Origin: an uncultured Lachnospiraceae bacterium
Lineage (GTDB): Bacteria > Bacillota > Clostridia > Lachnospirales > Lachnospiraceae
DNA length: 63,534 nucleotides
Reading direction: 5' to 3'
NCBI GenBank assembly: GCA_947626395.1
Contig: CANQRU010000017.1
Coordinates: 1 to 63,534 of the forward strand
In this document: positions 1 to 63,534 of the stretch, piece by piece
How the letters are laid out: every line of letters starts with the position of its first letter
How positions within the stretch are numbered: position 1 is the stretch's first letter
Translations under genes and position numbers: made by a program
The notes under the pieces: generated by a model
What the model was told of the DNA's origin: nothing
Databases searched by the model: none
What the model saw: only the letters and a program-made list of their open reading frames with translations

Positions 1-250
1 CGTGGGACATGACGTCGTGGCGCACCAGGCGCTCCCGCTCCTTCGCCACGTCGTAATTGATATCGTCCTGATGGGCCTTAAGCTCGTCGACCTGCTCCTG
101 CGTGATCGGAAGACCCAGCTCCTTCTCGGTCTCCGCCAGGGCGATCCAGAGCTTACGCCAGGTCCTGAATTTCTTGTCCGGCGAGAAAATGTACTGCATT
201 TCCTTGCTGGCGTACCGCTCGGAGAGCGGGCTTTGGTATCTGTCGTTCAT
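1..250 (-). CDS. purB: Adenylosuccinate lyase, N-terminal part (cut by window edge)
   Basis: The first 83 codons of PurB, which splits adenylosuccinate (and SAICAR) to release fumarate in purine synthesis. The reverse complement reads [20 protein letters not shown], then a stretch containing [19 protein letters not shown], the usual N terminus of the clostridial enzyme. The start at 250 has a GGAGG six bases upstream. The gene runs off the left edge, so catalytic residues are not visible. It is the third gene of a purC-purF-purB order on the minus strand and is separated from purF by 200 bp of strongly structured DNA. Confidence 0.9.
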
Positions 251-318
251 GAAAACCTCCATGTATTAAATGTGGGGGGACGACGCTGTTTGACGCGTTT
301 CTTCCTTCGTTCTGCTCC

Positions 319-444
319 GCAGTGCGCAGCTCAAAAACCTGCGGTTTTTTCGCTGTACGGGCTGCGCCCTATGAATGTACAGATACGTCAGGCCGCTTAC
401 GTGCAAGCACGACGCGGCTTGACGTATCTGTACATTCGCACTGC
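319..444. repeat. Branched multi-hairpin element between purF and purB
   Basis: An outer 8-bp stem (GCAGTGCG at 319-326 with CGCACTGC at 437-444) encloses three hairpins: 327-355 (CAGC/GCTG plus AAAAACC/GGTTTTT with loop TGC), 359-369 (GGGC-TGC-GCCC), and a long stem 373-396/414-437 matching at 23 of 24 positions whose 17-nt loop contains a further CGTGC/GCACG pairing. The pairing is seen directly. Its role (processing site, attenuator between purF and purB, or small mobile repeat) is not known. Confidence 0.7.
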
Positions 445-450
445 TTATGC

Positions 451-1893
451 CTAGCGCACATATTCTCCCCTTATATCCTCCGTGGGGGGCTCGATCGGAT
501 AATCGCCGGTGAAGCAGGCGGTGCAGATCGGCAGTCCCTCGGCCATTTCCTTCAGCCGCTCCACCCGCAGGTAGGACAGGGAATCTGCGCCGATCAAGAA
601 GCGGATCTCATCCAGGGTCTTGCCGTGGGCGATCAGCTGATCCTCCGACGGAATGTCCGTGCCGAAATAACAGGGATGCAGAAACGGCGGCGCGCTGACC
701 TTCACATGCACTTCCTTCGCGCCGGCCTCCCGAAGCATCCGCACGATCTGATGGCTGGTGGTGCCGCGGACGATGGAGTCGTCGATCATGATGACCCGCT
801 TGCCTTCCACGGCCTCCTTTAACACGTTCAGCTTCACGCGGACCGCCGAGACCCGGTTGCTCTGCTTGGGTTTGATGAAAGTCCGGCCCACGTACGTATT
901 CTTCACAAAGGCCGTTCCGTAGGGGATCCCGGATTCCAGCGCGTAGCCAAGGGCCGCCGCGTTTCCGGATTCCGGCACGCCCACCACCAGGTCCGCGTCC
1001 ACCGGCGAATCCTTCGCCAGGCACCGGCCCGCGTAGACCCGGGAATGATAGACGCTGACGCCGTCGAAGACCGTGTCCGGTCTCGCGAAATAAATATACT
1101 CAAAGACGCACCGCGCCTGCCGCTTCGCGTCCGCAAAGCACATACTGCGATCCGACTCGATGCCGTCTTTCGTGATCGCCACCACCTCGCCGGGCTCCAC
1201 GTCGCGGATGAACTCCGCTCCGATCGTGGCTAGGGCGCAGGTCTCCGAGGTCAGGATATAGGCCCCGTCCTTCTTTCCGATGCACAATGGCTTGAATCCA
1301 AAGGGATCCCGGGCGCCGATCAGCTTCCGCGGGCTCATGATCACCAGCGAATACGCGCCGTCCAGCTTCTTCATGGCCTTCGCCACCGCCTCCTGGACAT
1401 TCTTCGAATCGATCCTCGCCCGCGCGATCAGGTAGGCGATGACCTCCGAGTCGATGGTCGTCTGGAAAATAGCCCCGGTATAGGCCAGCTCCCTCCGAAG
1501 TTCGGGCGCATTGACCAGATTGCCGTTATGGGCCAGGGCCAGGGTGCCCTTGATGTAGTTCAGGACCAGCGGCTGGGCGTTCTCCCGGGTGCTGCTGCCC
1601 GCCGTGGAATACCGCACATGACCTACGCCGATATTGCCGTGAAGCGCCTCCAGCGTCTCCGGCAGGAAGACCTCGTTGCACAGCCCCATGCCCTTGTGGA
1701 CCCGGACCGCGTGCTTGGGTCCCTCCGTATCGCTGACCGCGATGCCGCAGCTCTCCTGTCCCCGATGCTGCAGGGCAAATAAACCATAATAGATGGTGGA
1801 GGCGACTTCTCCACCATCTAAATCATACATTCCGAAGATGCCGCACTCCTCATGCAGCTTATCGTCCGAGTTCCGGATATTTTCCATTTCCAT
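451..1893 (-). CDS. purF: Amidophosphoribosyltransferase
   Basis: Makes phosphoribosylamine from PRPP and glutamine, the committed step of purine synthesis. The product is 480 aa. The mature enzyme should begin at the Cys of CGIFGMYDLDGG after removal of a short propeptide ending HEE, typical of the Bacillus-type enzyme. The glutaminase half shows LQHRGQESCGI and AHNGNLVNA; the PRPP-binding motif is VIMIDDSIVRGTT. I chose the ATG at 1893 (AGGTGG upstream); a longer frame to 1995 would overlap purC. It follows purC by 52 bp and is surely cotranscribed. In the Bacillus-type family a C-terminal Fe-S cluster is usual; CTACFTGDYP near the end fits this. Confidence 0.95.
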   Translation of the reverse strand: MEMENIRNSDDKLHEECGIFGMYDLDGGEVASTIYYGLFALQHRGQESCGIAVSDTEGPKHAVRVHKGMGLCNEVFLPETLEALHGNIGVGHVRYSTAGSSTRENAQPLVLNYIKGTLALAHNGNLVNAPELRRELAYTGAIFQTTIDSEVIAYLIARARIDSKNVQEAVAKAMKKLDGAYSLVIMSPRKLIGARDPFGFKPLCIGKKDGAYILTSETCALATIGAEFIRDVEPGEVVAITKDGIESDRSMCFADAKRQARCVFEYIYFARPDTVFDGVSVYHSRVYAGRCLAKDSPVDADLVVGVPESGNAAALGYALESGIPYGTAFVKNTYVGRTFIKPKQSNRVSAVRVKLNVLKEAVEGKRVIMIDDSIVRGTTSHQIVRMLREAGAKEVHVKVSAPPFLHPCYFGTDIPSEDQLIAHGKTLDEIRFLIGADSLSYLRVERLKEMAEGLPICTACFTGDYPIEPPTEDIRGEYVR

Positions 1894-1945
1894 GGTTTTG
1901 CACCACCTTCGCCTGTCTGCCGGATGTCCGCCTTTCAGAATAATC

Positions 1946-2653
1946 CTACTGGATCCCCAGCCTGCGGAACACTTCCTGATACGCGTCCTCCACATTGCCC
2001 AGATCCCTGCGGAAACGGTCCTTGTCCAGCTTCTCGTGGGTCTCCTTGTCCCAGAGACGGCAGGTATCCGGGGACACCTCGTCGGCCAGGATGATCTGCC
2101 CGTGATAACGTCCGAATTCGATCTTGAAATCGATCAGCTCGATGCCGAGGCTCGCGAAATACTCCCGCATCACTTTATTGACTGTAAACGCATATTTCGT
2201 GATCGTGTCGATCTCTTCCTGGGTAGCCAGGTTCAGGGCCAGCGCGTAGTAGCTGTTGATGAACGGATCATGCAGATCGTCGTTCTTATAGCTGAACTCC
2301 AGCGTCGGGCAGGCCAACTTGATGCCTTCCTCCATACCCAGCTTCTTGGCAAAGCTGCCGGCGGAGAAATTGCGGATGATGACCTCCAGCGGAACGATCT
2401 CTACCTTCTTCACCAGCGTCTCCCGGTCGTTCAATTCCTCTACCAGATGGGTCGGCACGCCTTCCTTCTCCAGCAATTTGAAAATATGATTGGTCATGCG
2501 GTTGTTGATCGCGCCCTTGCCTACGATCGTGCCCTTCTTCTGGCCGTCGAACGCCGTCGCGTCGTCCTTGTAGGATACGATCAGCAGATCCGGATCGTCC
2601 GTCAGGAAAACCTTTTTTGCCTTGCCTTCGTATAACTGTTCTCTCTTTTCCAT
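1946..2653 (-). CDS. purC: Phosphoribosylaminoimidazole-succinocarboxamide synthase (SAICAR synthetase)
   Basis: Joins aspartate to CAIR with ATP. The product is 235 aa, the normal bacterial length. It begins [16 protein letters not shown], and shows the family motifs [27 protein letters not shown] and IDFKIEFGR. The ATG at 2653 is preceded by AGGTGG; an upstream frame to 2704 falls in the leader and has no family match. First visible gene of the purine operon, with a good promoter 160 bp upstream. Confidence 0.95.
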
Positions 2654-2682
2654 GGGTAGCCACCTGTCCTTTTTGTGCGCCG

Positions 2683-2772
2683 CGGCCTGCGCCGTCCGCC
2701 TCACCCGGACGAGAATCCGCCCGCTGCGTCCGGACGGAAATCCGTCCGCTGCATACGGCCTGCGCCGTCCGC
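2683..2772. repeat. GC-rich leader of purC with a 17-bp direct repeat
   Basis: A perfect 17-bp direct repeat (CGGCCTGCGCCGTCCGC) lies at 2683-2699 and 2756-2772 inside the roughly 155-nt purC leader. Between them are hairpin-forming CGGACGG/CCGTCCG sequences. I see no purine riboswitch core. The repeats may be a simple expansion or part of an attenuator. Confidence 0.6.
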
Positions 2773-2814
2773 GGCAAATGATATGTATGATGCAGCAGAA
2801 ATCTCAATGGAAGC

Positions 2815-2843
2815 ATTATAGCGTATCGGATGGATTATAGCAA
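2815..2843 (-). promoter_or_regulatory. Promoter of purC-purF-purB
   Basis: On the minus strand TTGCTA (2838-2843) and TATAAT (2815-2820) are separated by exactly 17 bp. The start point would be near 2808. The IS element begins 20 bp upstream of the -35 box and leaves the core promoter intact. Confidence 0.8.
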
Positions 2844-2862
2844 GAGGTTTCGGCGGATTTTT

Positions 2863-4430
2863 CCTTGAGTTTCCGCAAACTGCACCAGAAAAGCGGTTGA
2901 ACCTGTCCAAAGTGCTGCTCTACCGCATTTTTTGAAAGAGTTAAAAGGACGGTTCCATGAGCAGACGCACCTAAACAGGTCCCGTTGGAACCGGACCAGG
3001 GAGGGCATATTCTTTTCCCTATATTTATACGACCAGCCGAAGGCGGAGCTGACGGTATACAGGCCGTTTCGTCCGGAACCAGAGTCTGACGCCTTCTTTT
3101 GCATACGATAGTATTCCGCTGATGCCTTTTGCCAGCCGGTAATACCAGAAATGGACTTTCTCTTTGATAGCGGCTGCTTTCTGCAGGATAGAGACTTTCA
3201 GGGCATTTGTTTCCGGCTTCATGGACATGTGGGCAAGAAACGCCATGCACAGGGTGATGTAAAAATTTAAAGCGTTGATGGAAACAAGCTTCCTCACCCG
3301 GAAATCCTCAAACCGGAACATCTGCTTTTTGCAGCGGAAATACTCCTCGATGCGCCATCTGGAGAAGTACAGCTTTGCGACCCGGATGACATCTTCCTTT
3401 GACCGGATCTCCTTATTGGTGGCGAGCATCATGGGATGCTCCGTGATGCCATAAACCAAAACAAGATAAATATCCTTTTTCGAGGCAGTGATCTGTACTT
3501 TTACATGGGACAGATAGGCGTCATGGTTTTTGCCTTTGTAAATAAGGGGCGTTTTGATCTTTCCTTTGCGCTGGTTACGAAGCTGTGTTGCGGGAACCCA
3601 TTTCCCATGGAAAAACAGCTTACGTTTTGCGGTAAGGCGGATCACGTAATCCTGCCCCAGTCCATCGAGCTTTAGGAACATCTTGTTGTCATCATACCCC
3701 CTGTCCATGACGAAAGTGGCCTTACCGAACAGGGCTGCGCCGCGTTCCATGGCGGAGAAGGTGATGTCGTTGACAGAGGTAAAACTCTTTTCTTTGGAAG
3801 AATGGACCTGGGAGAAGATACTGACCGGATGGTTGCTGTCTGTCAGCACGCAGGCCTCCGTGACATGGTATCCTTTCTCATAGACATTTTTTGTTTCCGT
3901 GCTTTTAGAGCCGTCCCTGACAAGGCCGAGAGCTTCGAATTTATAACCATCGGGCTTTACCACATCGCTGTCATCGATATGAATGACCGGGTGGGAAGGT
4001 GCCCATTTCTGGACGGCGGCAAGATAAGATGAGAGAGCTTTTTGGGGGACTCCTTTGTTCAGGTGTCTTGTGAGGCGCTCCACGGAATTGACCTTTTTTG
4101 AATCTTCATGGAGTTGGTCGACGATGTCGGTGAGGAGGCAGCTTCCGGCAGCGAGCATGCCATAGGTCATGTCGGCAGTAAACTTTTTATCGGGCTTGGA
4201 AAGGTGCTTGGAAATTTTATTTGAGAACTTTAAAATTTCCCTTTTCATTTGGTAGGTATCTGATGTAAAATGGGTCATAAGGAATCCCCCCGTTTTTGTT
4301 TAGTAAGGTTTTTGTTTGGGCACTTAAATTTTACACCAAAATCGGTCAGGATTCCTTATATTTTTGAGATTTTTTCAAAGATGTTCATAAGTAATGTATT
4401 GTCGGTGAACAGAACTGCGGAAACTCAAGG
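2863..4430 (-). mobile_element. Complete IS4-family insertion sequence (1568 bp)
   Basis: Perfect 15-bp terminal inverted repeats, CCTTGAGTTTCCGCA at 2863-2877 and TGCGGAAACTCAAGG at 4416-4430, bound one transposase gene. A 7-bp direct repeat GATTTTT flanks the element at 2856-2862 and 4431-4437, the expected target duplication. The intact ends, intact gene and perfect duplication suggest a recent insertion. It separates the purC promoter from the + strand promoter at 4442. Confidence 0.93.
3025..4278 (-). CDS. IS4-family DDE transposase
   Basis: A 417-aa DDE transposase. The first catalytic Asp lies in HIDDSDVVKP (about residue 103), the second in FVMDRGYDDNK (D192). The IS4 signature Y-(2)-R-(3)-E-(6)-K is met exactly by Y304, R307, E311 and K318 in the YFSRWRIEEYFRCKK segment. 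The start at 4278 has a G-rich ribosome binding site (GGGGGGATTCCTT). It is the only gene of the element and appears intact. Confidence 0.93.
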   Translation of the reverse strand: MTHFTSDTYQMKREILKFSNKISKHLSKPDKKFTADMTYGMLAAGSCLLTDIVDQLHEDSKKVNSVERLTRHLNKGVPQKALSSYLAAVQKWAPSHPVIHIDDSDVVKPDGYKFEALGLVRDGSKSTETKNVYEKGYHVTEACVLTDSNHPVSIFSQVHSSKEKSFTSVNDITFSAMERGAALFGKATFVMDRGYDDNKMFLKLDGLGQDYVIRLTAKRKLFFHGKWVPATQLRNQRKGKIKTPLIYKGKNHDAYLSHVKVQITASKKDIYLVLVYGITEHPMMLATNKEIRSKEDVIRVAKLYFSRWRIEEYFRCKKQMFRFEDFRVRKLVSINALNFYITLCMAFLAHMSMKPETNALKVSILQKAAAIKEKVHFWYYRLAKGISGILSYAKEGVRLWFRTKRPVYRQLRLRLVV

Positions 4431-4441
4431 GATTTTTCCTG

Positions 4442-4470
4442 TTGAATTATTTCGCTTCATGGTGTATAAT
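4442..4470 (+). promoter_or_regulatory. Strong promoter of a small antisense RNA
   Basis: TTGAAT (4442-4447) and TATAAT (4465-4470) are 17 bp apart on the + strand, a near-consensus sigma-A promoter that starts only 4 bp beyond the IS target duplication. No coding frame follows; transcription would run to the hairpin at 4538-4584. Confidence 0.75.
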
Positions 4471-4476
4471 ATGCTT

Positions 4477-4590
4477 ATCTGGACAGCCGGGAGATAGATG
4501 AAGCCTATCCGCTCCGGCGCAGATTCAACAGTTACTGATAAGCAAGCTGCCTTCTCCTGCCAAGAGACGAGGCAGCTTGCTTATTTTCTA
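4477..4590 (+). ncRNA. Candidate antitoxin RNA, antisense to the 3' end of the small toxin gene
   Basis: From the predicted start near 4477 the transcript reaches a 14-bp perfect stem (4538-4551 with 4571-4584) followed by TTTTC, giving an RNA of about 110 nt. The same stem lies on the 3' side of the convergent 25-codon gene at 4581-4658, so the two RNAs would overlap at their 3' ends, as known for txpA/RatA in Bacillus. Promoter and stem are seen; the antitoxin role is inferred. Confidence 0.6.
4538..4584. terminator. Shared bidirectional terminator hairpin
   Basis: ATAAGCAAGCTGCC at 4538-4551 pairs perfectly with its complement at 4571-4584 across a 19-nt loop. On the + strand it is followed by TTTTC. 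The stop codon of the convergent toxin gene lies in the right arm. Confidence 0.7.
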
Positions 4591-4658
4591 TAATTCAGAA
4601 TCGCTACTATGAGCAGCGCTGCGGTCAAAATGACCATAAACTCCTCATATGTACTCAT
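4581..4658 (-). CDS. Small hydrophobic peptide, probable type I (holin-like) toxin
   Basis: Twenty-five residues: M-S-T-Y-E-E-F at the N terminus, one membrane-spanning stretch (about residues 8-21, MVILTAALLIVAIL), and a basic end NYRK. This is the pattern of the putative holin-like toxins of Firmicutes type I systems (TxpA/BsrG relatives, typically starting M-x-T/V-Y-E). An AAAGGGTGA sequence sits about 8 bp before the ATG. A TATAAT-like -10 is present at 4728-4733 but I see no good -35 box. It faces the antisense RNA at 4477-4590. The identification rests on pattern and layout, not on a database match. Confidence 0.65.
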   Translation of the reverse strand: MSTYEEFMVILTAALLIVAILNYRK

Positions 4659-4779
4659 AAGCATCACCCTTTCCGCAAAATGAAGGAACGGATGACTGCA
4701 CGCCTCCCCAGCCGCCCGGGTAAACATATTATATTGTCAAGGTACCTCCGAACTATCCGGCAGTACATCTCCGGCCGGT

Positions 4780-5112
4780 TCACACCCCATCTCCCGCTTC
4801 CGTCTCCCCGGCCCTCTCCTCCTGCCGGTAGAACTCGACGGCCCCGTCCCGCATCCGCAGACGGAAGCCGAAGATCTCCTCTATAAGAGCGCCGTCCCCG
4901 CCCTTGTCCTCCGCCGGACTCAGCCACTGCTGGCTCTCACTTTCTGCGCGCAGCGCGAAGAAATCTGTGCCGCCATACTGATAAAACAGTACCGCCGCCT
5001 CCAGAGTAAGCGCCGCAATGCAAGCGCGCCGGAGCTTCCGGTTCCACACGCCCTCACGCGCAAACCTTCTCCATGATTTTTTTGCTGAAAATACAGAATC
5101 TTTCCGCAGCAT
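4780..5112 (-). CDS. Small single-pass membrane protein of unknown function
   Basis: A 110-aa protein. Basic N-terminal third (residues 1-32), one likely membrane segment around RACIAALTLEAAVLFYQYGG, then an acidic C-terminal part containing EEIFGFRLRMRDGAVEFYRQ. I do not recognise the family. The frame extends to 5292, but a promoter occupies that end, so I take the ATG at 5112 (weak AGGTG 5 bp upstream). Codon use resembles the neighbouring genes. It may be the end of the cassette that includes the surface protein and kinase, but it has its own promoter. Confidence 0.5.
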   Translation of the reverse strand: MLRKDSVFSAKKSWRRFAREGVWNRKLRRACIAALTLEAAVLFYQYGGTDFFALRAESESQQWLSPAEDKGGDGALIEEIFGFRLRMRDGAVEFYRQEERAGETEAGDGV

Positions 5113-5263
5113 AACACACCTATTCTTCCATAACGTTTTTTGATCTTTCGGAAATTTTCGCGGCAGACATGCAGATAATCCCATGATCCGCAGCCGCCAG
5201 ATCACACCGGGTTCCCGGCGGTTCGCATGAATCGCAATCAGAAAAAGCGGAACTGACAAAAGA

Positions 5264-5292
5264 AGTATATCATATGCCGGGCTGTATGGCAA
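5264..5292 (-). promoter_or_regulatory. Promoter upstream of the small membrane protein
   Basis: On the minus strand TTGCCA (5287-5292) and TATACT (5264-5269) are 17 bp apart. The start near 5257 gives a leader of about 145 nt to the ATG at 5112; I see no defined structure in that leader. Confidence 0.55.
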
Positions 5293-5332
5293 CTGGTTTC
5301 CTTTTGCATATTGACGCCTGCATACTGATGCA

Positions 5333-5378
5333 ACAGAAGCGGTTCACCGGCACATCTGTACCGCTAAACCGCTTCTGT
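5333..5378. repeat. Perfect 12-bp stem hairpin after the surface-protein gene
   Basis: ACAGAAGCGGTT (5333-5344) pairs with AACCGCTTCTGT (5367-5378). Its 22-nt loop begins TCACCGGC, and GCATACTGA lies just upstream; both resemble pieces of the dispersed 41-bp hairpin family at 24986-25070. It may be a diverged member, a terminator without a clear T-tract, or both. The rest of the 5113-5459 gap holds only the promoter at 5264-5292. Confidence 0.5.
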
Positions 5379-5459
5379 CATAACTTACGCTTCGCTCACC
5401 TGTTAACTTCTGCGCAGAAAAACCACTTACGATATCCTGCTGACAGTACGCTCTCTATG

Positions 5460-7652
5460 TTACTGCACCAGCGCGCCCTTATAGCCGTCAGACGCCTCAT
5501 TGAAATAATAGCTCTTACCGTCGATGACATGGTTTCCTACAAACATGGAACCCATCCATCCGTCGGATACCGGATTCAGATAATACACGCGTCCATCCGT
5601 ATCCGTAAACCATCCGGTCTGCATATAGCCGTTGGCGTCGAAATGATACCAGTCAGTGCGGCCGTTATAGGCCAGCTGCGCCCAGGTATTCGCGGGCCAT
5701 GTACCGTCAGCATTCCTGTACCACCAGCCTGTCTCATTCTGAACCCAGCCGGCAGTATAGATCGTTTTGGTCCTGGAAGAAGAGCCGGAACTGTAACTGG
5801 AGCCGCCGGATGAAGACGGCGTCTTGCTGAGGCGTTTCGCCAGTACATAGGTGCCGGGCTGATCGATCTGCAGCAGAATATAGCTTCCTTTTTTCTTCGC
5901 AACTCCGGACGGAAGCTCCGCAGGGACGCCGCCGCTTACAGAATAAACAACCAGATCCTTCTCAGACACATCTGTCAGGCTGTCCGGAAGCGCCATCCTT
6001 AAACGAACCGGCACCTTCAGAGTTGCGATCGGCGTCATTTGGCTCGTATCCTGACCACGGGCAAAACTTACCCTGAATCCAAACGGATTCAAACCAGAGA
6101 CCGCGTTCACATCTGCCCCGGCCGCATCGTCCAGAATTACCTGAAAATGATCGCCCTCCCCGTTTACAGTATGGTCCGCCAGCGGCAGATTTCCCTGGAA
6201 ATACTGAGCATCCTCAAGCATTCCCACCATGCTGCCATTCTCCTCTAACCACCAATCGCCTGCCTCAACATAGGGCGAAATCATGTTCTGCAGCCTGTTC
6301 AGAGCATCCCACGTTCTCTCATCCAGCGGGGATTTCATCGTTTTGAGACGTTCCGCTATCTTGTTTACCATCTCTGTCAGCAGTTGGGATTCTGCTTCTT
6401 CGGTCCAAGTACCTTCATTCTTTTTCTCATCCAATTCAATCTCGTATTGGTCCATGATGCTATGAACATCCCTGCTGGCCGAACTTCCGGTCACGGTCAG
6501 CTCAACGGTCGCCTTCGCGCCAAGCCATTCGATCGTAATCGTAGCGGTTCCGGCCTCCTTCGGTATGATTCTCCATCTAAAACCAGGCTGTTCATGATGA
6601 CCCTCTTCGTCATCCCACTCATCCATCTCTTCCTCAAGCTCCGCAATCTTATCGTCGCTGATACTCCATTTGGGTCTTTCATTTTCTGTATAATACCACT
6701 CCAATCTGCCGTCCCAGTACTGGCTGTCCTCAAAATCAGCCATTCCATTATGATAGATATCCTCAACGCCAATATCCTCGATGCCAAGCCAGCCAGAGTC
6801 AGCTTCATTCATATCGATTTTAATCTCTTCATCACTCAGCGTCATCGTACGTTCTTTGACAGTGACTGTCGTCGTGACCTCATTCTCGGAGCCTTCGATC
6901 CAGAACCGGTATGTCGAGGTTCCCGGGTTAACGCCTACAATTTTAAAGTAGACCGTATCCTCTGTCCCGCTTTCAGCCCAATAATCCGTTTTCCAGTTCG
7001 GCCTGTTCTCCTCCCCGCTTTTCTCATCGCTCGACTCGCCCCACAAGTACCGCAGAGCGTCTTTATCATCTACCTTAACAGCAATTCGGGTACTCTTACC
7101 TACTTCCACAGTTGTTCTGCCCGTAATCTTAATCTTTGATTCGACCGGTATGTCCTTGATCGTCACCTTTGATTCATAGGAATAACTGTCAGGCTGATCC
7201 GTAAGCGTCGTTCTGATAATTGCCTTATCAGGCGCAGTTTCATCGACACGGACCCCATAGCCAATAATAAGAGCAGTTTCATCATCTTCCTCAGCCTCCC
7301 AATCATAGGGATGCCAGGCGCTTTCATCCCCCCAGAAATCAACACTCAATCCTTCCGGATCATCGACAAATTCCACGCCTATCATCCCTTCAGGGTCGCT
7401 GTTCACACGATCGCGATACGCGTTTGCCGCGGTCGCCGTATTGAATTCAGCACGCAAATAAATTGCGTTATCTGAAGCTTTCCTGTAAAATTCGGTTTCG
7501 CCGTTCAGATTGATTACACTCGCTGGACCGGCCTTTTCTTCCAATCCTTCCGCCGCCCGCGCCGTAATCTCCCGCGCGCCTGCGCCGGGGATCAGCGCCA
7601 GGACCATGGCGATTGTCAGGATCACACTTAATTTTCTTCTGAATTCTCTCAT
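5460..7652 (-). CDS. Secreted protein with C-terminal cell-wall-binding repeats
   Basis: A 730-aa exported protein. The ATG at 7652 has a perfect AAGGAGG and opens a signal peptide (MREFRRKLSVILTIAMVLAL, cut probably after an AGA or ARA site). Beta-rich segments with Ig-like character follow (for example VEVGKSTRIAVKV and TITIEWLGAKATVELTV), then acidic and helical parts, a Ser/Gly linker near residues 610-630, and a final 100 residues of aromatic repeats (GWWYRNADGTWPANTW, GYMQTGWFTDTDGRVYYL, GKSYYF) of the choline-binding/CW-binding type. It probably sits on the cell wall. It lies 145 bp downstream of the kinase gene on the same strand and may be part of that cassette. Substrate unknown. 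Confidence 0.8.
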   Translation of the reverse strand: MREFRRKLSVILTIAMVLALIPGAGAREITARAAEGLEEKAGPASVINLNGETEFYRKASDNAIYLRAEFNTATAANAYRDRVNSDPEGMIGVEFVDDPEGLSVDFWGDESAWHPYDWEAEEDDETALIIGYGVRVDETAPDKAIIRTTLTDQPDSYSYESKVTIKDIPVESKIKITGRTTVEVGKSTRIAVKVDDKDALRYLWGESSDEKSGEENRPNWKTDYWAESGTEDTVYFKIVGVNPGTSTYRFWIEGSENEVTTTVTVKERTMTLSDEEIKIDMNEADSGWLGIEDIGVEDIYHNGMADFEDSQYWDGRLEWYYTENERPKWSISDDKIAELEEEMDEWDDEEGHHEQPGFRWRIIPKEAGTATITIEWLGAKATVELTVTGSSASRDVHSIMDQYEIELDEKKNEGTWTEEAESQLLTEMVNKIAERLKTMKSPLDERTWDALNRLQNMISPYVEAGDWWLEENGSMVGMLEDAQYFQGNLPLADHTVNGEGDHFQVILDDAAGADVNAVSGLNPFGFRVSFARGQDTSQMTPIATLKVPVRLRMALPDSLTDVSEKDLVVYSVSGGVPAELPSGVAKKKGSYILLQIDQPGTYVLAKRLSKTPSSSGGSSYSSGSSSRTKTIYTAGWVQNETGWWYRNADGTWPANTWAQLAYNGRTDWYHFDANGYMQTGWFTDTDGRVYYLNPVSDGWMGSMFVGNHVIDGKSYYFNEASDGYKGALVQ

Positions 7653-7797
7653 ACTGTTCCTCCTTGTCTTCTTGATATCCTGTCCGAACAGATCCTGCGC
7701 GGGATAACCGCGCACAATCCTTCCCACAGTACCAAGAATAGCATATCTGAGAATTCAAAAGGTCAGCAAATCTGCATTATTTTCGTCCGTTCTCCTA

Positions 7798-9381
7798 TTA
7801 GTCAGAATACGGCGCGGCGGTAGTCAGAACCGAAAGAAAATCCCACAGGATATCCGCCGTGCGCAAATCATCTGCATTTTCAGAAAAAAGATAATTATAC
7901 AAATTGACAATGCCGTCGCCTTCCTCTATGACGGTATTCAGCATCTCATCCATCGCATCCGCGATCCGTCTGCCGTTTGTCCGGTACCAGTCCTGTTTCC
8001 GAAGCAGCAGCTCGTCATCATACCAGAGCCGGTAATTTAACTTCTCGATCAGGGAAACCTCTCCCCGCCGGATCATATCCTCCGAGAATTCTCCGCTTTC
8101 GAAAAATTCCCGATCCTCGGCCGCCTTCGCATTCAGCGCAGGATCGCCATAAATCTGCTCTGCCAGCCGGCTGCTGGCTTCACCCAGCGTTTTATAATCT
8201 TGACTGCAGTAAGCCTCCATCGCCCGATCCAGCTCCTCCCGGTATATTTCCGGATTAAACAGGAGAATTCCGGTCTCTGACCGGCTGTCGGTATCTGAGC
8301 GGGGTTCAGCGCCTAACTGGCTTTCCATGTTCTCACTGTATATATCCGGCACTGCGGTTCCTTTCCAGACAGCCGCACACGCCAGTGCCGTCAGAACCGC
8401 TCCGGCCGCCGCTCCCGCAAGCGCAGCGGACGCCTGCCCCCTGCGCCGTTTCCCGCGGCATGGCGGGAAGGCCTTCTCTGCCCGGACGCACCGGCGAAGA
8501 GCCTCGCCAAGCAGGTCAGCCTCCTGATAACGTCTGTCAGGCTCGAACGCTGCGGCCCTTCGGATCACCTTTTTCAGGTTCCCGGAACAGTCCGCGTCCG
8601 CCAGCCGTCTCTCTTCAAAGCTCCCGCAGAGCAGATACAGAAGCGTCCGCCCCGTGCCGTAGATATCGGTGCGCACATCCGTCTGACGGAAACCGAACTG
8701 CTCCGGAGCGGCGGTGTCCTTCGAACCTGTGAAAACGGTATCCCGCTCCTTCTCCGGCTGAAAACGCCTGGCCGTGTCGAAATCCAGCATCACCAGCTGC
8801 CCGTCCGCCGTCACCAGAAGATTCTCCGGCTTCACGTCGCGGTGGATCATCGGCGGCGTCATCCGGTGCAGCCGGTCAAGGATCCCGCAGATCTGAATGC
8901 CGTACCCGACCGTCTCCGCTTCCGTCAGACGGCCCCGCCGGTCTGTCAGCTGCTTAAGCGTCACGCCTTCGCAGTATTCTCTGACCAGCGCCGCATACCC
9001 TTCCCCTTCGATATATCCGTAAATATGTATGATTCCAGGAGTCTCCGGCCCGCGCGCCGCACGATACCCCCCCCGTAGCGTTTCCGAGTTGACGTCCCCT
9101 GCCGGTTTCTCCGCTCCGGCCGTTCCTCCTTCTTCTTCTATCGCCGTCCAGACTTCTCTCAGGCTTTCCGCTTCCCGCCGGAGGAATTCTCTCTGCCGCC
9201 CGTAAGCCAGCTTGACCACGCAATACCGGTACGTCTGCCTGTCCGCGGCCAGATAGAGTTCCTTTCCCTCTCCCCGCCGGAGGCATCCCAGTATCCGGTA
9301 CCCGGCGGTCACAGCCTCCGGCAGTTCTTCCCCTGCCAGGATCTCACTGTAATACTTCTCAAATTCAGCACGTTCATCCAT
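7798..9381 (-). CDS. Transmembrane serine/threonine protein kinase
   Basis: A 527-aa Hanks-type kinase. Residues about 25-300 form the kinase domain: Lys57 in YCVVKLAY, HRDVKPEN at 180-187, and DFD (200-202) where DFG is usual, then APEQFG and DIYGTGRTLLYLL. One membrane helix follows at about 318-340 (after KRRR), then an outer domain of some 185 residues with no PASTA repeats. An inserted Gly/Ala-rich loop lies at about 85-115. The gene overlaps the HTH gene upstream by 8 bp, so the two are translated together. The DFD variant still keeps the metal-binding Asp, so activity is plausible. Confidence 0.88.
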   Translation of the reverse strand: MDERAEFEKYYSEILAGEELPEAVTAGYRILGCLRRGEGKELYLAADRQTYRYCVVKLAYGRQREFLRREAESLREVWTAIEEEGGTAGAEKPAGDVNSETLRGGYRAARGPETPGIIHIYGYIEGEGYAALVREYCEGVTLKQLTDRRGRLTEAETVGYGIQICGILDRLHRMTPPMIHRDVKPENLLVTADGQLVMLDFDTARRFQPEKERDTVFTGSKDTAAPEQFGFRQTDVRTDIYGTGRTLLYLLCGSFEERRLADADCSGNLKKVIRRAAAFEPDRRYQEADLLGEALRRCVRAEKAFPPCRGKRRRGQASAALAGAAAGAVLTALACAAVWKGTAVPDIYSENMESQLGAEPRSDTDSRSETGILLFNPEIYREELDRAMEAYCSQDYKTLGEASSRLAEQIYGDPALNAKAAEDREFFESGEFSEDMIRRGEVSLIEKLNYRLWYDDELLLRKQDWYRTNGRRIADAMDEMLNTVIEEGDGIVNLYNYLFSENADDLRTADILWDFLSVLTTAAPYSD

Positions 9382-9778
9382 TCACTTCCGCCCCCTGCCA
9401 GATAAAATCCCTGGCCTTCTCGAAATTCATCCCCCTGCTGACAGCAAAGACCACCCTCGCGTCACGGGGATCCTTCACATAGAGTTTCTCACGCTCCGCC
9501 AGCCGCAGCAGCCGGTCCATTTCCGTCAGATCCAATCCCAGATACAGCCCGCACAGGATTACCTGATCGCGTTTCATCCGCCGGATGCCGTTAAGCAGCT
9601 GATAACCATAGACCCGATCCACGTTCAGCACCCGGATCAGCCGGGCGCGGCTGACGCCCCGACGTTCCATCAGGCTCGACAGATAGGCGGTGAATTCTGG
9701 ATGCGGATTGTCAAGAACAAGCTGCTCCTGATATTCTTCATTTTTCACGATCCTCTGATACAATTCATTCGTGTCCAT
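9374..9778 (-). CDS. HTH (XRE-like) regulator paired with the kinase
   Basis: A 134-aa protein. Its middle section, LSSLMERRGVSRARLIRVLN followed by DRVYGYQLLNGIRRMKRDQV, has the spacing of a XRE-type helix-turn-helix; the C-terminal part (DPRDARVVFAVSRGMNFEKA) contacts nothing I recognise. I chose the ATG at 9778, which has GAAGGAG upstream. The gene overlaps the kinase by 8 bp, and the pair has its own promoter at 9857-9885. Regulatory target unknown; it may control or be controlled by the kinase. Confidence 0.75.
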   Translation of the reverse strand: MDTNELYQRIVKNEEYQEQLVLDNPHPEFTAYLSSLMERRGVSRARLIRVLNVDRVYGYQLLNGIRRMKRDQVILCGLYLGLDLTEMDRLLRLAEREKLYVKDPRDARVVFAVSRGMNFEKARDFIWQGAEVNG

Positions 9779-9856
9779 ATACAATCTCCTTCGTAATTCC
9801 CGGAAATGCATCTACCGCAGCAGAACACAAGCCGTCGCCGGCGTGCTCTCTTTCGA

Positions 9857-9885
9857 ATTATAATCCAAACTGTCTTTCTGTGCAA
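9857..9885 (-). promoter_or_regulatory. Promoter of the HTH-kinase operon
   Basis: TTGCAC (9880-9885) and TATAAT (9857-9862) on the minus strand with a 17-bp spacer. It is divergent from the promoter at 9911-9939, so the two operons share a 25-bp control region. Confidence 0.75.
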
Positions 9886-9910
9886 TCAGCAAATCATAAG
9901 GAGGATTCAC

Positions 9911-9939
9911 TTGACATAGAACGGTCTGCCGACTATAGT
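9911..9939 (+). promoter_or_regulatory. Promoter of the Rpn-family nuclease gene
   Basis: TTGACA (9911-9916) and TATAGT (9934-9939), spacer 17 bp, on the + strand. The leader to the ATG at 10097 is about 150 nt and holds no feature I can name. Confidence 0.75.
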
Positions 9940-10096
9940 AGAATCAAGATCTTCATCCGGCATTCTGTCAGGACGGGATTCTGATACATCTTTTTGTTTC
10001 TCGGCGTGCCAGCCGCAGATTCAGGTTTAATGTGCAGAGGGGGCATATTGTCCTTTTCGCAAAAAATCATTGAACTTAAGGGGGAGAATCGGTATA

Positions 10097-11056
10097 ATGG
10101 GGAAGAAGGTTAATAAAAAGTACAAGGATCGGCTGTTCCGGTTCATTTTCGGGAACCGCCGGGAAATGCTGGCGCTCTATAACGCGCTGAACGGGACGCA
10201 TTACACGGATCCGGAACAATTGGAGATCATGACGCTGGAAGACGTCATTTACATGAACATGAAGAATGATGTCGCGTTCTTATTCGGGGCGGAACTGCAC
10301 CTGTGGGAACACCAAAGCACAATGAATCCAAACATGCCGGTAAGAGGACTGTTCTATTTTGCAAGGCTTTATAAGAAATACGCAAAGATACACAAGCTGA
10401 ACCTGTACAGCAGCCGCATACAGGCGCTGCCTTATCCGCAGTATATTGTCTTTTATAACGGCAGAGAGGATGAACCGGACCGGAAGGTATTGCGGCTGTC
10501 GGACGCATTTGCGAAGCCGGAAGAATATGCGGCTGGGTCAGTATTTACATCCGAAGGCGCAAAGCCGCGATGCGGCTTTCCAGATCCCTGCGTGGAGGTG
10601 ACGGCAACCATGCTGAATATCAATCTCGGAAAGAACCGAGAGCTGATGCGGCAGTGCCGGCGTCTGGAGGAATATGCTACATTTGTGGAAATAGTGCGGG
10701 CGCACCTGGATACAGGACTTGAACTGGAGGCAGCCGTGCGTAAAACCATGGAAGTCTGCCTGCAGAAGGGGATTCTGTCCGACGTCCTGGAAGAGCATAC
10801 AGAGGAGGTAGTGGAGATGTTTCTGACGGATTATGATTTCGAAGAACATATGAAGATGGAACGGGAAGAAAATTATGCATATGGGAAGGCGGAAGCCGTC
10901 TGCGATATACTGGAAGACATCTGCGTCCTTCCAGATAGGTGGCGTAAGCGGATCATAGCCGAGGATAATCCTGATACACTTAAGACGTGGCTGAAAATCG
11001 CACGTCGCGCGGGGAATCTGGATGAATTTCTTGAAAAAAGCGGCCTGCGGAAATGA
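10097..11056 (+). CDS. Rpn-family recombination-promoting nuclease (PD-(D/E)XK)
   Basis: A 319-aa member of the Rpn/PDDEXK transposase-like nuclease family, abundant in multiple copies in Lachnospiraceae. Family features: KDRLFRFIFGNRREMLALYN at the N terminus, NDVAFLFGAELHLWEHQST with the predicted catalytic Asp and Glu, then QYIVFYNGREDEPDR. The ATG at 10097 follows AAGGGGGAG; a TTG at 10070 in frame has no such site. Family members cut DNA and promote RecA-independent recombination in E. coli. It stands alone with its own promoter and terminator. Confidence 0.88.
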   Translation: MGKKVNKKYKDRLFRFIFGNRREMLALYNALNGTHYTDPEQLEIMTLEDVIYMNMKNDVAFLFGAELHLWEHQSTMNPNMPVRGLFYFARLYKKYAKIHKLNLYSSRIQALPYPQYIVFYNGREDEPDRKVLRLSDAFAKPEEYAAGSVFTSEGAKPRCGFPDPCVEVTATMLNINLGKNRELMRQCRRLEEYATFVEIVRAHLDTGLELEAAVRKTMEVCLQKGILSDVLEEHTEEVVEMFLTDYDFEEHMKMEREENYAYGKAEAVCDILEDICVLPDRWRKRIIAEDNPDTLKTWLKIARRAGNLDEFLEKSGLRK

Positions 11057-11066
11057 GGCTCTCGGG

Positions 11067-11121
11067 AAACCCCGCGCAGGCCGGCTGCAACTGCAGTCAT
11101 CCCGCGCGGGATTTATTTTTT
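11067..11121 (+). terminator. Terminator of the Rpn-family gene
   Basis: AAACCCCGCGC (11067-11077) pairs with GCGCGGGATTT (11104-11114), one mismatch, followed by ATTTTTT. Confidence 0.75.
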
Positions 11122-11153
11122 ACGTTCTTCAGCCGCATCGCTATCTATGCAGC

Positions 11154-12542
11154 TTAAAACCGGATCCTCTCCTCCAGATAATCTCTAAGCTCCGCGATCG
11201 GCACCCGCACCTGCTCCATCGTATCGCGGTCGCGTACCGTCACCGCCTGGTCGTTCTCAGAATCGAAATCGTAGGTCACGCAGAACGGCGTGCCGATCTC
11301 GTCCTGGCGGCGGTAGCGCTTGCCGATGTTGCCGCGGTCGTCGAACTCGCAGTTGAAATATTTGCACAGATCGGCGTAGATCTTCTCCGCGCCCTCGTTC
11401 AGCTTCTTCGAAAGCGGCAGCACGCCTACCTTCACCGGCGCGATGGCCGGATGGAAATGCAGCACCGTGCGCACGTCGCCCTCGGCCAGCTCCTCCTCGT
11501 CGTAGGCCGCGCAGAGGAACGCCAGCGTCACGCGGTCGGCGCCCAGGGACGGCTCGATGACGAAGGGGATATATTTCTCATTCTTCGCGTCGTCAAAATA
11601 GGTCAGATCCTGGCCGGAAGTCTCCTGATGACGGGTCAGATCGTAATTGGTGCGGTCCGCGATGCCCCAGAGCTCGCCCCAGCCGAAGGGGAACAAATAC
11701 TCGATGTCGGACGTGGCCTTGCTGTAGAACGCCAGTTCCGCCGGATCGTGGTCGCGCACCCGCATCTCTTCCGGCTTAATGCCCAGGGTCTGCAGCCAGT
11801 CGATGCAGTACTGCTTCCAATAGGCGAACCACTCCAGATCCGTGTCCGGCTCGCAGAAGAATTCCAGCTCCATCTGCTCGAACTCCCTGGTGCGGAACGT
11901 GAAATTGCCCGGCGTGATCTCGTTGCGGAAGGATTTGCCGATCTGGGCAATGCCGAACGGGATCTTCTTGCGCGACGTCCTCTGGACGTTCTTAAAGTTC
12001 ACGAAAATGCCCTGGGCCGTCTCCGGGCGCAGATAGACCGTATTCTTCGCGTCCTCGGTCACGCCCTGGAAGGTCTTGAACATCAGATTAAACTGACGGA
12101 TATCGGTAAAATCATGCTTGCCGCAGCTGGGGCAGCAAATGTTCTGATCCTCGATGTACTGCTTCATCTGCTCCTGGCTCCAGCCGTCCACGGCCTCGTC
12201 CGGAACAATGCCCTTCTCCTTCATGTAATTCTCGATCAGCTGGTCCGCGCGGAACCGCTCATGGCAGGCGCGGCAGTCCATTAACGGATCCGAAAATCCG
12301 CCCAGATGGCCGCTGGCCACCCAGGTCTGGGAGTTCATCAGGATCGCGCAGTCCACGCCCACATTATAAGGGCTCTCCTGGACGAACTTCTGCCACCAGG
12401 CCTTCTTCACATTATTCTTCAGTTCCACGCCCAGGTTGCCGTAATCCCAGGTGTTGGCCAGGCCGCCGTAGATCTCGGAGCCCGGATAGACGAACCCTCT
12501 GGATTTGGCCAGCGCCACGATCTTGTCCATTGTCTTTTCCAT
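11154..12542 (-). CDS. glyS: Glycyl-tRNA synthetase (alpha2 type)
   Basis: Charges tRNA-Gly. The 462-aa length and motifs are those of the single-chain homodimeric class II enzyme: [20 protein letters not shown] at the N terminus, the class II core [21 protein letters not shown], the C-terminal anticodon-binding part with [20 protein letters not shown]. Start at 12542 behind GCAGGG; an internal ATG four codons on is possible. No T-box leader is visible; the gene follows the lipoprotein gene by 78 bp and may be read from that promoter. Confidence 0.96.
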
Positions 12543-12620
12543 AATAATTACCCTGCCTTTTCTATGATTTATGTTATCGTTCTGACATACCTGTTTTCAC
12601 ACCGGACAGGCAGCAATATA

Positions 12621-13310
12621 TCACTTAAATACAATATACGCGTCCCCATCCGCCACCTGCGCCGTATACTTATCCAGCAGGCTCACCGCCCCGCTGTAAT
12701 AGAGAATACGCTTCTCCGCCTGAACCGTAACCGGTCCGGTTACCGCGATCAGATGCAGATCTGTCCTCCTTCGGATCTGCTCCGGCGTCACCGGATCACT
12801 CCGCTTCGCGTCGGTCCACGCCTCATCCTCACCCGGAACATCCGGCAGCCCTTCTCCGACCATGGTCACAGAAAGCTTCTCCGTATGATTCTCCGCGTCC
12901 TGAGACGCCTCCGTAAAGCGCATCAGATTCTCCGCGTCCGAATACCGTAAAACTATGCTGGCCGCTCCGTCTCCCAGTCGGACCTCTTCCACTGTAACCG
13001 GCTCATCCTCCTGCCCTTCACAGGCAGATCGCTCCGCGTTATAAGCTGCTACCTCTTCCTCGACCCGCGCCGTCAGCTCTTCCTCACTGTAATAATCCTT
13101 CGCCGCGTCATACGCTCCGCAAAGCACCGTATACAGCCCGCCGTCCCGCGCGATATAGATCGCACTCCGGTCATCCGGAAATGAATTTCCACCGGCGCCG
13201 CAGCCCGTCAGAAAAACCGACATCGCAGCGACGATTACCGCAGCGGTCATCATCCCCGCAGATTTTTCCGCTCTTCCGCCAGACCTTCCCGTGTCTTCAT
13301 CCTTACGCAT
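12621..13310 (-). CDS. Lipoprotein of unknown function
   Basis: A 229-aa lipoprotein: basic N terminus, hydrophobic segment MMTAAVIVAAMSVFLTGC with lipobox LTGC (Cys37), then a mostly acidic outer domain. The C-terminal part ends in KYTAQVADGDAYIVFK. I do not recognise the family. GGGAGGG lies 6 bp before the ATG. It is first behind the promoter at 13400-13428 and precedes glyS. Confidence 0.8.
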   Translation of the reverse strand: MRKDEDTGRSGGRAEKSAGMMTAAVIVAAMSVFLTGCGAGGNSFPDDRSAIYIARDGGLYTVLCGAYDAAKDYYSEEELTARVEEEVAAYNAERSACEGQEDEPVTVEEVRLGDGAASIVLRYSDAENLMRFTEASQDAENHTEKLSVTMVGEGLPDVPGEDEAWTDAKRSDPVTPEQIRRRTDLHLIAVTGPVTVQAEKRILYYSGAVSLLDKYTAQVADGDAYIVFK

Positions 13311-13399
13311 AAGATCCCTCCCATCATGTGATGTAGCTGTTGCTATGTACCCTGCTCACATTTCGGTTCTCTTATGCATCGCCTGCGCATTCAGCCCGC

Positions 13400-13428
13400 A
13401 GTATACCATGATTTCCCTATATTTTCAA
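13400..13428 (-). promoter_or_regulatory. Promoter of the lipoprotein gene (and probably glyS)
   Basis: TTGAAA (13423-13428) and TATACT (13400-13405) on the minus strand, 17-bp spacer. It overlaps the region just after recO. Confidence 0.75.
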
Positions 13429-13452
13429 TACCCGCCCCTCGATTTTATCCCT

Positions 13453-14106
13453 TTACATGCCCCGCAACGTCTCAAGAATCTTAATCGACTGAAACTCCCT
13501 GTCCACATACCTCCTAAGATTCATCTCCACGCACCTGGCGAATTCCTCCATCACCGAATCCGTCAGCGTAAACGTATAAAGCCTCTCCATCGGACTCCAC
13601 ACCACATACTCCCACGCATAAGCCGCCGCCTCACTGACTTCCGCCGGCGGCTTCTCCGTATACTCCCCCCCGATCACCATCGCCTTCAGCTCAAACACCC
13701 TCTGCACCAGCCGATCCGGCAGCCCCGGCTTCAAAAGCGCCCGCAGCGACTGATAGATCAGAAGCAGCATCGCCGACCCATCCAGATTCTCCCGCGAATA
13801 ATAATCCCCGAATTCCAGGAAATACTGCCCATAACAGGCCGCCTCCACATCCCCCGTCAGCTCCTCGAAATACCGGCTGATCTCCGCGTCCTGCAGGTTA
13901 TACGCCTCCCGCCCCTCATAGAGCTTAAATGTCCCGAACGCGAACGGCCTGCTCGGCCCCATAAGCCTGCTTCCGGGCCGCTTCGCGCCCCGTGCAAACG
14001 CCGTGATCTTCCCCCGTTCCCGGGTCAGGATCACCAGCCGCTTATCATATTCTCCCACCGCGGTGGATCTCAATACCATGCCGGTCAGTTCGATCAGTTC
14101 CCGCAT
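13453..14106 (-). CDS. recO: DNA repair protein RecO
   Basis: Recombination mediator that loads RecA with RecF and RecR. 217 aa from the ATG at 14106 (RELIELTGMVLRSTAVGEYD), the usual RecO start; an in-frame ATG at 14130 would add eight basic residues. The N-terminal OB fold shows RLVILTRERGKITAFARGA and GSRLMGPSRPFAFGTFKLYE. The protein is at the short end for the family and I see no Cys4 zinc site in the C-terminal part. It follows era, as in many Firmicutes. Confidence 0.93.
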   Translation of the reverse strand: MRELIELTGMVLRSTAVGEYDKRLVILTRERGKITAFARGAKRPGSRLMGPSRPFAFGTFKLYEGREAYNLQDAEISRYFEELTGDVEAACYGQYFLEFGDYYSRENLDGSAMLLLIYQSLRALLKPGLPDRLVQRVFELKAMVIGGEYTEKPPAEVSEAAAYAWEYVVWSPMERLYTFTLTDSVMEEFARCVEMNLRRYVDREFQSIKILETLRGM

Positions 14107-14217
14107 ACCCTTTTGTCTCTTTCGTTTCATTCCGACAGCTTCTCATCCAGGCAATCACGCTCCGGGCGAAAGCGCCCTCCTTTCAGGCCGCGACACATGC
14201 CGCCGCGAAGATGTTAC

Positions 14218-15123
14218 CTATTCCTTCTGCTGAAAATACCCGTAATTCTTCATATACAGCTCGCTGTCCCGCCACTCCTTACGCACCTTGACCCAGAGCT
14301 TCAGATTCACACGGGCTCCCATCAGGTTCTCAATCTCCTGACGCGCCGCGGTGCCGATGCGTTTCAGCATGGCGCCGCCCTTGCCGATAATGATGCCCTT
14401 GTGGCTGTCCCTCTCGCAGATGATCGTGGCCTCGATATCGAACATGCCGTCCTTTCTCTCGCTCATCTTCTCGATGGTCACAGCGATACCATGGGGAATC
14501 TCATCCGAAAGCATCCGCAGCGCTTTCTCCCGGATCAGTTCCGCCGCGATCTGCCGCATAGGCTGGTCCGTCACCGTATCTTCATCGTAATACTGCGGAC
14601 CGTACGGCAGATACTGGAACAGAATGTCTGTCATTTTATCCGTATTCTGGTCCTTTAACGCCGACACCGGCACGATCTCGGCGAATTTGCACAGCCCCCG
14701 GTAGGCCTCCATGAACTTCAGGATATCCTCCTGATTCTTCACGGTGTCGATCTTATTGATCACCAGGATCACCGGCGTCTTCACCTTCCCCATAAGCTCC
14801 GCAATATGCCGCTCGCCGACGCCGATGAATGTGGACGGCTCCACCAGCCACAGCACCACGTCCACCTCGCTCAAGGTGCCCACGGCCACATTCACCATAT
14901 ACTCGCCCAGCTTGTTCTTCGCCTTGTGAATGCCGGGGGTATCCAGGAAAATAATCTGGCCCCGCTCGTCCGTATAGACGGTCTGGATGCGGTTGCGGGT
15001 GGTCTGGGGCTTCTCCGACGTGATCGCGATCTTCTGCCCGATCAGATGGTTCATCAGCGTCGATTTGCCTACGTTCGGCCGGCCGATCAGGGCCACAAAT
15101 CCGGATCTGTAATTATCGTTCAT
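14218..15123 (-). CDS. era: GTPase Era
   Basis: Ribosome-assembly GTPase acting on 16S rRNA. 301 aa. G1 GRPNVGKST (residues 14-22), switch I PQTTRNRIQT, G3 DTPGIH, G4 NKID; the C-terminal KH domain contains IIGKGGAMLKRIG. The start at 15123 lies four bases after the M16C peptidase gene, with GGGTGATGAT upstream, so the two are coupled. Confidence 0.97.
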   Translation of the reverse strand: MNDNYRSGFVALIGRPNVGKSTLMNHLIGQKIAITSEKPQTTRNRIQTVYTDERGQIIFLDTPGIHKAKNKLGEYMVNVAVGTLSEVDVVLWLVEPSTFIGVGERHIAELMGKVKTPVILVINKIDTVKNQEDILKFMEAYRGLCKFAEIVPVSALKDQNTDKMTDILFQYLPYGPQYYDEDTVTDQPMRQIAAELIREKALRMLSDEIPHGIAVTIEKMSERKDGMFDIEATIICERDSHKGIIIGKGGAMLKRIGTAARQEIENLMGARVNLKLWVKVRKEWRDSELYMKNYGYFQQKE

Positions 15124-15127
15124 ATCA

Positions 15128-18064
15128 TCACCCGCGGAACAGCGCCTTCACCTCGCCGAACATCTCCTTATTCGCTTCCACCTTCTCGCCGCTGCCGATC
15201 ACGCACAGGCTCTCTTTCTCCAGCACCGCCTTGATGATCGGGGCCAGCGCCCTGATATCCTCCGGCTGGGCCGAAAGGATCTGCGCCCGCTCCTTCGCCA
15301 GCATCTCATTGCTCACATGGGAAAGATAGGCGGACAGGCCGCGGTCCCCCTTCGCGGACGGAGTCAGCGGCGAATCCATCTCGCTGATCGTGCCGATCAC
15401 ATATTTGGTCATATCCCTTTCGTCCGCGTCGAAATTCTCCAGATATCCGACCACATTGTCGTAGACCTCGTTGGTCTCCTTCATGTTCGGATCCCGGTAG
15501 GAAGCGAAATATCCGTCGCCGGACCGGCCGAAGCCGCTCATGCAGCCGTAGGCCCCTCCCTTGACGCGCAGATTGATCCACAGGTAGTCGTAGTTTAAGA
15601 TCGGCCGCAGGATCTGCAGAGCGCCGGTATAATCGTAACCTTTCTCCCGGAAATTCCCGCACCGGGCCACATAGTTGACCTGGGCCGATGTCTTGAAGCC
15701 TTCGTTTAAGTTCTTCTTCTCGAACTCGAACGGATAAGTCCGGCCGCTGCCCGCGGGAAGCGCGTCCACCAGCACCTTCATGGCGTCCGGCAGAAGCTTA
15801 AGGCCTTCCTCGTCCGCGGTAACGCTGAGCAGCATATTATCTACCGTGAAGAGTTCCGCCGCCACCGACTCAAGCCTGGCGATCAGCGCCTTCGGATCCT
15901 TCTCATAAGCCTTCACCGTATCCTCGAGGAACTGATAGAAGCCGATACCTCCGGTCATATCATTGAACCTGGATGCGGCGGAAAAATAGGACATGGCCCG
16001 GGAGATCGCCGCCTGATGGCTGCCGCCCTCCAGCTTCATCCGGGAGCGGGAACGTATTTCCTTAAGCACGTCGCCCAGCCGCTTCTCATCCGTAAACTTC
16101 GAGCCGGTCAGGATCTCCGCCAGAAGGCCGAATCCGTCCGGAAGCTTCTCATAAAGCGTCTTCATGTTGGCCGCGAATACGCCGGTGAAGGTGCCCGGAC
16201 GGTCAAAATCCGCATAGGTGCTCGTTCTGAATCCGATCCCGCCGGTCTGCAGATAGATCTCACTGCTCAGATCCGAATAGCTGTAATGCTCCGTATCCAC
16301 ATATCCCATCAAAAACTTCAGAAGTCCTACATAGGGCAGATCCTCCATCGGGACCCGGTCCGTATTGAACAGCGCCTTCACATAGCAGATACCGGATGTG
16401 AAATACTCGTGGCACACGGTCATGACCCCGTGGGTGACGGATTCCTTCCAGTAATTCTCCTCCGCCTTAGAACTGATATCCTCCCGGCGGAGCATCGGGA
16501 TCTTCTCCAGATCCTCCTTCGGCGACGGCGCGTCCTGATACGCCTTCAGTTCCTTCGTCTGCTCTACCAGCCGCTTAATCTCCTCCGCGGACAGGGACGC
16601 CTTGTAAGCGGCCAGCTTCTCCGCGACCTTCGCGTCCTCTTTGGCCGTCTTGTTCTTCTCCGGCTTCACCACGACCGTGACCTCAAAGGGATTGTCTAAA
16701 AGCCAGTCCCTGATCAGCTGTTCAAAATATCCCTCGTCCGCCGCTTTCTTCAGGAACGCAAAGGTATCCTCATAGCGCAGAAGCATTAACGGGTCCTCGC
16801 CGTAAAGCCAGCTCTCCATGGCGTGCAGGCCATACATGAGCCCTTTCGGCGCCCATCCGTAGTCCGCCTCCCGGTCAAGGAATTCATAGTGATTGATGCC
16901 CGCCAGCAGGCATTTCCTATCCAGTCCTTCTTCAGCCAGCTTCCGGAGAGTTCCCTTCACCACGGCCAGAAACTCCCCTTTCTGGTCCGCGTCCGCGTTC
17001 TTGGCCGTCACGGTAAAATAAGGCTGCAGGATACCGTCGGCAAAACCGCCCAGGATGTCGCCGCCGATCCCCGCGTCGAGAAGCGCCTGCTTAAGCGCCG
17101 CTCCGGGAGCGTCGATCAGCGCGTACTCCAATATCTCAAACGCCGTGAAAAGCACCGGATCCAGACGGTCGCCCACCACGGTACTGATGGAAAGATAGGA
17201 AGCCTTCTCCTCCGATTCCTCGTCTGTGATGGGATAGGTGATCTCCTCCTGCTTCGGCTCGCCAAACGGCTTCTGCCTGCGGATTTCCGAATCTACCTGG
17301 GCCTGCGGGTCATTACGGTCATATTTGCTTAAATACGCTTCGTCAAGCCAGTTCAGCCGCTCTTCCATATCCATATCGCCGTACAGATAAATATAGCTGT
17401 TGGCCGGATGATAGTAAGTCTGGTGGAAATGAAGGAACTGCTCATAGGTCAGATCCGGGATGCAGGCCGGATCGCCGCCGGATTCACAGCCGTAGCAGTT
17501 ATCCGGGAACAGAGCGTTCTGCGTCCACCGGTCCAGCACGCTTTCCGGAGAGGAAAACGCCCCCTTCATCTCATTGTATACAACGCCGTTGTAACGCAGC
17601 GGCGCATTTTCATCCTCCAGCTCGTAATGCCAGCCCTCCTGCTTAAAGATCTTCTCTTCCCGGTAGATATTCGGATGCAGCACCGCGTCCATATAGACAT
17701 CCATCAGATTCTGGAAATCCTTGTCATTGGTGCTGGCCACCGGATAGATCGTCTTGTCCGGATAGGTTATGGCGTTCAGGAAGGTATTCAAGGACCCCTT
17801 CACCAACTCCACGAACGGATCCTTCACCGGGAATTTCTCCGACCCGCACAGGACGCTGTGCTCCATGATGTGGGGCACGCCGGTGCTGTCGGAAGGCGGC
17901 GTCCGGAACGCGATGGAAAATACTTTGTTGTTATCGCTGTTTGACAGCAGAAATAACTTCGCGCCGCTCTTCTTGTGTTCCAGAAGGAAGCTTTCGGAAT
18001 CAAGTTCCTTTATGCGGCTCTGGGCAAGCAGTTCATAAGCCGCCAGATTCTTCAGATCGTTCAT
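15128..18064 (-). CDS. M16C zinc metallopeptidase (presequence-protease type)
   Basis: A 978-aa peptidase of family M16C, related to yeast Cym1 and chloroplast PreP. The inverted zinc motif HxxEH is H65-I-M-E-H69 (in GVPHIMEHSVLCGSEKF), with the downstream Glu expected near residue 140 in NGVVYNEMKGAFSSPESVLD. The middle and C-terminal halves carry the paired M16 folds. Lacks a signal peptide, so it likely degrades peptides in the cytoplasm. The ATG at 18064 follows AGAGGAATG. It is upstream of and coupled to era. Confidence 0.93.
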   Translation of the reverse strand: MNDLKNLAAYELLAQSRIKELDSESFLLEHKKSGAKLFLLSNSDNNKVFSIAFRTPPSDSTGVPHIMEHSVLCGSEKFPVKDPFVELVKGSLNTFLNAITYPDKTIYPVASTNDKDFQNLMDVYMDAVLHPNIYREEKIFKQEGWHYELEDENAPLRYNGVVYNEMKGAFSSPESVLDRWTQNALFPDNCYGCESGGDPACIPDLTYEQFLHFHQTYYHPANSYIYLYGDMDMEERLNWLDEAYLSKYDRNDPQAQVDSEIRRQKPFGEPKQEEITYPITDEESEEKASYLSISTVVGDRLDPVLFTAFEILEYALIDAPGAALKQALLDAGIGGDILGGFADGILQPYFTVTAKNADADQKGEFLAVVKGTLRKLAEEGLDRKCLLAGINHYEFLDREADYGWAPKGLMYGLHAMESWLYGEDPLMLLRYEDTFAFLKKAADEGYFEQLIRDWLLDNPFEVTVVVKPEKNKTAKEDAKVAEKLAAYKASLSAEEIKRLVEQTKELKAYQDAPSPKEDLEKIPMLRREDISSKAEENYWKESVTHGVMTVCHEYFTSGICYVKALFNTDRVPMEDLPYVGLLKFLMGYVDTEHYSYSDLSSEIYLQTGGIGFRTSTYADFDRPGTFTGVFAANMKTLYEKLPDGFGLLAEILTGSKFTDEKRLGDVLKEIRSRSRMKLEGGSHQAAISRAMSYFSAASRFNDMTGGIGFYQFLEDTVKAYEKDPKALIARLESVAAELFTVDNMLLSVTADEEGLKLLPDAMKVLVDALPAGSGRTYPFEFEKKNLNEGFKTSAQVNYVARCGNFREKGYDYTGALQILRPILNYDYLWINLRVKGGAYGCMSGFGRSGDGYFASYRDPNMKETNEVYDNVVGYLENFDADERDMTKYVIGTISEMDSPLTPSAKGDRGLSAYLSHVSNEMLAKERAQILSAQPEDIRALAPIIKAVLEKESLCVIGSGEKVEANKEMFGEVKALFRG

Positions 18065-18145
18065 AATTCATTCCTCTCTTTCTGTCTTTTTATTTCTCCA
18101 TATGCAGAGGCCGCATCCGGCGGCTTCCCTTACATACGGATACAT

Positions 18146-18973
18146 TTACATATTACCCATCAAGCGGTCCTTTAAGATCGCCGCGCATTCGCGCACGCAC
18201 AGATGCAGAAACAATACCGGGTCCGAACCGGCCGCGATCCCGTATACATCCTCCATCCCCCGCTTCTTCGCGATCATCCCCGCACGGAACACATGGTAAT
18301 TGCTGGTCAGGATACCGATCTGCACCGGCTTTTCCTCCACCTGCAGATATGGCCCCGGCGCCACGTTTCCGTCTCCTTTTCCGGCCAGGTCGCGCTTGCT
18401 CTGTTCTCGCTGCAGAATGATCAGCTGGCTGTAGGCGATATTCTCGACCGTGCTGGAAGACACCGGCTCCATGATCAGCCGGGTCGGCGAAACGCCGTTC
18501 TCCAGAAGGTACTGATACATGGCCTGGGCTTCGGTCATGGGTTCGTCGGCGCCCTGGCCGCCGGAAAGGATCAGCACGGTTCCCGGACTCTTCCTGCTGT
18601 ACTGGATCGCTTTATTCAGCCGCTGCCGCAGGGAATTGCTGATTCCCCGCTCGTGAACCTTCGCTCCCAGAACGATCACATAATCCAGCCCCGGCTTCTC
18701 GGAAGATACCGCGCCTACGAACACACAGGCTTCCACCACGCAGAAAATGATGACCGCCGCCGCGACGCAGGTCATGACCGGCACCGTCACCCACATGGGC
18801 ACTTTCTTCGGATGCAGCCTGCAGTAACGGCTCCCCCAGGAAAGGAAGGAAAGAAAGCCCGCCGCGGCCAGCCAGAACCAGGAGAAGGAAACCGAAAAGC
18901 CTGCGTACACGGCTATAATGATATAGTATACCAGGCAAAGCACCGCTCCTATTCCCGCAATCCACGCAAGCAT
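18146..18973 (-). CDS. YdcF/ElyC-type DUF218 membrane protein
   Basis: 275 aa. Two or three N-terminal membrane helices (about 1-75), then the DUF218 domain with VIVLGAKVHERGISNSLRQR, LSGGQGADEPMTEAQAM, and the C-terminal ILTSNYHVFRAGMIAKKRG. ElyC and SanA relatives act in envelope (lipid carrier or peptidoglycan) maintenance; the substrate here is unknown. AGAGGTGAT precedes the ATG at 18973. It lies between the M16C gene and the U32 gene on the same strand. Confidence 0.88.
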   Translation of the reverse strand: MLAWIAGIGAVLCLVYYIIIAVYAGFSVSFSWFWLAAAGFLSFLSWGSRYCRLHPKKVPMWVTVPVMTCVAAAVIIFCVVEACVFVGAVSSEKPGLDYVIVLGAKVHERGISNSLRQRLNKAIQYSRKSPGTVLILSGGQGADEPMTEAQAMYQYLLENGVSPTRLIMEPVSSSTVENIAYSQLIILQREQSKRDLAGKGDGNVAPGPYLQVEEKPVQIGILTSNYHVFRAGMIAKKRGMEDVYGIAAGSDPVLFLHLCVRECAAILKDRLMGNM

Positions 18974-19118
18974 AATATCACCTCTCTCCCGATTAAAGCT
19001 GCCGGCCTGTCTCTGTCACGCCGGTTCCCGCTTTCCAAACACGCCGTTTCGCCTGCACGCCGCCGCAGAGCGAAATATATCCGCCGTAAATTCCTCCGGC
19101 CATAGATCCGTCGGCCGA

Positions 19119-20345
19119 TCACACATCGCACCTGCGCAGGATATCCCCGCGCTCCGCTTCCGCGCCCAGATCTGCGTAAACGATCTGCCTGGCGTGAGGG
19201 GCGCTCTGCTGCGGACAGCCTTCCTCATCGTAAATACCGCCCACGGTCGCTTCCAGGTTCCGTCCGTCCGGCTTCATGATCTCGATCGTCTCTCCCACGG
19301 AGAATTTATTCTTCTGCTCCAGACGGCAAAATCCCCGCCCGTCCACATCGTCCACCATTCCAAGATAGACGTATTCCTTTATATAGGTGCTCTCCCCGTA
19401 GATCTGGGATTCCGCTCCCGGCTTCCCGAAATAAAAGCCCGTCGTGAATTCCCTGCGGGTGCATTTGCCGATCTCCTCCAGATATCGGCCCAGATTCTTC
19501 CTGTACGTTTCCCCGCTCTTTCGGAAATCATCAAGAGCCATCCGGTAGGTCCTGGTCACCGCGGCCGCATAAAGCGAATTCTTCATCCGCCCCTCGATCT
19601 TAAAGCTGTCGATCCCGGCGGCGGCCAGTTCCGGGATATGGCCGATCATGCACAGATCCTTCGAATTAAATAAAAAGGTTCCTCTTTCATTCTCATATAC
19701 CGGCAGATATTCCCCGGGCCTGGTCTCCTCGACCACCGCGTAGTTCCACCGGCAGGGGTGGGTGCATTCGCCCTGATTGGCGTCCCTTCCCGTGAAATAA
19801 TTGCTCAGAAGGCATCGCCCGGAATAGGAAATACACATGGCCCCGTGAACGAAGCACTCGATCTCCATATCCTCCGGGATCTGCGCGCGGATCTGCGCGA
19901 TCTCGGAAAGGCTAAGCTCCCGGGCCGCGACCACCCGCTTCGCCCCCAGACCGTACCAGAAGCGGTAAGTTTCATAATTCGTACTGTTGGCCTGCGTGCT
20001 GATATGCACATCCACATCCGGCAGCAGCTTCCGCGCAAGCGCGAACACGCCGGGATCCGAAATGATCAGCGCGTCCATGCCCACATCCGCAAGCTCCCGG
20101 AAATACTCCCGGACGCCCTCCAGATCGCCGTTATGGGCAAATATATTCGCCGTCACATAGACTTTCACGCCGCGGGCATGGGCAAACTCCACGCCCTTCT
20201 TCATCTCCTCCAGGGAGAAATTATGCGCCTTAGCCCGAAGCCCATACGCTTCGCCGCCGATATAGACCGCGTCCGCCCCGTAGCGCACCGCTGTCCTCAA
20301 TACCTCCGGGCTTCCCGCCGGCACAAGCAACTCGATCTTACGCAT
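19119..20345 (-). CDS. trhP: U32-family tRNA uridine hydroxylase (TrhP type)
   Basis: 408 aa, peptidase family U32 fold but best known now as the prephenate-dependent tRNA U34 hydroxylase (TrhP). The family signature is seen as ECFVHGAMCISYSGRCLLSN with the Cys residues that can bind an Fe-S cluster, together with the other two Cys near GECTHPCRW. N terminus is MRKIELLVPAGSPEVLRTAV. Directly follows the O-methyltransferase gene, which in B. subtilis (yrrM next to yrrN/yrrO) completes 5-methoxyuridine; the shared order supports this role. Only one U32 gene is present here, where B. subtilis has two. Confidence 0.88.
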   Translation of the reverse strand: MRKIELLVPAGSPEVLRTAVRYGADAVYIGGEAYGLRAKAHNFSLEEMKKGVEFAHARGVKVYVTANIFAHNGDLEGVREYFRELADVGMDALIISDPGVFALARKLLPDVDVHISTQANSTNYETYRFWYGLGAKRVVAARELSLSEIAQIRAQIPEDMEIECFVHGAMCISYSGRCLLSNYFTGRDANQGECTHPCRWNYAVVEETRPGEYLPVYENERGTFLFNSKDLCMIGHIPELAAAGIDSFKIEGRMKNSLYAAAVTRTYRMALDDFRKSGETYRKNLGRYLEEIGKCTRREFTTGFYFGKPGAESQIYGESTYIKEYVYLGMVDDVDGRGFCRLEQKNKFSVGETIEIMKPDGRNLEATVGGIYDEEGCPQQSAPHARQIVYADLGAEAERGDILRRCDV

Positions 20346-20420
20346 CGCCGCATCCTTTTCTCTATATACTCTCCATCCCGGCAGACAAGACGCTCCCGCT
20401 GCCGTATTCCGCCGCAGGCA

Positions 20421-21077
20421 TCACCGCGGCGTCCCTTTCTTCACCGCCACCGCCAGGCCGTCGCCCACCGTAAGGATCGCTGTCTGCAATCCCCCGTGAT
20501 GCTCAAGCTTCCACAAAAACTCCCGCATCCTGGCGTGGATCGTCCGATCCCTCCGCTCCACCGCAAACCGCGATTCCAGAATGGTTCCTTCCTGAAGCAC
20601 ATTATCCGCGGCCAATATGCCGCCGGGTTTCAGGACCCGGAACACCTCGGGCAGCCATTTCCCGTACTGTCCCTTCGCCGCGTCCATAAATACGAGATCG
20701 TAGGATTCACCGTCCAGCGTCCCGAGGACTTCATCCGCGTCCGCGGCGATCACCGTGATCCTCTCCTCCAGCCCGGCCCGGCGCACATTTTCCAGCGCCT
20801 CGGCCGCCCTGGCCTCATCCTTCTCGATCGTCGTGATCCTGCAGTCCGCCGGCGACGCAAGCGCCATCAGAACAGCAGAATAGCCCACGGCGGTCCCAAT
20901 CTCCAGAATCGCCCCGGGCCTTCCCACCGCTGCCAGAACCTTCAGTAATCTTCCTGTCTCTTCTCTTACGATCGGAATTCCTCTCGCGGCCGCGTCAGAG
21001 GCGATCTGTTCGCACAGCGGATCGCCGTCCGGTTCCAGCGACCGCAGGAAATCCGCCATCCGTTCGTCTCCTGTCAT
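20421..21077 (-). CDS. trmR: SAM-dependent O-methyltransferase, probable TrmR
   Basis: 218-aa class I O-methyltransferase (YrrM family). SAM site ILEIGTAVGYSAVLMA (motif I), then TTIEKDEARAAEALEN, and the metal-binding VFMDAAKGQYGKW with ILAADNVLQEGTI. In B. subtilis TrmR methylates 5-hydroxyuridine at tRNA position 34. The ATG overlaps the mltG-like gene by four bases (ATGA), and the U32 gene follows. Confidence 0.9.
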   Translation of the reverse strand: MTGDERMADFLRSLEPDGDPLCEQIASDAAARGIPIVREETGRLLKVLAAVGRPGAILEIGTAVGYSAVLMALASPADCRITTIEKDEARAAEALENVRRAGLEERITVIAADADEVLGTLDGESYDLVFMDAAKGQYGKWLPEVFRVLKPGGILAADNVLQEGTILESRFAVERRDRTIHARMREFLWKLEHHGGLQTAILTVGDGLAVAVKKGTPR

Positions 21078-21514
21078 TCCTCTTCGCCGCTTTCCTCAGG
21101 CACCTCCACCTTGCCGTCGCGAAGAGTGGTTATGATCTCCTTCGCCGACATGGATGTATTTAACAGATACGTCCCCGCTTTGATCGGATTGCCGTATCCC
21201 ATAAACTTATATCCGTACTCATAGAAAATACACTGAATAATGAAAGAAAAACGATCCTTCGCCAATCCGCTCTGCTCCATGGCGACCGCCAGATTTACGA
21301 GGGATTCGTCCTCCCCGATGGTGACCCGCAGATCCACACCGGGAGCCTCGTCCACCGCCGTGTTGTGAAAAAGCCCGTACCCGAACTGATATCCTCTCGA
21401 AACCGACTCATAGACCAGCAGGATCACCAGCGCCAAAAGGATCAGCTTCCATGAGATCGTAATGATCGCCTTTGTCACCCGGTTAATATCTCTTGTACTT
21501 GTCGCTCCGCTCAT
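21074..21514 (-). CDS. MltG/YceG-like membrane protein without the catalytic part
   Basis: 146 aa: one membrane helix (about residues 20-40, WKLILLALVILLVYESV), then an outer domain of LysM-like character, VTIGEDESLVNLAVAMEQSG and IKAGTYLLNTSMSAKEIITT, which matches the first domain of the endolytic transglycosylase MltG. The catalytic YceG domain that follows in full-length MltG (about 330 aa) is absent. The position, before trmR and the U32 gene, matches yrrL of B. subtilis, so it is an mltG relative reduced to a binding domain. The ATG at 21514 precedes an intact frame, so this is not a frameshift. Confidence 0.82.
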   Translation of the reverse strand: MSGATSTRDINRVTKAIITISWKLILLALVILLVYESVSRGYQFGYGLFHNTAVDEAPGVDLRVTIGEDESLVNLAVAMEQSGLAKDRFSFIIQCIFYEYGYKFMGYGNPIKAGTYLLNTSMSAKEIITTLRDGKVEVPEESGEEE

Positions 21515-21559
21515 ATCCAGTCATTCCCTTCTCTCATAATCTCCCCGAAGGCGCGGGAG

Positions 21560-23248
21560 TTATACCTCCATGATGATCGGCAGGATCATCGGATTCCGCT
21601 TCATCTTCTTCCACAGGAAATCGCTCAGATCATCCCGGATGATATTCTTAAGCTTGCCCCAGTCGGTCACATGACGGTCCAGGCAGTCCTGCACCGAATC
21701 CTCAACGACCTTACGGGCCTCCTCCAGCAGATCCTCCGACTCCCGCACGTAGACGAAGCCGCGCGACACGATGTCCGGCCCGGCCAGAAGCTGGTTGGAA
21801 TACTTCTCCAGCGTCAGCACCACGATGATGATGCCGTTCTGGGCCAGGTTCTGCCTGTCCCGAAGGACAATGTTGCCAACGTCTCCGACGCCTAAACCGT
21901 CCACCAGGATCGCGCCTGCCTGCACATGATCCACGACCTTAAGGGAGTCCTCCGACAGTTCCACCACATCGCCGGACGACATGATCAGGATGTTCTCCTT
22001 CGGGATACCCATGGACTCCGCCAGGCTCTTGTGGGTCATCAGATGGCGGTACTCGCCGTGGACCGGCAGCGCGTATTTGGGATGGGTCAGGGAGTAGATC
22101 AGCTTGATCTCCTCCTGGCACGCGTGCCCTGATACGTGGGTGTCCTGGAAAATGACCTCGGCGCCCTTGATGGACAGCTCGTTGATCACCTTGGAGACCG
22201 CCTTCTCGTTGCCCGGGATCGGCGTGGAACTTAAGATGATCACGTCGTTGGGCTTGATGGAGACCTTCTTGTGGATGCTGGAAGCCATCCGCGACAGGGC
22301 GGCCATGGACTCTCCCTGGCTTCCCGTGGTGATGAGGACGGTCTTCTCGTCCGGATAATTCTTCAGATTGTCGATATCGATCAGAGTCCCTTCCGGGATC
22401 TTGATATAACCCAGTTCGCTGGCGATACCGATGACCGTCACCATGCTGCGGCCCTCGACCACCACCTTCCGCCCGTACTTGTAGGCGGAATCGATGATCT
22501 GCTGCACACGGTCCACATTGGATGAAAACGTGGCCACGATGATGCGGTTGTTCGTATGCTCCGCGAAGATCGCGTCAAAGGTCTTGCCCACGGTCCGCTC
22601 CGACGCCGTAAAGCCGGGCCGGATCGCGTTGGTGCTGTCGCACATCAGCGCCAGGACGCCTTTCTTCCCAAGTTCGGCGAAGCGCTGCAGATCCGCCGGC
22701 TCGCCGAAGACCGGCGTGTAATCGATCTTGAAATCGCCAGTGTGCAGAAGTACGCCGGCCGGCGTGAAGATCGCCAGAGCCGACGCATCGGCGATGCTGT
22801 GATTCGTCTTGATGAATTCCACACGGAAGCAGCCCAGCGTAACCGTCTGCCCGTGCTTTACAACCTTTCTCTTCGTATTCTTGAGCAGGTTATGCTCTTT
22901 CAGTTTATTCTCGATCAGCGCGATCGTAAGTCTGGTGCCGTAGACCGGCACGTTGATCTCCTGCAGCACATAGGGCAGGGCGCCGATATGGTCCTCATGT
23001 CCGTGTGTAATAAAAAAGCCCTTTACTTTCTCCTGATTCTGCTTCAGATAGGTGATGTCGGGGATACACAGATCGATCCCCAGCATATCGTCTGACGGGA
23101 ACGCCAGGCCGCAGTCAATGACAATGATCTCGTCCTCATACTCGATGGCCGTGATATTCATACCGATCTGCTCCAGGCCGCCAAGAGGGATGATCCTCAC
23201 CTTGTCCGCCCTGCAGACCTGTCTATTCTGTTGTTTTGATGCTTTCAA
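21560..23248 (-). CDS. rnj: Ribonuclease J
   Basis: Metallo-beta-lactamase-fold RNase with endo- and 5'-3' exonuclease activity. 562 aa. Zinc ligands in FITHGHEDHIGALPYVL and later HTGDFKID; beta-CASP part with TNAIRPGFTASERTVG, the C-terminal IVVLTLEKYSNQLLAGPDIV. GGAGG fits a TTG start at 23248 (nine bases) better than the TTG at 23254 (three bases). Neighbour of fur and mltG-like genes. Confidence 0.94.
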   Translation of the reverse strand: MKASKQQNRQVCRADKVRIIPLGGLEQIGMNITAIEYEDEIIVIDCGLAFPSDDMLGIDLCIPDITYLKQNQEKVKGFFITHGHEDHIGALPYVLQEINVPVYGTRLTIALIENKLKEHNLLKNTKRKVVKHGQTVTLGCFRVEFIKTNHSIADASALAIFTPAGVLLHTGDFKIDYTPVFGEPADLQRFAELGKKGVLALMCDSTNAIRPGFTASERTVGKTFDAIFAEHTNNRIIVATFSSNVDRVQQIIDSAYKYGRKVVVEGRSMVTVIGIASELGYIKIPEGTLIDIDNLKNYPDEKTVLITTGSQGESMAALSRMASSIHKKVSIKPNDVIILSSTPIPGNEKAVSKVINELSIKGAEVIFQDTHVSGHACQEEIKLIYSLTHPKYALPVHGEYRHLMTHKSLAESMGIPKENILIMSSGDVVELSEDSLKVVDHVQAGAILVDGLGVGDVGNIVLRDRQNLAQNGIIIVVLTLEKYSNQLLAGPDIVSRGFVYVRESEDLLEEARKVVEDSVQDCLDRHVTDWGKLKNIIRDDLSDFLWKKMKRNPMILPIIMEV

Positions 23249-23267
23249 ATTCAATAACCTCCAAATT

Positions 23268-23738
23268 CTATCCGTTCCGATGTCCGTCTTCTCTGTTCTC
23301 TCTGCATGAGCGGCAGTATCCGAATAATTTCACTTCATGGTCCGTTACCGCAAAGCCCAGCCGCTCCATAAGGCTCTGCTCCAAAGTATCCAGTAAGTCC
23401 TCCTCGAAAGGGAACACCCGGCCGCAGTCAAGGCAGATCGCGTGGTGGTGGTGATGCCCTTTGCTCTCCTCGCCGGGAAGCTTGGCCAGTTCAAACCTGG
23501 CAAACCCGTCGTCGAAGCTGATCCGGTCCAGAAGCTTCAGATCCAGAAGCACCTGCACCGTACGGTAAATGGTCGCCAGCCCGATATCCGGGTACTGCTC
23601 CTTCGCCAGGGCATAGATATCCTCCGCCGTTAAGTGTTCGCCCGGATGGGCGGCCATCAGTTCCAGGACCAGAAGCCTCTGTCTGGTCACCTTCAGGCCC
23701 TTTTCCTTCAGCATCTGCTTAAACAGGTCCTCGTTCAT
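23268..23738 (-). CDS. Fur-family regulator
   Basis: 156-aa metalloregulator. Winged helix with LKVTRQRLLVLELMA and IGLATIYRTVQVLLDLKLLD; sensing part with a His-rich segment GHHHHHAICLDCG and a C-terminal CRSC that completes a structural zinc site. Whether it senses iron, zinc or peroxide cannot be told: the key PerR Asp/His pattern is not clear. It lies between the DUF1292 gene and rnj. AAGGGAC precedes the ATG at 23738. Confidence 0.92.
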   Translation of the reverse strand: MNEDLFKQMLKEKGLKVTRQRLLVLELMAAHPGEHLTAEDIYALAKEQYPDIGLATIYRTVQVLLDLKLLDRISFDDGFARFELAKLPGEESKGHHHHHAICLDCGRVFPFEEDLLDTLEQSLMERLGFAVTDHEVKLFGYCRSCRENREDGHRNG

Positions 23739-23753
23739 CTGCTGTCCCTTACC

Positions 23754-24032
23754 CTACTTCTCCAGGTCAAGATCCAGATCCGCCACCAGTTCGGAAAAGA
23801 TCTTAAACAGGTAATCCAGCTCATCCTCGTCGTCCACGAACTCGTAGACCGCGTCGGCGTCTTCCTTCTTCGACCGGTCCTTTAAGATATAGCACTGCCC
23901 GTCCTCATCATCCCCGGCGGCATCCGTCACCAGGATGTAATTCATACCGTTGATCCTGGTCTCCTCCAGGATACTCAGATCGATCCGCTCTCCGTCGTCC
24001 GTCTCCAGCGTGATCATCTTCTCGTCTTCCAT
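23754..24032 (-). CDS. DUF1292 family protein (YrzB-like)
   Basis: 92 aa, strongly acidic, with MITLETDDGERIDLSILEE and ILVTDAAGDDEDGQCYILKD, then a C-terminal EFVDDEDELDYLFKIFSEL. DUF1292 proteins of unknown function sit next to ruvX and ireB throughout Firmicutes. AAGGAG precedes the ATG at 24032. Confidence 0.9.
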   Translation of the reverse strand: MEDEKMITLETDDGERIDLSILEETRINGMNYILVTDAAGDDEDGQCYILKDRSKKEDADAVYEFVDDEDELDYLFKIFSELVADLDLDLEK

Positions 24033-24045
24033 ACCGTTAAACTCC

Positions 24046-24483
24046 TTACACCTTCCCGGTCCGCGGCGCTGCGTTGTCCAGATAATCCTGCAGAATGATC
24101 CCCGCCGCTACCTTGTCGATCACTTTCTTGCGCTCCGTAACCGGGACGCCGCTTTCCGCCAGGATCTCGTCCGCAGCCACCGTCGTCAGCCGCTCGTCCC
24201 ACAGGACCACCGGAAGCCCGGTCCTGCGCTTCAGCATCTCCGCGAATTCCTCCGTCCTCTTCGCCCGTTCTCCGACCGTATCGTCCATATTCTTAGGATA
24301 ACCTAAAACAATGGTTTCAATCTGATATTCGGCGGCAAGCTCTTCAATTCTGCGAAGGGTAGCCCGCAGCTTACCGTCTTCCTTCCGGGTAATGGTCTCC
24401 ACTCCCTGGGCGATCAGCCCCGTAGGATCGCAGACCGCCACGCCTACCGTCTTCGTTCCGAAATCAAGTCCAAGAATTCTCAT
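24046..24483 (-). CDS. ruvX: Holliday junction resolvase-like RuvX/YqgF
   Basis: 145 aa RNase H-fold protein, suggested to act in 16S rRNA 5' end maturation. Motifs: [50 protein letters not shown] and the last Asp in [18 protein letters not shown] take the ATG at 24483; a GTG at 24495 is in frame. No strong Shine-Dalgarno precedes either. Confidence 0.93.
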
Positions 24484-24627
24484 ACACTTAAACACAACAA
24501 TGCCCGGAAAGCCTCCCTCTCTCTTGAAAGTTCCGCTCCCCGAAACACCGTCTTCCTTATCCGATTCCGCTTAAATCCCGCTCACGCTCACAGTACAAAT
24601 GACTCCGGCCGGCAGCCGTATCCGCCG

Positions 24628-24888
24628 CTACTTCAGCCGTTCCTCGATATACGCAGACAGAAGCAGTTCCAGGATCTCATCCCGCTCGACCTTCATGATG
24701 AGACTTCTGGCACTCTTATGGCTGGTAATGTAGGTTGGATCTCCAGACATGATATATCCTACTATCTGATTGACAGGGTTATATCCTTTTTCGGTCAGCG
24801 CGTCATACACCTGTTCCAGAACCTCGCTGACGTCCAGCTGATTCTCCTGTACCGCACGGAAATGTCTCGTATTCTGAATATCGCCCAT
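24628..24888 (-). CDS. ireB: IreB-family phosphoprotein
   Basis: 86 aa, DUF965. In Enterococcus IreB is a substrate of the Ser/Thr kinase IreK and a negative regulator of cephalosporin resistance. The sequence matches the family closely: YDALTEKGYNPVNQIVGYI, then SGDPTYITSHKSARSLIMKV with the conserved Tyr/Thr/Ser positions, and a C-terminal LLSAYIEERLK. It is the first gene of the ireB-ruvX-DUF1292-fur-rnj run, behind the promoter at 24920-24948. Confidence 0.94.
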   Translation of the reverse strand: MGDIQNTRHFRAVQENQLDVSEVLEQVYDALTEKGYNPVNQIVGYIMSGDPTYITSHKSARSLIMKVERDEILELLLSAYIEERLK

Positions 24889-24919
24889 ATGTCCTCACGT
24901 CCTTTACTGGTCATAATTT

Positions 24920-24948
24920 ATTCTATACCACATTTTTCCATTCGTAAA
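24920..24948 (-). promoter_or_regulatory. Promoter of the ireB operon
   Basis: TTTACG (24943-24948) and TAGAAT (24920-24925) on the minus strand with a 17-bp spacer; the start would fall near 24913, about 25 bp before the ireB ATG. Confidence 0.7.
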
Positions 24949-24985
24949 GGAAAATTTTATAAATTCTTTCTGACAACTTCATGAC

Positions 24986-25026
24986 AATACAAAAAACGCA
25001 TCACTGGCGCGTTTTTTGCATACTGA
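24986..25026 (+). repeat. 41-bp hairpin repeat, copy A (also a bidirectional terminator)
   Basis: Head AATA, left arm CAAAAAAC (24990-24997), 13-nt loop GCATCACTGGCGC, right arm GTTTTTTG (25011-25018) pairing perfectly, tail CATACTGA. The A/T arms make it a likely terminator for mtaB on the minus strand, with T-tracts on both strands. Confidence 0.85.
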
Positions 25027-25029
25027 CGT

Positions 25030-25070
25030 AATACAGGAAGATCGTCACCGGCGCTCTTCCTGCATGGAAA
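25030..25070 (+). repeat. 41-bp hairpin repeat, copy B (overlaps the end of mtaB)
   Basis: Head AATA, left arm CAGGAAGA (25034-25041), 13-nt loop TCGTCACCGGCGC, right arm TCTTCCTG (25055-25062), tail CATGGAAA. The mtaB stop codon (25045-25047) lies in the loop. The last 13 bp (TCCTGCATGGAAA) are repeated at 25071-25083. Confidence 0.88.
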
Positions 25071-26682
25071 TCCTGCATGGAAATACGGGCGGCGAAACCT
25101 CCGTTTCCGTCACATGCGTCAGCAGCACCAGCTCCTCATTTACCATCTTCTCCATCCGGCCCCGGACGATACGGCCGCGCATATTTTCCTCCCACGGGAT
25201 GACCGCCTTCACATACTCGCGGGTATGGCCCACCAGGTATTCCGCGCCCTCCGCCGTGACCGTTTCCTCCATGAGAACTTCCCGCTCTTCCCCCAGAAAT
25301 AATCTCCGGTAGGCAAGGGACGCCTCCGCGTCCATTCTGAGAAGGCAAGCGCTGCGCTCCTTTTTCACCGCCTCGTCCACCTGATCCGGCATCAGAGCCG
25401 CCCGGGTGCCTTCCCGGCGGGAGTAGGGGAACACATGCAGTTCGTAGAAACCAATCTTCTTTAGAAATGATACCGTCTGCGCGAACTCCTCTTCCGTCTC
25501 TCCGGGAAATCCCACGATCACATCCGTCGTGATCGCCGGACGATCGAAATATCTTCGGAGAAGACTGCAGCCCGCCGCGTACTCTTCCGCCGTATAATGG
25601 CGGTTCATACGTTTCAGCGTGGCGTCGCAGCCGCTCTGCAGCGACAGATGGAAATGGGGGCAGATCGTCCGAAGCGCCGCGATGCGGCGCACAAAATCCT
25701 CCGTTACGATCCGGGGCTCCAGGGAACCCAGGCGCAGCCGCGAAAGCCCCTTAACGCCGTCCAGCATTTCCAGCAGATCGATCAGCTTCAGCCGCGTCTC
25801 CTCGGGCATATCCATCCCGTAGGAACTGATATGGATGCCCGTGACCACGATCTCCCGGTAACCGGCGCCAACCAGTGTTTCCGCCTCTTTCAGAATGTCC
25901 GCCGCAGCCCGGCTCCGGACCCGGCCTCTGGCGTAGGGAATGATGCAGTAGCTGCAGAACTGGTTGCAGCCATCCTGGATCTTGATGAACGCCCTGGTGT
26001 GCTCCGCTGTGGTGCTGATCGAGAGGGATTCGTATTCATGGTCGGACGCGATGTCGATGACGCTGGCGAACCCGCTGCCGGACTGCGTTCTTCTGGCCGC
26101 CGGTTCTGCTTCTATGGCTGTATTGCGGGACTGGGAATCTGACGGTGAAGACTTCTCCGCTTCAGTCTGCGTAGTCTGACCGTCCGTCATGGGCATCCTA
26201 TGCCGTTCTTCTGTCTGCGGGGTCCGGTCTGCCTCAGACAAATGCCGGTTCTCCTGCGCCTGCCCGAGCCGATCCGCCCCAGACAAATGCCGGCGTTCTT
26301 CCGCCTGCGCGGACCGGCCAGCTGCATCGGAGGTCTCTGCCGCAAAATACTCTTCCAGGATCCTGACCAGATCCTTCTTCCGGTTGTTGCCGATGATCAC
26401 ATCCACCGCGTCGTCGCCCTGCAGCCTGTCCGCGGCTACCTGCACATAGCAGCCGGCCGCGACCACCACCGCTTCCGGGTTCCGCTTCTTCGCCCGGTGC
26501 AGCATCTGGCGGGACTTTTTGTCGGCGATATTGGTCACCGTGCAGGTGTTGATCACATAGACGTCGGCTTTTTCTTCGAACGGCACGATCTCATAGCCGG
26601 CTTCCTTAAGAAGCTGGGCCATCGCCTCGGTCTCGTATGCGTTTACCTTACATCCCAGATTGTGCAGAGCAGCCTTTCTCAT
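25045..26682 (-). CDS. mtaB: tRNA t6A37 methylthiotransferase with a repeat-bearing insertion
   Basis: Adds a methylthio group to t6A37 of tRNA, a radical SAM enzyme with two 4Fe-4S clusters. 545 aa, about 110 longer than usual. The N-terminal MTTase domain (1-115) has Cys at 11, 47 and 78 (LGCKVNA, VINTCTVTN, AAGCYV). Residues about 117-205 are an extra linker rich in Glu, Arg, Ser and Gln with imperfect 15-residue repeats (AEERRHLSGADRLGQ, AQENRHLSEADRTPQ, TEERHRMPMTDGQTTQ). The radical SAM core follows with CNQFCSYCIIPYARG, then a TRAM domain. The last residues PPVFPCRISMQEERR are encoded by the hairpin repeat copy B. GGGGAGAAG precedes the ATG. Confidence 0.93.
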   Translation of the reverse strand: MRKAALHNLGCKVNAYETEAMAQLLKEAGYEIVPFEEKADVYVINTCTVTNIADKKSRQMLHRAKKRNPEAVVVAAGCYVQVAADRLQGDDAVDVIIGNNRKKDLVRILEEYFAAETSDAAGRSAQAEERRHLSGADRLGQAQENRHLSEADRTPQTEERHRMPMTDGQTTQTEAEKSSPSDSQSRNTAIEAEPAARRTQSGSGFASVIDIASDHEYESLSISTTAEHTRAFIKIQDGCNQFCSYCIIPYARGRVRSRAAADILKEAETLVGAGYREIVVTGIHISSYGMDMPEETRLKLIDLLEMLDGVKGLSRLRLGSLEPRIVTEDFVRRIAALRTICPHFHLSLQSGCDATLKRMNRHYTAEEYAAGCSLLRRYFDRPAITTDVIVGFPGETEEEFAQTVSFLKKIGFYELHVFPYSRREGTRAALMPDQVDEAVKKERSACLLRMDAEASLAYRRLFLGEEREVLMEETVTAEGAEYLVGHTREYVKAVIPWEENMRGRIVRGRMEKMVNEELVLLTHVTETEVSPPVFPCRISMQEERR

Positions 26683-26760
26683 TGATCTTCTCCCCGGCTT
26701 AATGCCCTTACGTTTGTCTTACATTTTATATTCTTTTTACTTTTTCATGCAATCTGTCTA

Positions 26761-26789
26761 TTGACTTTTCTCCGGCCAATCGCTACTAT
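26761..26789 (+). promoter_or_regulatory. Promoter of the HPr-like gene
   Basis: TTGACT (26761-26766) and TACTAT (26784-26789), 17-bp spacer, + strand. Transcript start near 26796, leader about 60 nt. Confidence 0.75.
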
Positions 26790-26855
26790 TACGGTAGACG
26801 CCGGAGGGCGCCTATCACAGCAACAACACCTGACAGAATCAAGGAGGCATTTTAC

Positions 26856-27095
26856 ATGAAAACCGTACGTATTTCGCTTAATTCGATTGATAAAGTAAAA
26901 TCGTTTGTCAACGATCTTTCTAAATTCGACGTGGATTTTGACCTGGTATCCGGCCGATATGTGATCGACGCCAAGTCCATCATGGGCATCTTCAGCCTGG
27001 ATCTTTCCAAGCCCATCGACCTGAATATCCACGCGGAGGCGGAACCGGTCATCAGCGAGATCATGAGCGTGCTGACGCCCTATCTTCTCAAATAA
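26856..27095 (+). CDS. HPr-like protein lacking the active-site histidine
   Basis: 79 aa of HPr fold. The second helix region, DAKSIMGIFSLDLSKPI, matches the KSIMGVMSL segment around the regulatory Ser46 of HPr. The first helix region, where HPr has the phosphorylated His15 in a GLHARPA motif, reads LNSIDKVKSFVNDL with no His. It thus cannot act as a PTS phosphocarrier; by analogy with B. subtilis Crh it may be a regulatory protein phosphorylated only on Ser. It has its own promoter, an AAGGAGG site and a strong terminator, and stands alone. Confidence 0.85.
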   Translation: MKTVRISLNSIDKVKSFVNDLSKFDVDFDLVSGRYVIDAKSIMGIFSLDLSKPIDLNIHAEAEPVISEIMSVLTPYLLK

Positions 27096-27184
27096 GCGCG
27101 GCGCCGTTCATAACTTTCCGCGGAACCGGGCCCCCGGGCGGGGCTTCCCGCGCGGCGCGGATAAAGTACAAATCTGCAAAGCAC

Positions 27185-27217
27185 AGAACCTGCTGTCATG
27201 GCAGGTTCTTTCTATTT
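27185..27217 (+). terminator. Terminator of the HPr-like gene
   Basis: AGAACCTGC (27185-27193), loop TGTCATG, GCAGGTTCT (27201-27209), then TTCTATTT. Confidence 0.9.
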
Positions 27218-27255
27218 CCATGTGAACAGAGCGCCAGTGAATTTCTGTTCGCATT
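27215..27255 (-). repeat. 41-bp hairpin repeat, copy C
   Basis: Read on the minus strand: head AATG, left arm CGAACAGA, 13-nt loop AATTCACTGGCGC, right arm TCTGTTCA (seven of eight pair), tail CATGGAAA. It is joined head-to-tail to copy D, sharing two A residues. Confidence 0.82.
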
Positions 27256-27294
27256 TCCATGCAGAAATGCAGCCAGTGGTATGCTTTCTGTAAT
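27254..27294 (-). repeat. 41-bp hairpin repeat, copy D
   Basis: Read on the minus strand: head ATTA, left arm CAGAAAGC, 13-nt loop ATACCACTGGCTG, right arm CATTTCTG (outer six pair), tail CATGGAAA. A decayed copy that keeps the CACTGGC core at the same loop position. Confidence 0.78.
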
Positions 27295-27331
27295 TATGTC
27301 ACATTGCCCGAAACTGTACCTGGCTGGTTCC

Positions 27332-27409
27332 CACAATTTATTTTCACAATTTGACTTTGCGGTTTGTCCTCACAATTTGACTCCACGATTTGGTCTCACG
27401 GTTACTCCC
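27332..27409. repeat. Six 13-bp tandem repeats (iteron-like)
   Basis: Six units with exact 13-bp period, consensus CACAATTTGACTC: CACAATTTATTTT, CACAATTTGACTT, TGCGGTTTGTCCT, CACAATTTGACTC, CACGATTTGGTCT, CACGGTTACTCCC. They lie between two convergent genes (HPr-like and thiI) and cannot be a simple promoter array for either. Function unknown. The rest of the 27096-27480 gap is the terminator and repeat copies C and D. Confidence 0.8.
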
Positions 27410-27480
27410 ACATCATATAGCCTCTTCGGTCGGACAACCGAGCCGACACATACATAATCGCGCACAGAGCGCACACCGCC

Positions 27481-28665
27481 TCAGCCACAGCGGATAACTT
27501 CCCGCGTGGAAACCGCCGTCTCCACCAGCTCCTCGATCTTCCCGGCAAGCTTCGCTTCCGACTTGCGGATCGCCTTAAGCACCGGCTTCGTCACCGGATG
27601 CTTCGCCACGAAGATCGTGCAGCAGTCCTCGTAAGGCAGGATCGACGTCTCATAGGTGCCGATCTTCTCGGAGATATCCACGATCTCCTGCTTGTCGAAG
27701 GCGATCACCGGCCGGAAGACCGGAAGCGTACACACGTCGTTGGTAGCCGCCAGCGACTGAACCGTCTGGGACGCCACCTGGCCGATGCTCTCGCCGGTGA
27801 CAAGCGCCAGGCTTCCGGTCTCGCCGGCGATCTGCTCCGCGATCCGCATCATGTACCGCCGCATGATGATCGTCAGTTCCTCATGGGGGCAGGTCTCGTA
27901 GATCGTCATCTGGATATCCGTAAAATTCACCACATGCAGCTCGATGGGCCCCGAATACTGCGCCACCAGCTTCGCCAGATCCACCACCTTCTGCTTCGCC
28001 CGCTCGCTGGTGTAGGGCGGCGCGTGGAAATAGACCGCGTCGATCTTCACGCCGCGCTTCGCTACCATGTAACCGGCCACCGGGCTGTCGATGCCGCCGG
28101 AAAGCAGAAGCAGGGCCTTGCCGTTGGTGCCTACCGGCATGCCGCCGGGGCCGGGGATCATTTCCGAATAAATGTTGACGACGTTGTTCCGCACTTCCAC
28201 CCGCAGAAGCACATCCGGCTCGTGGACGTTGACCGTCATCTCCGGATACGCGCCGAGGATCGCCTCGCCCAGATCCCGGTTCATCTGCTCCGACGGAACC
28301 GGATAGCGCTTGTCGGCGCGGCGGGCCACCACCTTGAAGGTCAGATGCTTATCCGGGTATACCTGATCCAGATAGTCGACCACCTGACGCTTCAGGGCTT
28401 CGAACTCCCTCTCCTCCGTCTGGAACATGGGACAGATCCAGGCAATGCCGAAGACCTTCTTAAGCGCCTCGACCACATCCTCGTAATCATATTCCGTAAG
28501 CGCGGCCACATAGATGCGGCCGGCGTCCTTCGTGACGTCGAACTTGCCGTCCACGCGCTTTAAGGCGTGGCAGATGTGGCTGACCAAAGCGTCCTCGAAG
28601 AGGAACCGGTTCTTCCCTTTCGTGCCGATCTCGGCGTATTTTATTAAAAATGACTGATAAAGCAT
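27481..28665 (-). CDS. thiI: tRNA 4-thiouridine synthase / ThiI
   Basis: Activates tRNA U8 and passes sulfur from a cysteine desulfurase. 394 aa from the ATG at 28665 (AAGGAGAG upstream; longer frame to 28728 lacks a site). N-terminal ferredoxin-like and THUMP domains (residues 1-165), then the PP-loop ALLLLSGGIDSPVAGYM. It ends near residue 394, so it lacks the C-terminal rhodanese domain with the catalytic Cys found in E. coli ThiI, as in most Firmicutes. The cysteine desulfurase gene immediately upstream supplies the sulfur. Confidence 0.95.
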   Translation of the reverse strand: MLYQSFLIKYAEIGTKGKNRFLFEDALVSHICHALKRVDGKFDVTKDAGRIYVAALTEYDYEDVVEALKKVFGIAWICPMFQTEEREFEALKRQVVDYLDQVYPDKHLTFKVVARRADKRYPVPSEQMNRDLGEAILGAYPEMTVNVHEPDVLLRVEVRNNVVNIYSEMIPGPGGMPVGTNGKALLLLSGGIDSPVAGYMVAKRGVKIDAVYFHAPPYTSERAKQKVVDLAKLVAQYSGPIELHVVNFTDIQMTIYETCPHEELTIIMRRYMMRIAEQIAGETGSLALVTGESIGQVASQTVQSLAATNDVCTLPVFRPVIAFDKQEIVDISEKIGTYETSILPYEDCCTIFVAKHPVTKPVLKAIRKSEAKLAGKIEELVETAVSTREVIRCG

Positions 28666-28769
28666 GTTGTTTTCTCTCCTTACCTGCTGCTCCCTATCAA
28701 TGTACCGGCACGTTGCCGGGATTTCCACCCGGCTACCGGTACTGCTGTTTTATAATTGACGCGCTGCCT

Positions 28770-29924
28770 CTACTTCCTGCGGAACCGCCGCAACACCGGC
28801 AGGATCTCTTCCAGCTGCTGCGCCGCGTAGTCGATCTCTTCCTTCGTATTGAACAGTCCGAAACTGAAGCGCAGGGTGGAATCCAGCAGATCCTGCCGCA
28901 CGCCCACGCCTTTCAGCGTTCCGCTCAATCCCGGATGGTTCGAGGAGCAGGCGGATCCGGAAGACACATAGATCCCCTTCTCCTCCAGCGCGTGGAGCAG
29001 CACCTCGCTCTTCACGCCCTCAAAGCTGGCGCTTACGATCTGCGGCGCGCCTTCCCGTCCCGGCGGGTTGTTGAGCGTCACGCCGGGAAGCTGGGAAAAC
29101 TTCCTTTCCGCATATTCTTTCAGTTCGTACAAATGATCGATCTTCTGCGTGTGGTCCTTAAACATCTCCTCCACCGCCGCGCCCATACCGGCCACGCCCG
29201 GTACATTCTCGGTGCCGGAGCGAAGGCCCTGCTGCTGGCCGCCGCCGTAGATCAGGGGCTTTATCTTCACCCGGCTGTCAATATAAAGGAAGCCGACGCC
29301 TTTGGGGCCGTGCAGTTTGTGGGCGCTGACGCTTAAGAGATCGATACCCTGGCGTTTCGGCCGGATCTCGTATTTGCCGTAGGCCTGGATCGCGTCCACA
29401 TGGAACAAGGTATTCGGATTCTTCCGGCGGATGATCCGGGATATCTCCTCCACCGGCTCCACCGTACCCACTTCATTATTCACATACATGACGGAGACCA
29501 GGATCGTCTCCGGACGGATGCTCTCCTCAAGCTGCTCAAGGTCGATATGGCCCGCGTGATCCACCGGCAGGTACGTAACCTCGTACCCCTGCTCTTCCAG
29601 AAATCCAAGCGGGTTATAAACCGACGGATGCTCGATATTGCTGCTGATGATATGGTTTCCGGCCCGCTTATTGGCCATGGCCGTCCCGATCAGCGCCATA
29701 TTGTTGGATTCGGAACCGCCGGAGGTGAAAAGGATCTCCTTTTCCTGCACCTTCAGGGATCTGGCGATCACGGCGCGGGCATTGCGGATATAGTTCTCCG
29801 CCTCCATCCCTCTCGTATGTCTGGCCGAGGGGTTGGCGTAATCCTCGGTCATTGTTTTCACCACGATGTCGCGCACGCTGTCGAAGACCTTCGTGGTGGC
29901 GGAATTATCAAAATACGCCTGCAT
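28770..29924 (-). CDS. Cysteine desulfurase (NifS/IscS family), partner of ThiI
   Basis: PLP enzyme that takes sulfur from cysteine. 384 aa from the ATG at 29924 (GGAGGGTTCC upstream, then MQAYFDNSATTKV). PLP Lys in SVSAHKLHGPKGVGFLY; the sulfur-carrying Cys in SSGSACSSNHPGLSG, in the short-loop form. The order with thiI downstream resembles B. subtilis nifZ-thiI, so this copy probably serves tRNA thiolation rather than general cluster assembly. Confidence 0.93.
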   Translation of the reverse strand: MQAYFDNSATTKVFDSVRDIVVKTMTEDYANPSARHTRGMEAENYIRNARAVIARSLKVQEKEILFTSGGSESNNMALIGTAMANKRAGNHIISSNIEHPSVYNPLGFLEEQGYEVTYLPVDHAGHIDLEQLEESIRPETILVSVMYVNNEVGTVEPVEEISRIIRRKNPNTLFHVDAIQAYGKYEIRPKRQGIDLLSVSAHKLHGPKGVGFLYIDSRVKIKPLIYGGGQQQGLRSGTENVPGVAGMGAAVEEMFKDHTQKIDHLYELKEYAERKFSQLPGVTLNNPPGREGAPQIVSASFEGVKSEVLLHALEEKGIYVSSGSACSSNHPGLSGTLKGVGVRQDLLDSTLRFSFGLFNTKEEIDYAAQQLEEILPVLRRFRRK

Positions 29925-29994
29925 GGAACCCTCCAAAAACTTTCTGATGCGATACCGTATCAGAATCGTATAAAACACTGTCTGCCATCCGGCA

Positions 29995-30786
29995 TTATAT
30001 CAGGGCTTCCTCAGCCGCGAAGCTGCCGGCCGCGTTCGGATCCGAATACGTCTCCAACTGATACATGAGGATCGACAGAACGGCAAGTCCCGCGGTTTCT
30101 GTCCGCAGAATTCTCCGTCCCAGGGAAATGGGAGTAAATCCGGCGTTAAAGGCCTCGTCCACCTCGGCTCTCTCAAAGCCGCCCTCCGGACCGATCAGCA
30201 CTCCCACAGATGTCCCGGGGCGGACCGCTCCCACCGCCTGCGCAGTAACTTCCATCCCCCTGGCGTTCTCATAAGGGATCATTTTCACGTCAAGATCCGC
30301 CGCGTAAGCAAGCGCCCTGCCCAAATCCATCACCGGCGTCACCTCCGGCACCAGCACGCGGCCGGACTGCTTGGCGGCGCTCTCGGCGATGGCGTTCCAG
30401 CGGCGGACGCGGGATTCCTCCTTCTTCGCGTCCAGCTTCACCACTGTCCGCGAAGTATTTACCGGGATCATCTGGTACACGCCCAATTCCACGGCCTTCT
30501 GGATGATCAGTTCCATCTTGTCGCTCTTCGGAAGACCCTGGAACAGATAAATCTTCGCGGGCAGTTCGGTGTTCTCCGCCCGCGACAGGATCACGGCCGT
30601 CACCTGATCCTGCGCGATCTGTTCGATCCGGCAGAGATAATCCGTATCGGTTCCATTTCCCACCAGAATCTCCTCGCCCGGCTTCATGCGCAGCACGTTG
30701 CGGATATGGTTTACGTCCGGTCCGGCAATCGTGACCATGGCCGCGCCGCTGTCAATCTGTTCCTGTTTCACAAAGAAATGATACAT
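29995..30786 (-). CDS. rsmE: 16S rRNA m3U1498 methyltransferase
   Basis: 263-aa SPOUT methyltransferase. Start MYHFFVKQEQ at 30786; an extended frame to 30879 overlaps prmA and lacks a site. PUA-like N-terminal part with VNHIRNVLRMKPGEEI, SPOUT core with KSDKMELIIQKAVELGV, the knot with VGVLIGPEGGFERAEVD and ISLGRRILRTETAGLAVLS. It follows prmA, the usual pairing. Confidence 0.95.
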   Translation of the reverse strand: MYHFFVKQEQIDSGAAMVTIAGPDVNHIRNVLRMKPGEEILVGNGTDTDYLCRIEQIAQDQVTAVILSRAENTELPAKIYLFQGLPKSDKMELIIQKAVELGVYQMIPVNTSRTVVKLDAKKEESRVRRWNAIAESAAKQSGRVLVPEVTPVMDLGRALAYAADLDVKMIPYENARGMEVTAQAVGAVRPGTSVGVLIGPEGGFERAEVDEAFNAGFTPISLGRRILRTETAGLAVLSILMYQLETYSDPNAAGSFAAEEALI

Positions 30787-30848
30787 ACTGCATTCCACTC
30801 TCTTACGGTCGCTTTCTTTGCCGCGTTCTCCCGGCAGGAGCGGACTCG

Positions 30849-31805
30849 TTACTTTCTCCTCGCCGTCACACTGACCCACTCGCCCTGGCGCGTGATCTCA
30901 ATGATCTCCAGCTCCTCGTTGGCTTCGATCGCCTTTTTCACCGCGTCTTCTTTCATATCGATGATACCGGAAGTGATAAAGATCCCTCCGCGCTTCAGAT
31001 GAGGCGGAACCTCCGGCGTCAGCAGGATGATCACATCCGCCAGAATATTGGCTACAACGATGTCATAACGCTCATAACCTGCCCAGTCCTTGATAACCTT
31101 ATCATCGATCAGGTTGCCCTGGACTACATGAAACTGTTCCCCACTGATGCCGTTGGCCTCCATATTCTCGCCCACGGCCGTGATCGCGTTCTCATCCAGA
31201 TCCGTGCCGTAAACCTCTCCGGCTCCCAGCTTTAACGCCGTGATCCCCAGGATCCCGCTGCCGGTGCCCACGTCCAGCACTTTCGCCCCCGCGGTCATAT
31301 ATTTGCGGAGCTGACGGATGCACAGCTGGGTCGTCTCATGCTGGCCGGTACCGAACGCGGTGCCAGGATCAATCTGAATCAGAAGCCTGTCCTCCTGGCC
31401 CTCCGGGATCTCCTCCCACGTCGGCTTGATCAGGATATCATCCACCGTAAACGGCTTAAAATACTGTTTCCAGTTGTTGATCCAGTCTTTGTCCTCGGTT
31501 TCTGAGATCTCCATCTTCCTCTCGCCCAGATCCACGAACATAGCCAGATCGTTAAGTCCTTCCTCCACTGCTTTCAAGATCTCTTCCTCCCTGGAAATAT
31601 CCTCCAGATAGAAGCTGACCTTCGCCACGCCCTCATCCGGCGGCAGTTCCGGCAGGATATCGATGAACATGCCTTTCGTCTCGCTTTCCGTCAGGGGGAC
31701 ATTGTCCTCGATCTCGATCCCCTCGATGCCGATCTCATCGAACATGCTGCTGATCAGGTCCACCGCCTCCGTGGTGGTGGTCAGCGTGTATTTTCTCCAC
31801 TTCAT
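30849..31805 (-). CDS. prmA: Ribosomal protein L11 methyltransferase
   Basis: Trimethylates ribosomal protein L11. 318 aa; start MKWRKYTLTTTTEAV at 31805 with GGAGTGAC upstream. SAM motif I VLDVGTGSGILGITALKLGA, acidic loop TDLDENAITAVGEN, and NPILADV-type motif IVVANILADVIILL. First gene of the prmA-rsmE-desulfurase-thiI run. Confidence 0.95.
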   Translation of the reverse strand: MKWRKYTLTTTTEAVDLISSMFDEIGIEGIEIEDNVPLTESETKGMFIDILPELPPDEGVAKVSFYLEDISREEEILKAVEEGLNDLAMFVDLGERKMEISETEDKDWINNWKQYFKPFTVDDILIKPTWEEIPEGQEDRLLIQIDPGTAFGTGQHETTQLCIRQLRKYMTAGAKVLDVGTGSGILGITALKLGAGEVYGTDLDENAITAVGENMEANGISGEQFHVVQGNLIDDKVIKDWAGYERYDIVVANILADVIILLTPEVPPHLKRGGIFITSGIIDMKEDAVKKAIEANEELEIIEITRQGEWVSVTARRK

Positions 31806-31944
31806 AAATGTCACTCCATTCCGATGCCGGGCTGCTTCCTCGCCGCAGTCTTATGCGGGCCGAGCCGCCAATTCTTTCACAATGCGAGCCGCACTGCCGG
31901 AATTTCCTGCCGCACGGATCTTTCGATGTGCGGGCCGCGCCGTC

Positions 31945-33801
31945 TTACAGTCCGCACAGATAATCTTCCGGCCGGCAAAATGTGATACCGTCCGCCGACT
32001 GCGCCTGCGGGTCGTCGCAGAGAATGAATCTCTGCCGTATGGTTCCGAACCGCTTCTCGATCTGGTTGTATTTGTCGGCGTCGGCCAGACGGCGGTACTG
32101 CTCCGGCGCCATCCGTCCGCCGCTGCGCAGTTCGCAGATGAAGCAGTCGTTCTCCGCGGGATCGTAGACCACCATGCCGAACACGCCCGCGTTGATCTGC
32201 AGCTTGTATACCTGATGACGTCCCTCGGCAGCCTTCTCCGTCTCCAGCAGGATGATATCCTCCAGCATCCGGGCGCGCACATCCGCCAGCACCTTCTCCG
32301 TCAGGTCACGCTTATTGAGCTCGCTCATGCCCATGAATTTCTCCGTGCCCATCAGGTCCTCCAGAAGACTTCTGATCTGACAGTAACGGATGCCCGGCTG
32401 CGTAAAGATCACGCGCTCGATAGGCTCGCTGCCCGGCTGCGGCATCTCCGCGGGGCACTCCACCACCAGATCCATCTCCACCAGCGCCTGTTTGATCTCA
32501 GACACATGGGCCCTGGTAATCCCGGCGGCCTGCTCCTCGCGGGCCCGGTCGTTCTTCAGATTCCACGCGGCCAGCCGCAGATTCTGATACTGCGGATTCT
32601 TCGACAGGATCAGAAGCAGGAAATTCAGGTTCATATTTACCATAACACGGTCCACGATCTCCATCAGATCGCCGCCCGCCTGCAGCTCGCGAAGTCCGCG
32701 GAACTGACTCAAGTCTTTGCTTCCTACCAGAGAACGCTCAATATTGCGGCAGACGGCGCTGGCAATGTACTCCTTCATGGATCCGCCGTCGCGGAACGTC
32801 GCGTTCGCCGTACTCAGGCCTTCCGGCGTCATCTCCCCGGCCCGCAGGGTTCCGCCGTAACGGATATATTCATCCACGTCGTCGATACCAAGAAGCTGTT
32901 TGTGCTCCCTGAACGGAACGAATGTGGTGCTGATCGTGACCGCCCGGTCATAGAGTTCCTGCCGGAGTGCCAGGCAGAAAGCCAGGGAATCCGTTCCGGT
33001 CAGGACCACCCGCATCCCCTGGGCCGCGTGAACGTCCGAAAGCAGGGCCGCGTCATCGATGAAATCGCTCATAAGCGTAACCTCATCGATAAACACATAG
33101 CGGTACCCCATATCATAAAGCAGATTCAGGTCGCGGTTCAGCTTCTCCATGTTATCCGCGGCGGTAACCTTGATGTACGCCGCCTGTGCCGCCTGCTCCG
33201 GCGTCAGACCGCGGATCGCCTGCCGGATCATCGTGGTCTTTCCGGTTCTTCTCAGGCCGGTGATCAGGCACACTCTGCCGTCATTTCCGATCTGGCCTTC
33301 CAGATAATCCTTAAGCTTTCCGTGGCAGAGCCTTGTCTTCTCATCTGTGAGCCCTGCCGTCAGGCCCTCCAATGCTTCCCCGATGACTACATTGGTGCGG
33401 AATTTCTGTCCCTGGTACCTGCCGCCGCGGCTGAAGCCCGCACGTCCCCTGGCGGCGCTCTTTGAGGCCTGGCGGGCTTTTACTTCCTTCAACTGCTTCT
33501 GCAGTTCCCGCCGCTTCTCGATCCCTTCCTCCAGAGCCTCCAGCTGGCCGTCCTTGATATACTGGCTCTTGATCTTGCCATTCTCTGTCCACTGCCGGTA
33601 GAAACGCAGCTTCCCGTGGATCATCTTTCTGGAAATATAACCTATCGGCAGCTTCGCGATCTGCTTCTCCAGTTCCGCGATAACCTGCTGATCGGTCTTC
33701 TCCTCCGCAGCCGCCGCGGCCTGTTTTGTTCCGGTCTCCGGAGCCTCCCCCGCCGTTTCCACAGAAACATTCTCTTTATCCGTCGTATTCCATGCCTCCA
33801 T
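31945..33801 (-). CDS. AAA-type ATPase with a C-terminal DUF4143-like region
   Basis: 618 aa. Residues 1-130: Ala/Glu-rich start, then a short domain containing IGYISRKMIHGKLRFYRQWT, a Gly/Arg-rich stretch, and a basic coiled segment. Walker A is ITGLRRTGKTTMI (near residue 185), Walker B YVFIDEVTLMSD. The C-terminal half has the look of DUF4143 ATPases (LLSDVHAAQGMRVVLTGTDS; PGIRYCQIRSLLEDL; final VYDPAENDCFICELRSGG with a nuclease-like E-x-K shape missing). Such proteins are common in Lachnospiraceae, function unknown. It has its own strong promoter and AAAAGGAGG site. Confidence 0.83.
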   Translation of the reverse strand: MEAWNTTDKENVSVETAGEAPETGTKQAAAAAEEKTDQQVIAELEKQIAKLPIGYISRKMIHGKLRFYRQWTENGKIKSQYIKDGQLEALEEGIEKRRELQKQLKEVKARQASKSAARGRAGFSRGGRYQGQKFRTNVVIGEALEGLTAGLTDEKTRLCHGKLKDYLEGQIGNDGRVCLITGLRRTGKTTMIRQAIRGLTPEQAAQAAYIKVTAADNMEKLNRDLNLLYDMGYRYVFIDEVTLMSDFIDDAALLSDVHAAQGMRVVLTGTDSLAFCLALRQELYDRAVTISTTFVPFREHKQLLGIDDVDEYIRYGGTLRAGEMTPEGLSTANATFRDGGSMKEYIASAVCRNIERSLVGSKDLSQFRGLRELQAGGDLMEIVDRVMVNMNLNFLLLILSKNPQYQNLRLAAWNLKNDRAREEQAAGITRAHVSEIKQALVEMDLVVECPAEMPQPGSEPIERVIFTQPGIRYCQIRSLLEDLMGTEKFMGMSELNKRDLTEKVLADVRARMLEDIILLETEKAAEGRHQVYKLQINAGVFGMVVYDPAENDCFICELRSGGRMAPEQYRRLADADKYNQIEKRFGTIRQRFILCDDPQAQSADGITFCRPEDYLCGL

Positions 33802-33828
33802 AAGAATACCTCCTTTTCTTCTGCGAAC

Positions 33829-33857
33829 ATTGTAACCTAATATAACCTGACTGTCAA
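33829..33857 (-). promoter_or_regulatory. Promoter of the AAA ATPase gene
   Basis: TTGACA (33852-33857) and TACAAT (33829-33834) on the minus strand, 17-bp spacer. Beyond it, 33858-34345 shows no frame I can support on either strand; I see nothing else there but the repeat E at 34346-34386 and the proC terminator. Confidence 0.85.
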
Positions 33858-34345
33858 CCGTATCCGCCGTATTTTTGTAACCTGTGATTGCGCCGCAGTT
33901 TACCGGCAGGAAATCCGGCCCCGGCAGCGGCGTTCTGATCTGCCAGCATTTCCCAGAATAATTTTGTTCTGAAAATGCAATAAAACGTGCCGTTTGAGCA
34001 TTAATGTAGTGAACGGGTGATACACATTCCGCCCTGCCGGCGGCCCCTGTTAACGGAGATCACAATACCAATGAAAGGACATCCCACGGACGAAAGATAC
34101 TCCGGCCATGACCGGGCAGACAGAAAATTTCATATAGAAACCGTTTCTTTTACAACAAAGCATAAAATCCTGAATGCATTACATTACGACCTCAATCACG
34201 CTTACCTAACGGCTGCGTCTGTACCCCCAGGCGCCGCCGCAAATATAAAACCGTATCCAATCGGGAAGGTACTAATGACGATGAGATACCAAAGAAGGAA
34301 GCATACCAAAGACGATAAGGTACAAAAGAATGCTGGCAGGAAGGA

Positions 34346-34386
34346 AATGCAGGAAGGGCGTCACTGGCGTCCTTCCTGCATGGAAA
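34346..34386 (+). repeat. 41-bp hairpin repeat, copy E
   Basis: Head AATG, left arm CAGGAAGG (34350-34357), 13-nt loop GCGTCACTGGCGT, right arm CCTTCCTG (34371-34378, perfect), tail CATGGAAA. The stem extends outward to 10 bp (TGCAGGAAGG). Lies in the gap after proC on its downstream side. Confidence 0.88.
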
Positions 34387-34418
34387 CAAGAAGGCGCGCC
34401 GCTCATTCGCGGCGCGCC
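34383..34418 (-). terminator. Terminator of the dnaJ-proC run
   Basis: On the minus strand GGCGCGCCGC and GCGGCGCGCC (34409-34418 and 34393-34402) pair perfectly across a 6-nt loop, followed by TTCTTGTTTC. Confidence 0.8.
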
Positions 34419-34460
34419 GTTCTGTATCACGGCATTCTTCCCAACCCTCTTTGGGGTCTT

Positions 34461-35246
34461 TCAGTTCTTTCTCTCCTGGATCGCGCCGAGCGCCCCGATC
34501 ACAGCCGCACGGAAACCCTTCTGTTCCAGCTCCGCCACGCCCGCGATCGTCAGACCTCCGGGCGAGCAGACCGCATCCTTCATCGTTCCCGGATGCGCTT
34601 TCGACGCCTGCCAAAGCTTTCCGGTTCCCACGATCATCTGGCTCGCCAGCCGGTACGCCGCCTCCCGCGGAAGTCCGTAAAGCACCGCTCCGTCCGCCAG
34701 CGCCTCCAGATACATGGCCGTAAACGCCGGCCCGCAGCCGGTCAGATCTCCCGCGATCCCGAACTGGGACGCGGGCAGGGTCTCCACCAGTCCAAGCCGC
34801 GAAAACAGTTCCGTGAACTTCTCAAATTCCTCTTCCGTAAGCGTATGCTTCTGCTCGCAGAGAATAACTCCCTCGCCGACAGACACCGGAGTGTTCGGCA
34901 TGACCGTCAGATGATGGATCCCTTCCGGCAGGATCTCCTCCAGCCGGTCGCAGCCGACGCCGGCCGCCACACTGATCAGGATCTTTCCGCGCAGAAGCCC
35001 GCCGACAGGCGCCAGTACTTCCTCAACCAGATACGGCTTTACAGCCACGACCACCAGATCGGACTTCTCCGCCGTCTCCGCCGCCGTACGGCAGGGATTT
35101 ACGCCGCGGCTTCCGGCCGCAGCAGCCAGCTTATCCCAGTTTTTCGCGCACGCGAAGATCTGCCGCGGCTCTGCCGCCTTCGTCAAAATCAGGCCGTCGG
35201 CCATCGCCTGGGCCATATTTCCGAAACCGATAAAACCAATATTCAT
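34461..35246 (-). CDS. proC: Pyrroline-5-carboxylate reductase
   Basis: Last step of proline synthesis. 261 aa, NAD(P)-binding MNIGFIGFGNMAQAMADGL, VMPNTPVSVGEGV, and the dimer helix near TGCGPAFTAMYLEALADGAV with SPGGLTIAGVAELE. The ATG at 35246 has GGGAG upstream and lies 34 bp after dnaJ, so it is likely the tail of the heat-shock operon, an uncommon neighbour. Confidence 0.95.
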   Translation of the reverse strand: MNIGFIGFGNMAQAMADGLILTKAAEPRQIFACAKNWDKLAAAAGSRGVNPCRTAAETAEKSDLVVVAVKPYLVEEVLAPVGGLLRGKILISVAAGVGCDRLEEILPEGIHHLTVMPNTPVSVGEGVILCEQKHTLTEEEFEKFTELFSRLGLVETLPASQFGIAGDLTGCGPAFTAMYLEALADGAVLYGLPREAAYRLASQMIVGTGKLWQASKAHPGTMKDAVCSPGGLTIAGVAELEQKGFRAAVIGALGAIQERKN

Positions 35247-35280
35247 ATGAGGTTTCTCCCAATTTTATCTGCTCCGCTAT

Positions 35281-36447
35281 TTATTTAAACAGTCCTTTTT
35301 TCCGTTTTCCGTCGCCGCTGTCGTCGATCTTGCCGGTCATCAGCTCGTCGAAACGCCGCAGGGCCTGCCGCTGCTCCTCGTTCATCCGCTCCGGCACCTG
35401 AACCACCAGCGTCACATAGTGGTCGCCGCGGACGTTCTTATTGCGCACCGACGGCACGCCTTTGCCTTTCAGGCGCACGCGGGTATCGGTCTGGGTACCG
35501 GGTTTCACCTCGTACTCCACCTGGCCGTCCACGGTCTTTATAAGGATCGGTCCGCCCAGGGCCGCTCTTGCAAATGACACCGGAACCGTCGAATAGATAT
35601 CCATATCCCGGCGGATGAAGATCGGGTGCTTGGACACTACGGCCTGCACCAGCAGATCGCCGCGCTCGCCGCCGTTGACGCCCGGCTCGCCGGCTCCCAC
35701 GCTTCTCACGCTCTGTCCGTCGTCGATACCGGCCGGGATCGTCACCTTCAGCTTCTTCCTGCGGGTAATGTAACCGGTTCCCCGGCAGTCCGGACATTTC
35801 TCACGGATGATCTGACCCGCGCCGCCGCAGTCCGGGCAGGTGGTCACATTCTGCATGGTTCCCAGAGGCGTCTGGCGGGTATACATGATCTTGCCCTTGC
35901 CGTTGCACTTGCTGCAGGTCTCCTTCGAAGTACCGGCCCTGGCGCCGCTTCCGTGGCAGGAGGAGCATTCCTCTTTATAATTGATCTCGATCTCCTTCTC
36001 GCAGCCGAATACGGCCTCCTCGAAGGTCAGACGGACGCTTGTCTGGACATTGGCGCCCCGCATGGGACCGTTATAACCGGAGCTTCTGGAGCTGCGGCCG
36101 CCGCCGAACAGATCGCCGAAGATATCTCCGAAAATATCCCCCATATCCGCGCTGTCAAACCCGCCGCCGAAGCCTCCGAATCCGCCAAAGCCGCCATAAC
36201 CGCCGCCCGCGCCGCCGTCAAATGCCGCATGGCCGAACTGGTCGTACTGCCTGCGCTTCTCCGGATCGCTTAGGACTGCGTAAGCCTCGGACGCCTCCTT
36301 AAATTTCTGCTCCGCCTCCGCGTTGCCCGGATTGGCATCCGGATGGTATTTCTTCGCAAGAACCCGGTACGCTTTCTTTAACGCCGCGTCGTCCGCGTCT
36401 TTGGGAACGCCCAGGACTTCGTAATAATCTCTCTTGGTCTCTGCCAT
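35281..36447 (-). CDS. dnaJ: Chaperone DnaJ
   Basis: Hsp40 that stimulates DnaK. 388 aa: J domain with [15 protein letters not shown] (HPD), a long Gly/Phe region with [17 protein letters not shown], four zinc repeats ([32 protein letters not shown]), and the C-terminal substrate-binding domains. Follows dnaK by 88 bp. Confidence 0.97.
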
Positions 36448-36535
36448 ATGTCATGCTACCTTTCCACACTATTCGCCAGTCAGGGAAATGCCCCGGCTGG
36501 CGGATAGGTCTGTCTGTATCGAAATGTCTGTCAGA

Positions 36536-38428
36536 TTATACTTCCTTGAAATCGCCGTCGATCACATCGTCGTCCGGCTGGGACGCGCCGCCCTGCGGGC
36601 CTGCGCCCATGCCGCCGCCCATTCCGGAACCGTCCCCCGCGCCTGCACCGGCTCCGCCGGCGCCCTGCATCGACTCATACATCTTCGTGAACAGAGCCTG
36701 GGCGCTGGCCATCAGCTTCTCCTTGCCGGCCTTGATGTCCTCCACCTGGGCGTCGGTCATCTGATCTACCGGAGCACGATTGATGGCTTCCTTCAGGGCG
36801 TTCAGATCCGCTTCCACCGACGCCTTGTCGCTGGCCGCGATCTTGTCTCCTACATCCTGCAGAGCCTTCTCGGTCTGGAACACGATGGAGTCGGCCTCAT
36901 TGCGGGTATCGATGGCTTCCTTGCGTTTCTTATCCTGCGCCTCATACTCGGCGGCTTCCTTCACGGCCTTCTCGATGTCGGAATCAGACATGTTGGAGCC
37001 GGAAGTAATGGTGATGTGCTGCTCCTTGCCGGTTCCCAGATCCTTGGCGGATACATTTACGATACCGTTGGCGTCGATATCGAAGGTAACCTCGATCTGC
37101 GGCATGCCTCGCCTTGCGGGCGGGATCCCGTCCAGACGGAACTGGCCGAGAGTCTTATTGTCGCGGGCGAACTGTCTCTCGCCCTGTACCACATGGATAT
37201 CGACAGCTTCCTGGTTATCCGCGGCCGTGGAGAAGATCTGGCTCTTCTTGGTCGGGATCGTGGTGTTGCGCTCGATCAGCCTGGTAGCTACGCCGCCCAG
37301 GGTCTCGATGGACAGGGACAGCGGGGTTACATCCAGCAGAAGGATGTCTCCGGCGCCGGCGTCACCCGCCAGCTTGCCGCCCTGGATGGCCGCGCCGATC
37401 GCCACGCACTCATCCGGATTCAGGGTCTTGCTGGGCTCATGGTTCGTCAGCTGCTTCACCTTATCCTGCGCGGAGATCATACGGGTGGAACCGCCTACCA
37501 GCAGGACCTTGCCCAGCTCGGAAGCCGTGATGCCGGCATCGCGCAGCGCGTTCTGCACCGGAACCGCCGTCTTCTCGATCAGGTCATGGGTCAGCTCATC
37601 GAACTTCGCCCTGGTCAGGTTCATATCCAGATGCTTCGGTCCGTCGCTGGTGGCCGTGATGAACGGCAGGTTAATATTGGTTGTGGTCGCGGTGGAAAGC
37701 TCCTTCTTCGCCTTCTCAGCCGCCTCTTTCAGTCTCTGAAGGGCCATCTTGTCATTGGACAGATCCACGCCTTCCGCCTTCTTGAATTCTGTGATCATCC
37801 ACTGTGTCACGCGGTTGTCGAAGTCGTCGCCGCCCAGATGGGTATCGCCGTTGGTGGACAGAACCTCGATGACGCCGTCGCCGATCTCAATGATGGACAC
37901 ATCGAAGGTACCGCCGCCCAAATCGTATACCATGATCTTCTGCTCTTTCTCATTGTCCAGGCCGTAGGCCAGAGCGGCCGCCGTCGGCTCGTTGATGATA
38001 CGCTTCACATCCAGGCCCGCGATCTTGCCGGCGTCCTTGGTTGCCTGACGCTGCGCGTCGTTGAAATACGCCGGAACTGTGATAACGGCCTCGGTAACCG
38101 GCTCGCCAAGGTAGCTCTCCGCGTCGGCTTTCAGCTTCTGCAGGATCATGGCCGAGATCTCCTGGGGAGTATATCTCTTGCCGTCGATGTCTACCTTATA
38201 ATCGGTTCCCATATGCCTCTTGATCGAGGAAATGGTCTTGTCAGCGTTGGTGACGGCCTGACGCTTGGCCGGCTCGCCCACCAGACGCTCGCCGGTCTTC
38301 GTGAACGCCACGATGGACGGGGTCGTGCGGACGCCCTCCGCGTTGGCGATAACGGTCGGCTTGCCGCCTTCCATGACTGCTACGCAGCTGTTGGTTGTTC
38401 CTAAATCGATTCCTATGATCTTGCTCAT
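36536..38428 (-). CDS. dnaK: Chaperone DnaK
   Basis: Hsp70 chaperone, 630 aa. ATPase motifs [33 protein letters not shown] and [10 protein letters not shown]; the C-terminal lid ends in a Gly-rich run and [13 protein letters not shown]. Lies after grpE, separated from it by a 183-bp repeat-filled gap. Confidence 0.98.
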
Positions 38429-38470
38429 GATTTTTTCCTCCTACATATATATTTGAAATTGATTATTTCC

Positions 38471-38607
38471 GTTCGCTAAGTGCCGGCGGGTATGTTCCGC
38501 TCGACTAACCTCACGCTTCGCCTTCCGGCTCGCGTTCGCTAAGTCTCGGGAACGACGTTCGCACTAACCTCGCTCTTCGCCTATCGGCTCGCGCTCGCTA
38601 AGTGCTC
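38471..38607. repeat. Tandem repeat of about 61 bp between dnaK and grpE
   Basis: GTTCGCTAAG recurs at 38471, 38534 and (GCTCGCTAAG) 38594, giving periods of 63 and 60 bp. Between, ACTAACCTCACGCTTCGCCT (38504-38523) matches ACTAACCTCGCTCTTCGCCT (38563-38582). Each unit can fold through GGCGAAGCG/CGAGCC sequences. It is in the transcribed grpE-dnaK spacer on the minus strand. No coding frame. Confidence 0.75.
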
Positions 38608-38611
38608 ACAG

Positions 38612-39391
38612 TCAGTTCGCCACCTGCACCATGCTGTGCCTTACAACGGTGTCGCGGTAGATGTAGCCTTTCTGGAACTCCTGGGCGACTATGTTCTCGC
38701 CCAGGTTCTCATCCTCCACATGCATCACGGCGTTATGGAAGTTGGGATCGAAGGGCTGGCCCACGGCCTCGATGGGCTTCACGCCGGCTTCCTCCAGGTT
38801 CTTAAGAAGCTGCTTGTAGATCATATCCATGCCTTCGGCGAAGGGAGTTCCCTTAGCGTCCTCCGGCACAGTGGCCAGGCCCCGCTCAAAGTTATCGATC
38901 ACCGGCAGCATCTTCTCGATGATGCTCCTGGCTCCCACCTCGAACATGGCCGACTTCTCTTTCTCGGTGCGCTTGCGGAAGTTATCGAACTCCGCCATCT
39001 GGCGCTTCAGCTGATCGGTCAGGTCCTCGATCTTCTGATCCTTCGGGTCTTTCTTTTCTTTCTTCCTGCCGAATACATGCCATTTGCCGTCGGACGCGGG
39101 CTCCGGGCCGTCCTGCGCGCTGTCCGCGCCTTCTTCCGGTTCGGCTTCCTGCGCATCCTCCGCGGCTTCCCCGTTCCCGGCTTCTGCATCCGCCGCTTTG
39201 CCGCCGGCGTCCGCCGTCTGCGCATTCTCCGCTCCGGCGCTGTCTTCCGTCTCCGCCCCGGCGTCCTCTGCAGGCCCGCCTGTAGCGTCTACTTCCTCGG
39301 CGTCAGACCAGCCGTCGTCCTCTCCGGACTTCTCCGGCTCCGCCTTATTCAGCTCATCCTCATATATTTCCTCATGTGCCTTGCTGTCCAC
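38612..39391 (-). CDS. grpE: Nucleotide exchange factor GrpE
   Basis: 259 aa. The N-terminal 110 residues are an Ala/Glu/Asp/Gly-rich tail, long for the family and low in complexity; then a coiled coil (IEDLTDQLKRQMAEFDNFRKR) and the C-terminal GrpE signature with GVKPIEAVGQPFDPNFHNAV and VVRHSMVQVAN. Sits between hrcA and dnaK. Confidence 0.96.
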   Translation of the reverse strand: MDSKAHEEIYEDELNKAEPEKSGEDDGWSDAEEVDATGGPAEDAGAETEDSAGAENAQTADAGGKAADAEAGNGEAAEDAQEAEPEEGADSAQDGPEPASDGKWHVFGRKKEKKDPKDQKIEDLTDQLKRQMAEFDNFRKRTEKEKSAMFEVGARSIIEKMLPVIDNFERGLATVPEDAKGTPFAEGMDMIYKQLLKNLEEAGVKPIEAVGQPFDPNFHNAVMHVEDENLGENIVAQEFQKGYIYRDTVVRHSMVQVAN

Positions 39392-39398
39392 GTCTCAT

Positions 39399-40436
39399 CT
39401 ACCTCTCTTCTTTTTTAAAGGTGGTTTCCAGCTGGACCATCAATGTCCTCAGGGTCCTGAGCACCTTCTCGTAGTCCATCCGTTTGGGTCCGATGATTCC
39501 TATGGTTCCACGGATGCCCTCTCCCAATTCATAATTGGCGGTCACCACGCTGCAGTCCCTCATGGCCTGCACCGGTGATTCTTCCCCGATATAGACCTGG
39601 ATCCCTGTTCCATTCTCTCCGTCGTCGCCGGTGTCCACCAGATCCTTCAAAAGCTCCGTATGCTCCAGCGTCTGCAGAAGCTCGCTGGCTTTCTGGTTAT
39701 CGCTCAGTTCCGGATATTTGAAAATGTTCGTGGCCCCGCTGGTGTAGATCTGCAGATCCTCCGAATCCGCCCGGATCACTTCCGCCACCTGCTCAAGCAC
39801 CAGATCCACCACATCCGCATGGCTTCCCGCCTGCTGCTTCATGCGGCTGATCACGTCCAGATTGATCTCTTCGATGGTCAGGCCGTTTAAATTGCTGTTC
39901 AGCAGGATATTCATATTCAGGAGCTCATCGTCGTTCAGGATATCCCTCACATGGACGATCGTGTTCTTGATCAGATTGCCTTCCAGCACCGTGACGATCA
40001 GGAGCTTATCCTCATCCACCCGCGACAGCTGAATGAACTTCAGCTTGTTCTGCTGATAGCGGGGGCCGCTTATCAGCGCCGCATAGTTGGTATCGTTGGC
40101 CAGAAGCTTCGCCAGCCGCTTCAGAACCGATTCCAGGCGGTCGATCCGCTTGATCATCAGCTCCTGGACTCCGGCTGCCTCGCTGTCCTTCTCCAGCACG
40201 ATCTGATCCACATAGAAACGGTAGCCCTTATCCGACGGGATCCGCCCGGCGGAAGTATGAGGCTGTACGATATAGCCCATCTCCTCCAGATCGGACATCT
40301 CATTGCGGATCGTGGCGGAGCTCCATCTGTTGTCCACATATTTGGAAATGGTCCTGGATCCTACCGGCTCCCCGGTATCCATATAGTTCTTGATGATCGC
40401 CTTCAATATGGTGATCTTACGCTCATCCAGTTCCAT
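39399..40436 (-). CDS. hrcA: Heat-inducible transcription repressor HrcA
   Basis: 345-aa repressor of the heat-shock operon, which binds CIRCE. N-terminal winged helix with GEPVGSRTISKYVDNRWSSA and TIRNEMSDLEEMGYI; the GAF-like middle and C-terminal VIIGPKRMDYEKVLRTL match the family. GAAAGGAG precedes the ATG at 40436. First gene after the CIRCE operator. Confidence 0.97.
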   Translation of the reverse strand: MELDERKITILKAIIKNYMDTGEPVGSRTISKYVDNRWSSATIRNEMSDLEEMGYIVQPHTSAGRIPSDKGYRFYVDQIVLEKDSEAAGVQELMIKRIDRLESVLKRLAKLLANDTNYAALISGPRYQQNKLKFIQLSRVDEDKLLIVTVLEGNLIKNTIVHVRDILNDDELLNMNILLNSNLNGLTIEEINLDVISRMKQQAGSHADVVDLVLEQVAEVIRADSEDLQIYTSGATNIFKYPELSDNQKASELLQTLEHTELLKDLVDTGDDGENGTGIQVYIGEESPVQAMRDCSVVTANYELGEGIRGTIGIIGPKRMDYEKVLRTLRTLMVQLETTFKKEER

Positions 40437-40471
40437 GTTCCTGCTCCTTTCATCCGTTTCTCATTCGGTTG

Positions 40472-40498
40472 TTAGCACTCATCAGCTTCGAGTGCTAA
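40472..40498 (-). promoter_or_regulatory. CIRCE operator
   Basis: A perfect TTAGCACTC (40472-40480), 9-nt spacer, GAGTGCTAA (40490-40498): the HrcA binding site, in the leader between the promoter and hrcA. Indicates autoregulation of the operon by HrcA and GroEL. Confidence 0.98.
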
Positions 40499-40511
40499 TT
40501 CCTACGTTCTT

Positions 40512-40540
40512 AATATATTACTTCCCCCAATATTTGTCAA
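40512..40540 (-). promoter_or_regulatory. Promoter of the hrcA-grpE-dnaK-dnaJ operon
   Basis: TTGACA (40535-40540) and TATATT (40512-40517) on the minus strand, 17-bp spacer; start near 40505, just upstream of CIRCE. Confidence 0.9.
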
Positions 40541-40598
40541 TACCTTTTTCTAAAATATTTTTGTTTTCTTACGCTTTTCCTACATTTCTTCATCGTAC

Positions 40599-40626
40599 TT
40601 GACTTTTAACACATTTGTAATATAAT
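40599..40626 (+). promoter_or_regulatory. Promoter of the first 3D-domain gene
   Basis: TTGACT (40599-40604) and TATAAT (40621-40626), 16-bp spacer, on the + strand; divergent from the hrcA promoter. Confidence 0.8.
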
Positions 40627-40677
40627 TGTAATTGGTAGATTTTCCCCAACAAAAGAAACGTATGTGAGGTATGCATT

Positions 40678-41691
40678 ATGAAGGATAATATCAGAAAATA
40701 CCTGACCGCCGCGCCGCTTGTCCTGGCCCTCGGCCTTGCCTGCAGCATCCCGGTCATGGCGGAACCGTCCGGTCACCTGGACTGGGCCAACCGCTATACG
40801 ATCGCCGGATGGTCATGGGATTCGGCCGATCCCGATCAGGCCCTCGAAGTAAAGATCGATATCACGCCGGCAGGCGCCAGGTCCGCAGTTAAAACCCTTA
40901 CCGTCACCGCGGAGAGCTACCGCGGCGACCTGGTATCGGGGGCGAACGACGGCAATCACGGATTCTTCTGTCCTGTTGACTGGTCACAGTTCTCCGGCGA
41001 TTCATTTACAGTAACGGCCTATGTCCTGTCCGGAGATAAGAAGGTTCCGCTTGCAGGCACGATCTCCTATGACGCTTCCGCGGAAGGGCCTGTACTGGCC
41101 GTTATTTCTTCCGATGGACAGACTGCTTCCGGATCCGGAACGGCCGGCGGCATCTTAGGGCCTGTGGCCGGCAGCGTATCCCTTCCTTCCGACGGCGATG
41201 AAAGCACGCCGCAGGAATCTGACGGGAAAGCCAATACCGAAGCCGGGCAGACAAAGGACGCCGACACGAAAGCCGGTAACGAAGCCGGGCAGCCGAAAGA
41301 AGACAAAGCGGATACCGTCTCCGGCCCCGTTTCCGGATCCTCTGATTCCGGATCAGACTCCGCGAAGGAATCTGTCTCCGAACCCGGATGGAAGAAAGGC
41401 ACGTCCCTGGGATATTTCACCATCACCGGTTACTGCAGCTGCGCTATCTGCTCCGGAGGCTGGGGACTGACCTACAGCGGCACCGTCCCTCAGGCGAATC
41501 ACACGATCTCCGCCGATCTGAATGTGCTTCCGCTCGGAACGAAGGTCATGATCAACGGCATCGTCTACACCGTCGAGGATAAAGGAAGCGGCGTGAACGG
41601 CAGCCATATCGACATTTACTGCGCCACGCATGCGGAGGCGGAAGCCCTCGGCACAACGTCCGCAGAAGTATTCTCAGTGATCGCCGAATAA
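40678..41691 (+). CDS. Secreted 3D-domain protein with N-terminal beta domain
   Basis: 337 aa. Signal peptide (MKDNIRKYLTAAPLVLALGL, cut near VMA-EP). Residues about 28-135 hold a beta-rich domain with IAGWSWDSADPDQALEVKI and a YRGDLVSGANDGNHGFFCP motif; a Ser/Gly/Asp-rich linker follows; residues about 238-337 are a 3D domain (GYFTITGYCSCAICSGGWGL, then ADLNVLPLGTKVMINGIVYT and EDKGSGVNGSHIDIY with the catalytic Asp triad). 3D domains occur in resuscitation-promoting and lytic transglycosylase-type wall enzymes (YabE/Rpf2). Probably cuts peptidoglycan. A similar gene follows 193 bp downstream. Confidence 0.88.
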   Translation: MKDNIRKYLTAAPLVLALGLACSIPVMAEPSGHLDWANRYTIAGWSWDSADPDQALEVKIDITPAGARSAVKTLTVTAESYRGDLVSGANDGNHGFFCPVDWSQFSGDSFTVTAYVLSGDKKVPLAGTISYDASAEGPVLAVISSDGQTASGSGTAGGILGPVAGSVSLPSDGDESTPQESDGKANTEAGQTKDADTKAGNEAGQPKEDKADTVSGPVSGSSDSGSDSAKESVSEPGWKKGTSLGYFTITGYCSCAICSGGWGLTYSGTVPQANHTISADLNVLPLGTKVMINGIVYTVEDKGSGVNGSHIDIYCATHAEAEALGTTSAEVFSVIAE

Positions 41692-41712
41692 GACACGATT
41701 GATCCGATCATT

Positions 41713-41743
41713 AAAAGACACGGTTTGCACCGTGTCTTTTTTT
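41713..41743 (+). terminator. Terminator of the first 3D-domain gene
   Basis: AAAAGACACGGT (41713-41724), loop TTGC, ACCGTGTCTTTT (41729-41740), then TTT. Confidence 0.93.
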
Positions 41744-41884
41744 GCCGGTATGCGCCGGGCCGCCGCAAACATTTTCGCATCCGCGCCTCTTACGATCCAG
41801 CTTTTCTTCATATCAAACCCCAACCGCGAATATATTATATCAGATCCCCGGATCGAATCTTAAAAGAAAGGACAAACATATACG

Positions 41885-42757
41885 ATGAAAATCCGCAAAA
41901 GGCCGGCCGCCCTGACGGCGGCTTTATTCATGATCCTTTTATGGACAATCCCGGCTGACGCCGGCCAGCAGACGACCGGATATCTCGACCGCACAGACGG
42001 ACGAACGGTCTACGGATGGGCGTGGGATCCCTCCAGCCCCGCTTCCGCCGTAGACGTGCAGATCTCTGTCAGAAACACGGAGGACCATTCTCTTCTTTAT
42101 ACGCAGACATGCTCTGCCGGCCTCTACCGGGAAGACCTGCGGCAGATCGGGGACGGTTTCCATGCGTTTGCCGCGGATCTTGATCTTTCTTCATTCAGCG
42201 GCGGTTCCTGTCTGATCGAAGCTTCCTCCCAGGGCGCTCCTCTAAACGGAACGCTGTACTGGCAGGGAGAAGCTTTCCCGATACAGACTGAAAGCCCGGA
42301 TCCGCCGGAAATACCGCACAGACCGCTGGGGCCTCTAAGCGGATCCGATAACAGCCTTGCGGCAGCCGATTTCTCCACCGATAACGCCGCGGAAAACGCC
42401 TTCTCCACGGATATTGCCGCGGCTGTATCCTCACCCGCCGTTCCGGAAGCCGTCGCGGCTCCGCAGCCGCTTTCCCTCGGTACGTTCCGAACCACCGCCT
42501 ACTGTTCCTGCCGCCGCTGTTCCGGCCGCTGGGGAAGACTTACGAGCACAGGCGCTGTCGCTGTATCCCATCATACGGTCGCCGTCGATCCGCAGATCAT
42601 TCCCTACGGCACGAAGCTTATGATCGACGGAATCGTCTACACGGCTGAGGATGAAGGCAGCGGCGTCAGGGGCAGACATATCGATATCTATTGCGATACC
42701 CACGCCGAGGCTGCGGCTTACGGTATGCAGAGCAAAGAAGTCTTTCTCGTTCCGTAA
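41885..42757 (+). CDS. Second secreted 3D-domain protein (paralogue)
   Basis: 290 aa with the same layout as its neighbour: signal peptide ending near ADA, beta domain (TVYGWAWDPSSPASAVDVQI; REDLRQIGDGFHAFAADLDL), shorter linker, and a C-terminal 3D domain (FRTTAYCSCRRCSGRWGRLT; VAVDPQIIPYGTKLMIDGIV; EDEGSGVRGRHIDIYC). Tandem duplication is the simplest explanation. A terminator separates the two, so they are transcribed separately; no clear promoter was located for this copy. Confidence 0.87.
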   Translation: MKIRKRPAALTAALFMILLWTIPADAGQQTTGYLDRTDGRTVYGWAWDPSSPASAVDVQISVRNTEDHSLLYTQTCSAGLYREDLRQIGDGFHAFAADLDLSSFSGGSCLIEASSQGAPLNGTLYWQGEAFPIQTESPDPPEIPHRPLGPLSGSDNSLAAADFSTDNAAENAFSTDIAAAVSSPAVPEAVAAPQPLSLGTFRTTAYCSCRRCSGRWGRLTSTGAVAVSHHTVAVDPQIIPYGTKLMIDGIVYTAEDEGSGVRGRHIDIYCDTHAEAAAYGMQSKEVFLVP

Positions 42758-42827
42758 TCCGCAGTTTTATTTGCCGCGCCGGGTCTGATCCTAACCGCGT
42801 AAAACACCACCATGGCTCCGTACGCCC

Positions 42828-44213
42828 TTACGGCCTCTCCAGGAACCGGCGAAGCTCTTCAAGCCGCGCCTCAGCGTCCGCGCATCCCAGTTCATAAGCC
42901 CGCATGATCTCCTGCGGATCGCTGCAGGTACGGCTGATCGTCATCACCCGGCTGGGGCAGATGACAAACACGCTGCCTTCCTTCTCCAGCCTGCGGATCA
43001 GCCGGACCGTCTCGTTGTAGGTCTTGTGCCGGTGGCTCATCGCCGCCGTAAAACGCGGATAGCGGCAGTACAGGATATGTCCCGGCCCCACATGCTCCGG
43101 CGGCTTCACATAGGAAGCGTCGCGGGTCAGGACCACCACATTCTTCCGATAGCCCATTCCGATCATTCCCCGGATCGGAATGCTGTCGGTGCAGCCGCCG
43201 TCCAGAAGCTCCATTCCCTGATACCGGACGATACGGGAGACGAACGGCAGGGAAGCCGACGCCCGCACCGCATCGATCTGAGCCTTCATATCCGTGATCC
43301 GGATAAGCTCCGGCCGCCCGGTCCTGAGATTGCTGCATCCGGCGTAAAAGCGGGTCGGCGACGCCGCGAATGCCTCGTAATCATAAGGATCCAGTTTCTC
43401 CGGGATCTCGTGATAGCAGAACTGCGTATTCACCAGTTCGCCATGGCGCAGCAGATTGGAAAAACTCATAAACCGTTTATCCCGGCAATATTTCTTATAA
43501 TAGCGGATACTCCGGCCGCGCTGTCCGGAGACATAGGAGCAGCCGTGGACCGCCCCGGCGGACACGCCCAGTACGCCGTCAAACGCGATCCCATGTTCCA
43601 GAAATACATCCAGAACTCCCGCCGTGTAGATACCGCGCATTCCGCCGCCTTCCAGCACAAGACCCGTTCCGTAAGCCTTCTGAAACGCCAGCCGCTCCGA
43701 ACCATTTTCCAGATGAATGATCCCGCAGTACGCGAATCCATTTTTCTTAAGCATCCCTTGCATCACCGTGTTATCCCGGTGGGTGTCGATGCGCAGATTC
43801 CCGCAGCGGCTGAAGGCCCATCTGACGCAGAACGAGCCAGCCCCTTTCACGATACCGGCAGAAGCGATCCGGTGTACGACGCCGTAAGGAGCGCCGCTGA
43901 GCCACTGACCGTCTTCGATCACGCGGTAAGTCGGATCCTCTCCCTCCCTGTAATAAAATACCGCGGCGATCTCGCCGCCAGCCATACAGACATAGGAATT
44001 TCCTTCCTCGATATCCTGCCGGACCTGCCATTCCGGCGGATCCGATGTTCCCCACTGGTTCGGATTGCCGTGCTCCGCCATGAAACCGCGGGCGCGCTCA
44101 TAGACCGCCAGAACCTTCTCAAGCTGTTCCGGCCTTGTCTTCTCAACGCGCAGGCCGCAGAAGCCAATCTGCGTATTTCCGCCGCCAGTCTGTATATCTC
44201 TGCTCTCTTCCAT
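42828..44213 (-). CDS. Fusion of a GNAT acetyltransferase and a patatin-like lipase
   Basis: 461 aa. Residues about 15-185 are a GNAT domain (LEKVLAVYERARGFMAEHG; SAGIVKGAGSFCVRWAFSRC with the acetyl-CoA loop; RIDTHRDNTVMQGMLKKNGF). From about 190 a patatin phospholipase follows: oxyanion GGGMRGIYTAG, nucleophile elbow GVSAG, and catalytic Asp in DGG. Both halves look intact. The ATG at 44213 follows GAGGAATAGG; a frame to 44300 is not needed. An unusual fusion; bacterial patatins in this group normally stand alone. Function unknown, perhaps lipid modification. Confidence 0.87.
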   Translation of the reverse strand: MEESRDIQTGGGNTQIGFCGLRVEKTRPEQLEKVLAVYERARGFMAEHGNPNQWGTSDPPEWQVRQDIEEGNSYVCMAGGEIAAVFYYREGEDPTYRVIEDGQWLSGAPYGVVHRIASAGIVKGAGSFCVRWAFSRCGNLRIDTHRDNTVMQGMLKKNGFAYCGIIHLENGSERLAFQKAYGTGLVLEGGGMRGIYTAGVLDVFLEHGIAFDGVLGVSAGAVHGCSYVSGQRGRSIRYYKKYCRDKRFMSFSNLLRHGELVNTQFCYHEIPEKLDPYDYEAFAASPTRFYAGCSNLRTGRPELIRITDMKAQIDAVRASASLPFVSRIVRYQGMELLDGGCTDSIPIRGMIGMGYRKNVVVLTRDASYVKPPEHVGPGHILYCRYPRFTAAMSHRHKTYNETVRLIRRLEKEGSVFVICPSRVMTISRTCSDPQEIMRAYELGCADAEARLEELRRFLERP

Positions 44214-44276
44214 TTTCCTATTCCTCAAACAGTTCCATTTTCGCCGGTAACAATCAATCGTAACGCCGACAGGAAA

Positions 44277-44305
44277 AGTATAGCACGATCCGCCGCACAT
44301 TAGAA
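44277..44305 (-). promoter_or_regulatory. Promoter of the GNAT-patatin gene
   Basis: TTCTAA (44300-44305) and TATACT (44277-44282) on the minus strand, 17-bp spacer; the -35 is weak. Confidence 0.5.
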
Positions 44306-44333
44306 CCGTTTATTTTTCATTTTTCTCTTCCAA

Positions 44334-44356
44334 AGTATACCAAACTTTTGTATACT
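44334..44356. promoter_or_regulatory. Palindromic operator over the promoter of the small membrane-protein gene
   Basis: AGTATAC (44334-44340), 9-nt spacer, GTATACT (44350-44356): a perfect inverted repeat whose right arm supplies a TATACT -10 box. With TTCCAA 17 bp upstream as a weak -35 it could be an activator- or repressor-controlled promoter for the gene at 44425. Regulator unknown. Confidence 0.55.
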
Positions 44357-44424
44357 GAGTCTATAGACGTTGAAACCGGTCAACGCCGTAATCATACCAT
44401 ACATCTGCAAAAGGGGGTTTTACC

Positions 44425-44868
44425 ATGAGTGAACAGAAAACGCAGTCTTACGTAAATGAGGCAGAGGAACGCGCCGCCATCATGAAGCGGATCGAGGCGA
44501 GCAACGCGGCCCAGGAACGCTACGCGAAGAAGCAGTATAAGATGTCGCTGATCAGCGCCGGAGCCAATGTGATCGTGCTTTGTCTCGCCGTATTCCTGAT
44601 CTTTACGATGCTGCCGAAGATCAACGCGACCTTTGAGAACCTGAACGCGGTCATGGAGAATGTGGAGACGATCACCGAGGAGCTGTCAACCGTCGATATC
44701 GAAGGTATGGTGGGCAATATCGACGATCTGGTGGTCGGAAGCTCCGACAGTCTGAACCAGGCTATGAAGAAGATCAACGCCATCGATATTGAAAAGCTCA
44801 ACAATGCGATCGGGAACCTGAACGACGCGGTAGAGCCCCTGGCCAAATTCGCCAATATGTTCAAGTAG
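44425..44868 (+). CDS. Small membrane protein with a coiled-coil outer part
   Basis: 147 aa. Cytoplasmic basic/acidic N terminus, one membrane helix at about residues 48-63 (NVIVLCLAVFLIFTML), then a heptad-rich region (LNAVMENVETITEELSTVDI, NQAMKKINAIDIEKLNNAIG) likely to form a coiled coil. I recognise no family. The ATG follows AAAAGGGGG. Repeat copies F and G begin three bases after its stop codon and a strong terminator follows. Confidence 0.8.
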   Translation: MSEQKTQSYVNEAEERAAIMKRIEASNAAQERYAKKQYKMSLISAGANVIVLCLAVFLIFTMLPKINATFENLNAVMENVETITEELSTVDIEGMVGNIDDLVVGSSDSLNQAMKKINAIDIEKLNNAIGNLNDAVEPLAKFANMFK

Positions 44869-44870
44869 AA

Positions 44871-44911
44871 AATACAGGCAGGGCGTCACTGGCGCCTTGC
44901 TTGCATAGAAA
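44871..44911 (+). repeat. 41-bp hairpin repeat, copy F
   Basis: Head AATA, left arm CAGGCAGG (44875-44882), 13-nt loop GCGTCACTGGCGC, right arm CTTGCTTG (44896-44903) with two G-T wobbles at arm positions 3 and 7, tail CATAGAAA. Wobbles are stable only if read as RNA on the + strand. Confidence 0.85.
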
Positions 44912-44950
44912 TACAGTCAGGGCGCCGCCGGCGCTCAGTTCGTACGGAAA
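44910..44950 (+). repeat. 41-bp hairpin repeat, copy G (decayed)
   Basis: Head AATA, left arm CAGTCAGG, 13-nt loop GCGCCGCCGGCGC, right arm TCAGTTCG (poor pairing), tail TACGGAAA. Head-to-tail with copy F, sharing AA. A further sequence with CACTGACG and ATGGAAA follows at 44951-44989; TACAGTC at the start of G can pair with GACTGTA at its end. Confidence 0.65.
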
Positions 44951-44989
44951 AACGAGCAGAGTGGCACTGACGATCCGACTGTATGGAAA

Positions 44990-45042
44990 CGGCCCGCGCC
45001 GGCAGGTATTCTCAAATACTTTAGCCGGCGCGAGCCGTTTTT
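44990..45042 (+). terminator. Terminator of the 44425 gene
   Basis: CGGCCCGCGCCGGC (44990-45003) pairs with GCCGGCGCGAGCCG (45024-45037) around an inner AGTATT hairpin, followed by TTTTTG. Converges with the aldo-keto reductase gene. Confidence 0.85.
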
Positions 45043-45105
45043 GTCTGTTTTGTTTCTGTCTGTTCCGTTTCCCGCGGCTGTTCCCGCGGTCTTATTTTCA
45101 ATTGC

Positions 45106-46218
45106 CTACTTCACAAGCTCCGTAATATCCTTCATCACCTGGCTGATCTTAATGTGCTGCGGACAGATCTGCTCGCACTTATGGCAGCTGTGGCACTGAT
45201 CCGGCCCGATTTCGAACGCTTCGCAGGCCGTCTTGACACGGTTTCTGCTTCCGTGGACGCCGAAGCCGTTGTACGCCTTGAAGATCTCCGGAATATTCAG
45301 GCCGAAGGGACACGGCATGCAGTACGCGCAGCCGGTGCATCCGACCATGGACATGCTGTCGTAGATCGCCTTGACTTTCCCGTAGACTGCCGTCTCTTCC
45401 TCACTGAGCATAGCGACGCCGCTTCTGGATGCGTAGAGAAGGTTGTCCTCCACCTGCTTGCGGCTTCCCATGCCGCTTAAGACCACGCCCACCTCCGGCT
45501 GGTTCCACAGGAAATCAAACGCATGCTCCACCGGCGTCTTGTCCGCGGGGAACGCCGCCGCCACATGCCCGGCCAGATTGGCCAGACGCCCGCCCAGAAG
45601 CGGTTCCATGATAATGACGCCCAGCCCCTTCGAAGCCGCGTAGCGCATGCCCTCAGTGCCGGCCTGGTCGTTGATATTGATGTAGTTGTACTGGATCTGG
45701 CAGAATTCCCAGGCGTCCGTATAGTCCACGATCTCCTTAAACGCCTCCAGGCTGTCATGGAAGGAGAAGCCGATATGGCGGATCCTTCCGTCCGCCTTCG
45801 CCCGCTTCATATGTTCGACCAGATGAAGGGGCTTCACCGTCTGCTCCAGCCGCTCCTTCCCCATGGCGTGGAGAAGATAGAAATCGATATGGTCTGTCTT
45901 AAGCTTCTGAAGCTGCTCATTTAAGAGCCGGTCGAAATCCGCTTCCTCATGCACCGACCATAACGGCAGTTTGGTAGCCAGATAGACCTTCTCGCGGTAG
46001 CCGTCCTGAAGGGCTTTGCCCACGACGAGCTCGCTCTGCCCGCCGTGATAGGGGTATGCGGTGTCTATGTAATTGACGCCCTCGTCGATCGCGTGGCGGA
46101 TGATGGAAATGGCTTCCGCCTCATCCACGGAACCGTCCTCAAGGACCGGTAAGCGCATACAGCCGAATCCCAGAGCCGAAACCTCCGCCCCTGTGTTGCC
46201 AAACTTACGGTACTGCAT
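45106..46218 (-). CDS. Aldo/keto reductase with C-terminal ferredoxin domain
   Basis: 370 aa. The AKR barrel (residues 1-275) has MQYRKFGNTGAEVSALGFG, the catalytic Tyr near YIDTAYPYHGGQSE and His in FYLLHAMGKERLE. The last 80 residues hold Cys clusters GCTGCAYCMPCP and CHSCHKCEQICPQ for Fe-S binding, the arrangement of clostridial 4Fe-4S aldo/keto reductases. Substrate unknown. AGGAGGAG precedes the ATG at 46218. Confidence 0.92.
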   Translation of the reverse strand: MQYRKFGNTGAEVSALGFGCMRLPVLEDGSVDEAEAISIIRHAIDEGVNYIDTAYPYHGGQSELVVGKALQDGYREKVYLATKLPLWSVHEEADFDRLLNEQLQKLKTDHIDFYLLHAMGKERLEQTVKPLHLVEHMKRAKADGRIRHIGFSFHDSLEAFKEIVDYTDAWEFCQIQYNYININDQAGTEGMRYAASKGLGVIIMEPLLGGRLANLAGHVAAAFPADKTPVEHAFDFLWNQPEVGVVLSGMGSRKQVEDNLLYASRSGVAMLSEEETAVYGKVKAIYDSMSMVGCTGCAYCMPCPFGLNIPEIFKAYNGFGVHGSRNRVKTACEAFEIGPDQCHSCHKCEQICPQHIKISQVMKDITELVK

Positions 46219-46251
46219 AATACAAAACTCCTCCTTATATATACTGCATTT

Positions 46252-46297
46252 TATAGAAAAGGACAGTTCCGGATCCTTGCATTCCGGCCGCTGTCCT
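46252..46297 (-). terminator. Terminator of the kdgK gene
   Basis: On the minus strand AGGACAG and CTGTCCT (46291-46297 and 46260-46266) pair, enclosing a CCGG/CCGG stem, followed by TTTTCTAT. Confidence 0.7.
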
Positions 46298-46326
46298 CTC
46301 CAGGCTGAATCTTTCTTATTCCGTCG

Positions 46327-47358
46327 TTATCTCTGTACTCTTCCGGAACCGTCGCCGCCGGCCAGCGCGTCCACATCGGCGCGGGTCACCAGATTGAAGT
46401 CGCCGGGGATCGTGTGCTTCAGCGCGGACGCCGCGACCGCGAACTCCAGAGCCGCCTTCATATCCTTACCGTCCAGCAGGCCGCAGATCAGGCCCGCCGC
46501 GAAGGAATCGCCACCGCCGACACGGTCCACGATCGGAGCGATGCGGTACTTTCTGGAATGATAGAACTCCCGGGTCTTACCGTCCATGATGCAGGCGGAC
46601 CAGCCGTTGTCGGAAGCGCTGTGGCTCTCGCGCAGGGAACTGATAATATACTTAAAACCGAACTTATCCGCCATCTGGTTGAAGATATCCACGTATCCGG
46701 CCAGCTCCAGCTCGCCGGAGGTCACGTCCGTATTGCCGGGCTTGAAGCCCAGGACCTTCTCCGCGTCCTCTTCATTGCCGATGCAGACGTCCACATACTG
46801 CATCAGGTTCGTCATGACCTTCTGGGCTTTCTCGGAAGACCACAGCTTCTTGCGGAAGTTCAGATCCACGGAAACCGTCACGCCGTGGGCCTTGGCCGCC
46901 TTCAGAGCCGCCTCGGTCAGGACGATGGCGTCGTCGCTGACGGCCGGCGTGATGCCGGTGAAATGGAACCAGTCGGCGTCCTTAAAGATCTCGTCAAAAT
47001 CAAATTCTTCCGGCTTCGCCGTGGAAATAGAGCTGTGGGCCCGGTCATAGACCACGGTAGACGCGCGCATCGCGGAGCCGGTCTCCAGATAATAGATACC
47101 CAGGCGCTCGCCGCTTCTGGCGATATGCTTCGTGCCTACGTTGTACTTGCGCAGGGCCGCCACAGCGCACTCGCCGATGGGGTTCGCCGGAACCGCGGTC
47201 ACAAACTCCGCGTCATGGCCGTAGTTGGCCAGCGACACAGCCACATTCGCCTCGCCGCCGCCGTAATTGATGTCGAACTCGTCTGCCTGAATGAATTTCT
47301 CGTTGTTGGGGGTGGACAGCCGCAGCATGATCTCACCCATTGTGACTACTTTTGCCAT
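46327..47358 (-). CDS. kdgK: PfkB-family sugar kinase, probable 2-dehydro-3-deoxygluconokinase
   Basis: 343 aa. PfkB motifs: MLRLSTPNNEKFIQADEFDI and NYGGGEANVAVSLANYG near the N terminus, the catalytic GGGDSFAAGLICGLLDG (Asp base) near the C terminus. Its pairing with the eda-type aldolase 28 bp upstream points to KDG phosphorylation in the Entner-Doudoroff-like hexuronate path. Confidence 0.9.
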   Translation of the reverse strand: MAKVVTMGEIMLRLSTPNNEKFIQADEFDINYGGGEANVAVSLANYGHDAEFVTAVPANPIGECAVAALRKYNVGTKHIARSGERLGIYYLETGSAMRASTVVYDRAHSSISTAKPEEFDFDEIFKDADWFHFTGITPAVSDDAIVLTEAALKAAKAHGVTVSVDLNFRKKLWSSEKAQKVMTNLMQYVDVCIGNEEDAEKVLGFKPGNTDVTSGELELAGYVDIFNQMADKFGFKYIISSLRESHSASDNGWSACIMDGKTREFYHSRKYRIAPIVDRVGGGDSFAAGLICGLLDGKDMKAALEFAVAASALKHTIPGDFNLVTRADVDALAGGDGSGRVQR

Positions 47359-47385
47359 AAAACTTCGCTCCTTGTGTAATTTCTC

Positions 47386-48045
47386 TTACTTCGCACGGGC
47401 CGCGGCCACCGCCTCGACGAACTCCTTCGCCTTCGCCGTCACCGCCGCGAAATCGCCGGTCTTGGCGCCCTTGGTCAGGCTGCTTCCGGTTCCAACCGCA
47501 TACGCGCCGGCCTTGATCCACTTGTCAACGTTGTCCACATCCACGCCGCCGGAAGGCATGAACTCGCCCTGGGGAAGCGGTCCCTTGAAGGAACTGATCG
47601 CCGCCGGTCCCACGATATTGCCGGGGAAGATCTTGATCACGTCGCAGCCGGCTTCCAGCGCGGTGATCGCCTCGGTCGGCGTCATGACGCCGGGAAGCAT
47701 GGGCACGCGATAGCGGTTGCACAGCTTGATCGTCTCCACATTCAGTCCGGGGCTCACGACATAGTTCGCGCCCGCCAGAATCACCTGTCTGGCCGTCTCC
47801 GGATCCAGAACGGTGCCCGCGCCGATGACTACCTTGTCGTTGTCCTTATACTTCTTCGCCATGGCTGCGATGAAATCCACCGGATTGCCGTCGTCCATAG
47901 TCATCGTGATCTCGATAAAATTGATCCCGCCGGCGATGATGGCGTCGACTACCTTCTCGCCCTGCTCCAGATTCTTCGCGCGCACGACCGCCACCAGGCA
48001 GTCTTCACGCATTCTCGATAATACCTGTTCTTTCTTCATGTTCAC
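47386..48045 (-). CDS. eda: KDPG/KHG aldolase
   Basis: 219 aa class I aldolase that splits KDPG to pyruvate and glyceraldehyde-3-phosphate. Schiff-base Lys in GCDVIKIFPGN, Glu in INFIEITMTMDD, and GAGTVLDPETARQ, SPGLN and MPSGGVDVDN. It is the first gene behind the promoter at 48132-48160 and is followed by kdgK. Confidence 0.93.
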   Translation of the reverse strand: MNMKKEQVLSRMREDCLVAVVRAKNLEQGEKVVDAIIAGGINFIEITMTMDDGNPVDFIAAMAKKYKDNDKVVIGAGTVLDPETARQVILAGANYVVSPGLNVETIKLCNRYRVPMLPGVMTPTEAITALEAGCDVIKIFPGNIVGPAAISSFKGPLPQGEFMPSGGVDVDNVDKWIKAGAYAVGTGSSLTKGAKTGDFAAVTAKAKEFVEAVAAARAK

Positions 48046-48131
48046 CCTTCTCCTTCTTTTTTATTTGCATGTCCGACGGCGTTATCCATCGGGCAGGCGG
48101 ATATTGCTCCGCCCCGCAATTTCATGATTTA

Positions 48132-48168
48132 AGTGTACTCCTTTTGGACAATTATGTCAATATTATCC
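48132..48168 (-). promoter_or_regulatory. Promoter and operator-like repeat of eda-kdgK
   Basis: TTGACA (48155-48160) and TACACT (48132-48137) on the minus strand, 17-bp spacer. GGACAAT (48146-48152) and ATTATCC (48162-48168) form an inverted repeat with one mismatch that covers the -35 box, a likely site for a sugar-acid repressor. Confidence 0.75.
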
Positions 48169-48206
48169 GGACAACCGCCGCGGCTGCAGTCCCCGCGCAG
48201 CCGGGT

Positions 48207-49145
48207 CTATTTCCCCGGACCGCCCTCTTCCGCATCCTCCGCCAGCTTATAGGGCGTAGTCTGGTACACGTAGTAATTCAGCCAGTTGCTGTAAAGCGTA
48301 TTCGCCGTGCTTCTCCAGCTTAAGACCGGCCTGGACAGCGGATCGTCATTCTCATAGTAATTGATCGGCAGCTTCGGATTCAGCCCCCGCCCCATATCGC
48401 GCTGATACTCGTTATTCAGCGTCATCCGGTCGTACTCCGGGTGGCCCTGGACGAAGACCTGGCTTCCGTCCTTCCTCATGATCAGAAAGATCCCTGCTTC
48501 CTCCGACTCCGCCAGCACCAGAAGCTCCGGATGCTTCTCCACGTCGCGCCTGCGGACCTCCGTATAGCGGGAATGCGGCGCCATGATATAATCGTCCATA
48601 TTCCGGGTCAGCGGAAGACGGTGGTGGAGGACCTTGTGCCGGTAAATGCCGCTCAGCTTCTCATCTCTCTTGTACTTGGGGATCCCGTAATGGTAGTAGA
48701 GACCGGCCTGGGCGCCCCAGCAGATATGAAGCGTGGACGTCACATGGGTTTTGCTCCACGCCATCACCTCGCAGAGCTCCTGCCAGTAATTGACCTCCTC
48801 ATACTCCAGCATCTCCACCGGCGCTCCCGTGATGATCATGCCGTCGTAATACTTGCGGCGGATCTCCTGAAACGTCCGGTAGAACTGCTCCATATGGCTG
48901 GCCGACGTGTTCTTGGACACATGGGACGCCAGCATCATGAACGTGCAGTTGATCTGAAGCGGCGTATTGGAAAATGACCGCAGAAGCTGCAGTTCCGTCT
49001 CCTCTTTCACCGGCATCAGATTCAGGATCAGGATCTCCAGCGGCCGGATGTGCTGGCTCAGGGCCCGCTCCTCATCCATGACAAAAATATTCTCTGACTC
49101 CAGGATCGCCTTGGCCGGCAGATCGCTCTGTATCTTGATAGGCAT
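48207..49145 (-). CDS. metA: Homoserine O-succinyltransferase/acetyltransferase (MetA)
   Basis: 312 aa MetA-type enzyme; first step of methionine synthesis from homoserine. Catalytic Cys in STLHICWGAQAGLYYHYG, His/Glu in FVQGHPEYDRMTL. Gut clostridial members often use acetyl-CoA rather than succinyl-CoA; this cannot be settled here. Follows ligA by 11 bp. Confidence 0.94.
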   Translation of the reverse strand: MPIKIQSDLPAKAILESENIFVMDEERALSQHIRPLEILILNLMPVKEETELQLLRSFSNTPLQINCTFMMLASHVSKNTSASHMEQFYRTFQEIRRKYYDGMIITGAPVEMLEYEEVNYWQELCEVMAWSKTHVTSTLHICWGAQAGLYYHYGIPKYKRDEKLSGIYRHKVLHHRLPLTRNMDDYIMAPHSRYTEVRRRDVEKHPELLVLAESEEAGIFLIMRKDGSQVFVQGHPEYDRMTLNNEYQRDMGRGLNPKLPINYYENDDPLSRPVLSWRSTANTLYSNWLNYYVYQTTPYKLAEDAEEGGPGK

Positions 49146-49156
49146 ATGGTTTCCTC

Positions 49157-51178
49157 CTATTCCCCGTCCAGCAGTTTCAGAAAATCTTCTTCCGACAGGA
49201 TCGGGATCCCCAGCTCCCGGGCTTTCTTATTCTTCGTCGACGTGGAATTCACATCGTTATTGATCAGATAGGTGGTCTTCGCGGTCACCGATCCGGTGGC
49301 CTTGCCTCCCTTCGCCTCGATCAGCTCCTGCAGCTCCTTCCGGTTGGCGAAATGCTCCACCGCCCCGGTGATCACGAACGTCATCCCCGACAGCGGCTGA
49401 CTGCTTCCGTCTTCTCCGCCGTCCTCCGGCATCTGCTCGATATCCAGTTCCGCAAGCAGCCGGTCTACGACGGCATTGTTCTTCTCCGACGCGAAATACC
49501 GGCACCAGCCGTCGGCCAGAACCTCGCCGATGCCGTCGGCCTCCTGAAGTTCCTCCGCGGAAGCGCGGCGCATTTTCTCAAAATCATAGCGGAATTTCCG
49601 GCACAGTACCCTGGCGTTGGCCAGGCCGATGCCGGCCACCCCAAGCCCGTAGACCACACGCACCAGCGTTGTGTGGGAAGCCCTTTCGGCCGCCTGGATC
49701 AGATTGTCGTAGGATTTCTGTCCGAAGCCTTCCATCTCCACAATGGCGTCCCGGTGGCGGTCCAGATGGAAAATGTCCGCGTACTCGTGGATAAATCCGG
49801 CGCCGATGAATTTCTCCAGCGTCATCTCCGACAGACCGTCGATATTCAGCGCGTCCCGGCTGACGAAAAGCGTGAAGCTTTTGATCTTCTTGGCCTGACA
49901 GTCGGGATTCGTGCAGTAGAGAGACTTCACGTCGTTCTCCTGCCAGATCATCGTCTCACCGCCGCAGACCGGACAGATCTTCGGGATGTCGCGCACGCCG
50001 CTGCGGGTCAGGTTGTCGGCGATCTGGGGAATGATCATATTGGCCTTATAGACCGTGATCGTATCTCCCGCCCCAAGTTCGAGTCCTTCCATGATGCTGA
50101 TATTGTGGACGCTGGCGCGGCTGACCGTAGTCCCCTCCAGTTCCACCGGCTCGAACACCGCCACCGGATTGATCAGTCCCGTTCGGGACGGGCTCCACTC
50201 AATGTACGACAGCGTCGTCTCAGCCGTCTCGTCGGCCCATTTAAACGCGATGGAATTGCGCGGGAACTTGGCCGTGCGGCCCAGGGACTCGCCGTAGGCG
50301 ATATCCTCATAGGTCAGCACCAGGCCGTCGGACGGGATGTCGTAATCCGTGATGGCATGGGCGAACTGCGCCACCGCGTCCGGAAGCGTCTCCGCCGTAA
50401 CCTGTTTATGCTCCACAACCTCGAAGCCCTGCTGCCTAAGCCAGGCAAAGCGGCTGCTGACGGAATTGCTCAGATCCCATGCGGCCGGTGTCGTTTCCGA
50501 GGGGGCAGCGCTGTCCGCGAATTCCCCGCCTTCCGCCTGCACCAGCGCGAAAATGATGCAGTTCACATGGCGGCCTGCTGTAACCTCGCTGTTCAGCTGT
50601 CTTACAGACCCGGAACAAAGGTTACGCGGATTCTTGTATTTCGCGTCCGCATCTTCGATCTCCGCGTTCATTTTCTCAAAATCCGAATAGCGGATCACCG
50701 CTTCTCCCCGCAGGATCAGCCTGCCTCTGAACGCGATCTGAAGCGGGATATTCTCAAATACCCTGGCGTTGGGAGTGATCACCTCGCCGATCTCTCCGTT
50801 GCCGCGGGTGACGGCTTTGACAAGCTTCCCGTCCTCATAGGTCAGCACGACGGTCAGGCCGTCCAGCTTCCAGGAAAGCACGCCTTTCTGCGGCCCGAGC
50901 CATTCCTGCAGAGCGCCCACGTCCTTGGTCTTATCCAGGGAAAGCATCGGCGACGGATGCGCTTCCTTGGGAAGCTCGCTCAATACCTCGTAACCCACCC
51001 GCTGGGTCGGGCTGCCCGCCAGCACCACGCCGGTCTCCGCCTCCAGAGCCAGCAGTTCATCGTAGAGCCTGTCATATTCGAAATTGCTCATGATCTCCCT
51101 GCTCTCCTGATAGTAGGCCTTCGAAGCCTCGGAAAGCAGCGCGGTCAGTTCCTTCATTCTCCGGATCTTATCCTGCAT
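49157..51178 (-). CDS. ligA: NAD-dependent DNA ligase
   Basis: 673 aa. Adenylation Lys in LSWKLDGLTVVL (KxDG), NAD-binding part with SNFEYDRLYDELLALE, OB fold, the Cys4 zinc finger CPVCGG...CTNPDCQ, helix-hairpin-helix repeats and a C-terminal BRCT (GMTFVITGAVEHFANRKEL). I take the ATG at 51178 as GGAGG is 11 bases before it; the ATG at 51187 has only about three bases. Cotranscribed with rRNA pseudouridine synthase and metA. Confidence 0.93.
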   Translation of the reverse strand: MQDKIRRMKELTALLSEASKAYYQESREIMSNFEYDRLYDELLALEAETGVVLAGSPTQRVGYEVLSELPKEAHPSPMLSLDKTKDVGALQEWLGPQKGVLSWKLDGLTVVLTYEDGKLVKAVTRGNGEIGEVITPNARVFENIPLQIAFRGRLILRGEAVIRYSDFEKMNAEIEDADAKYKNPRNLCSGSVRQLNSEVTAGRHVNCIIFALVQAEGGEFADSAAPSETTPAAWDLSNSVSSRFAWLRQQGFEVVEHKQVTAETLPDAVAQFAHAITDYDIPSDGLVLTYEDIAYGESLGRTAKFPRNSIAFKWADETAETTLSYIEWSPSRTGLINPVAVFEPVELEGTTVSRASVHNISIMEGLELGAGDTITVYKANMIIPQIADNLTRSGVRDIPKICPVCGGETMIWQENDVKSLYCTNPDCQAKKIKSFTLFVSRDALNIDGLSEMTLEKFIGAGFIHEYADIFHLDRHRDAIVEMEGFGQKSYDNLIQAAERASHTTLVRVVYGLGVAGIGLANARVLCRKFRYDFEKMRRASAEELQEADGIGEVLADGWCRYFASEKNNAVVDRLLAELDIEQMPEDGGEDGSSQPLSGMTFVITGAVEHFANRKELQELIEAKGGKATGSVTAKTTYLINNDVNSTSTKNKKARELGIPILSEEDFLKLLDGE

Positions 51179-51242
51179 GGATCTCATTTCCTCCCATGGA
51201 AATATTCAGGCGGTTCCGGCCTCATAAGCGGCCGTCCGGCGT

Positions 51243-52025
51243 TCATCCGCGGACTTCTCCGCCTGCGCTGTCCGCATCTTCCGCATCCTCAAGCAGTGCA
51301 AGAAGTTCCTCATATTCCTCTTCCGTCACCTTGCGGAAAGTCCCGCTTTTTAGTCTGCCCAGCCGTACGTTCATGATACGTACCCGGGTCAGCGACTGCA
51401 CCTGATAACCCAGCGCGCCGCACATCCGCCGGATCTGCCGGTTCAGTCCCTGGGTCAGCACGATATGGAACTCCCTCTTGCCGGTGATCCACGCCCTGCA
51501 GGGCTTTGTTCTTACATCCAGATCCTTAAGCCAGACGCCGGCCTCCATCTCCCGGATGAAATCTTCGGTCAGCGGCTTGTTCACCTCGACCACGTATTCC
51601 TTCTCGTGGCCGCTGCTGCCCCGCATGATCCGGTTGACCAGCTCTCCCTGGTTCGTCATGAAAATAAGGCCCTCTGAGTCCTTGTCCAGCCGTCCCACCG
51701 GATAGACCCGCTCCGGATAATGAACCAGTTCCACGATATTCATGGCCCGATCCTTCTGCGACGTAGTGCAGACAACGCCGCGGGGCTTATTGACCGCGAG
51801 AAGCACCGGCTTCGGACGGACGGCAGCCGTTCTTTCAGATCCTGTCTGCGGCCGCCCCACGGGCTTTCCGTCGCAGATCACAAGCTGTCTGGCCGTTACT
51901 TTCATACCGGCTGACGCTATCTCTCCGTCTACCAGCACCTTCCCCGCCTCGATCAGGCGGTCCGCTTCCCGCCGGGAGCAGACGCCCATCTCACTCAAAA
52001 ATTTATTCAAACGGATCTCTTCCAA
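51243..52025 (-). CDS. rRNA pseudouridine synthase (RsuA/RluB/E/F family)
   Basis: 260 aa. S4 domain (RLNKFLSEMGVCSRREADRL), catalytic Asp in VGRLDKDSEGLIFMTNQG, and GLNRQIRRMCGALGYQVQSL. TTG start at 52025 with AGAGGCAGG. Follows queA by about 70 bp. Confidence 0.9.
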   Translation of the reverse strand: MEEIRLNKFLSEMGVCSRREADRLIEAGKVLVDGEIASAGMKVTARQLVICDGKPVGRPQTGSERTAAVRPKPVLLAVNKPRGVVCTTSQKDRAMNIVELVHYPERVYPVGRLDKDSEGLIFMTNQGELVNRIMRGSSGHEKEYVVEVNKPLTEDFIREMEAGVWLKDLDVRTKPCRAWITGKREFHIVLTQGLNRQIRRMCGALGYQVQSLTRVRIMNVRLGRLKSGTFRKVTEEEYEELLALLEDAEDADSAGGEVRG

Positions 52026-52096
52026 AGCCTGCCTCTTTTCATTTCTGACTCACGGACGATATTCCGGCGCCGGTTCCCTGCGCACTCTTCCGCTGT

Positions 52097-53158
52097 TTAT
52101 ATACGCGGCGCATCCGCCGCTTTGCCGACTCCATCCAGAATAAGCATCGCGTCGCCGAACGAAAAGAACCGGTATCTCTCCCGGATCGCCTCTTCATACG
52201 CCGCCAGCACATGCTCCCGGCCGGCCAGCGCCGACACCAGCATCACCAGCGTGGATTCCGGCAGATGGAAATTGGTGATCAGACCGTCCAGAAGCTTAAA
52301 CCGGTACCCCGGATAGATAAAGATCTCCGTCCACCCGCTCCCTGCCTTCAGAAGCCCATCCTCTCCCACCGCCGACTCAATCGTCCGGCAGCTGGTGGTT
52401 CCCACGCAGATCACACGGCCGCCCGCGGCCTTCGTCTCATTGACCTTCCGCGCCGCGTCTTCATCCACCATATAAAATTCCGAATGCATATGATGATCCA
52501 GAACATTCTCCACCTTCACCGGGCGGAACGTTCCCAGGCCCACGTGCAAAGTCACCCGGGCGATCTTCACACCCATTTCCTCGATCTGCACCAGCAGCTC
52601 CTTCGTAAAATGAAGCCCCGCTGTAGGCGCGGCGGCCGATCCCTCATGGACGGCGTACACCGTCTGATAGCGGTCCCTGTCCTTCAGCTGATGGGTGATA
52701 TACGGCGGCAGAGGCATCTGTCCCAGCCGGTCCAGGATCTCTTCGAAGATCCCCTCATAGGAAAACCGGATCAGCCGGTTCCCTTCGTCCGCCACTTCCA
52801 GAACACGTCCTTTCAGAAGCCCGTCCCCGAAAATGATCTCCGTCCCCGGCCGCGCCTTCTTCCCCGGCTTCACCAGAGTTTCCCACACATCATTCTCGTT
52901 CCGCTTCAGAAGGAGCACCTCGATCTTCGCGCCGGTGCCGGCCTTCGCGCCGTAAAGCCGGGCCGGGATCACCTTCGTATCATTGATGACCAGACAGTCG
53001 CCGGGACGCAGATAATCCGTGATATCCCGGAAATGACGGTGGGCGACCTGGCCCGTCGTCTTATCAAGTACCAGAAGCCGCGACGCCGACCGATCCTCTA
53101 AAGGATCCTGGGCGATCAGTTCCTGAGGCAGCTCAAAATAAAAATCCGATACGTTCAT
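52097..53158 (-). CDS. queA: S-adenosylmethionine:tRNA ribosyltransferase-isomerase
   Basis: Adds the epoxyqueuosine ring precursor ribosyl part to tRNA. 353 aa from the ATG at 53158 (GGAGAAATGC upstream): [20 protein letters not shown]. Motifs [38 protein letters not shown], and [13 protein letters not shown] longer frame to 53278 has no family match. Confidence 0.95.
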
Positions 53159-53294
53159 GCATTTCTCCATTCTGTCTCTGCGGTCTGCAGACTGTTCTTC
53201 CATCCGAACCAGCCACCTCCCGGCAGACGTTCCGCCGGCCAGCTCCCCTGCAGGCGCTCCGACAGCCGGCTTCCGCATTCGTTTCCACTGTGGC

Positions 53295-54197
53295 TCAATC
53301 GCTGATCACGACCTCCGACTCGCTGCTGTAGATGCTCTTCAGTTTCTCGTCCGAGGAAACCGCCTCAGCCATGGCGTCCGCGACCTGCGTCCTGAGGGCC
53401 GCCACATCCTCCCTCTCTCCGATCCGGGCGATATACGCGGCCACGTCCTCGCTGACCTCCTCGTTCATCACGAAGCTTCCGTCTTCCAGCTTCGTCACAT
53501 AAACCCAGGTCAGCTGCGGCATCAGAGTCTCCGCTTCGCGGTACCGGAGCTCAAAATACGGAAATACCACATAGGAGTCCGGCTCCGGACCTTCGATGGA
53601 ATAGCAGGAAATATTCTCGTAACGCTTAATACTTGCCTTCACCAGTTCCATCCGCTCTTTCTCCGCCGCGATCTCCTCTTCCGTCAGACCGCTTCTGCCG
53701 AATAATCTGGCGAGCAGTTCCGGGTCGCAGTCCTCCTTCGCCTGACAGTAGGTCCTCACAAGGGCCAGAAGTTCCGGAACCTCATCCTGTTTCAGTGTAT
53801 ACTGCGAGATGTCGATATCCGCATATGCCTGACCCGGCACGCTTTCCTGCGTACTATCCGGGTTTTCTGACGCTGCGCCGTCTCCCGGCATCCCTTCTCC
53901 GGCCGCTGACGCGCCGCTCTCGGATCCCCCGTCCGTCAGAGCCGCAGCGTCATCCGCAGAGCTTCCATCTTCCGAAAGCGAATTCCCGCCGTCCGGATCC
54001 CCTCCGGCGTCCGTCACATCCCCGGCGAGCGCCGTCTGCGCGCCGTCTCCCTCCGCGCCGCTTTCGTCCTTTCCTTTATCCGCACTCAGGATCACCGCGA
54101 TCAATATGACTGCGATCAGCGGAACTGCCGCAAACCGCAGGTAATGCATCAGGTCGCTGTTTGCGAACCTTCCGCTGAAATTCCATTTATCCTTCAT
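53295..54197 (-). CDS. Membrane-anchored protein with a low-complexity stalk
   Basis: 300 aa. One membrane helix at about residues 23-38 ([16 protein letters not shown]), then an acidic Asp/Ser/Gly/Ala stalk (about 40-130), and a C-terminal domain with [20 protein letters not shown] and [20 protein letters not shown]. No family recognised. GGGAGG precedes the ATG at 54197. Confidence 0.8.
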
Positions 54198-54293
54198 CCA
54201 AATGCCTCCCGCTCCGAGTCTTGTTCTATTCTAACAAAAAGACCTGTAAAATGCAATGCAGGAAAAATTTTTCCGTTATCTTTCATTTTCCGC

Positions 54294-54322
54294 TTGCATC
54301 CCCCGGCGGAACGTAGTATTAT
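54294..54322 (+). promoter_or_regulatory. Promoter of tRNA-Arg
   Basis: TTGCAT (54294-54299) and TATTAT (54317-54322), 17-bp spacer, 10 bp before the tRNA. Confidence 0.75.
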
Positions 54323-54331
54323 ATATACGAT

Positions 54332-54403
54332 GCGTCTGTAGCTCAGTGGATAGAGCAGTGGCCTCCGGAGCCGCGTGCGGAGGTTCGATTCCTCTCAGAC
54401 GCA
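54332..54403 (+). tRNA. tRNA-Arg (anticodon CCG)
   Basis: 72 nt. Acceptor GCGTCTG/CAGACGC, D arm with GCTCAGTGGATAGAGC, anticodon loop CTCCGGA giving CCG (reads CGG), T arm with GGTTCGATTCC. No CCA is encoded. A T-rich run follows. Confidence 0.96.
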
Positions 54404-54418
54404 TTTTTATTTTCTCTC

Positions 54419-54447
54419 TTGTCAAACGGTACCGATTCCGTTATAAT
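54419..54447 (+). promoter_or_regulatory. Promoter of the DUF5688 gene
   Basis: TTGTCA (54419-54424) and TATAAT (54442-54447), 17-bp spacer; leader of about 143 nt with no recognised structure. Confidence 0.75.
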
Positions 54448-54596
54448 AGGGACATCAATCAGCTTATTCATTTATTTCAACGTTTCACTTATCGCAGGCC
54501 GGACCGGCCGGAGATTCCACAGACTGAAGAACAGACAGGGTGGTATGTTACTGTGCGCGCAGTTTACATAATTATATCTATTAAGGGGGTATACAT

Positions 54597-55544
54597 ATGG
54601 TATACAAAACATTTCAGGAGACGATCACCTCCAGGCTGCAGAGCCGCCTGGGAACCGGTTACCGGCTGATCGTCAGCAAGGTTCCGAAAAACAACGGACT
54701 GTTTCTGGACGGTCTCACCATCACACTGAGAGACCAGACCGCGTCGCCGGTCATTTATCTGAATTACTATTATGAACGTTTTCTCGGCGGGCACCCGATC
54801 GATAGTCTTGTCGAAGAGATCGTGGACATTTACCGGGAAAGCGCCGGCATCCTTCATGCGGACTTTTCCATACTAAACGATTTCGAGCGGCTGAAGGACA
54901 GGATCACTTACCGCGTGATCAGCACAAGAGACAATCTTGCCCTTCTGAAGGACACAGTATCATTTCCCTTTCAGGATCTGTCCATCATTTTCTATCTGTT
55001 CCTGCAGCAGAGTCCCATAGGGCAGATGACCGCCCTGGTCCGCAGGCGCCATATGGAGCTGTGGAAGACGACTCCGGAAGAGCTTCTGGCTCTGGCTGAG
55101 AAGAACACGCCGCTTCTTCTGCCGCCGGAGTTGAAAAATATGGACGAGATCATGGACGCTGTCGCCAGGGAACATATGGGCGACGATTATTATCCCGGCG
55201 TGATCGACACACTTTTCCCGGATCATGCGTATTCGCCGCTCTATGTTCTGAGCAATACGACCGGACTTCACGGCGCCTGCGTCATGCTCTATCCGGACGT
55301 ATTAAAAAACTTCGCGGACCGGCTGGACCGGGATCTCGTGATCCTTCCCTCCAGTATCCACGAAGTTCTGCTGCTGCCTTATGACGATAACGTTACATTC
55401 AGCGGATTGTCAGATATGGTGGCTGAGATCAACCAAACTGCGGTGTCCCTCGAAGACCGGCTGTCCAATCATGTGTATTTCTACTCACGGACGGCCGACG
55501 AGATCATTCTGGCGCAGGATTCCGCCTCCGCATACGTATCGTAG
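54597..55544 (+). CDS. DUF5688 family protein
   Basis: 315 aa, no signal peptide. Matches my memory of the DUF5688 group common in Lachnospiraceae: N-terminal VSKVPKNNGLFLDGLTI and SPVIYLNYYYERF, middle YRVISTRDNLALLKD, C-terminal VLSNTTGLHGACVMLYPDVL and LPSSIHEVLLLPYDD. Function unknown. AGGGGG lies 8 bp before the ATG. Confidence 0.85.
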   Translation: MVYKTFQETITSRLQSRLGTGYRLIVSKVPKNNGLFLDGLTITLRDQTASPVIYLNYYYERFLGGHPIDSLVEEIVDIYRESAGILHADFSILNDFERLKDRITYRVISTRDNLALLKDTVSFPFQDLSIIFYLFLQQSPIGQMTALVRRRHMELWKTTPEELLALAEKNTPLLLPPELKNMDEIMDAVAREHMGDDYYPGVIDTLFPDHAYSPLYVLSNTTGLHGACVMLYPDVLKNFADRLDRDLVILPSSIHEVLLLPYDDNVTFSGLSDMVAEINQTAVSLEDRLSNHVYFYSRTADEIILAQDSASAYVS

Positions 55545-55567
55545 CCGCAACCGCGGATCCGCAGGGA

Positions 55568-57118
55568 TCATTCTTCTCCCAGATATCCCAGCTTCACCCG
55601 CAGAATCCTCCGCAGCGATTCGTCGATCCGTTCCTCCGATAAAGAACCGTTCGCGACGGCATCCAGCACCCCCTGATAGGCCGCCGCAAAATCTTCAGGC
55701 ATCAGCAGGAGATCCGCCCCTGCCTGCAATGCCTTCACCGCGGTCTCCGCGGACGAATACTCCTGCACAATGGCGCCCATATTCAACGCGTCGGTGATCA
55801 CGATACCGTCGTAACCCATCTCCCCGCGCAGGATACCGTCTATGATCTCTTCCGACAGAGAAGCCGGCACATCGTTTCCCGTCACATTCGGCAGGGAAAT
55901 ATGGGCCGCCATGATAAATGGGATCCCCCTGGCGATCCCGTCCTGAAAAGGCACCAGTTCGCTTTCCAGAAGCTGCTCCTTCGTCCGTTCCGTATAAGCG
56001 TATCCTTCGTGGGTATCCGCTTCCGTGGCCCCGTGTCCCGGAAAATGCTTATACGTCCCCAAGATCCTCTGCGACGCCAGACCATAGGCAACGCTGGCCG
56101 CCATGTTGGCTGTCACATTCGGATCATCCCCGAAGGAGCGCAGCTTCACGACCTGATTGTCCGGGTTGGTAAGCACGTCGGCAACCGGAGCAAAATCCAC
56201 ATTAAAACCCAGATCGTGAAGATACGTGCCTATCTTCACGCCCACATCATAGGCCCTGTCCGGATCATTCTTTTTCCCGATCCGGGACATATCCCCGATC
56301 GTGGGCACCCGGAACTTCCCGGTGCCGCTGATGCGGGTGACCGTCCCGCCCTCTTCATCCACGCACGCGAACGCCGGCAGCTGAAGCCGTTCCTCGCTGT
56401 ATTCCTGTACCGCTGCCAGCATTGCCACGGTCTGGTCCTGATCCACCAGGTTATCGCCCATGTAAATAAATCCGCCGACCGGAATCGCATCAAACGCCGC
56501 CTTAAATCCTTCATCCGCCGCAGTAAGCGGCTCTCCGCTGCCCGCGAGCACATCCGGCGTTATAATGAACAGCTGCGCCGCCTTTTCTTCCAGGGACATA
56601 CGATTCAGGCGCGCAGATATTTTGTCCTGCAGATCCGCGTCATCGATGGTAAAAAACGGAGACACCGGGAGCAGCTGCGTCTCCGGAGCAGCTGCGTCTG
56701 ACTGCGCTTCCCGGGACGGCGGCTCTTCTGACAGACTCTCCTTCGACTGGGGCTCTTCTGACTGCGGCAGTTCCGGTTGGGACTCCTCTGACTGGGTTCC
56801 TTTCGGTTGCCTGTCTTCCGGCTGAAGCAGTTCCGGCTGTCTTTCCTCTGGCTGAGCTCCGTCCGATTGTTTCTCTTCTGATTGTGCTTTCTCCAACTGT
56901 GTTCCTTCCGATTGTCTCTCCTCTGGCTTCGGTTCCTGCTGCTGTGGCTTCTCCGACTGCATCTCCCCCTGTCGTCCCGCCACACCGCCGTCTCTCTCCG
57001 TTAGCGCCTTGTCCGCCGTCGCCGGTTCGACCGCCATCTTCTGCCCGCCGGTTCCGCAGCCGGCCGCCAGCATACCCGCGATCAGCGCACAGCCAAGCCG
57101 CATCCATAACTTTTTCAT
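55568..57118 (-). CDS. nagZ: Beta-N-acetylhexosaminidase (GH3) lipoprotein with pentapeptide repeats
   Basis: 516 aa lipoprotein. Lipobox AAGC (about residue 20). Residues about 55-145 are a Gln/Glu/Pro/Ser stalk built of 15 pentamers of the form Q-S/P-E-x-x (QSEGT, QLEKA, QSEEK and so on). The GH3 domain follows with ACVDEEGGTVTRISG, the NagZ signature YKHFPGHGATEADTHEG and a catalytic Asp/His pair there, then DALNMGAIV. Cleaves GlcNAc from wall fragments. ATG at 57118 (GAGGG nine bases upstream); 57124 is also possible. Follows uvrB by 29 bp. Confidence 0.92.
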   Translation of the reverse strand: MKKLWMRLGCALIAGMLAAGCGTGGQKMAVEPATADKALTERDGGVAGRQGEMQSEKPQQQEPKPEERQSEGTQLEKAQSEEKQSDGAQPEERQPELLQPEDRQPKGTQSEESQPELPQSEEPQSKESLSEEPPSREAQSDAAAPETQLLPVSPFFTIDDADLQDKISARLNRMSLEEKAAQLFIITPDVLAGSGEPLTAADEGFKAAFDAIPVGGFIYMGDNLVDQDQTVAMLAAVQEYSEERLQLPAFACVDEEGGTVTRISGTGKFRVPTIGDMSRIGKKNDPDRAYDVGVKIGTYLHDLGFNVDFAPVADVLTNPDNQVVKLRSFGDDPNVTANMAASVAYGLASQRILGTYKHFPGHGATEADTHEGYAYTERTKEQLLESELVPFQDGIARGIPFIMAAHISLPNVTGNDVPASLSEEIIDGILRGEMGYDGIVITDALNMGAIVQEYSSAETAVKALQAGADLLLMPEDFAAAYQGVLDAVANGSLSEERIDESLRRILRVKLGYLGEE

Positions 57119-57147
57119 CCCCATGATCCCTCTATTCTATATCCATT

Positions 57148-59136
57148 CTATTCCATATCCAGAAGCGTTTTCTTTACTTCCAGCATCCGGTCGCGCAGCA
57201 CCGCCGCTTCCTCGAAGTTCAGTTCCGCCGCGGCCTTGTGCATCTTCTTCTGCAGCTCCTTCATCAGCTTATTCAGTTCTGCCGCGTCCATGGACTCCAG
57301 ATCCTTCTCGTTCTCCTTCGCCTTCCGATCCTCGTCCGCCGCCTTCGAGATCGCGATCAGGTCCCGGACCGCCTTACGGATGCTCACCGGCGTAATGCCG
57401 TGGGCCTCGTTATACTCCTGCTGGATCTTCCGCCGCCGGTTGGTCTCGTCGATGGCCCGGCGCATGGAATCCGTGATCACATCCGCGTACATGATCACAT
57501 GGCCGTCCACATTTCTCGCCGCGCGGCCGATCGTCTGCACCAGGGAAGTCTCCGACCGCAGAAATCCTTCCTTATCCGCGTCCAGGATCGCCACCAGCGA
57601 GATCTCCGGAATGTCCAGACCTTCCCGCAAAAGGTTAATGCCGACCAGCACGTCGAATACGTTCAACCGCATGTCCCGGATGATCTCCGCCCGCTCCAAC
57701 GTGTCGATGTCGGAGTGAAGGTACTTCACGCGCACCCCCACGTCCCGCATATAATCGGTCAGATCCTCCGCCATCCGCTTGGTCAGCGTCGTCACCAGAA
57801 CTTTATTGCCCTTTTCGATCTCTTTATTGCACTCCGCCACCAGATCATCGATCTGTCCGGCCACCGGCCGCACGCTCACCTCCGGGTCCAGAAGCCCGGT
57901 AGGCCGGATGATCTGTTCGGTCCGCAGCATCTCATGCTCCGCCTCATAGTCTCCCGGCGTCGCCGACACGAACATCATCTGGTCGATCTTGCCCTCGAAT
58001 TCCCCGAAATTCAGCGGACGGTTGTCCAGCGCCGACGGCAGGCGGAAGCCGTAGTCCACCAGCGTCTGCTTCCGGGACCGGTCGCCGTTATACATCCCCC
58101 GCACCTGCGGCAGCGTCATATGGGACTCGTCCACGATCATCAGAAACTCGTCCGGAAAATAGTCCAGCAGCGTATACGGCGGCTCCCCCGGCGCAGTCCC
58201 CACCAGATGGCGGGAATAATTCTCGATGCCGGAACAGAAACCGGTCTCCCGCATCATTTCCACATCGAAATTCGTCCGTTCCGCGATCCGCTGCGCCTCC
58301 AGAAGCTTATCCTCACTCTTAAAATACGCCACCCGCTCCTTAAGCTCCGCCAATATATTCTCCGTGGCAATCATCATCTTGTCCTTCGGCACAACATAAT
58401 GGGACGCCGGGAAAATGGCGATGTGGTTCAGCTGCAGCTTCGCCTCCCCGGTCAGCGTATCGATCTCCATGATCCGGTCCACCTCGTCGCCAAAGAACTC
58501 GATCCGGTAAGCCGAACTGTCCGAATAAGCCGGGAACACTTCCAGCACGTCGCCACGCACCCGAAACGTCCCCCGGTGGAAATCCATATCGTTCCGCTCA
58601 TACTGGATATCGATCAGCTTATGGATCACGTCGTCCCGGTCCTTCTCCATCCCCGGCCGCAAAGAGATCACCATCTCCTGGTAGTCGATGGGACTGCCCA
58701 GGCCATAGATGCACGACACCGACGCCACGATGATCACATCGCTCCGCTCCGACAGCGCCGCCGTCGCCGAGTGGCGCAGCTTATCGATCTCGTCGTTGAT
58801 GTCGGAATCCTTCTCGATATAGGTGTCGGTGGACGGAACGTAGGCCTCGGGCTGGTAGTAGTCGTAGTACGACACAAAATACTCCACCGCGTTCTCAGGG
58901 AAATATTCCTTGAACTCGCCGTAAAGCTGCGCCGCCAGGGTTTTATTGTGCGCAAGTACCAAAGTCGGCTTCTGCAGCCGCTCGATCACGTTCGCCATGG
59001 TGAAGGTCTTGCCGGAGCCCGTAACCCCTAGTAAAGTCTGGAATTGGTTGCCTTCCTGGAAGCCTTTCACCAGTGCCTCGATGGCCTGGGGCTGATCGCC
59101 GGTGGGCTCGTACTCTTTGTGCAGTTTGAACAACAT
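57148..59136 (-). CDS. uvrB: Excinuclease ABC subunit B
   Basis: 662-aa damage-recognition helicase of nucleotide excision repair. Walker [20 protein letters not shown], beta-hairpin with [20 protein letters not shown], Walker B DESH, and the C-terminal UvrC-binding region [20 protein letters not shown]. The ribosome-binding GGAGG lies 13 bases before the ATG, in AT-rich DNA; the recombinase genes begin 390 bp upstream. Its upstream control region has likely been replaced or displaced by the inserted element. Confidence 0.96.
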
Positions 59137-59528
59137 GGACTAAAAATCGCCTCCAATTTCCATAACAAAAAAGTTCGTCTATAGGCCCAAAATTCGTAAT
59201 GGACGAGACTTTGTATCTCCGAAAAAGCACTTTTTTACCCTGATTACGAATGAAAGTCACTAAAACCCTTTTTTCTCAACTACGCAATACGAGGTAAAAC
59301 CAGGTGGAAATTGTAACTCAAAATGTCGCAAAATGGAATCTCATTTCAACAATCTTCTCTGCAAATATGCTCGCCAAATACCGTTTTATCCAATCGCTAT
59401 AAATGCCACCGTCGTCATTCTATCATATAAAGAGAGAAAAGTACAGACAAACCGAATGTTTGTTCTGCACTTTTCTCTCCCAGCATGTAGAAATGATTCG
59501 TCTCATATATTTCAGTCGATGCTTTCCG
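59137..59528. other. Junction between host chromosome and an AT-rich integrated element
   Basis: GC content drops sharply here and stays low to the right edge. The 392 bp hold the uvrB ribosome binding site, the recombinase terminator at 59432-59479 and no coding frame. The attachment site is expected within about 60 bp of the uvrB start, but its partner is outside the window, so it cannot be defined. Confidence 0.55.
59432..59479 (-). terminator. Terminator of the recombinase operon
   Basis: GAGAGAAAAGT (59432-59442) pairs with ACTTTTCTCTC (59469-59479), continued by CAGA/TCTG and CAAAC/GTTTG with a one-base bulge; on the minus strand it is followed by TTTATAT. Confidence 0.8.
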
Positions 59529-60833
59529 TCAAACAATCTTTAATCTGGTTGAGCGATCAAAATACTGACTGACATCAATATCAAACTCTTCTCCGGATGT
59601 ATCAAACGCCTCCTCAGTTTTTGGTAAAACATCTTCAATGAATGGCTGCATTTCATCTACACAATCCGCAATCAGTAGCTTGTTATCCCCGTAAGTATCT
59701 ACCGTAATAATCTCTTTTGCATGTCCCATTAGTTTTGCTACTGCTTTTGGACTAAACTCATTTTTCAGAAGCAACGTACAAAATGTGCTCCTTAGATCAT
59801 GCCATCGTATATCGGGAAGCCCATTTTCCTTCAGCAGCTGCTTATAATACTGCCAGTGGAAATCCTTACTTCTGGGTCTCCCATAACTGGAGCAACATAT
59901 ATAGCCCATATCCTGAAATGTCTTGCTTCTCCGCTTTCTGTTTTTCTCATATGTTTCTCTTTGCTCTAAAATAGCTTCAAACACATAATCAGGAATAGGA
60001 AGTGTTCTATAACTGGATGATGTTTTAAGCCGTACTTCCTGCTTTGTATATGTTTTCGGTGCAAAGTCTTCCTTTTTTGTATTCAGCTTCTTTCCTAATT
60101 GCCGCTGAAGGTGCAGAGTTCGGTTAATATAATCGATATCCGAATACTTTACGCCATTAATCTCACATCTGCGCAGGCCCATTAATACATTAAACAATAT
60201 CTGCATGTGGATAGGCGTGCCCCTGCTTGCTTCCAATAAAATCATAATCTGGTCAACAGACAAGGCTTTCTGATCATCTATGCTCCTTGTATGGTACGTT
60301 TCTTTCTTGACTTTCTTTGGCAGATTGATTCCCTCAGCCGGATTTTCGGGAATTAATTTCTTTACTACAGCATATTTCATTGAAATATTCACTACTGTCT
60401 TTACTAACCGCGCAACAGATACCGAATAGTCGGTCCTGTCATTATAAAGCATCTGTATATCGCTTCTCTTAATCATTTTTATTCTTCTTGTACCCAAAAA
60501 CGGAATGATATGATGATACACAATGTTCTTATATGTATCATAGGTTCCACTGCTTCCAACCCGATATCGAATATCTTTTTCCAACCAGTATTCCAGGAAC
60601 TCTCCAAGCTTAACATTCGAATATACTACATATGATCCAGCGTATAATTCTCCGATCGTGTTATCACGCGCAGTATTGGCTTCGCGTTCTGTTTTATAAC
60701 CGCCCTTTTGCTGAACGCGTTCAGTACCATCTAAATATTTCAGGACAACCCTGTACGCATATTTTTCCTTAAGCGGAAATACAGGTTTCACCTCCCAATC
60801 AACAAAATCATGCAAACTCAGATCCAGCATCAA
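59529..60833 (-). CDS. Tyrosine recombinase 1 (phage-type integrase)
   Basis: 434 aa. Catalytic pattern: Arg in LMGLRRCEINGVKYSD, H-x-x-R in IRWHDLRSTFCTLLLK, His in LMGHAKEII and Tyr in TVDTYGDNKLL. SAM-like arm domain at about 70-175. It overlaps the second recombinase by four bases (ATGA at 60830-60833), so translation is coupled. AT-rich codon use differs from the host genes. No strong relation to its partner except the family motifs. Confidence 0.92.
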   Translation of the reverse strand: MMLDLSLHDFVDWEVKPVFPLKEKYAYRVVLKYLDGTERVQQKGGYKTEREANTARDNTIGELYAGSYVVYSNVKLGEFLEYWLEKDIRYRVGSSGTYDTYKNIVYHHIIPFLGTRRIKMIKRSDIQMLYNDRTDYSVSVARLVKTVVNISMKYAVVKKLIPENPAEGINLPKKVKKETYHTRSIDDQKALSVDQIMILLEASRGTPIHMQILFNVLMGLRRCEINGVKYSDIDYINRTLHLQRQLGKKLNTKKEDFAPKTYTKQEVRLKTSSSYRTLPIPDYVFEAILEQRETYEKNRKRRSKTFQDMGYICCSSYGRPRSKDFHWQYYKQLLKENGLPDIRWHDLRSTFCTLLLKNEFSPKAVAKLMGHAKEIITVDTYGDNKLLIADCVDEMQPFIEDVLPKTEEAFDTSGEEFDIDVSQYFDRSTRLKIV

Positions 60834-62026
60834 ATCACCTTCTCTTTCATTGGTACAAACGCATTATTCATAAATGCCAGAATATTCTCATTCTCGTCCA
60901 TTACATCACAATAATATTCAAATGTAGTATGAATCGAGCCATGTCCAAGTAAAGCAGATATCTTAACCAATGGTACACCCATCTCGATAAGGATTGTTGC
61001 GTACATATGTCTAAGCCCATGCACTGTAATAGGCGGAAGACCGCTCTTATTACAAAGCCTTGTCAAAGCATTATTCATAGCAGATAAGCTATGCAGTTTT
61101 CCATTATTCTGACAACATATGTAGTCGTTATCGACATAGGCTATACCTTGTATTTGTATATTCTTTTCTACTTGCAGCTTTCTCTTCTGAAGTTCTTGCA
61201 AAATCACATCAGGAACGCGCAATACACGAAAACTGTTAGGAGTTTTCGGATCACGTTCAACCAAACCATACTCACTGATCTTTCCGGCATCTTCTCGCAG
61301 TATTTTAGGATCAGATGCAATCTGCCTGCTGATATACACCGTTTTCCGGTTCAAATCAAAATCCGAGAATTTCAGTCCCATAATCTCGCCTTTTCTCAAA
61401 CCGCAAAACAGTGCTAACAATATCTCCAAGTACCAGTTACTCTCACTTGCTGCCCTCAGTAATACCTTTATCTTACTTTTACTCAATATAATAATGTTAG
61501 GCTTCTTACGCTTATAAACTCTCGTATTCTGTACTGGATTATATTTTATATAGCCGGAAATGACCGCATCCTTCAGCGCAAGATTCAATATTTCCCTGCC
61601 CTTATTACCTGCCGAAGCAGTTACCTTTGCAATCTTTTCCAGAAGGTTATTTAGATAATCCACATTTACATGTCGCAGCTTGATATCATAATCTATTTGC
61701 GGCAAAATAAGATAGTAAATTGCATAGGCGCCTACCATTCTAGTCGTCGATTCTATACGGCTGGAAAACTCTTCCTCAAACCAATAAATCAGATAATCAC
61801 GAAAAAAAATGTCTGAATTGATTTGGTTTGTAATCTGATACTTTTTATATGCCGTATTAAACTCTTTTTCGTATTGCCAATAACTTGCAACTGCAGCATC
61901 CTCAGTTGCAAAGCCGCCTTTTTTACTATATGTGATGGTGCCATCTTCCTTAAGCGTCTTTGTCCGATGATACCACGAATTATTCTCCGGGAACGCTACT
62001 CCCTTTTTCCGGCTTCCCTTCGCCAT
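60830..62026 (-). CDS. Tyrosine recombinase 2 (phage-type integrase)
   Basis: 398 aa. Arg in FCGLRKGEIMGLKFSDFD, H-x-x-R in TVHGLRHMYATILIE, His in LLGHGSIHTTFEYYCDVMDE and Tyr in the same stretch. I take the ATG at 62026 (AGAAGGTG upstream); a GTG at 62035 is in frame. It lies 14 bp after the small HTH gene and precedes recombinase 1. Confidence 0.92.
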   Translation of the reverse strand: MAKGSRKKGVAFPENNSWYHRTKTLKEDGTITYSKKGGFATEDAAVASYWQYEKEFNTAYKKYQITNQINSDIFFRDYLIYWFEEEFSSRIESTTRMVGAYAIYYLILPQIDYDIKLRHVNVDYLNNLLEKIAKVTASAGNKGREILNLALKDAVISGYIKYNPVQNTRVYKRKKPNIIILSKSKIKVLLRAASESNWYLEILLALFCGLRKGEIMGLKFSDFDLNRKTVYISRQIASDPKILREDAGKISEYGLVERDPKTPNSFRVLRVPDVILQELQKRKLQVEKNIQIQGIAYVDNDYICCQNNGKLHSLSAMNNALTRLCNKSGLPPITVHGLRHMYATILIEMGVPLVKISALLGHGSIHTTFEYYCDVMDENENILAFMNNAFVPMKEKVI

Positions 62027-62040
62027 ATCAAACACCTTCT

Positions 62041-62241
62041 TTAGAACTGTCCGCTCAGCCAGTCGTCAAATGATTTCCTTGGTACCCTGAACAATTTACC
62101 AATCTTTATTACACGAAACGGACCATTATTCTTATACACTTCATCCAGAAATGTATACACCTTGCTCTTGCCTATTCCCAGTAGTCTCTGGATATCCTCT
62201 GCATCATAGACTTTCTTTTCTACTTCAGATACATCCGGCAT
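62041..62241 (-). CDS. Small HTH protein, probable excisionase/regulator
   Basis: 66 aa with a MerR/AlpA-type winged helix-turn-helix: YDAEDIQRLLGIGKSKVYTF and VIKIGKLFRVPRKSFDDWLS. The ATG at 62241 follows GGGGAAG; a GTG at 62268 is in frame. Immediately precedes the two recombinases, as an excisionase or a directionality factor would. Confidence 0.85.
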   Translation of the reverse strand: MPDVSEVEKKVYDAEDIQRLLGIGKSKVYTFLDEVYKNNGPFRVIKIGKLFRVPRKSFDDWLSGQF

Positions 62242-62274
62242 ATTATCTTCCCCCACTTTTGAAAACACACCAGT

Positions 62275-62300
62275 ATAAGATCGAATCTCTCAAATCTTAT
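62275..62300. promoter_or_regulatory. Inverted repeat upstream of the HTH-recombinase operon
   Basis: ATAAGAT (62275-62281) and ATCTTAT (62294-62300) with a 12-bp spacer, overlapping a TATACT-like -10 on the minus strand; a likely binding site for the HTH protein. Confidence 0.5.
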
Positions 62301-62311
62301 GGTGTTTGAAA

Positions 62312-62364
62312 GGGCGGGAATATTTCCCCTCCATAATAACTATAACAAATTGCCATTCCCGCCC
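62312..62364 (-). terminator. Hairpin between the unknown element and the HTH gene
   Basis: GGGCGGGAAT (62312-62321) and ATTCCCGCCC (62355-62364) pair perfectly; on the minus strand the stem is followed by TTTC. It overlaps the end of the open frame 62340-62657. Confidence 0.6.
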
Positions 62365-62657
62365 GCCATATGCATTTTAAAGTTTTTTCTCCAAAGCCAG
62401 GTTACATTTACTGCCCTGCCCGTCTGCAAAACGGCACGAACAGGCCGGAATCCCCCGATTCCAGCCAGTTCCCCCTCGTTTGGTGAGCGGCACCCATATA
62501 TGTCTCCCACAGATTCTGTCTTCGCACAGTCCACGCGGCCGTCGTGAACCATCAGACCTATGCCTGGTCTATTTGAGGTGGACAGTAGCCGCGGCATCAC
62601 TGCCATCGCGTATCCCCCGCATGCTCGGAACCTGCTTCGTTGCAGAGCAGTTCTCAT
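62340..62657 (-). CDS. Unknown conserved-looking frame or structured RNA in the element
   Basis: 105-codon open frame: GYAMAVMPRLLSTSNRPGIG, LMVHDGRVDCAKTESVGDIY, then SPNEGELAGIGGFRPVRAVL. The DNA is G+C-rich within an AT-rich element. From memory, very similar sequences recur in mobile elements of gut Firmicutes, but I cannot tell whether the peptide or an RNA is the conserved entity. No good ribosome binding site is seen. Weak confidence as a protein gene. Confidence 0.4.
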   Translation of the reverse strand: MRTALQRSRFRACGGYAMAVMPRLLSTSNRPGIGLMVHDGRVDCAKTESVGDIYGCRSPNEGELAGIGGFRPVRAVLQTGRAVNVTWLWRKNFKMHMAGGNGNLL

Positions 62658-62790
62658 ATTCTGCTTTCAATGTGCAACGGGAAATTTCCCTTTCAATATA
62701 TAAATAGGAACGATGTGGAACTTTTTGAAAAAAGTAAACGACAAATCAGAATTATTTTGCAACTTTTTCACCAATCGCATATTCAGAAAT

Positions 62791-62831
62791 AAAAAAGGGA
62801 TCGGGGAAGCATCATCAGCCTCCCCAGTCCC
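62791..62831 (-). terminator. Terminator of the DUF4313-like operon
   Basis: On the minus strand GGGACTGGGGAGGC pairs with GCTTCCCCGATCCC (two short internal mismatches), followed by TTTTTTATTT. Confidence 0.8.
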
Positions 62832-62866
62832 CATAAAGATACATCTACACAGAATTAAAACTGACA

Positions 62867-63238
62867 TTATACCTTTCCACTCTTTTTCAACCCCGCCAAA
62901 TATACCGCATACCCGGCAGGATCGGCCTTCCTAAGCATGGAAGCAGGAAAACGGTATACCGGATATATTCCCTTCTCATCGGCAAGATAACCCAAGGCGG
63001 GCTCTGCAAGATTATTGTCAATAAGCCATTTTGTAATCTCCCAGCCATGGCGATTGGTATCAATATAAGCATGGTTCTTTATTCTTTTTCCTGGGAAGCT
63101 TATTGTCAATAATTCCGTCCGTACATTTTCTCCATCATCAAATGAAAGCCTGATAGACAAATTGTCTTCTGAGTCGGGAATAATTTTTAATGCTACATGA
63201 AACAGGCGGCCGTCCTTTACCATCTCAAACATTTTCAT
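62867..63238 (-). CDS. Mobile-element protein, DUF4313-like
   Basis: 123 aa. GRLFHVALKIIPDSEDNLSI at the N terminus and YPVYRFPASMLRKADPAGYA near the end resemble the DUF4313 proteins of clostridial conjugative elements; the match is by memory. AAGGAG lies before the ATG, which overlaps the stop codon of the upstream gene by one base (TGATG). Confidence 0.6.
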   Translation of the reverse strand: MKMFEMVKDGRLFHVALKIIPDSEDNLSIRLSFDDGENVRTELLTISFPGKRIKNHAYIDTNRHGWEITKWLIDNNLAEPALGYLADEKGIYPVYRFPASMLRKADPAGYAVYLAGLKKSGKV

Positions 63239-63534
63239 CAAAAAATCTCCTTCGTATCCGGGTGGGTGCTTAATCCCGCGACTATCAGTTGTATAGCTAA
63301 CTGGAAGCCATGTTCAAACATTCGCACGGTTTCCTGCTCAGTAAATTTACTGATTACTTCCTGACACCTTAAACATAAACTCCACTGCTCTGGCGTCAGC
63401 TTCTCTTCCAGTTCTTTCTGAAGTGGCAGCAGTTCCTTAATATACTGATCCGAATATCCTCTTTCGGAGCTGGCTCCAATCTCCACATTTCCGTAATAAA
63501 GCTCTGTGAGGAAATCTGACTGTACCTCCGGCAC
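63238..63534 (-). CDS. Mobile-element protein, DUF6809-like (5' end possibly outside)
   Basis: 98 codons visible. VQSDFLTELYYGNVEIGASS near the start, VRMFEHGFQLAIQLIVAGL near the end, which resemble the DUF6809 group found in clostridial mobile elements (from memory). A GGAGG lies inside the first codons, so the true start could be within or beyond the window edge. Coupled to the next gene by TGATG. Confidence 0.55.
   Translation of the reverse strand: MPEVQSDFLTELYYGNVEIGASSERGYSDQYIKELLPLQKELEEKLTPEQWSLCLRCQEVISKFTEQETVRMFEHGFQLAIQLIVAGLSTHPDTKEIF

Follow-up and report, generated by a model that had tools for sequence, protein, structure and literature searches.

A hairpin repeat of 39 or 44 bp in a Lachnospiraceae genus is a probable REP-like mobile element

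What kind of sequence keeps its core and its ends fixed, lets its arms vary and strongly co-vary, and recurs at unrelated sites of a genome in identical copies? We conclude that the hairpin repeat of an uncultured gut Lachnospiraceae bacterium and its close relatives is probably a REP-like, hairpin-dependent, non-autonomous mobile element. The window in which it was noticed is a stretch of 63,534 nucleotides (GenBank assembly GCA_947626395.1, contig CANQRU010000017.1). A preliminary description of that window spoke of a 41-bp family, but the repeat period is 39 bp. The commoner, type-1 unit has the form TAC-[8-11 bp stem, fixed core CGTCACTGGCG]-GCATGGAAA and measures 39 bp, exactly 13 codons; an alignment of 110 copies gives the hairpin foot as AATAC / GCATGGAAA. 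The type-2 unit of 44 bp has the same kind of hairpin but the tail GCATACTGACGTAA. What had been taken for a constant 13-nt loop does behave as a fixed core, but contains a GCG/CGC stem, so that the true apical loop is 7 nt; the core also includes the tetranucleotide CGTC.

The element's own genome holds at least 111 type-1 and 11 type-2 copies, the type-1 scan, with all arm positions open and up to 3 mismatches allowed, having given 111 matches against 0 for the reversed pattern, so that the matches are not due to chance. Copies are spread genome-wide and are not confined to the region first described, and they occur in relatives, with type-1 counts of 76, 122, 183, 46 and 79 in G002, G004, G009, G013 and G018, and 60 type-2 copies in G023. 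Other genomes rich in the element are G000, G001, G008 and G012, whereas the sister genomes G019, G020 and G021 are poor in it. Certain loci correspond to one another as orthologues in different species (L006/L091 and L043/L117 among them), and each was counted separately. All carriers found belong to one genus, the element being absent from 297 of 297 sampled genomes of other Lachnospiraceae genera. The type-1 pattern has no exact match in IMG/VR, which speaks against spread by phage. That the consensus belongs to no named family, as first stated, held in our literature searches and in Rfam 15, where a tRNA was the only match of the window at the gathering threshold.

Seven copies in the window had been listed, and an eighth follows the last of them. 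Copy A (24988-25031, plus strand; previously begun at the AATA at 24986) is a 44-bp type-2 unit, TAC-hairpin-GCATACTGACGTAA; it ends in CATACTGACGT, not in the tail CATGGAAA that had been ascribed to every copy. It is followed by the type-1 copy B (25032-25070, plus), whose minus strand encodes the final seven codons and the stop codon TGA of an mtaB-like gene (25045-26682, minus). This gene also carries a 45-bp tandem repeat (26215-26304), seen in that gene only among the loci examined. On the minus strand, the type-1 copy C (27215-27253) stands in direct tandem with a degraded type-1 copy, D (27254-27292). Copy E (34348-34386, plus) is a type-1 unit with perfect arms. Behind a gene at 44425-44868 (plus) lies a tandem trio on the plus strand: the type-1 copy F (44873-44911), the degraded type-1 copy G (44912-44950) and the degraded copy H (44951-44989), which is the addition. 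With a covariance model, five copies score well (A, B, C, E and F, 34.8 to 65.4 bits) and H poorly (17.9 bits, E 0.016). D and G are missing from the model's list, perhaps because each adjoins a neighbour (C and F, respectively) and was dropped as an overlap; the support for them is the mismatch scan, in which they depart from the 24 fixed positions at 5 and 4 sites. The earlier places, fixed core and paired arms thus stand, with D and G degraded. A further match at 11418 has arms that do not pair and is seen again in that same coding gene at other loci (L075/L165); it was set aside as chance, as was a match at 1339 of locus L172.

Evidence for mobility comes from eight comparisons of empty and filled sites between relatives, in which units of 39 or 44 bp are precisely inserted. 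The site of copy A is empty in locus L243 of the relative G004 (CATAACAA|TACAGG), the HelD gene of G009 has three units at a site where ten of ten aligned homologues have none, and six further pairs (L125/L098, L121/L036, L015/L073, L020/L086, L036/L121 and L017/L119) show the same. The units lie between an A (in one case a G) and a pyrimidine, most often at AA|TA, and the target is not duplicated. The empty sites GGCAA|CCTGAG and TTCRAA|T place TAC within the unit, and GAGCA|TAAAA and AAG|CRCAGG argue against a duplication of AA, with some uncertainty in single-base boundaries because the flanks of the compared species are only 84-95% identical. In principle, the empty alleles could instead be precise deletions. 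Close neighbours (within 100 bp, in the loci examined) are direct in 97 of 99 pairs and inverted in 2, the arrays being built at the AA|TAC junction, which every copy forms anew. Could such arrays have arisen by replication slippage, as local tandem duplications whose arms were afterwards corrected on the hairpin template, with no transposition at all? The period of exactly 39 would suit this, and quasi-palindrome correction, which can make hairpin arms co-vary, could yield the observed covariation. However, the arms of adjacent copies (70 pairs) differ on average at 6.19 of their 16 positions, much as those of copies drawn at random do (6.68; p = 0.25), and neither identical copies at unrelated sites nor the precision of the empty sites fits slippage, which we regard as very improbable.

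The arms of copies beyond the window co-vary as do those within it. Watson-Crick pairs fill 601 of 800 arm pairs in 100 own-genome copies, against 483 ± 11 when partners are shuffled, and in 110 aligned copies 182 cells have changed on both sides, against 83 ± 15 in shuffles; one of five measures, which counts the pairs that show any double change at all, gave no difference (9 against 8.0 in shuffles; 155/500). Copies that have multiplied (40 copies of 8 sequences, each seen at least 3 times) keep 7.92 of 8 arm positions paired, and 190 singletons keep 5.95. Covariation, together with a mostly intergenic location at a median of 52 nt (own loci) or 72 nt (other loci) from a gene 3' end, would also be expected of a regulatory RNA that acts at the 3' ends of mRNAs and is maintained by selection, whether as a stabiliser, an attenuator or a hairpin bound by a protein, and between convergent genes 30 of 45 copies are in fact sense to the nearest 3' end. 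(The chance match at 11418 is included in these distance and orientation counts.) Nevertheless, copies occur in both orientations, 50 of 70 between tandem genes are antisense, those inside genes are read in five reading frames, singletons have lost two of eight arm pairs, and a quarter of the own-genome arm pairs are non-Watson-Crick. Nor is the tail GCATGGAAA that of an intrinsic terminator, for none of 189 arrays has four Ts in the 16 nt behind it. An RNA role is thus unlikely, and the orientation first proposed for it, for which two G-T wobbles had been cited, is not supported: A.C mismatches outnumber G.T mismatches in the arms by 96 to 54 in the 100 own-genome copies and by 181 to 120 in 202 distinct copies, which indicates that pairing is favoured on the opposite strand. 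Type-2 arms have no such asymmetry (A.C 26, G.T 29). The empty sites, the unlike neighbours in arrays and the near-perfect pairing of multiplied copies, along with the copy number, favour a mobile element over a 3'-end RNA motif.

How might such an element move? We infer that it is recognised as single-stranded DNA folded into the hairpin, and that a trans-acting enzyme, most likely of the HUH/Y1 type or a functionally similar single-strand transposase, cuts and joins at AA|TA. The active strand would be TTTCCATGC-hairpin-GTA on the lagging-strand template. The strand first described lies on the G-rich strand in 60 of 186 arrays, in 44 of 126 when arrays adjoining an A-run are left out, and in 17 of 58 for type 2; part of this bias, about 2:1 in size, goes with a position next to T-tracts (61 of 189 arrays), and the bias is weak relative to gene-strand balance (p 0.04 to 0.08). 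In such a mechanism the enzyme would read the core and ends, the arms could drift freely as long as pairing holds, each insertion would recreate the AA|TAC junction and so give head-to-tail arrays, and most copies would afterwards simply decay.

No mobilising enzyme was identified among the Y1 and reverse transcriptase families searched or, by eye, among the genes between copies. The IS200/IS605-like TnpA suggested at the outset is not supported as the mobiliser. The single Y1 gene found in the own genome belongs to an IS200 whose end hairpins differ from the element, and it lacks the RAYT motif NP(L/V)(R/K)xG; of the eight genomes with the most type-1 copies, five (G002, G004, G009, G013 and G018) give no Y1_Tnp match at E <= 0.001, and G023 gives none either. 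Extending the search to E = 10 in 11 genomes added only weak matches (E 0.16 to 0.55; G001, G002, G021). Might the IS200 TnpA of some of these genomes nonetheless mobilise the repeats in trans? An IS200 left end abuts the element head at GTATT in G008 (L144) and G012 (L148), in the own genome the distance to a copy is about 43 bp, and insertion without target duplication suits this family, but the different end hairpins and the five rich genomes without a match make it unlikely, and the adjacency can be explained without mobilisation, since insertion sequences have been reported to use REPs as targets (in the part of PMC1525189 cited here). A reverse transcriptase is a poor candidate too: RVT_1 matches occur in seven of the eight rich genomes, are missing from the other, and occur also in repeat-free genomes. 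Thirteen such stretches, in 11 of which the reverse transcriptase frame was read, encode proteins of several kinds as judged by eye, several beside phage-like genes, and contain no copy at up to 6 mismatches. Finally, an autonomous version, with its gene between two hairpins, was sought by eye in intervals of 250-2600 bp in the loci examined and in 12 further stretches, which hold ordinary genes and no recurrent transposase.

The element behaves like REP and RPE elements without bearing their tags, and in the broad sense of REP, a palindrome of 20-40 bp with tens to hundreds of copies, most of them behind genes and some within, it fits at 39 or 44 bp. It resembles the CGTC REPs, including Rickettsia RPE-4 and RPE-6, described in the cited parts of Di Nocera et al. 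2013 (PMC3733652) as high-copy short palindromes, mostly behind genes with some inside. CGTC REPs have no associated transposase, and here none was recognised among the Y1 and reverse transcriptase families searched or, by eye, among the genes between copies. Those REPs have an unpaired CGTC end tag, an 8-9 bp stem, a 4-5 nt loop and a CCA tail, and form predominantly inverted (HH) dimers with negligible direct ones, whereas in the present element CGTC is part of the hairpin core and pairs are almost always direct; the main text of that article contains neither 'Firmicutes' nor 'Clostridi'. GTAG REPs and REPINs are likewise non-autonomous hairpins, for which single-strand cutting and joining has been proposed (PMC3733652, PMC2817692, PMC6006769, in the sections cited), but our alignment has no GTAG or GGAG at the hairpin foot, the pairs are not inverted, and no RAYT gene flanked by copies was found. 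With IS200/IS605, whose ends, in the relevant parts of PMC6006769 and PMC2817692, have a hairpin, no larger target duplication and a lagging-strand preference, the element shares a short target and insertion without duplication, but those IS200 copies that were read in the genus end in different hairpins. Rickettsia palindromic elements, as the cited portion of PMC2229807 has it, are tolerated in-frame within conserved proteins, as here, but are set apart by size (105-146 bp) and host group (alphaproteobacteria).

If the preferred reading of a mobile hairpin is correct, the range of mobile REP/RPE-type palindromes widens to include Lachnospiraceae of the gut, with insertion boundaries that are exact and a recreated target that accounts for head-to-tail arrays, and the question posed for CGTC REPs in the cited part of PMC3733652, what moves short palindromes without a known transposase, becomes sharper. 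The element could tentatively be viewed as hairpin mobile DNA of a new class within Bacillota, moved by a non-Y1/HUH or yet unrecognised enzyme and persisting as a 13-codon cassette that leaves the frame intact and can be read in five of the six frames; such a cassette would write short peptides into working proteins. Copies of 39 bp are tolerated within genes as 13-residue inserts, and annotators of these genomes should expect unexplained inserts of this length in ordinary proteins. The frame-breaking 44-bp form provides a built-in comparison with the frame-preserving one. Requiring at least 25 codons of gene on both sides and at most 3 mismatches, we found 20 of 157 type-1 arrays within genes with the frame open, against 0 of 45 type-2 copies (p = 0.009), the unit having been excised in silico before the frame was read, because with a 44-bp insert the frame is lost and the gene goes unseen; without excision the count is 0 of 58, a figure biased by that concealment. 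The reading-frame count of in-gene copies (33/184) includes the chance matches at 11418 and at 1339 of L172. Genes with copies inside them include those for HelD, LacZ, PtsI and GH95.

The seven stem-loop copies of the preliminary description are present in the window, and a mismatch scan with 24 fixed positions adds an eighth, copy H at 44950, which closes the F-G-H array (44873..44989); the reversed-window control gave one match at ≤7 mismatches. Run on the window, a covariance model listed copies A, B, C, E and F, and H weakly, but neither D nor G, and an Rfam search of the window gave no match to the element. Nor are copies confined to this region, the finding that would have told against the original proposal: with arm positions left open, the window's own genome (3.46 Mb, 87 contigs searched) contains 111 matches at ≤3 mismatches, against 0 for the backward pattern. 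Empty sites define the type-1 unit as TAC-arm-CGTCACTGGCG-arm-GCATGGAAA, and tandem copies repeat with an exact 39-bp period. The type-2 unit, exemplified by copy A (24988..25031), has identical head and core, the tail GCATACTGACGTAA and a length of 44 bp. Some copies are chimeras whose left and right arms belong to different subfamilies (CAAAAAACG with CTCTCCTCG, for example G009:C10:35494-35533), suggesting exchange inside the loop.

The proposed co-variation of the arms extends beyond the window. Of the 179 copies in loci of the genus, a sample of 110 distinct ones was aligned: both sides have changed in 182 cells versus 83 ± 15 in shuffles, pairs with any double change show no excess (9 versus 8.0), and a 1-3 column shift of the partner lowers pairing from 86.7% to 31-44%. 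Among 100 copies listed from the own genome, Watson-Crick pairs fill 601 of 800 cells versus 483 ± 11 with shuffled partners, the highest count in 2000 shuffles being 517. Arms are paired at 7.92 of 8 positions in the 40 copies belonging to 8 sequences found at least three times, and at 5.95 of 8 in 190 singletons: arm pairing accompanies multiplication, then decays.

Eight empty/filled comparisons all agree on the insertion layout: the unit is preceded by A (once G) and followed by a pyrimidine, most often at AA|TA, and no duplication accompanies it. At the copy A site, the relative G004 reads CATAACAA|TACAGG and the window CATGACAA|44 bp|TACAGG, so that copy A would have inserted at the junction formed by the head of copy B (25032..25070), or else been precisely lost from G004. 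In G009, HelD contains three in-frame units at a site empty in 10 of 10 aligned homologues, and six further pairs came from searching joined flanks against the genus loci (184 queries, 36 with a match across the junction, mostly the same or another filled locus). Because the copy end GGAAA|TAC recreates the target, arrays can grow head to tail. Slippage is ruled out as their origin, since array neighbours are as different as random copies (differing at 6.19 versus 6.68 of the 16 arm positions; p = 0.25). By eye, orthologues (L231-L239) of the intergenic site at 44869-45000 hold differing hairpin-like arrays in G004, G012 and G009 and no array in G013, G018, G021, G002 and G001, a possible insertion hotspot.

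What might move the element? An associated IS200/IS605-like TnpA had been suggested, but the own genome yielded a single Y1 transposase gene, an IS200 whose end hairpins differ and which lacks the RAYT motif. G001 has a Y1 fragment; G002, G004, G009, G013 and G018 have no Y1 match at E ≤ 0.001, and at 80-93% completeness a single absence means little, the five jointly more. Reverse transcriptases are a poor fit as mover. With no Y1 or reverse transcriptase candidate fitting, we therefore infer an enzyme acting in trans. The genus has several diverse reverse transcriptases (L205-L217), some beside phage-like genes, which are possibly diversity-generating elements. In L144 (G008, ~2065) and L148 (G012, ~1295) the left end of an IS200 immediately adjoins the element head GTATT, which fits the targeting of REPs by ISs reported in PMC1525189. 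The right flank of the L144 IS200, ACGTCAGTA, resembles a type-2 tail, so this IS may have entered a junction between two elements. In L165 (G001, 1650-1760), an IS200 remnant missing its left end adjoins ACTGACGTAATAC, which immediately precedes an element.

Arm mismatches on the strand reading AATA head, hairpin, tail favor A.C over G.T (96:54 in the own genome, 181:120 in genus loci), and thus G.T on the opposite strand. In 126 of 186 arrays this opposite strand is also the G-rich one. As both asymmetries point there, the active strand is probably TTTCCATGC-hairpin-GTA, on the lagging-strand template. An A-run closely 3' of the array (a T-tract on the other strand) occurs in 61 of 189 arrays, so part of the strand bias may stem from targets behind terminators; with these arrays removed the bias remains, the AATA-headed strand being G-rich in 44 of 126 (p = 0.0009). 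Contrary to this assignment, gene-strand balance reaches p of only 0.04 to 0.08, type-2 arms lack the mismatch asymmetry (A.C 26, G.T 29), and no single gene orientation prevails: 50 of 70 copies between tandem genes are antisense, but 30 of 45 between convergent genes are sense to the nearest 3' end.

Within the genus, 14 of 26 genomes carry type 1, with up to 183 copies, and 15 of 26 carry type 2, with up to 138 in G008, versus 13 type-1 copies there. Type 1 was found in 0 of 35 relatives outside the genus, and with strict filters and a cutoff of E ≤ 1e-4 the covariance model matched 0 of 297 genomes sampled from other genera of the family. A GTDB pattern scan matched at least 101 records, all of the matches listed being MAGs of uncultured Lachnospiraceae with the name Lapin, presumably from rabbit gut. 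In the portions consulted of PMC3733652, PMC2229807, PMC2817692 and PMC6006769, the closest known kinds are REPs and RPEs, and precedents exist both for palindromes inserted in frame and for REPs that lack a transposase; the element differs from those described there in lacking their defining tags and inverted-pair layout. The 13-nt core sequence was not found in the literature examined, most subscription papers lying outside its reach. No such element is described in the three titles on REP, RAYT and Firmicutes or in the best 20 of 3,555 titles on Lachnospiraceae/REP, and neither 'Clostridi' nor 'Lachnospir' occurs in the word-searched text of the 2025 RepRanger paper (PMC12306157).

The majority of copies are intergenic, close to gene 3' ends. 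The 39-bp unit is open in three sense and two antisense frames, all five of which are found inside genes; the sixth carries a stop and is seen at two gene ends only, one being that of the window's mtaB-like gene, terminated by copy B. This gene also contains two 45-bp tandem repeats (15 codons, 26215-26304), unrelated to the hairpin and absent elsewhere among the genus loci compared. With units cut out of the sequence and genes called by a purpose-made simple codon-usage caller rather than a published program, 20 of 157 type-1 arrays lie inside a gene with 25 codons or more of it to either side, versus 0 of 45 type-2 copies (p = 0.009; locus counts include some loci orthologous between species), and none of the 20 breaks its host gene. 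Among the hosts are HelD, two LacZ-type beta-galactosidases, GH95 and PtsI, and in LacZ (L042) and PtsI the insert falls, within a few residues, between stretches aligned to solved homologues.
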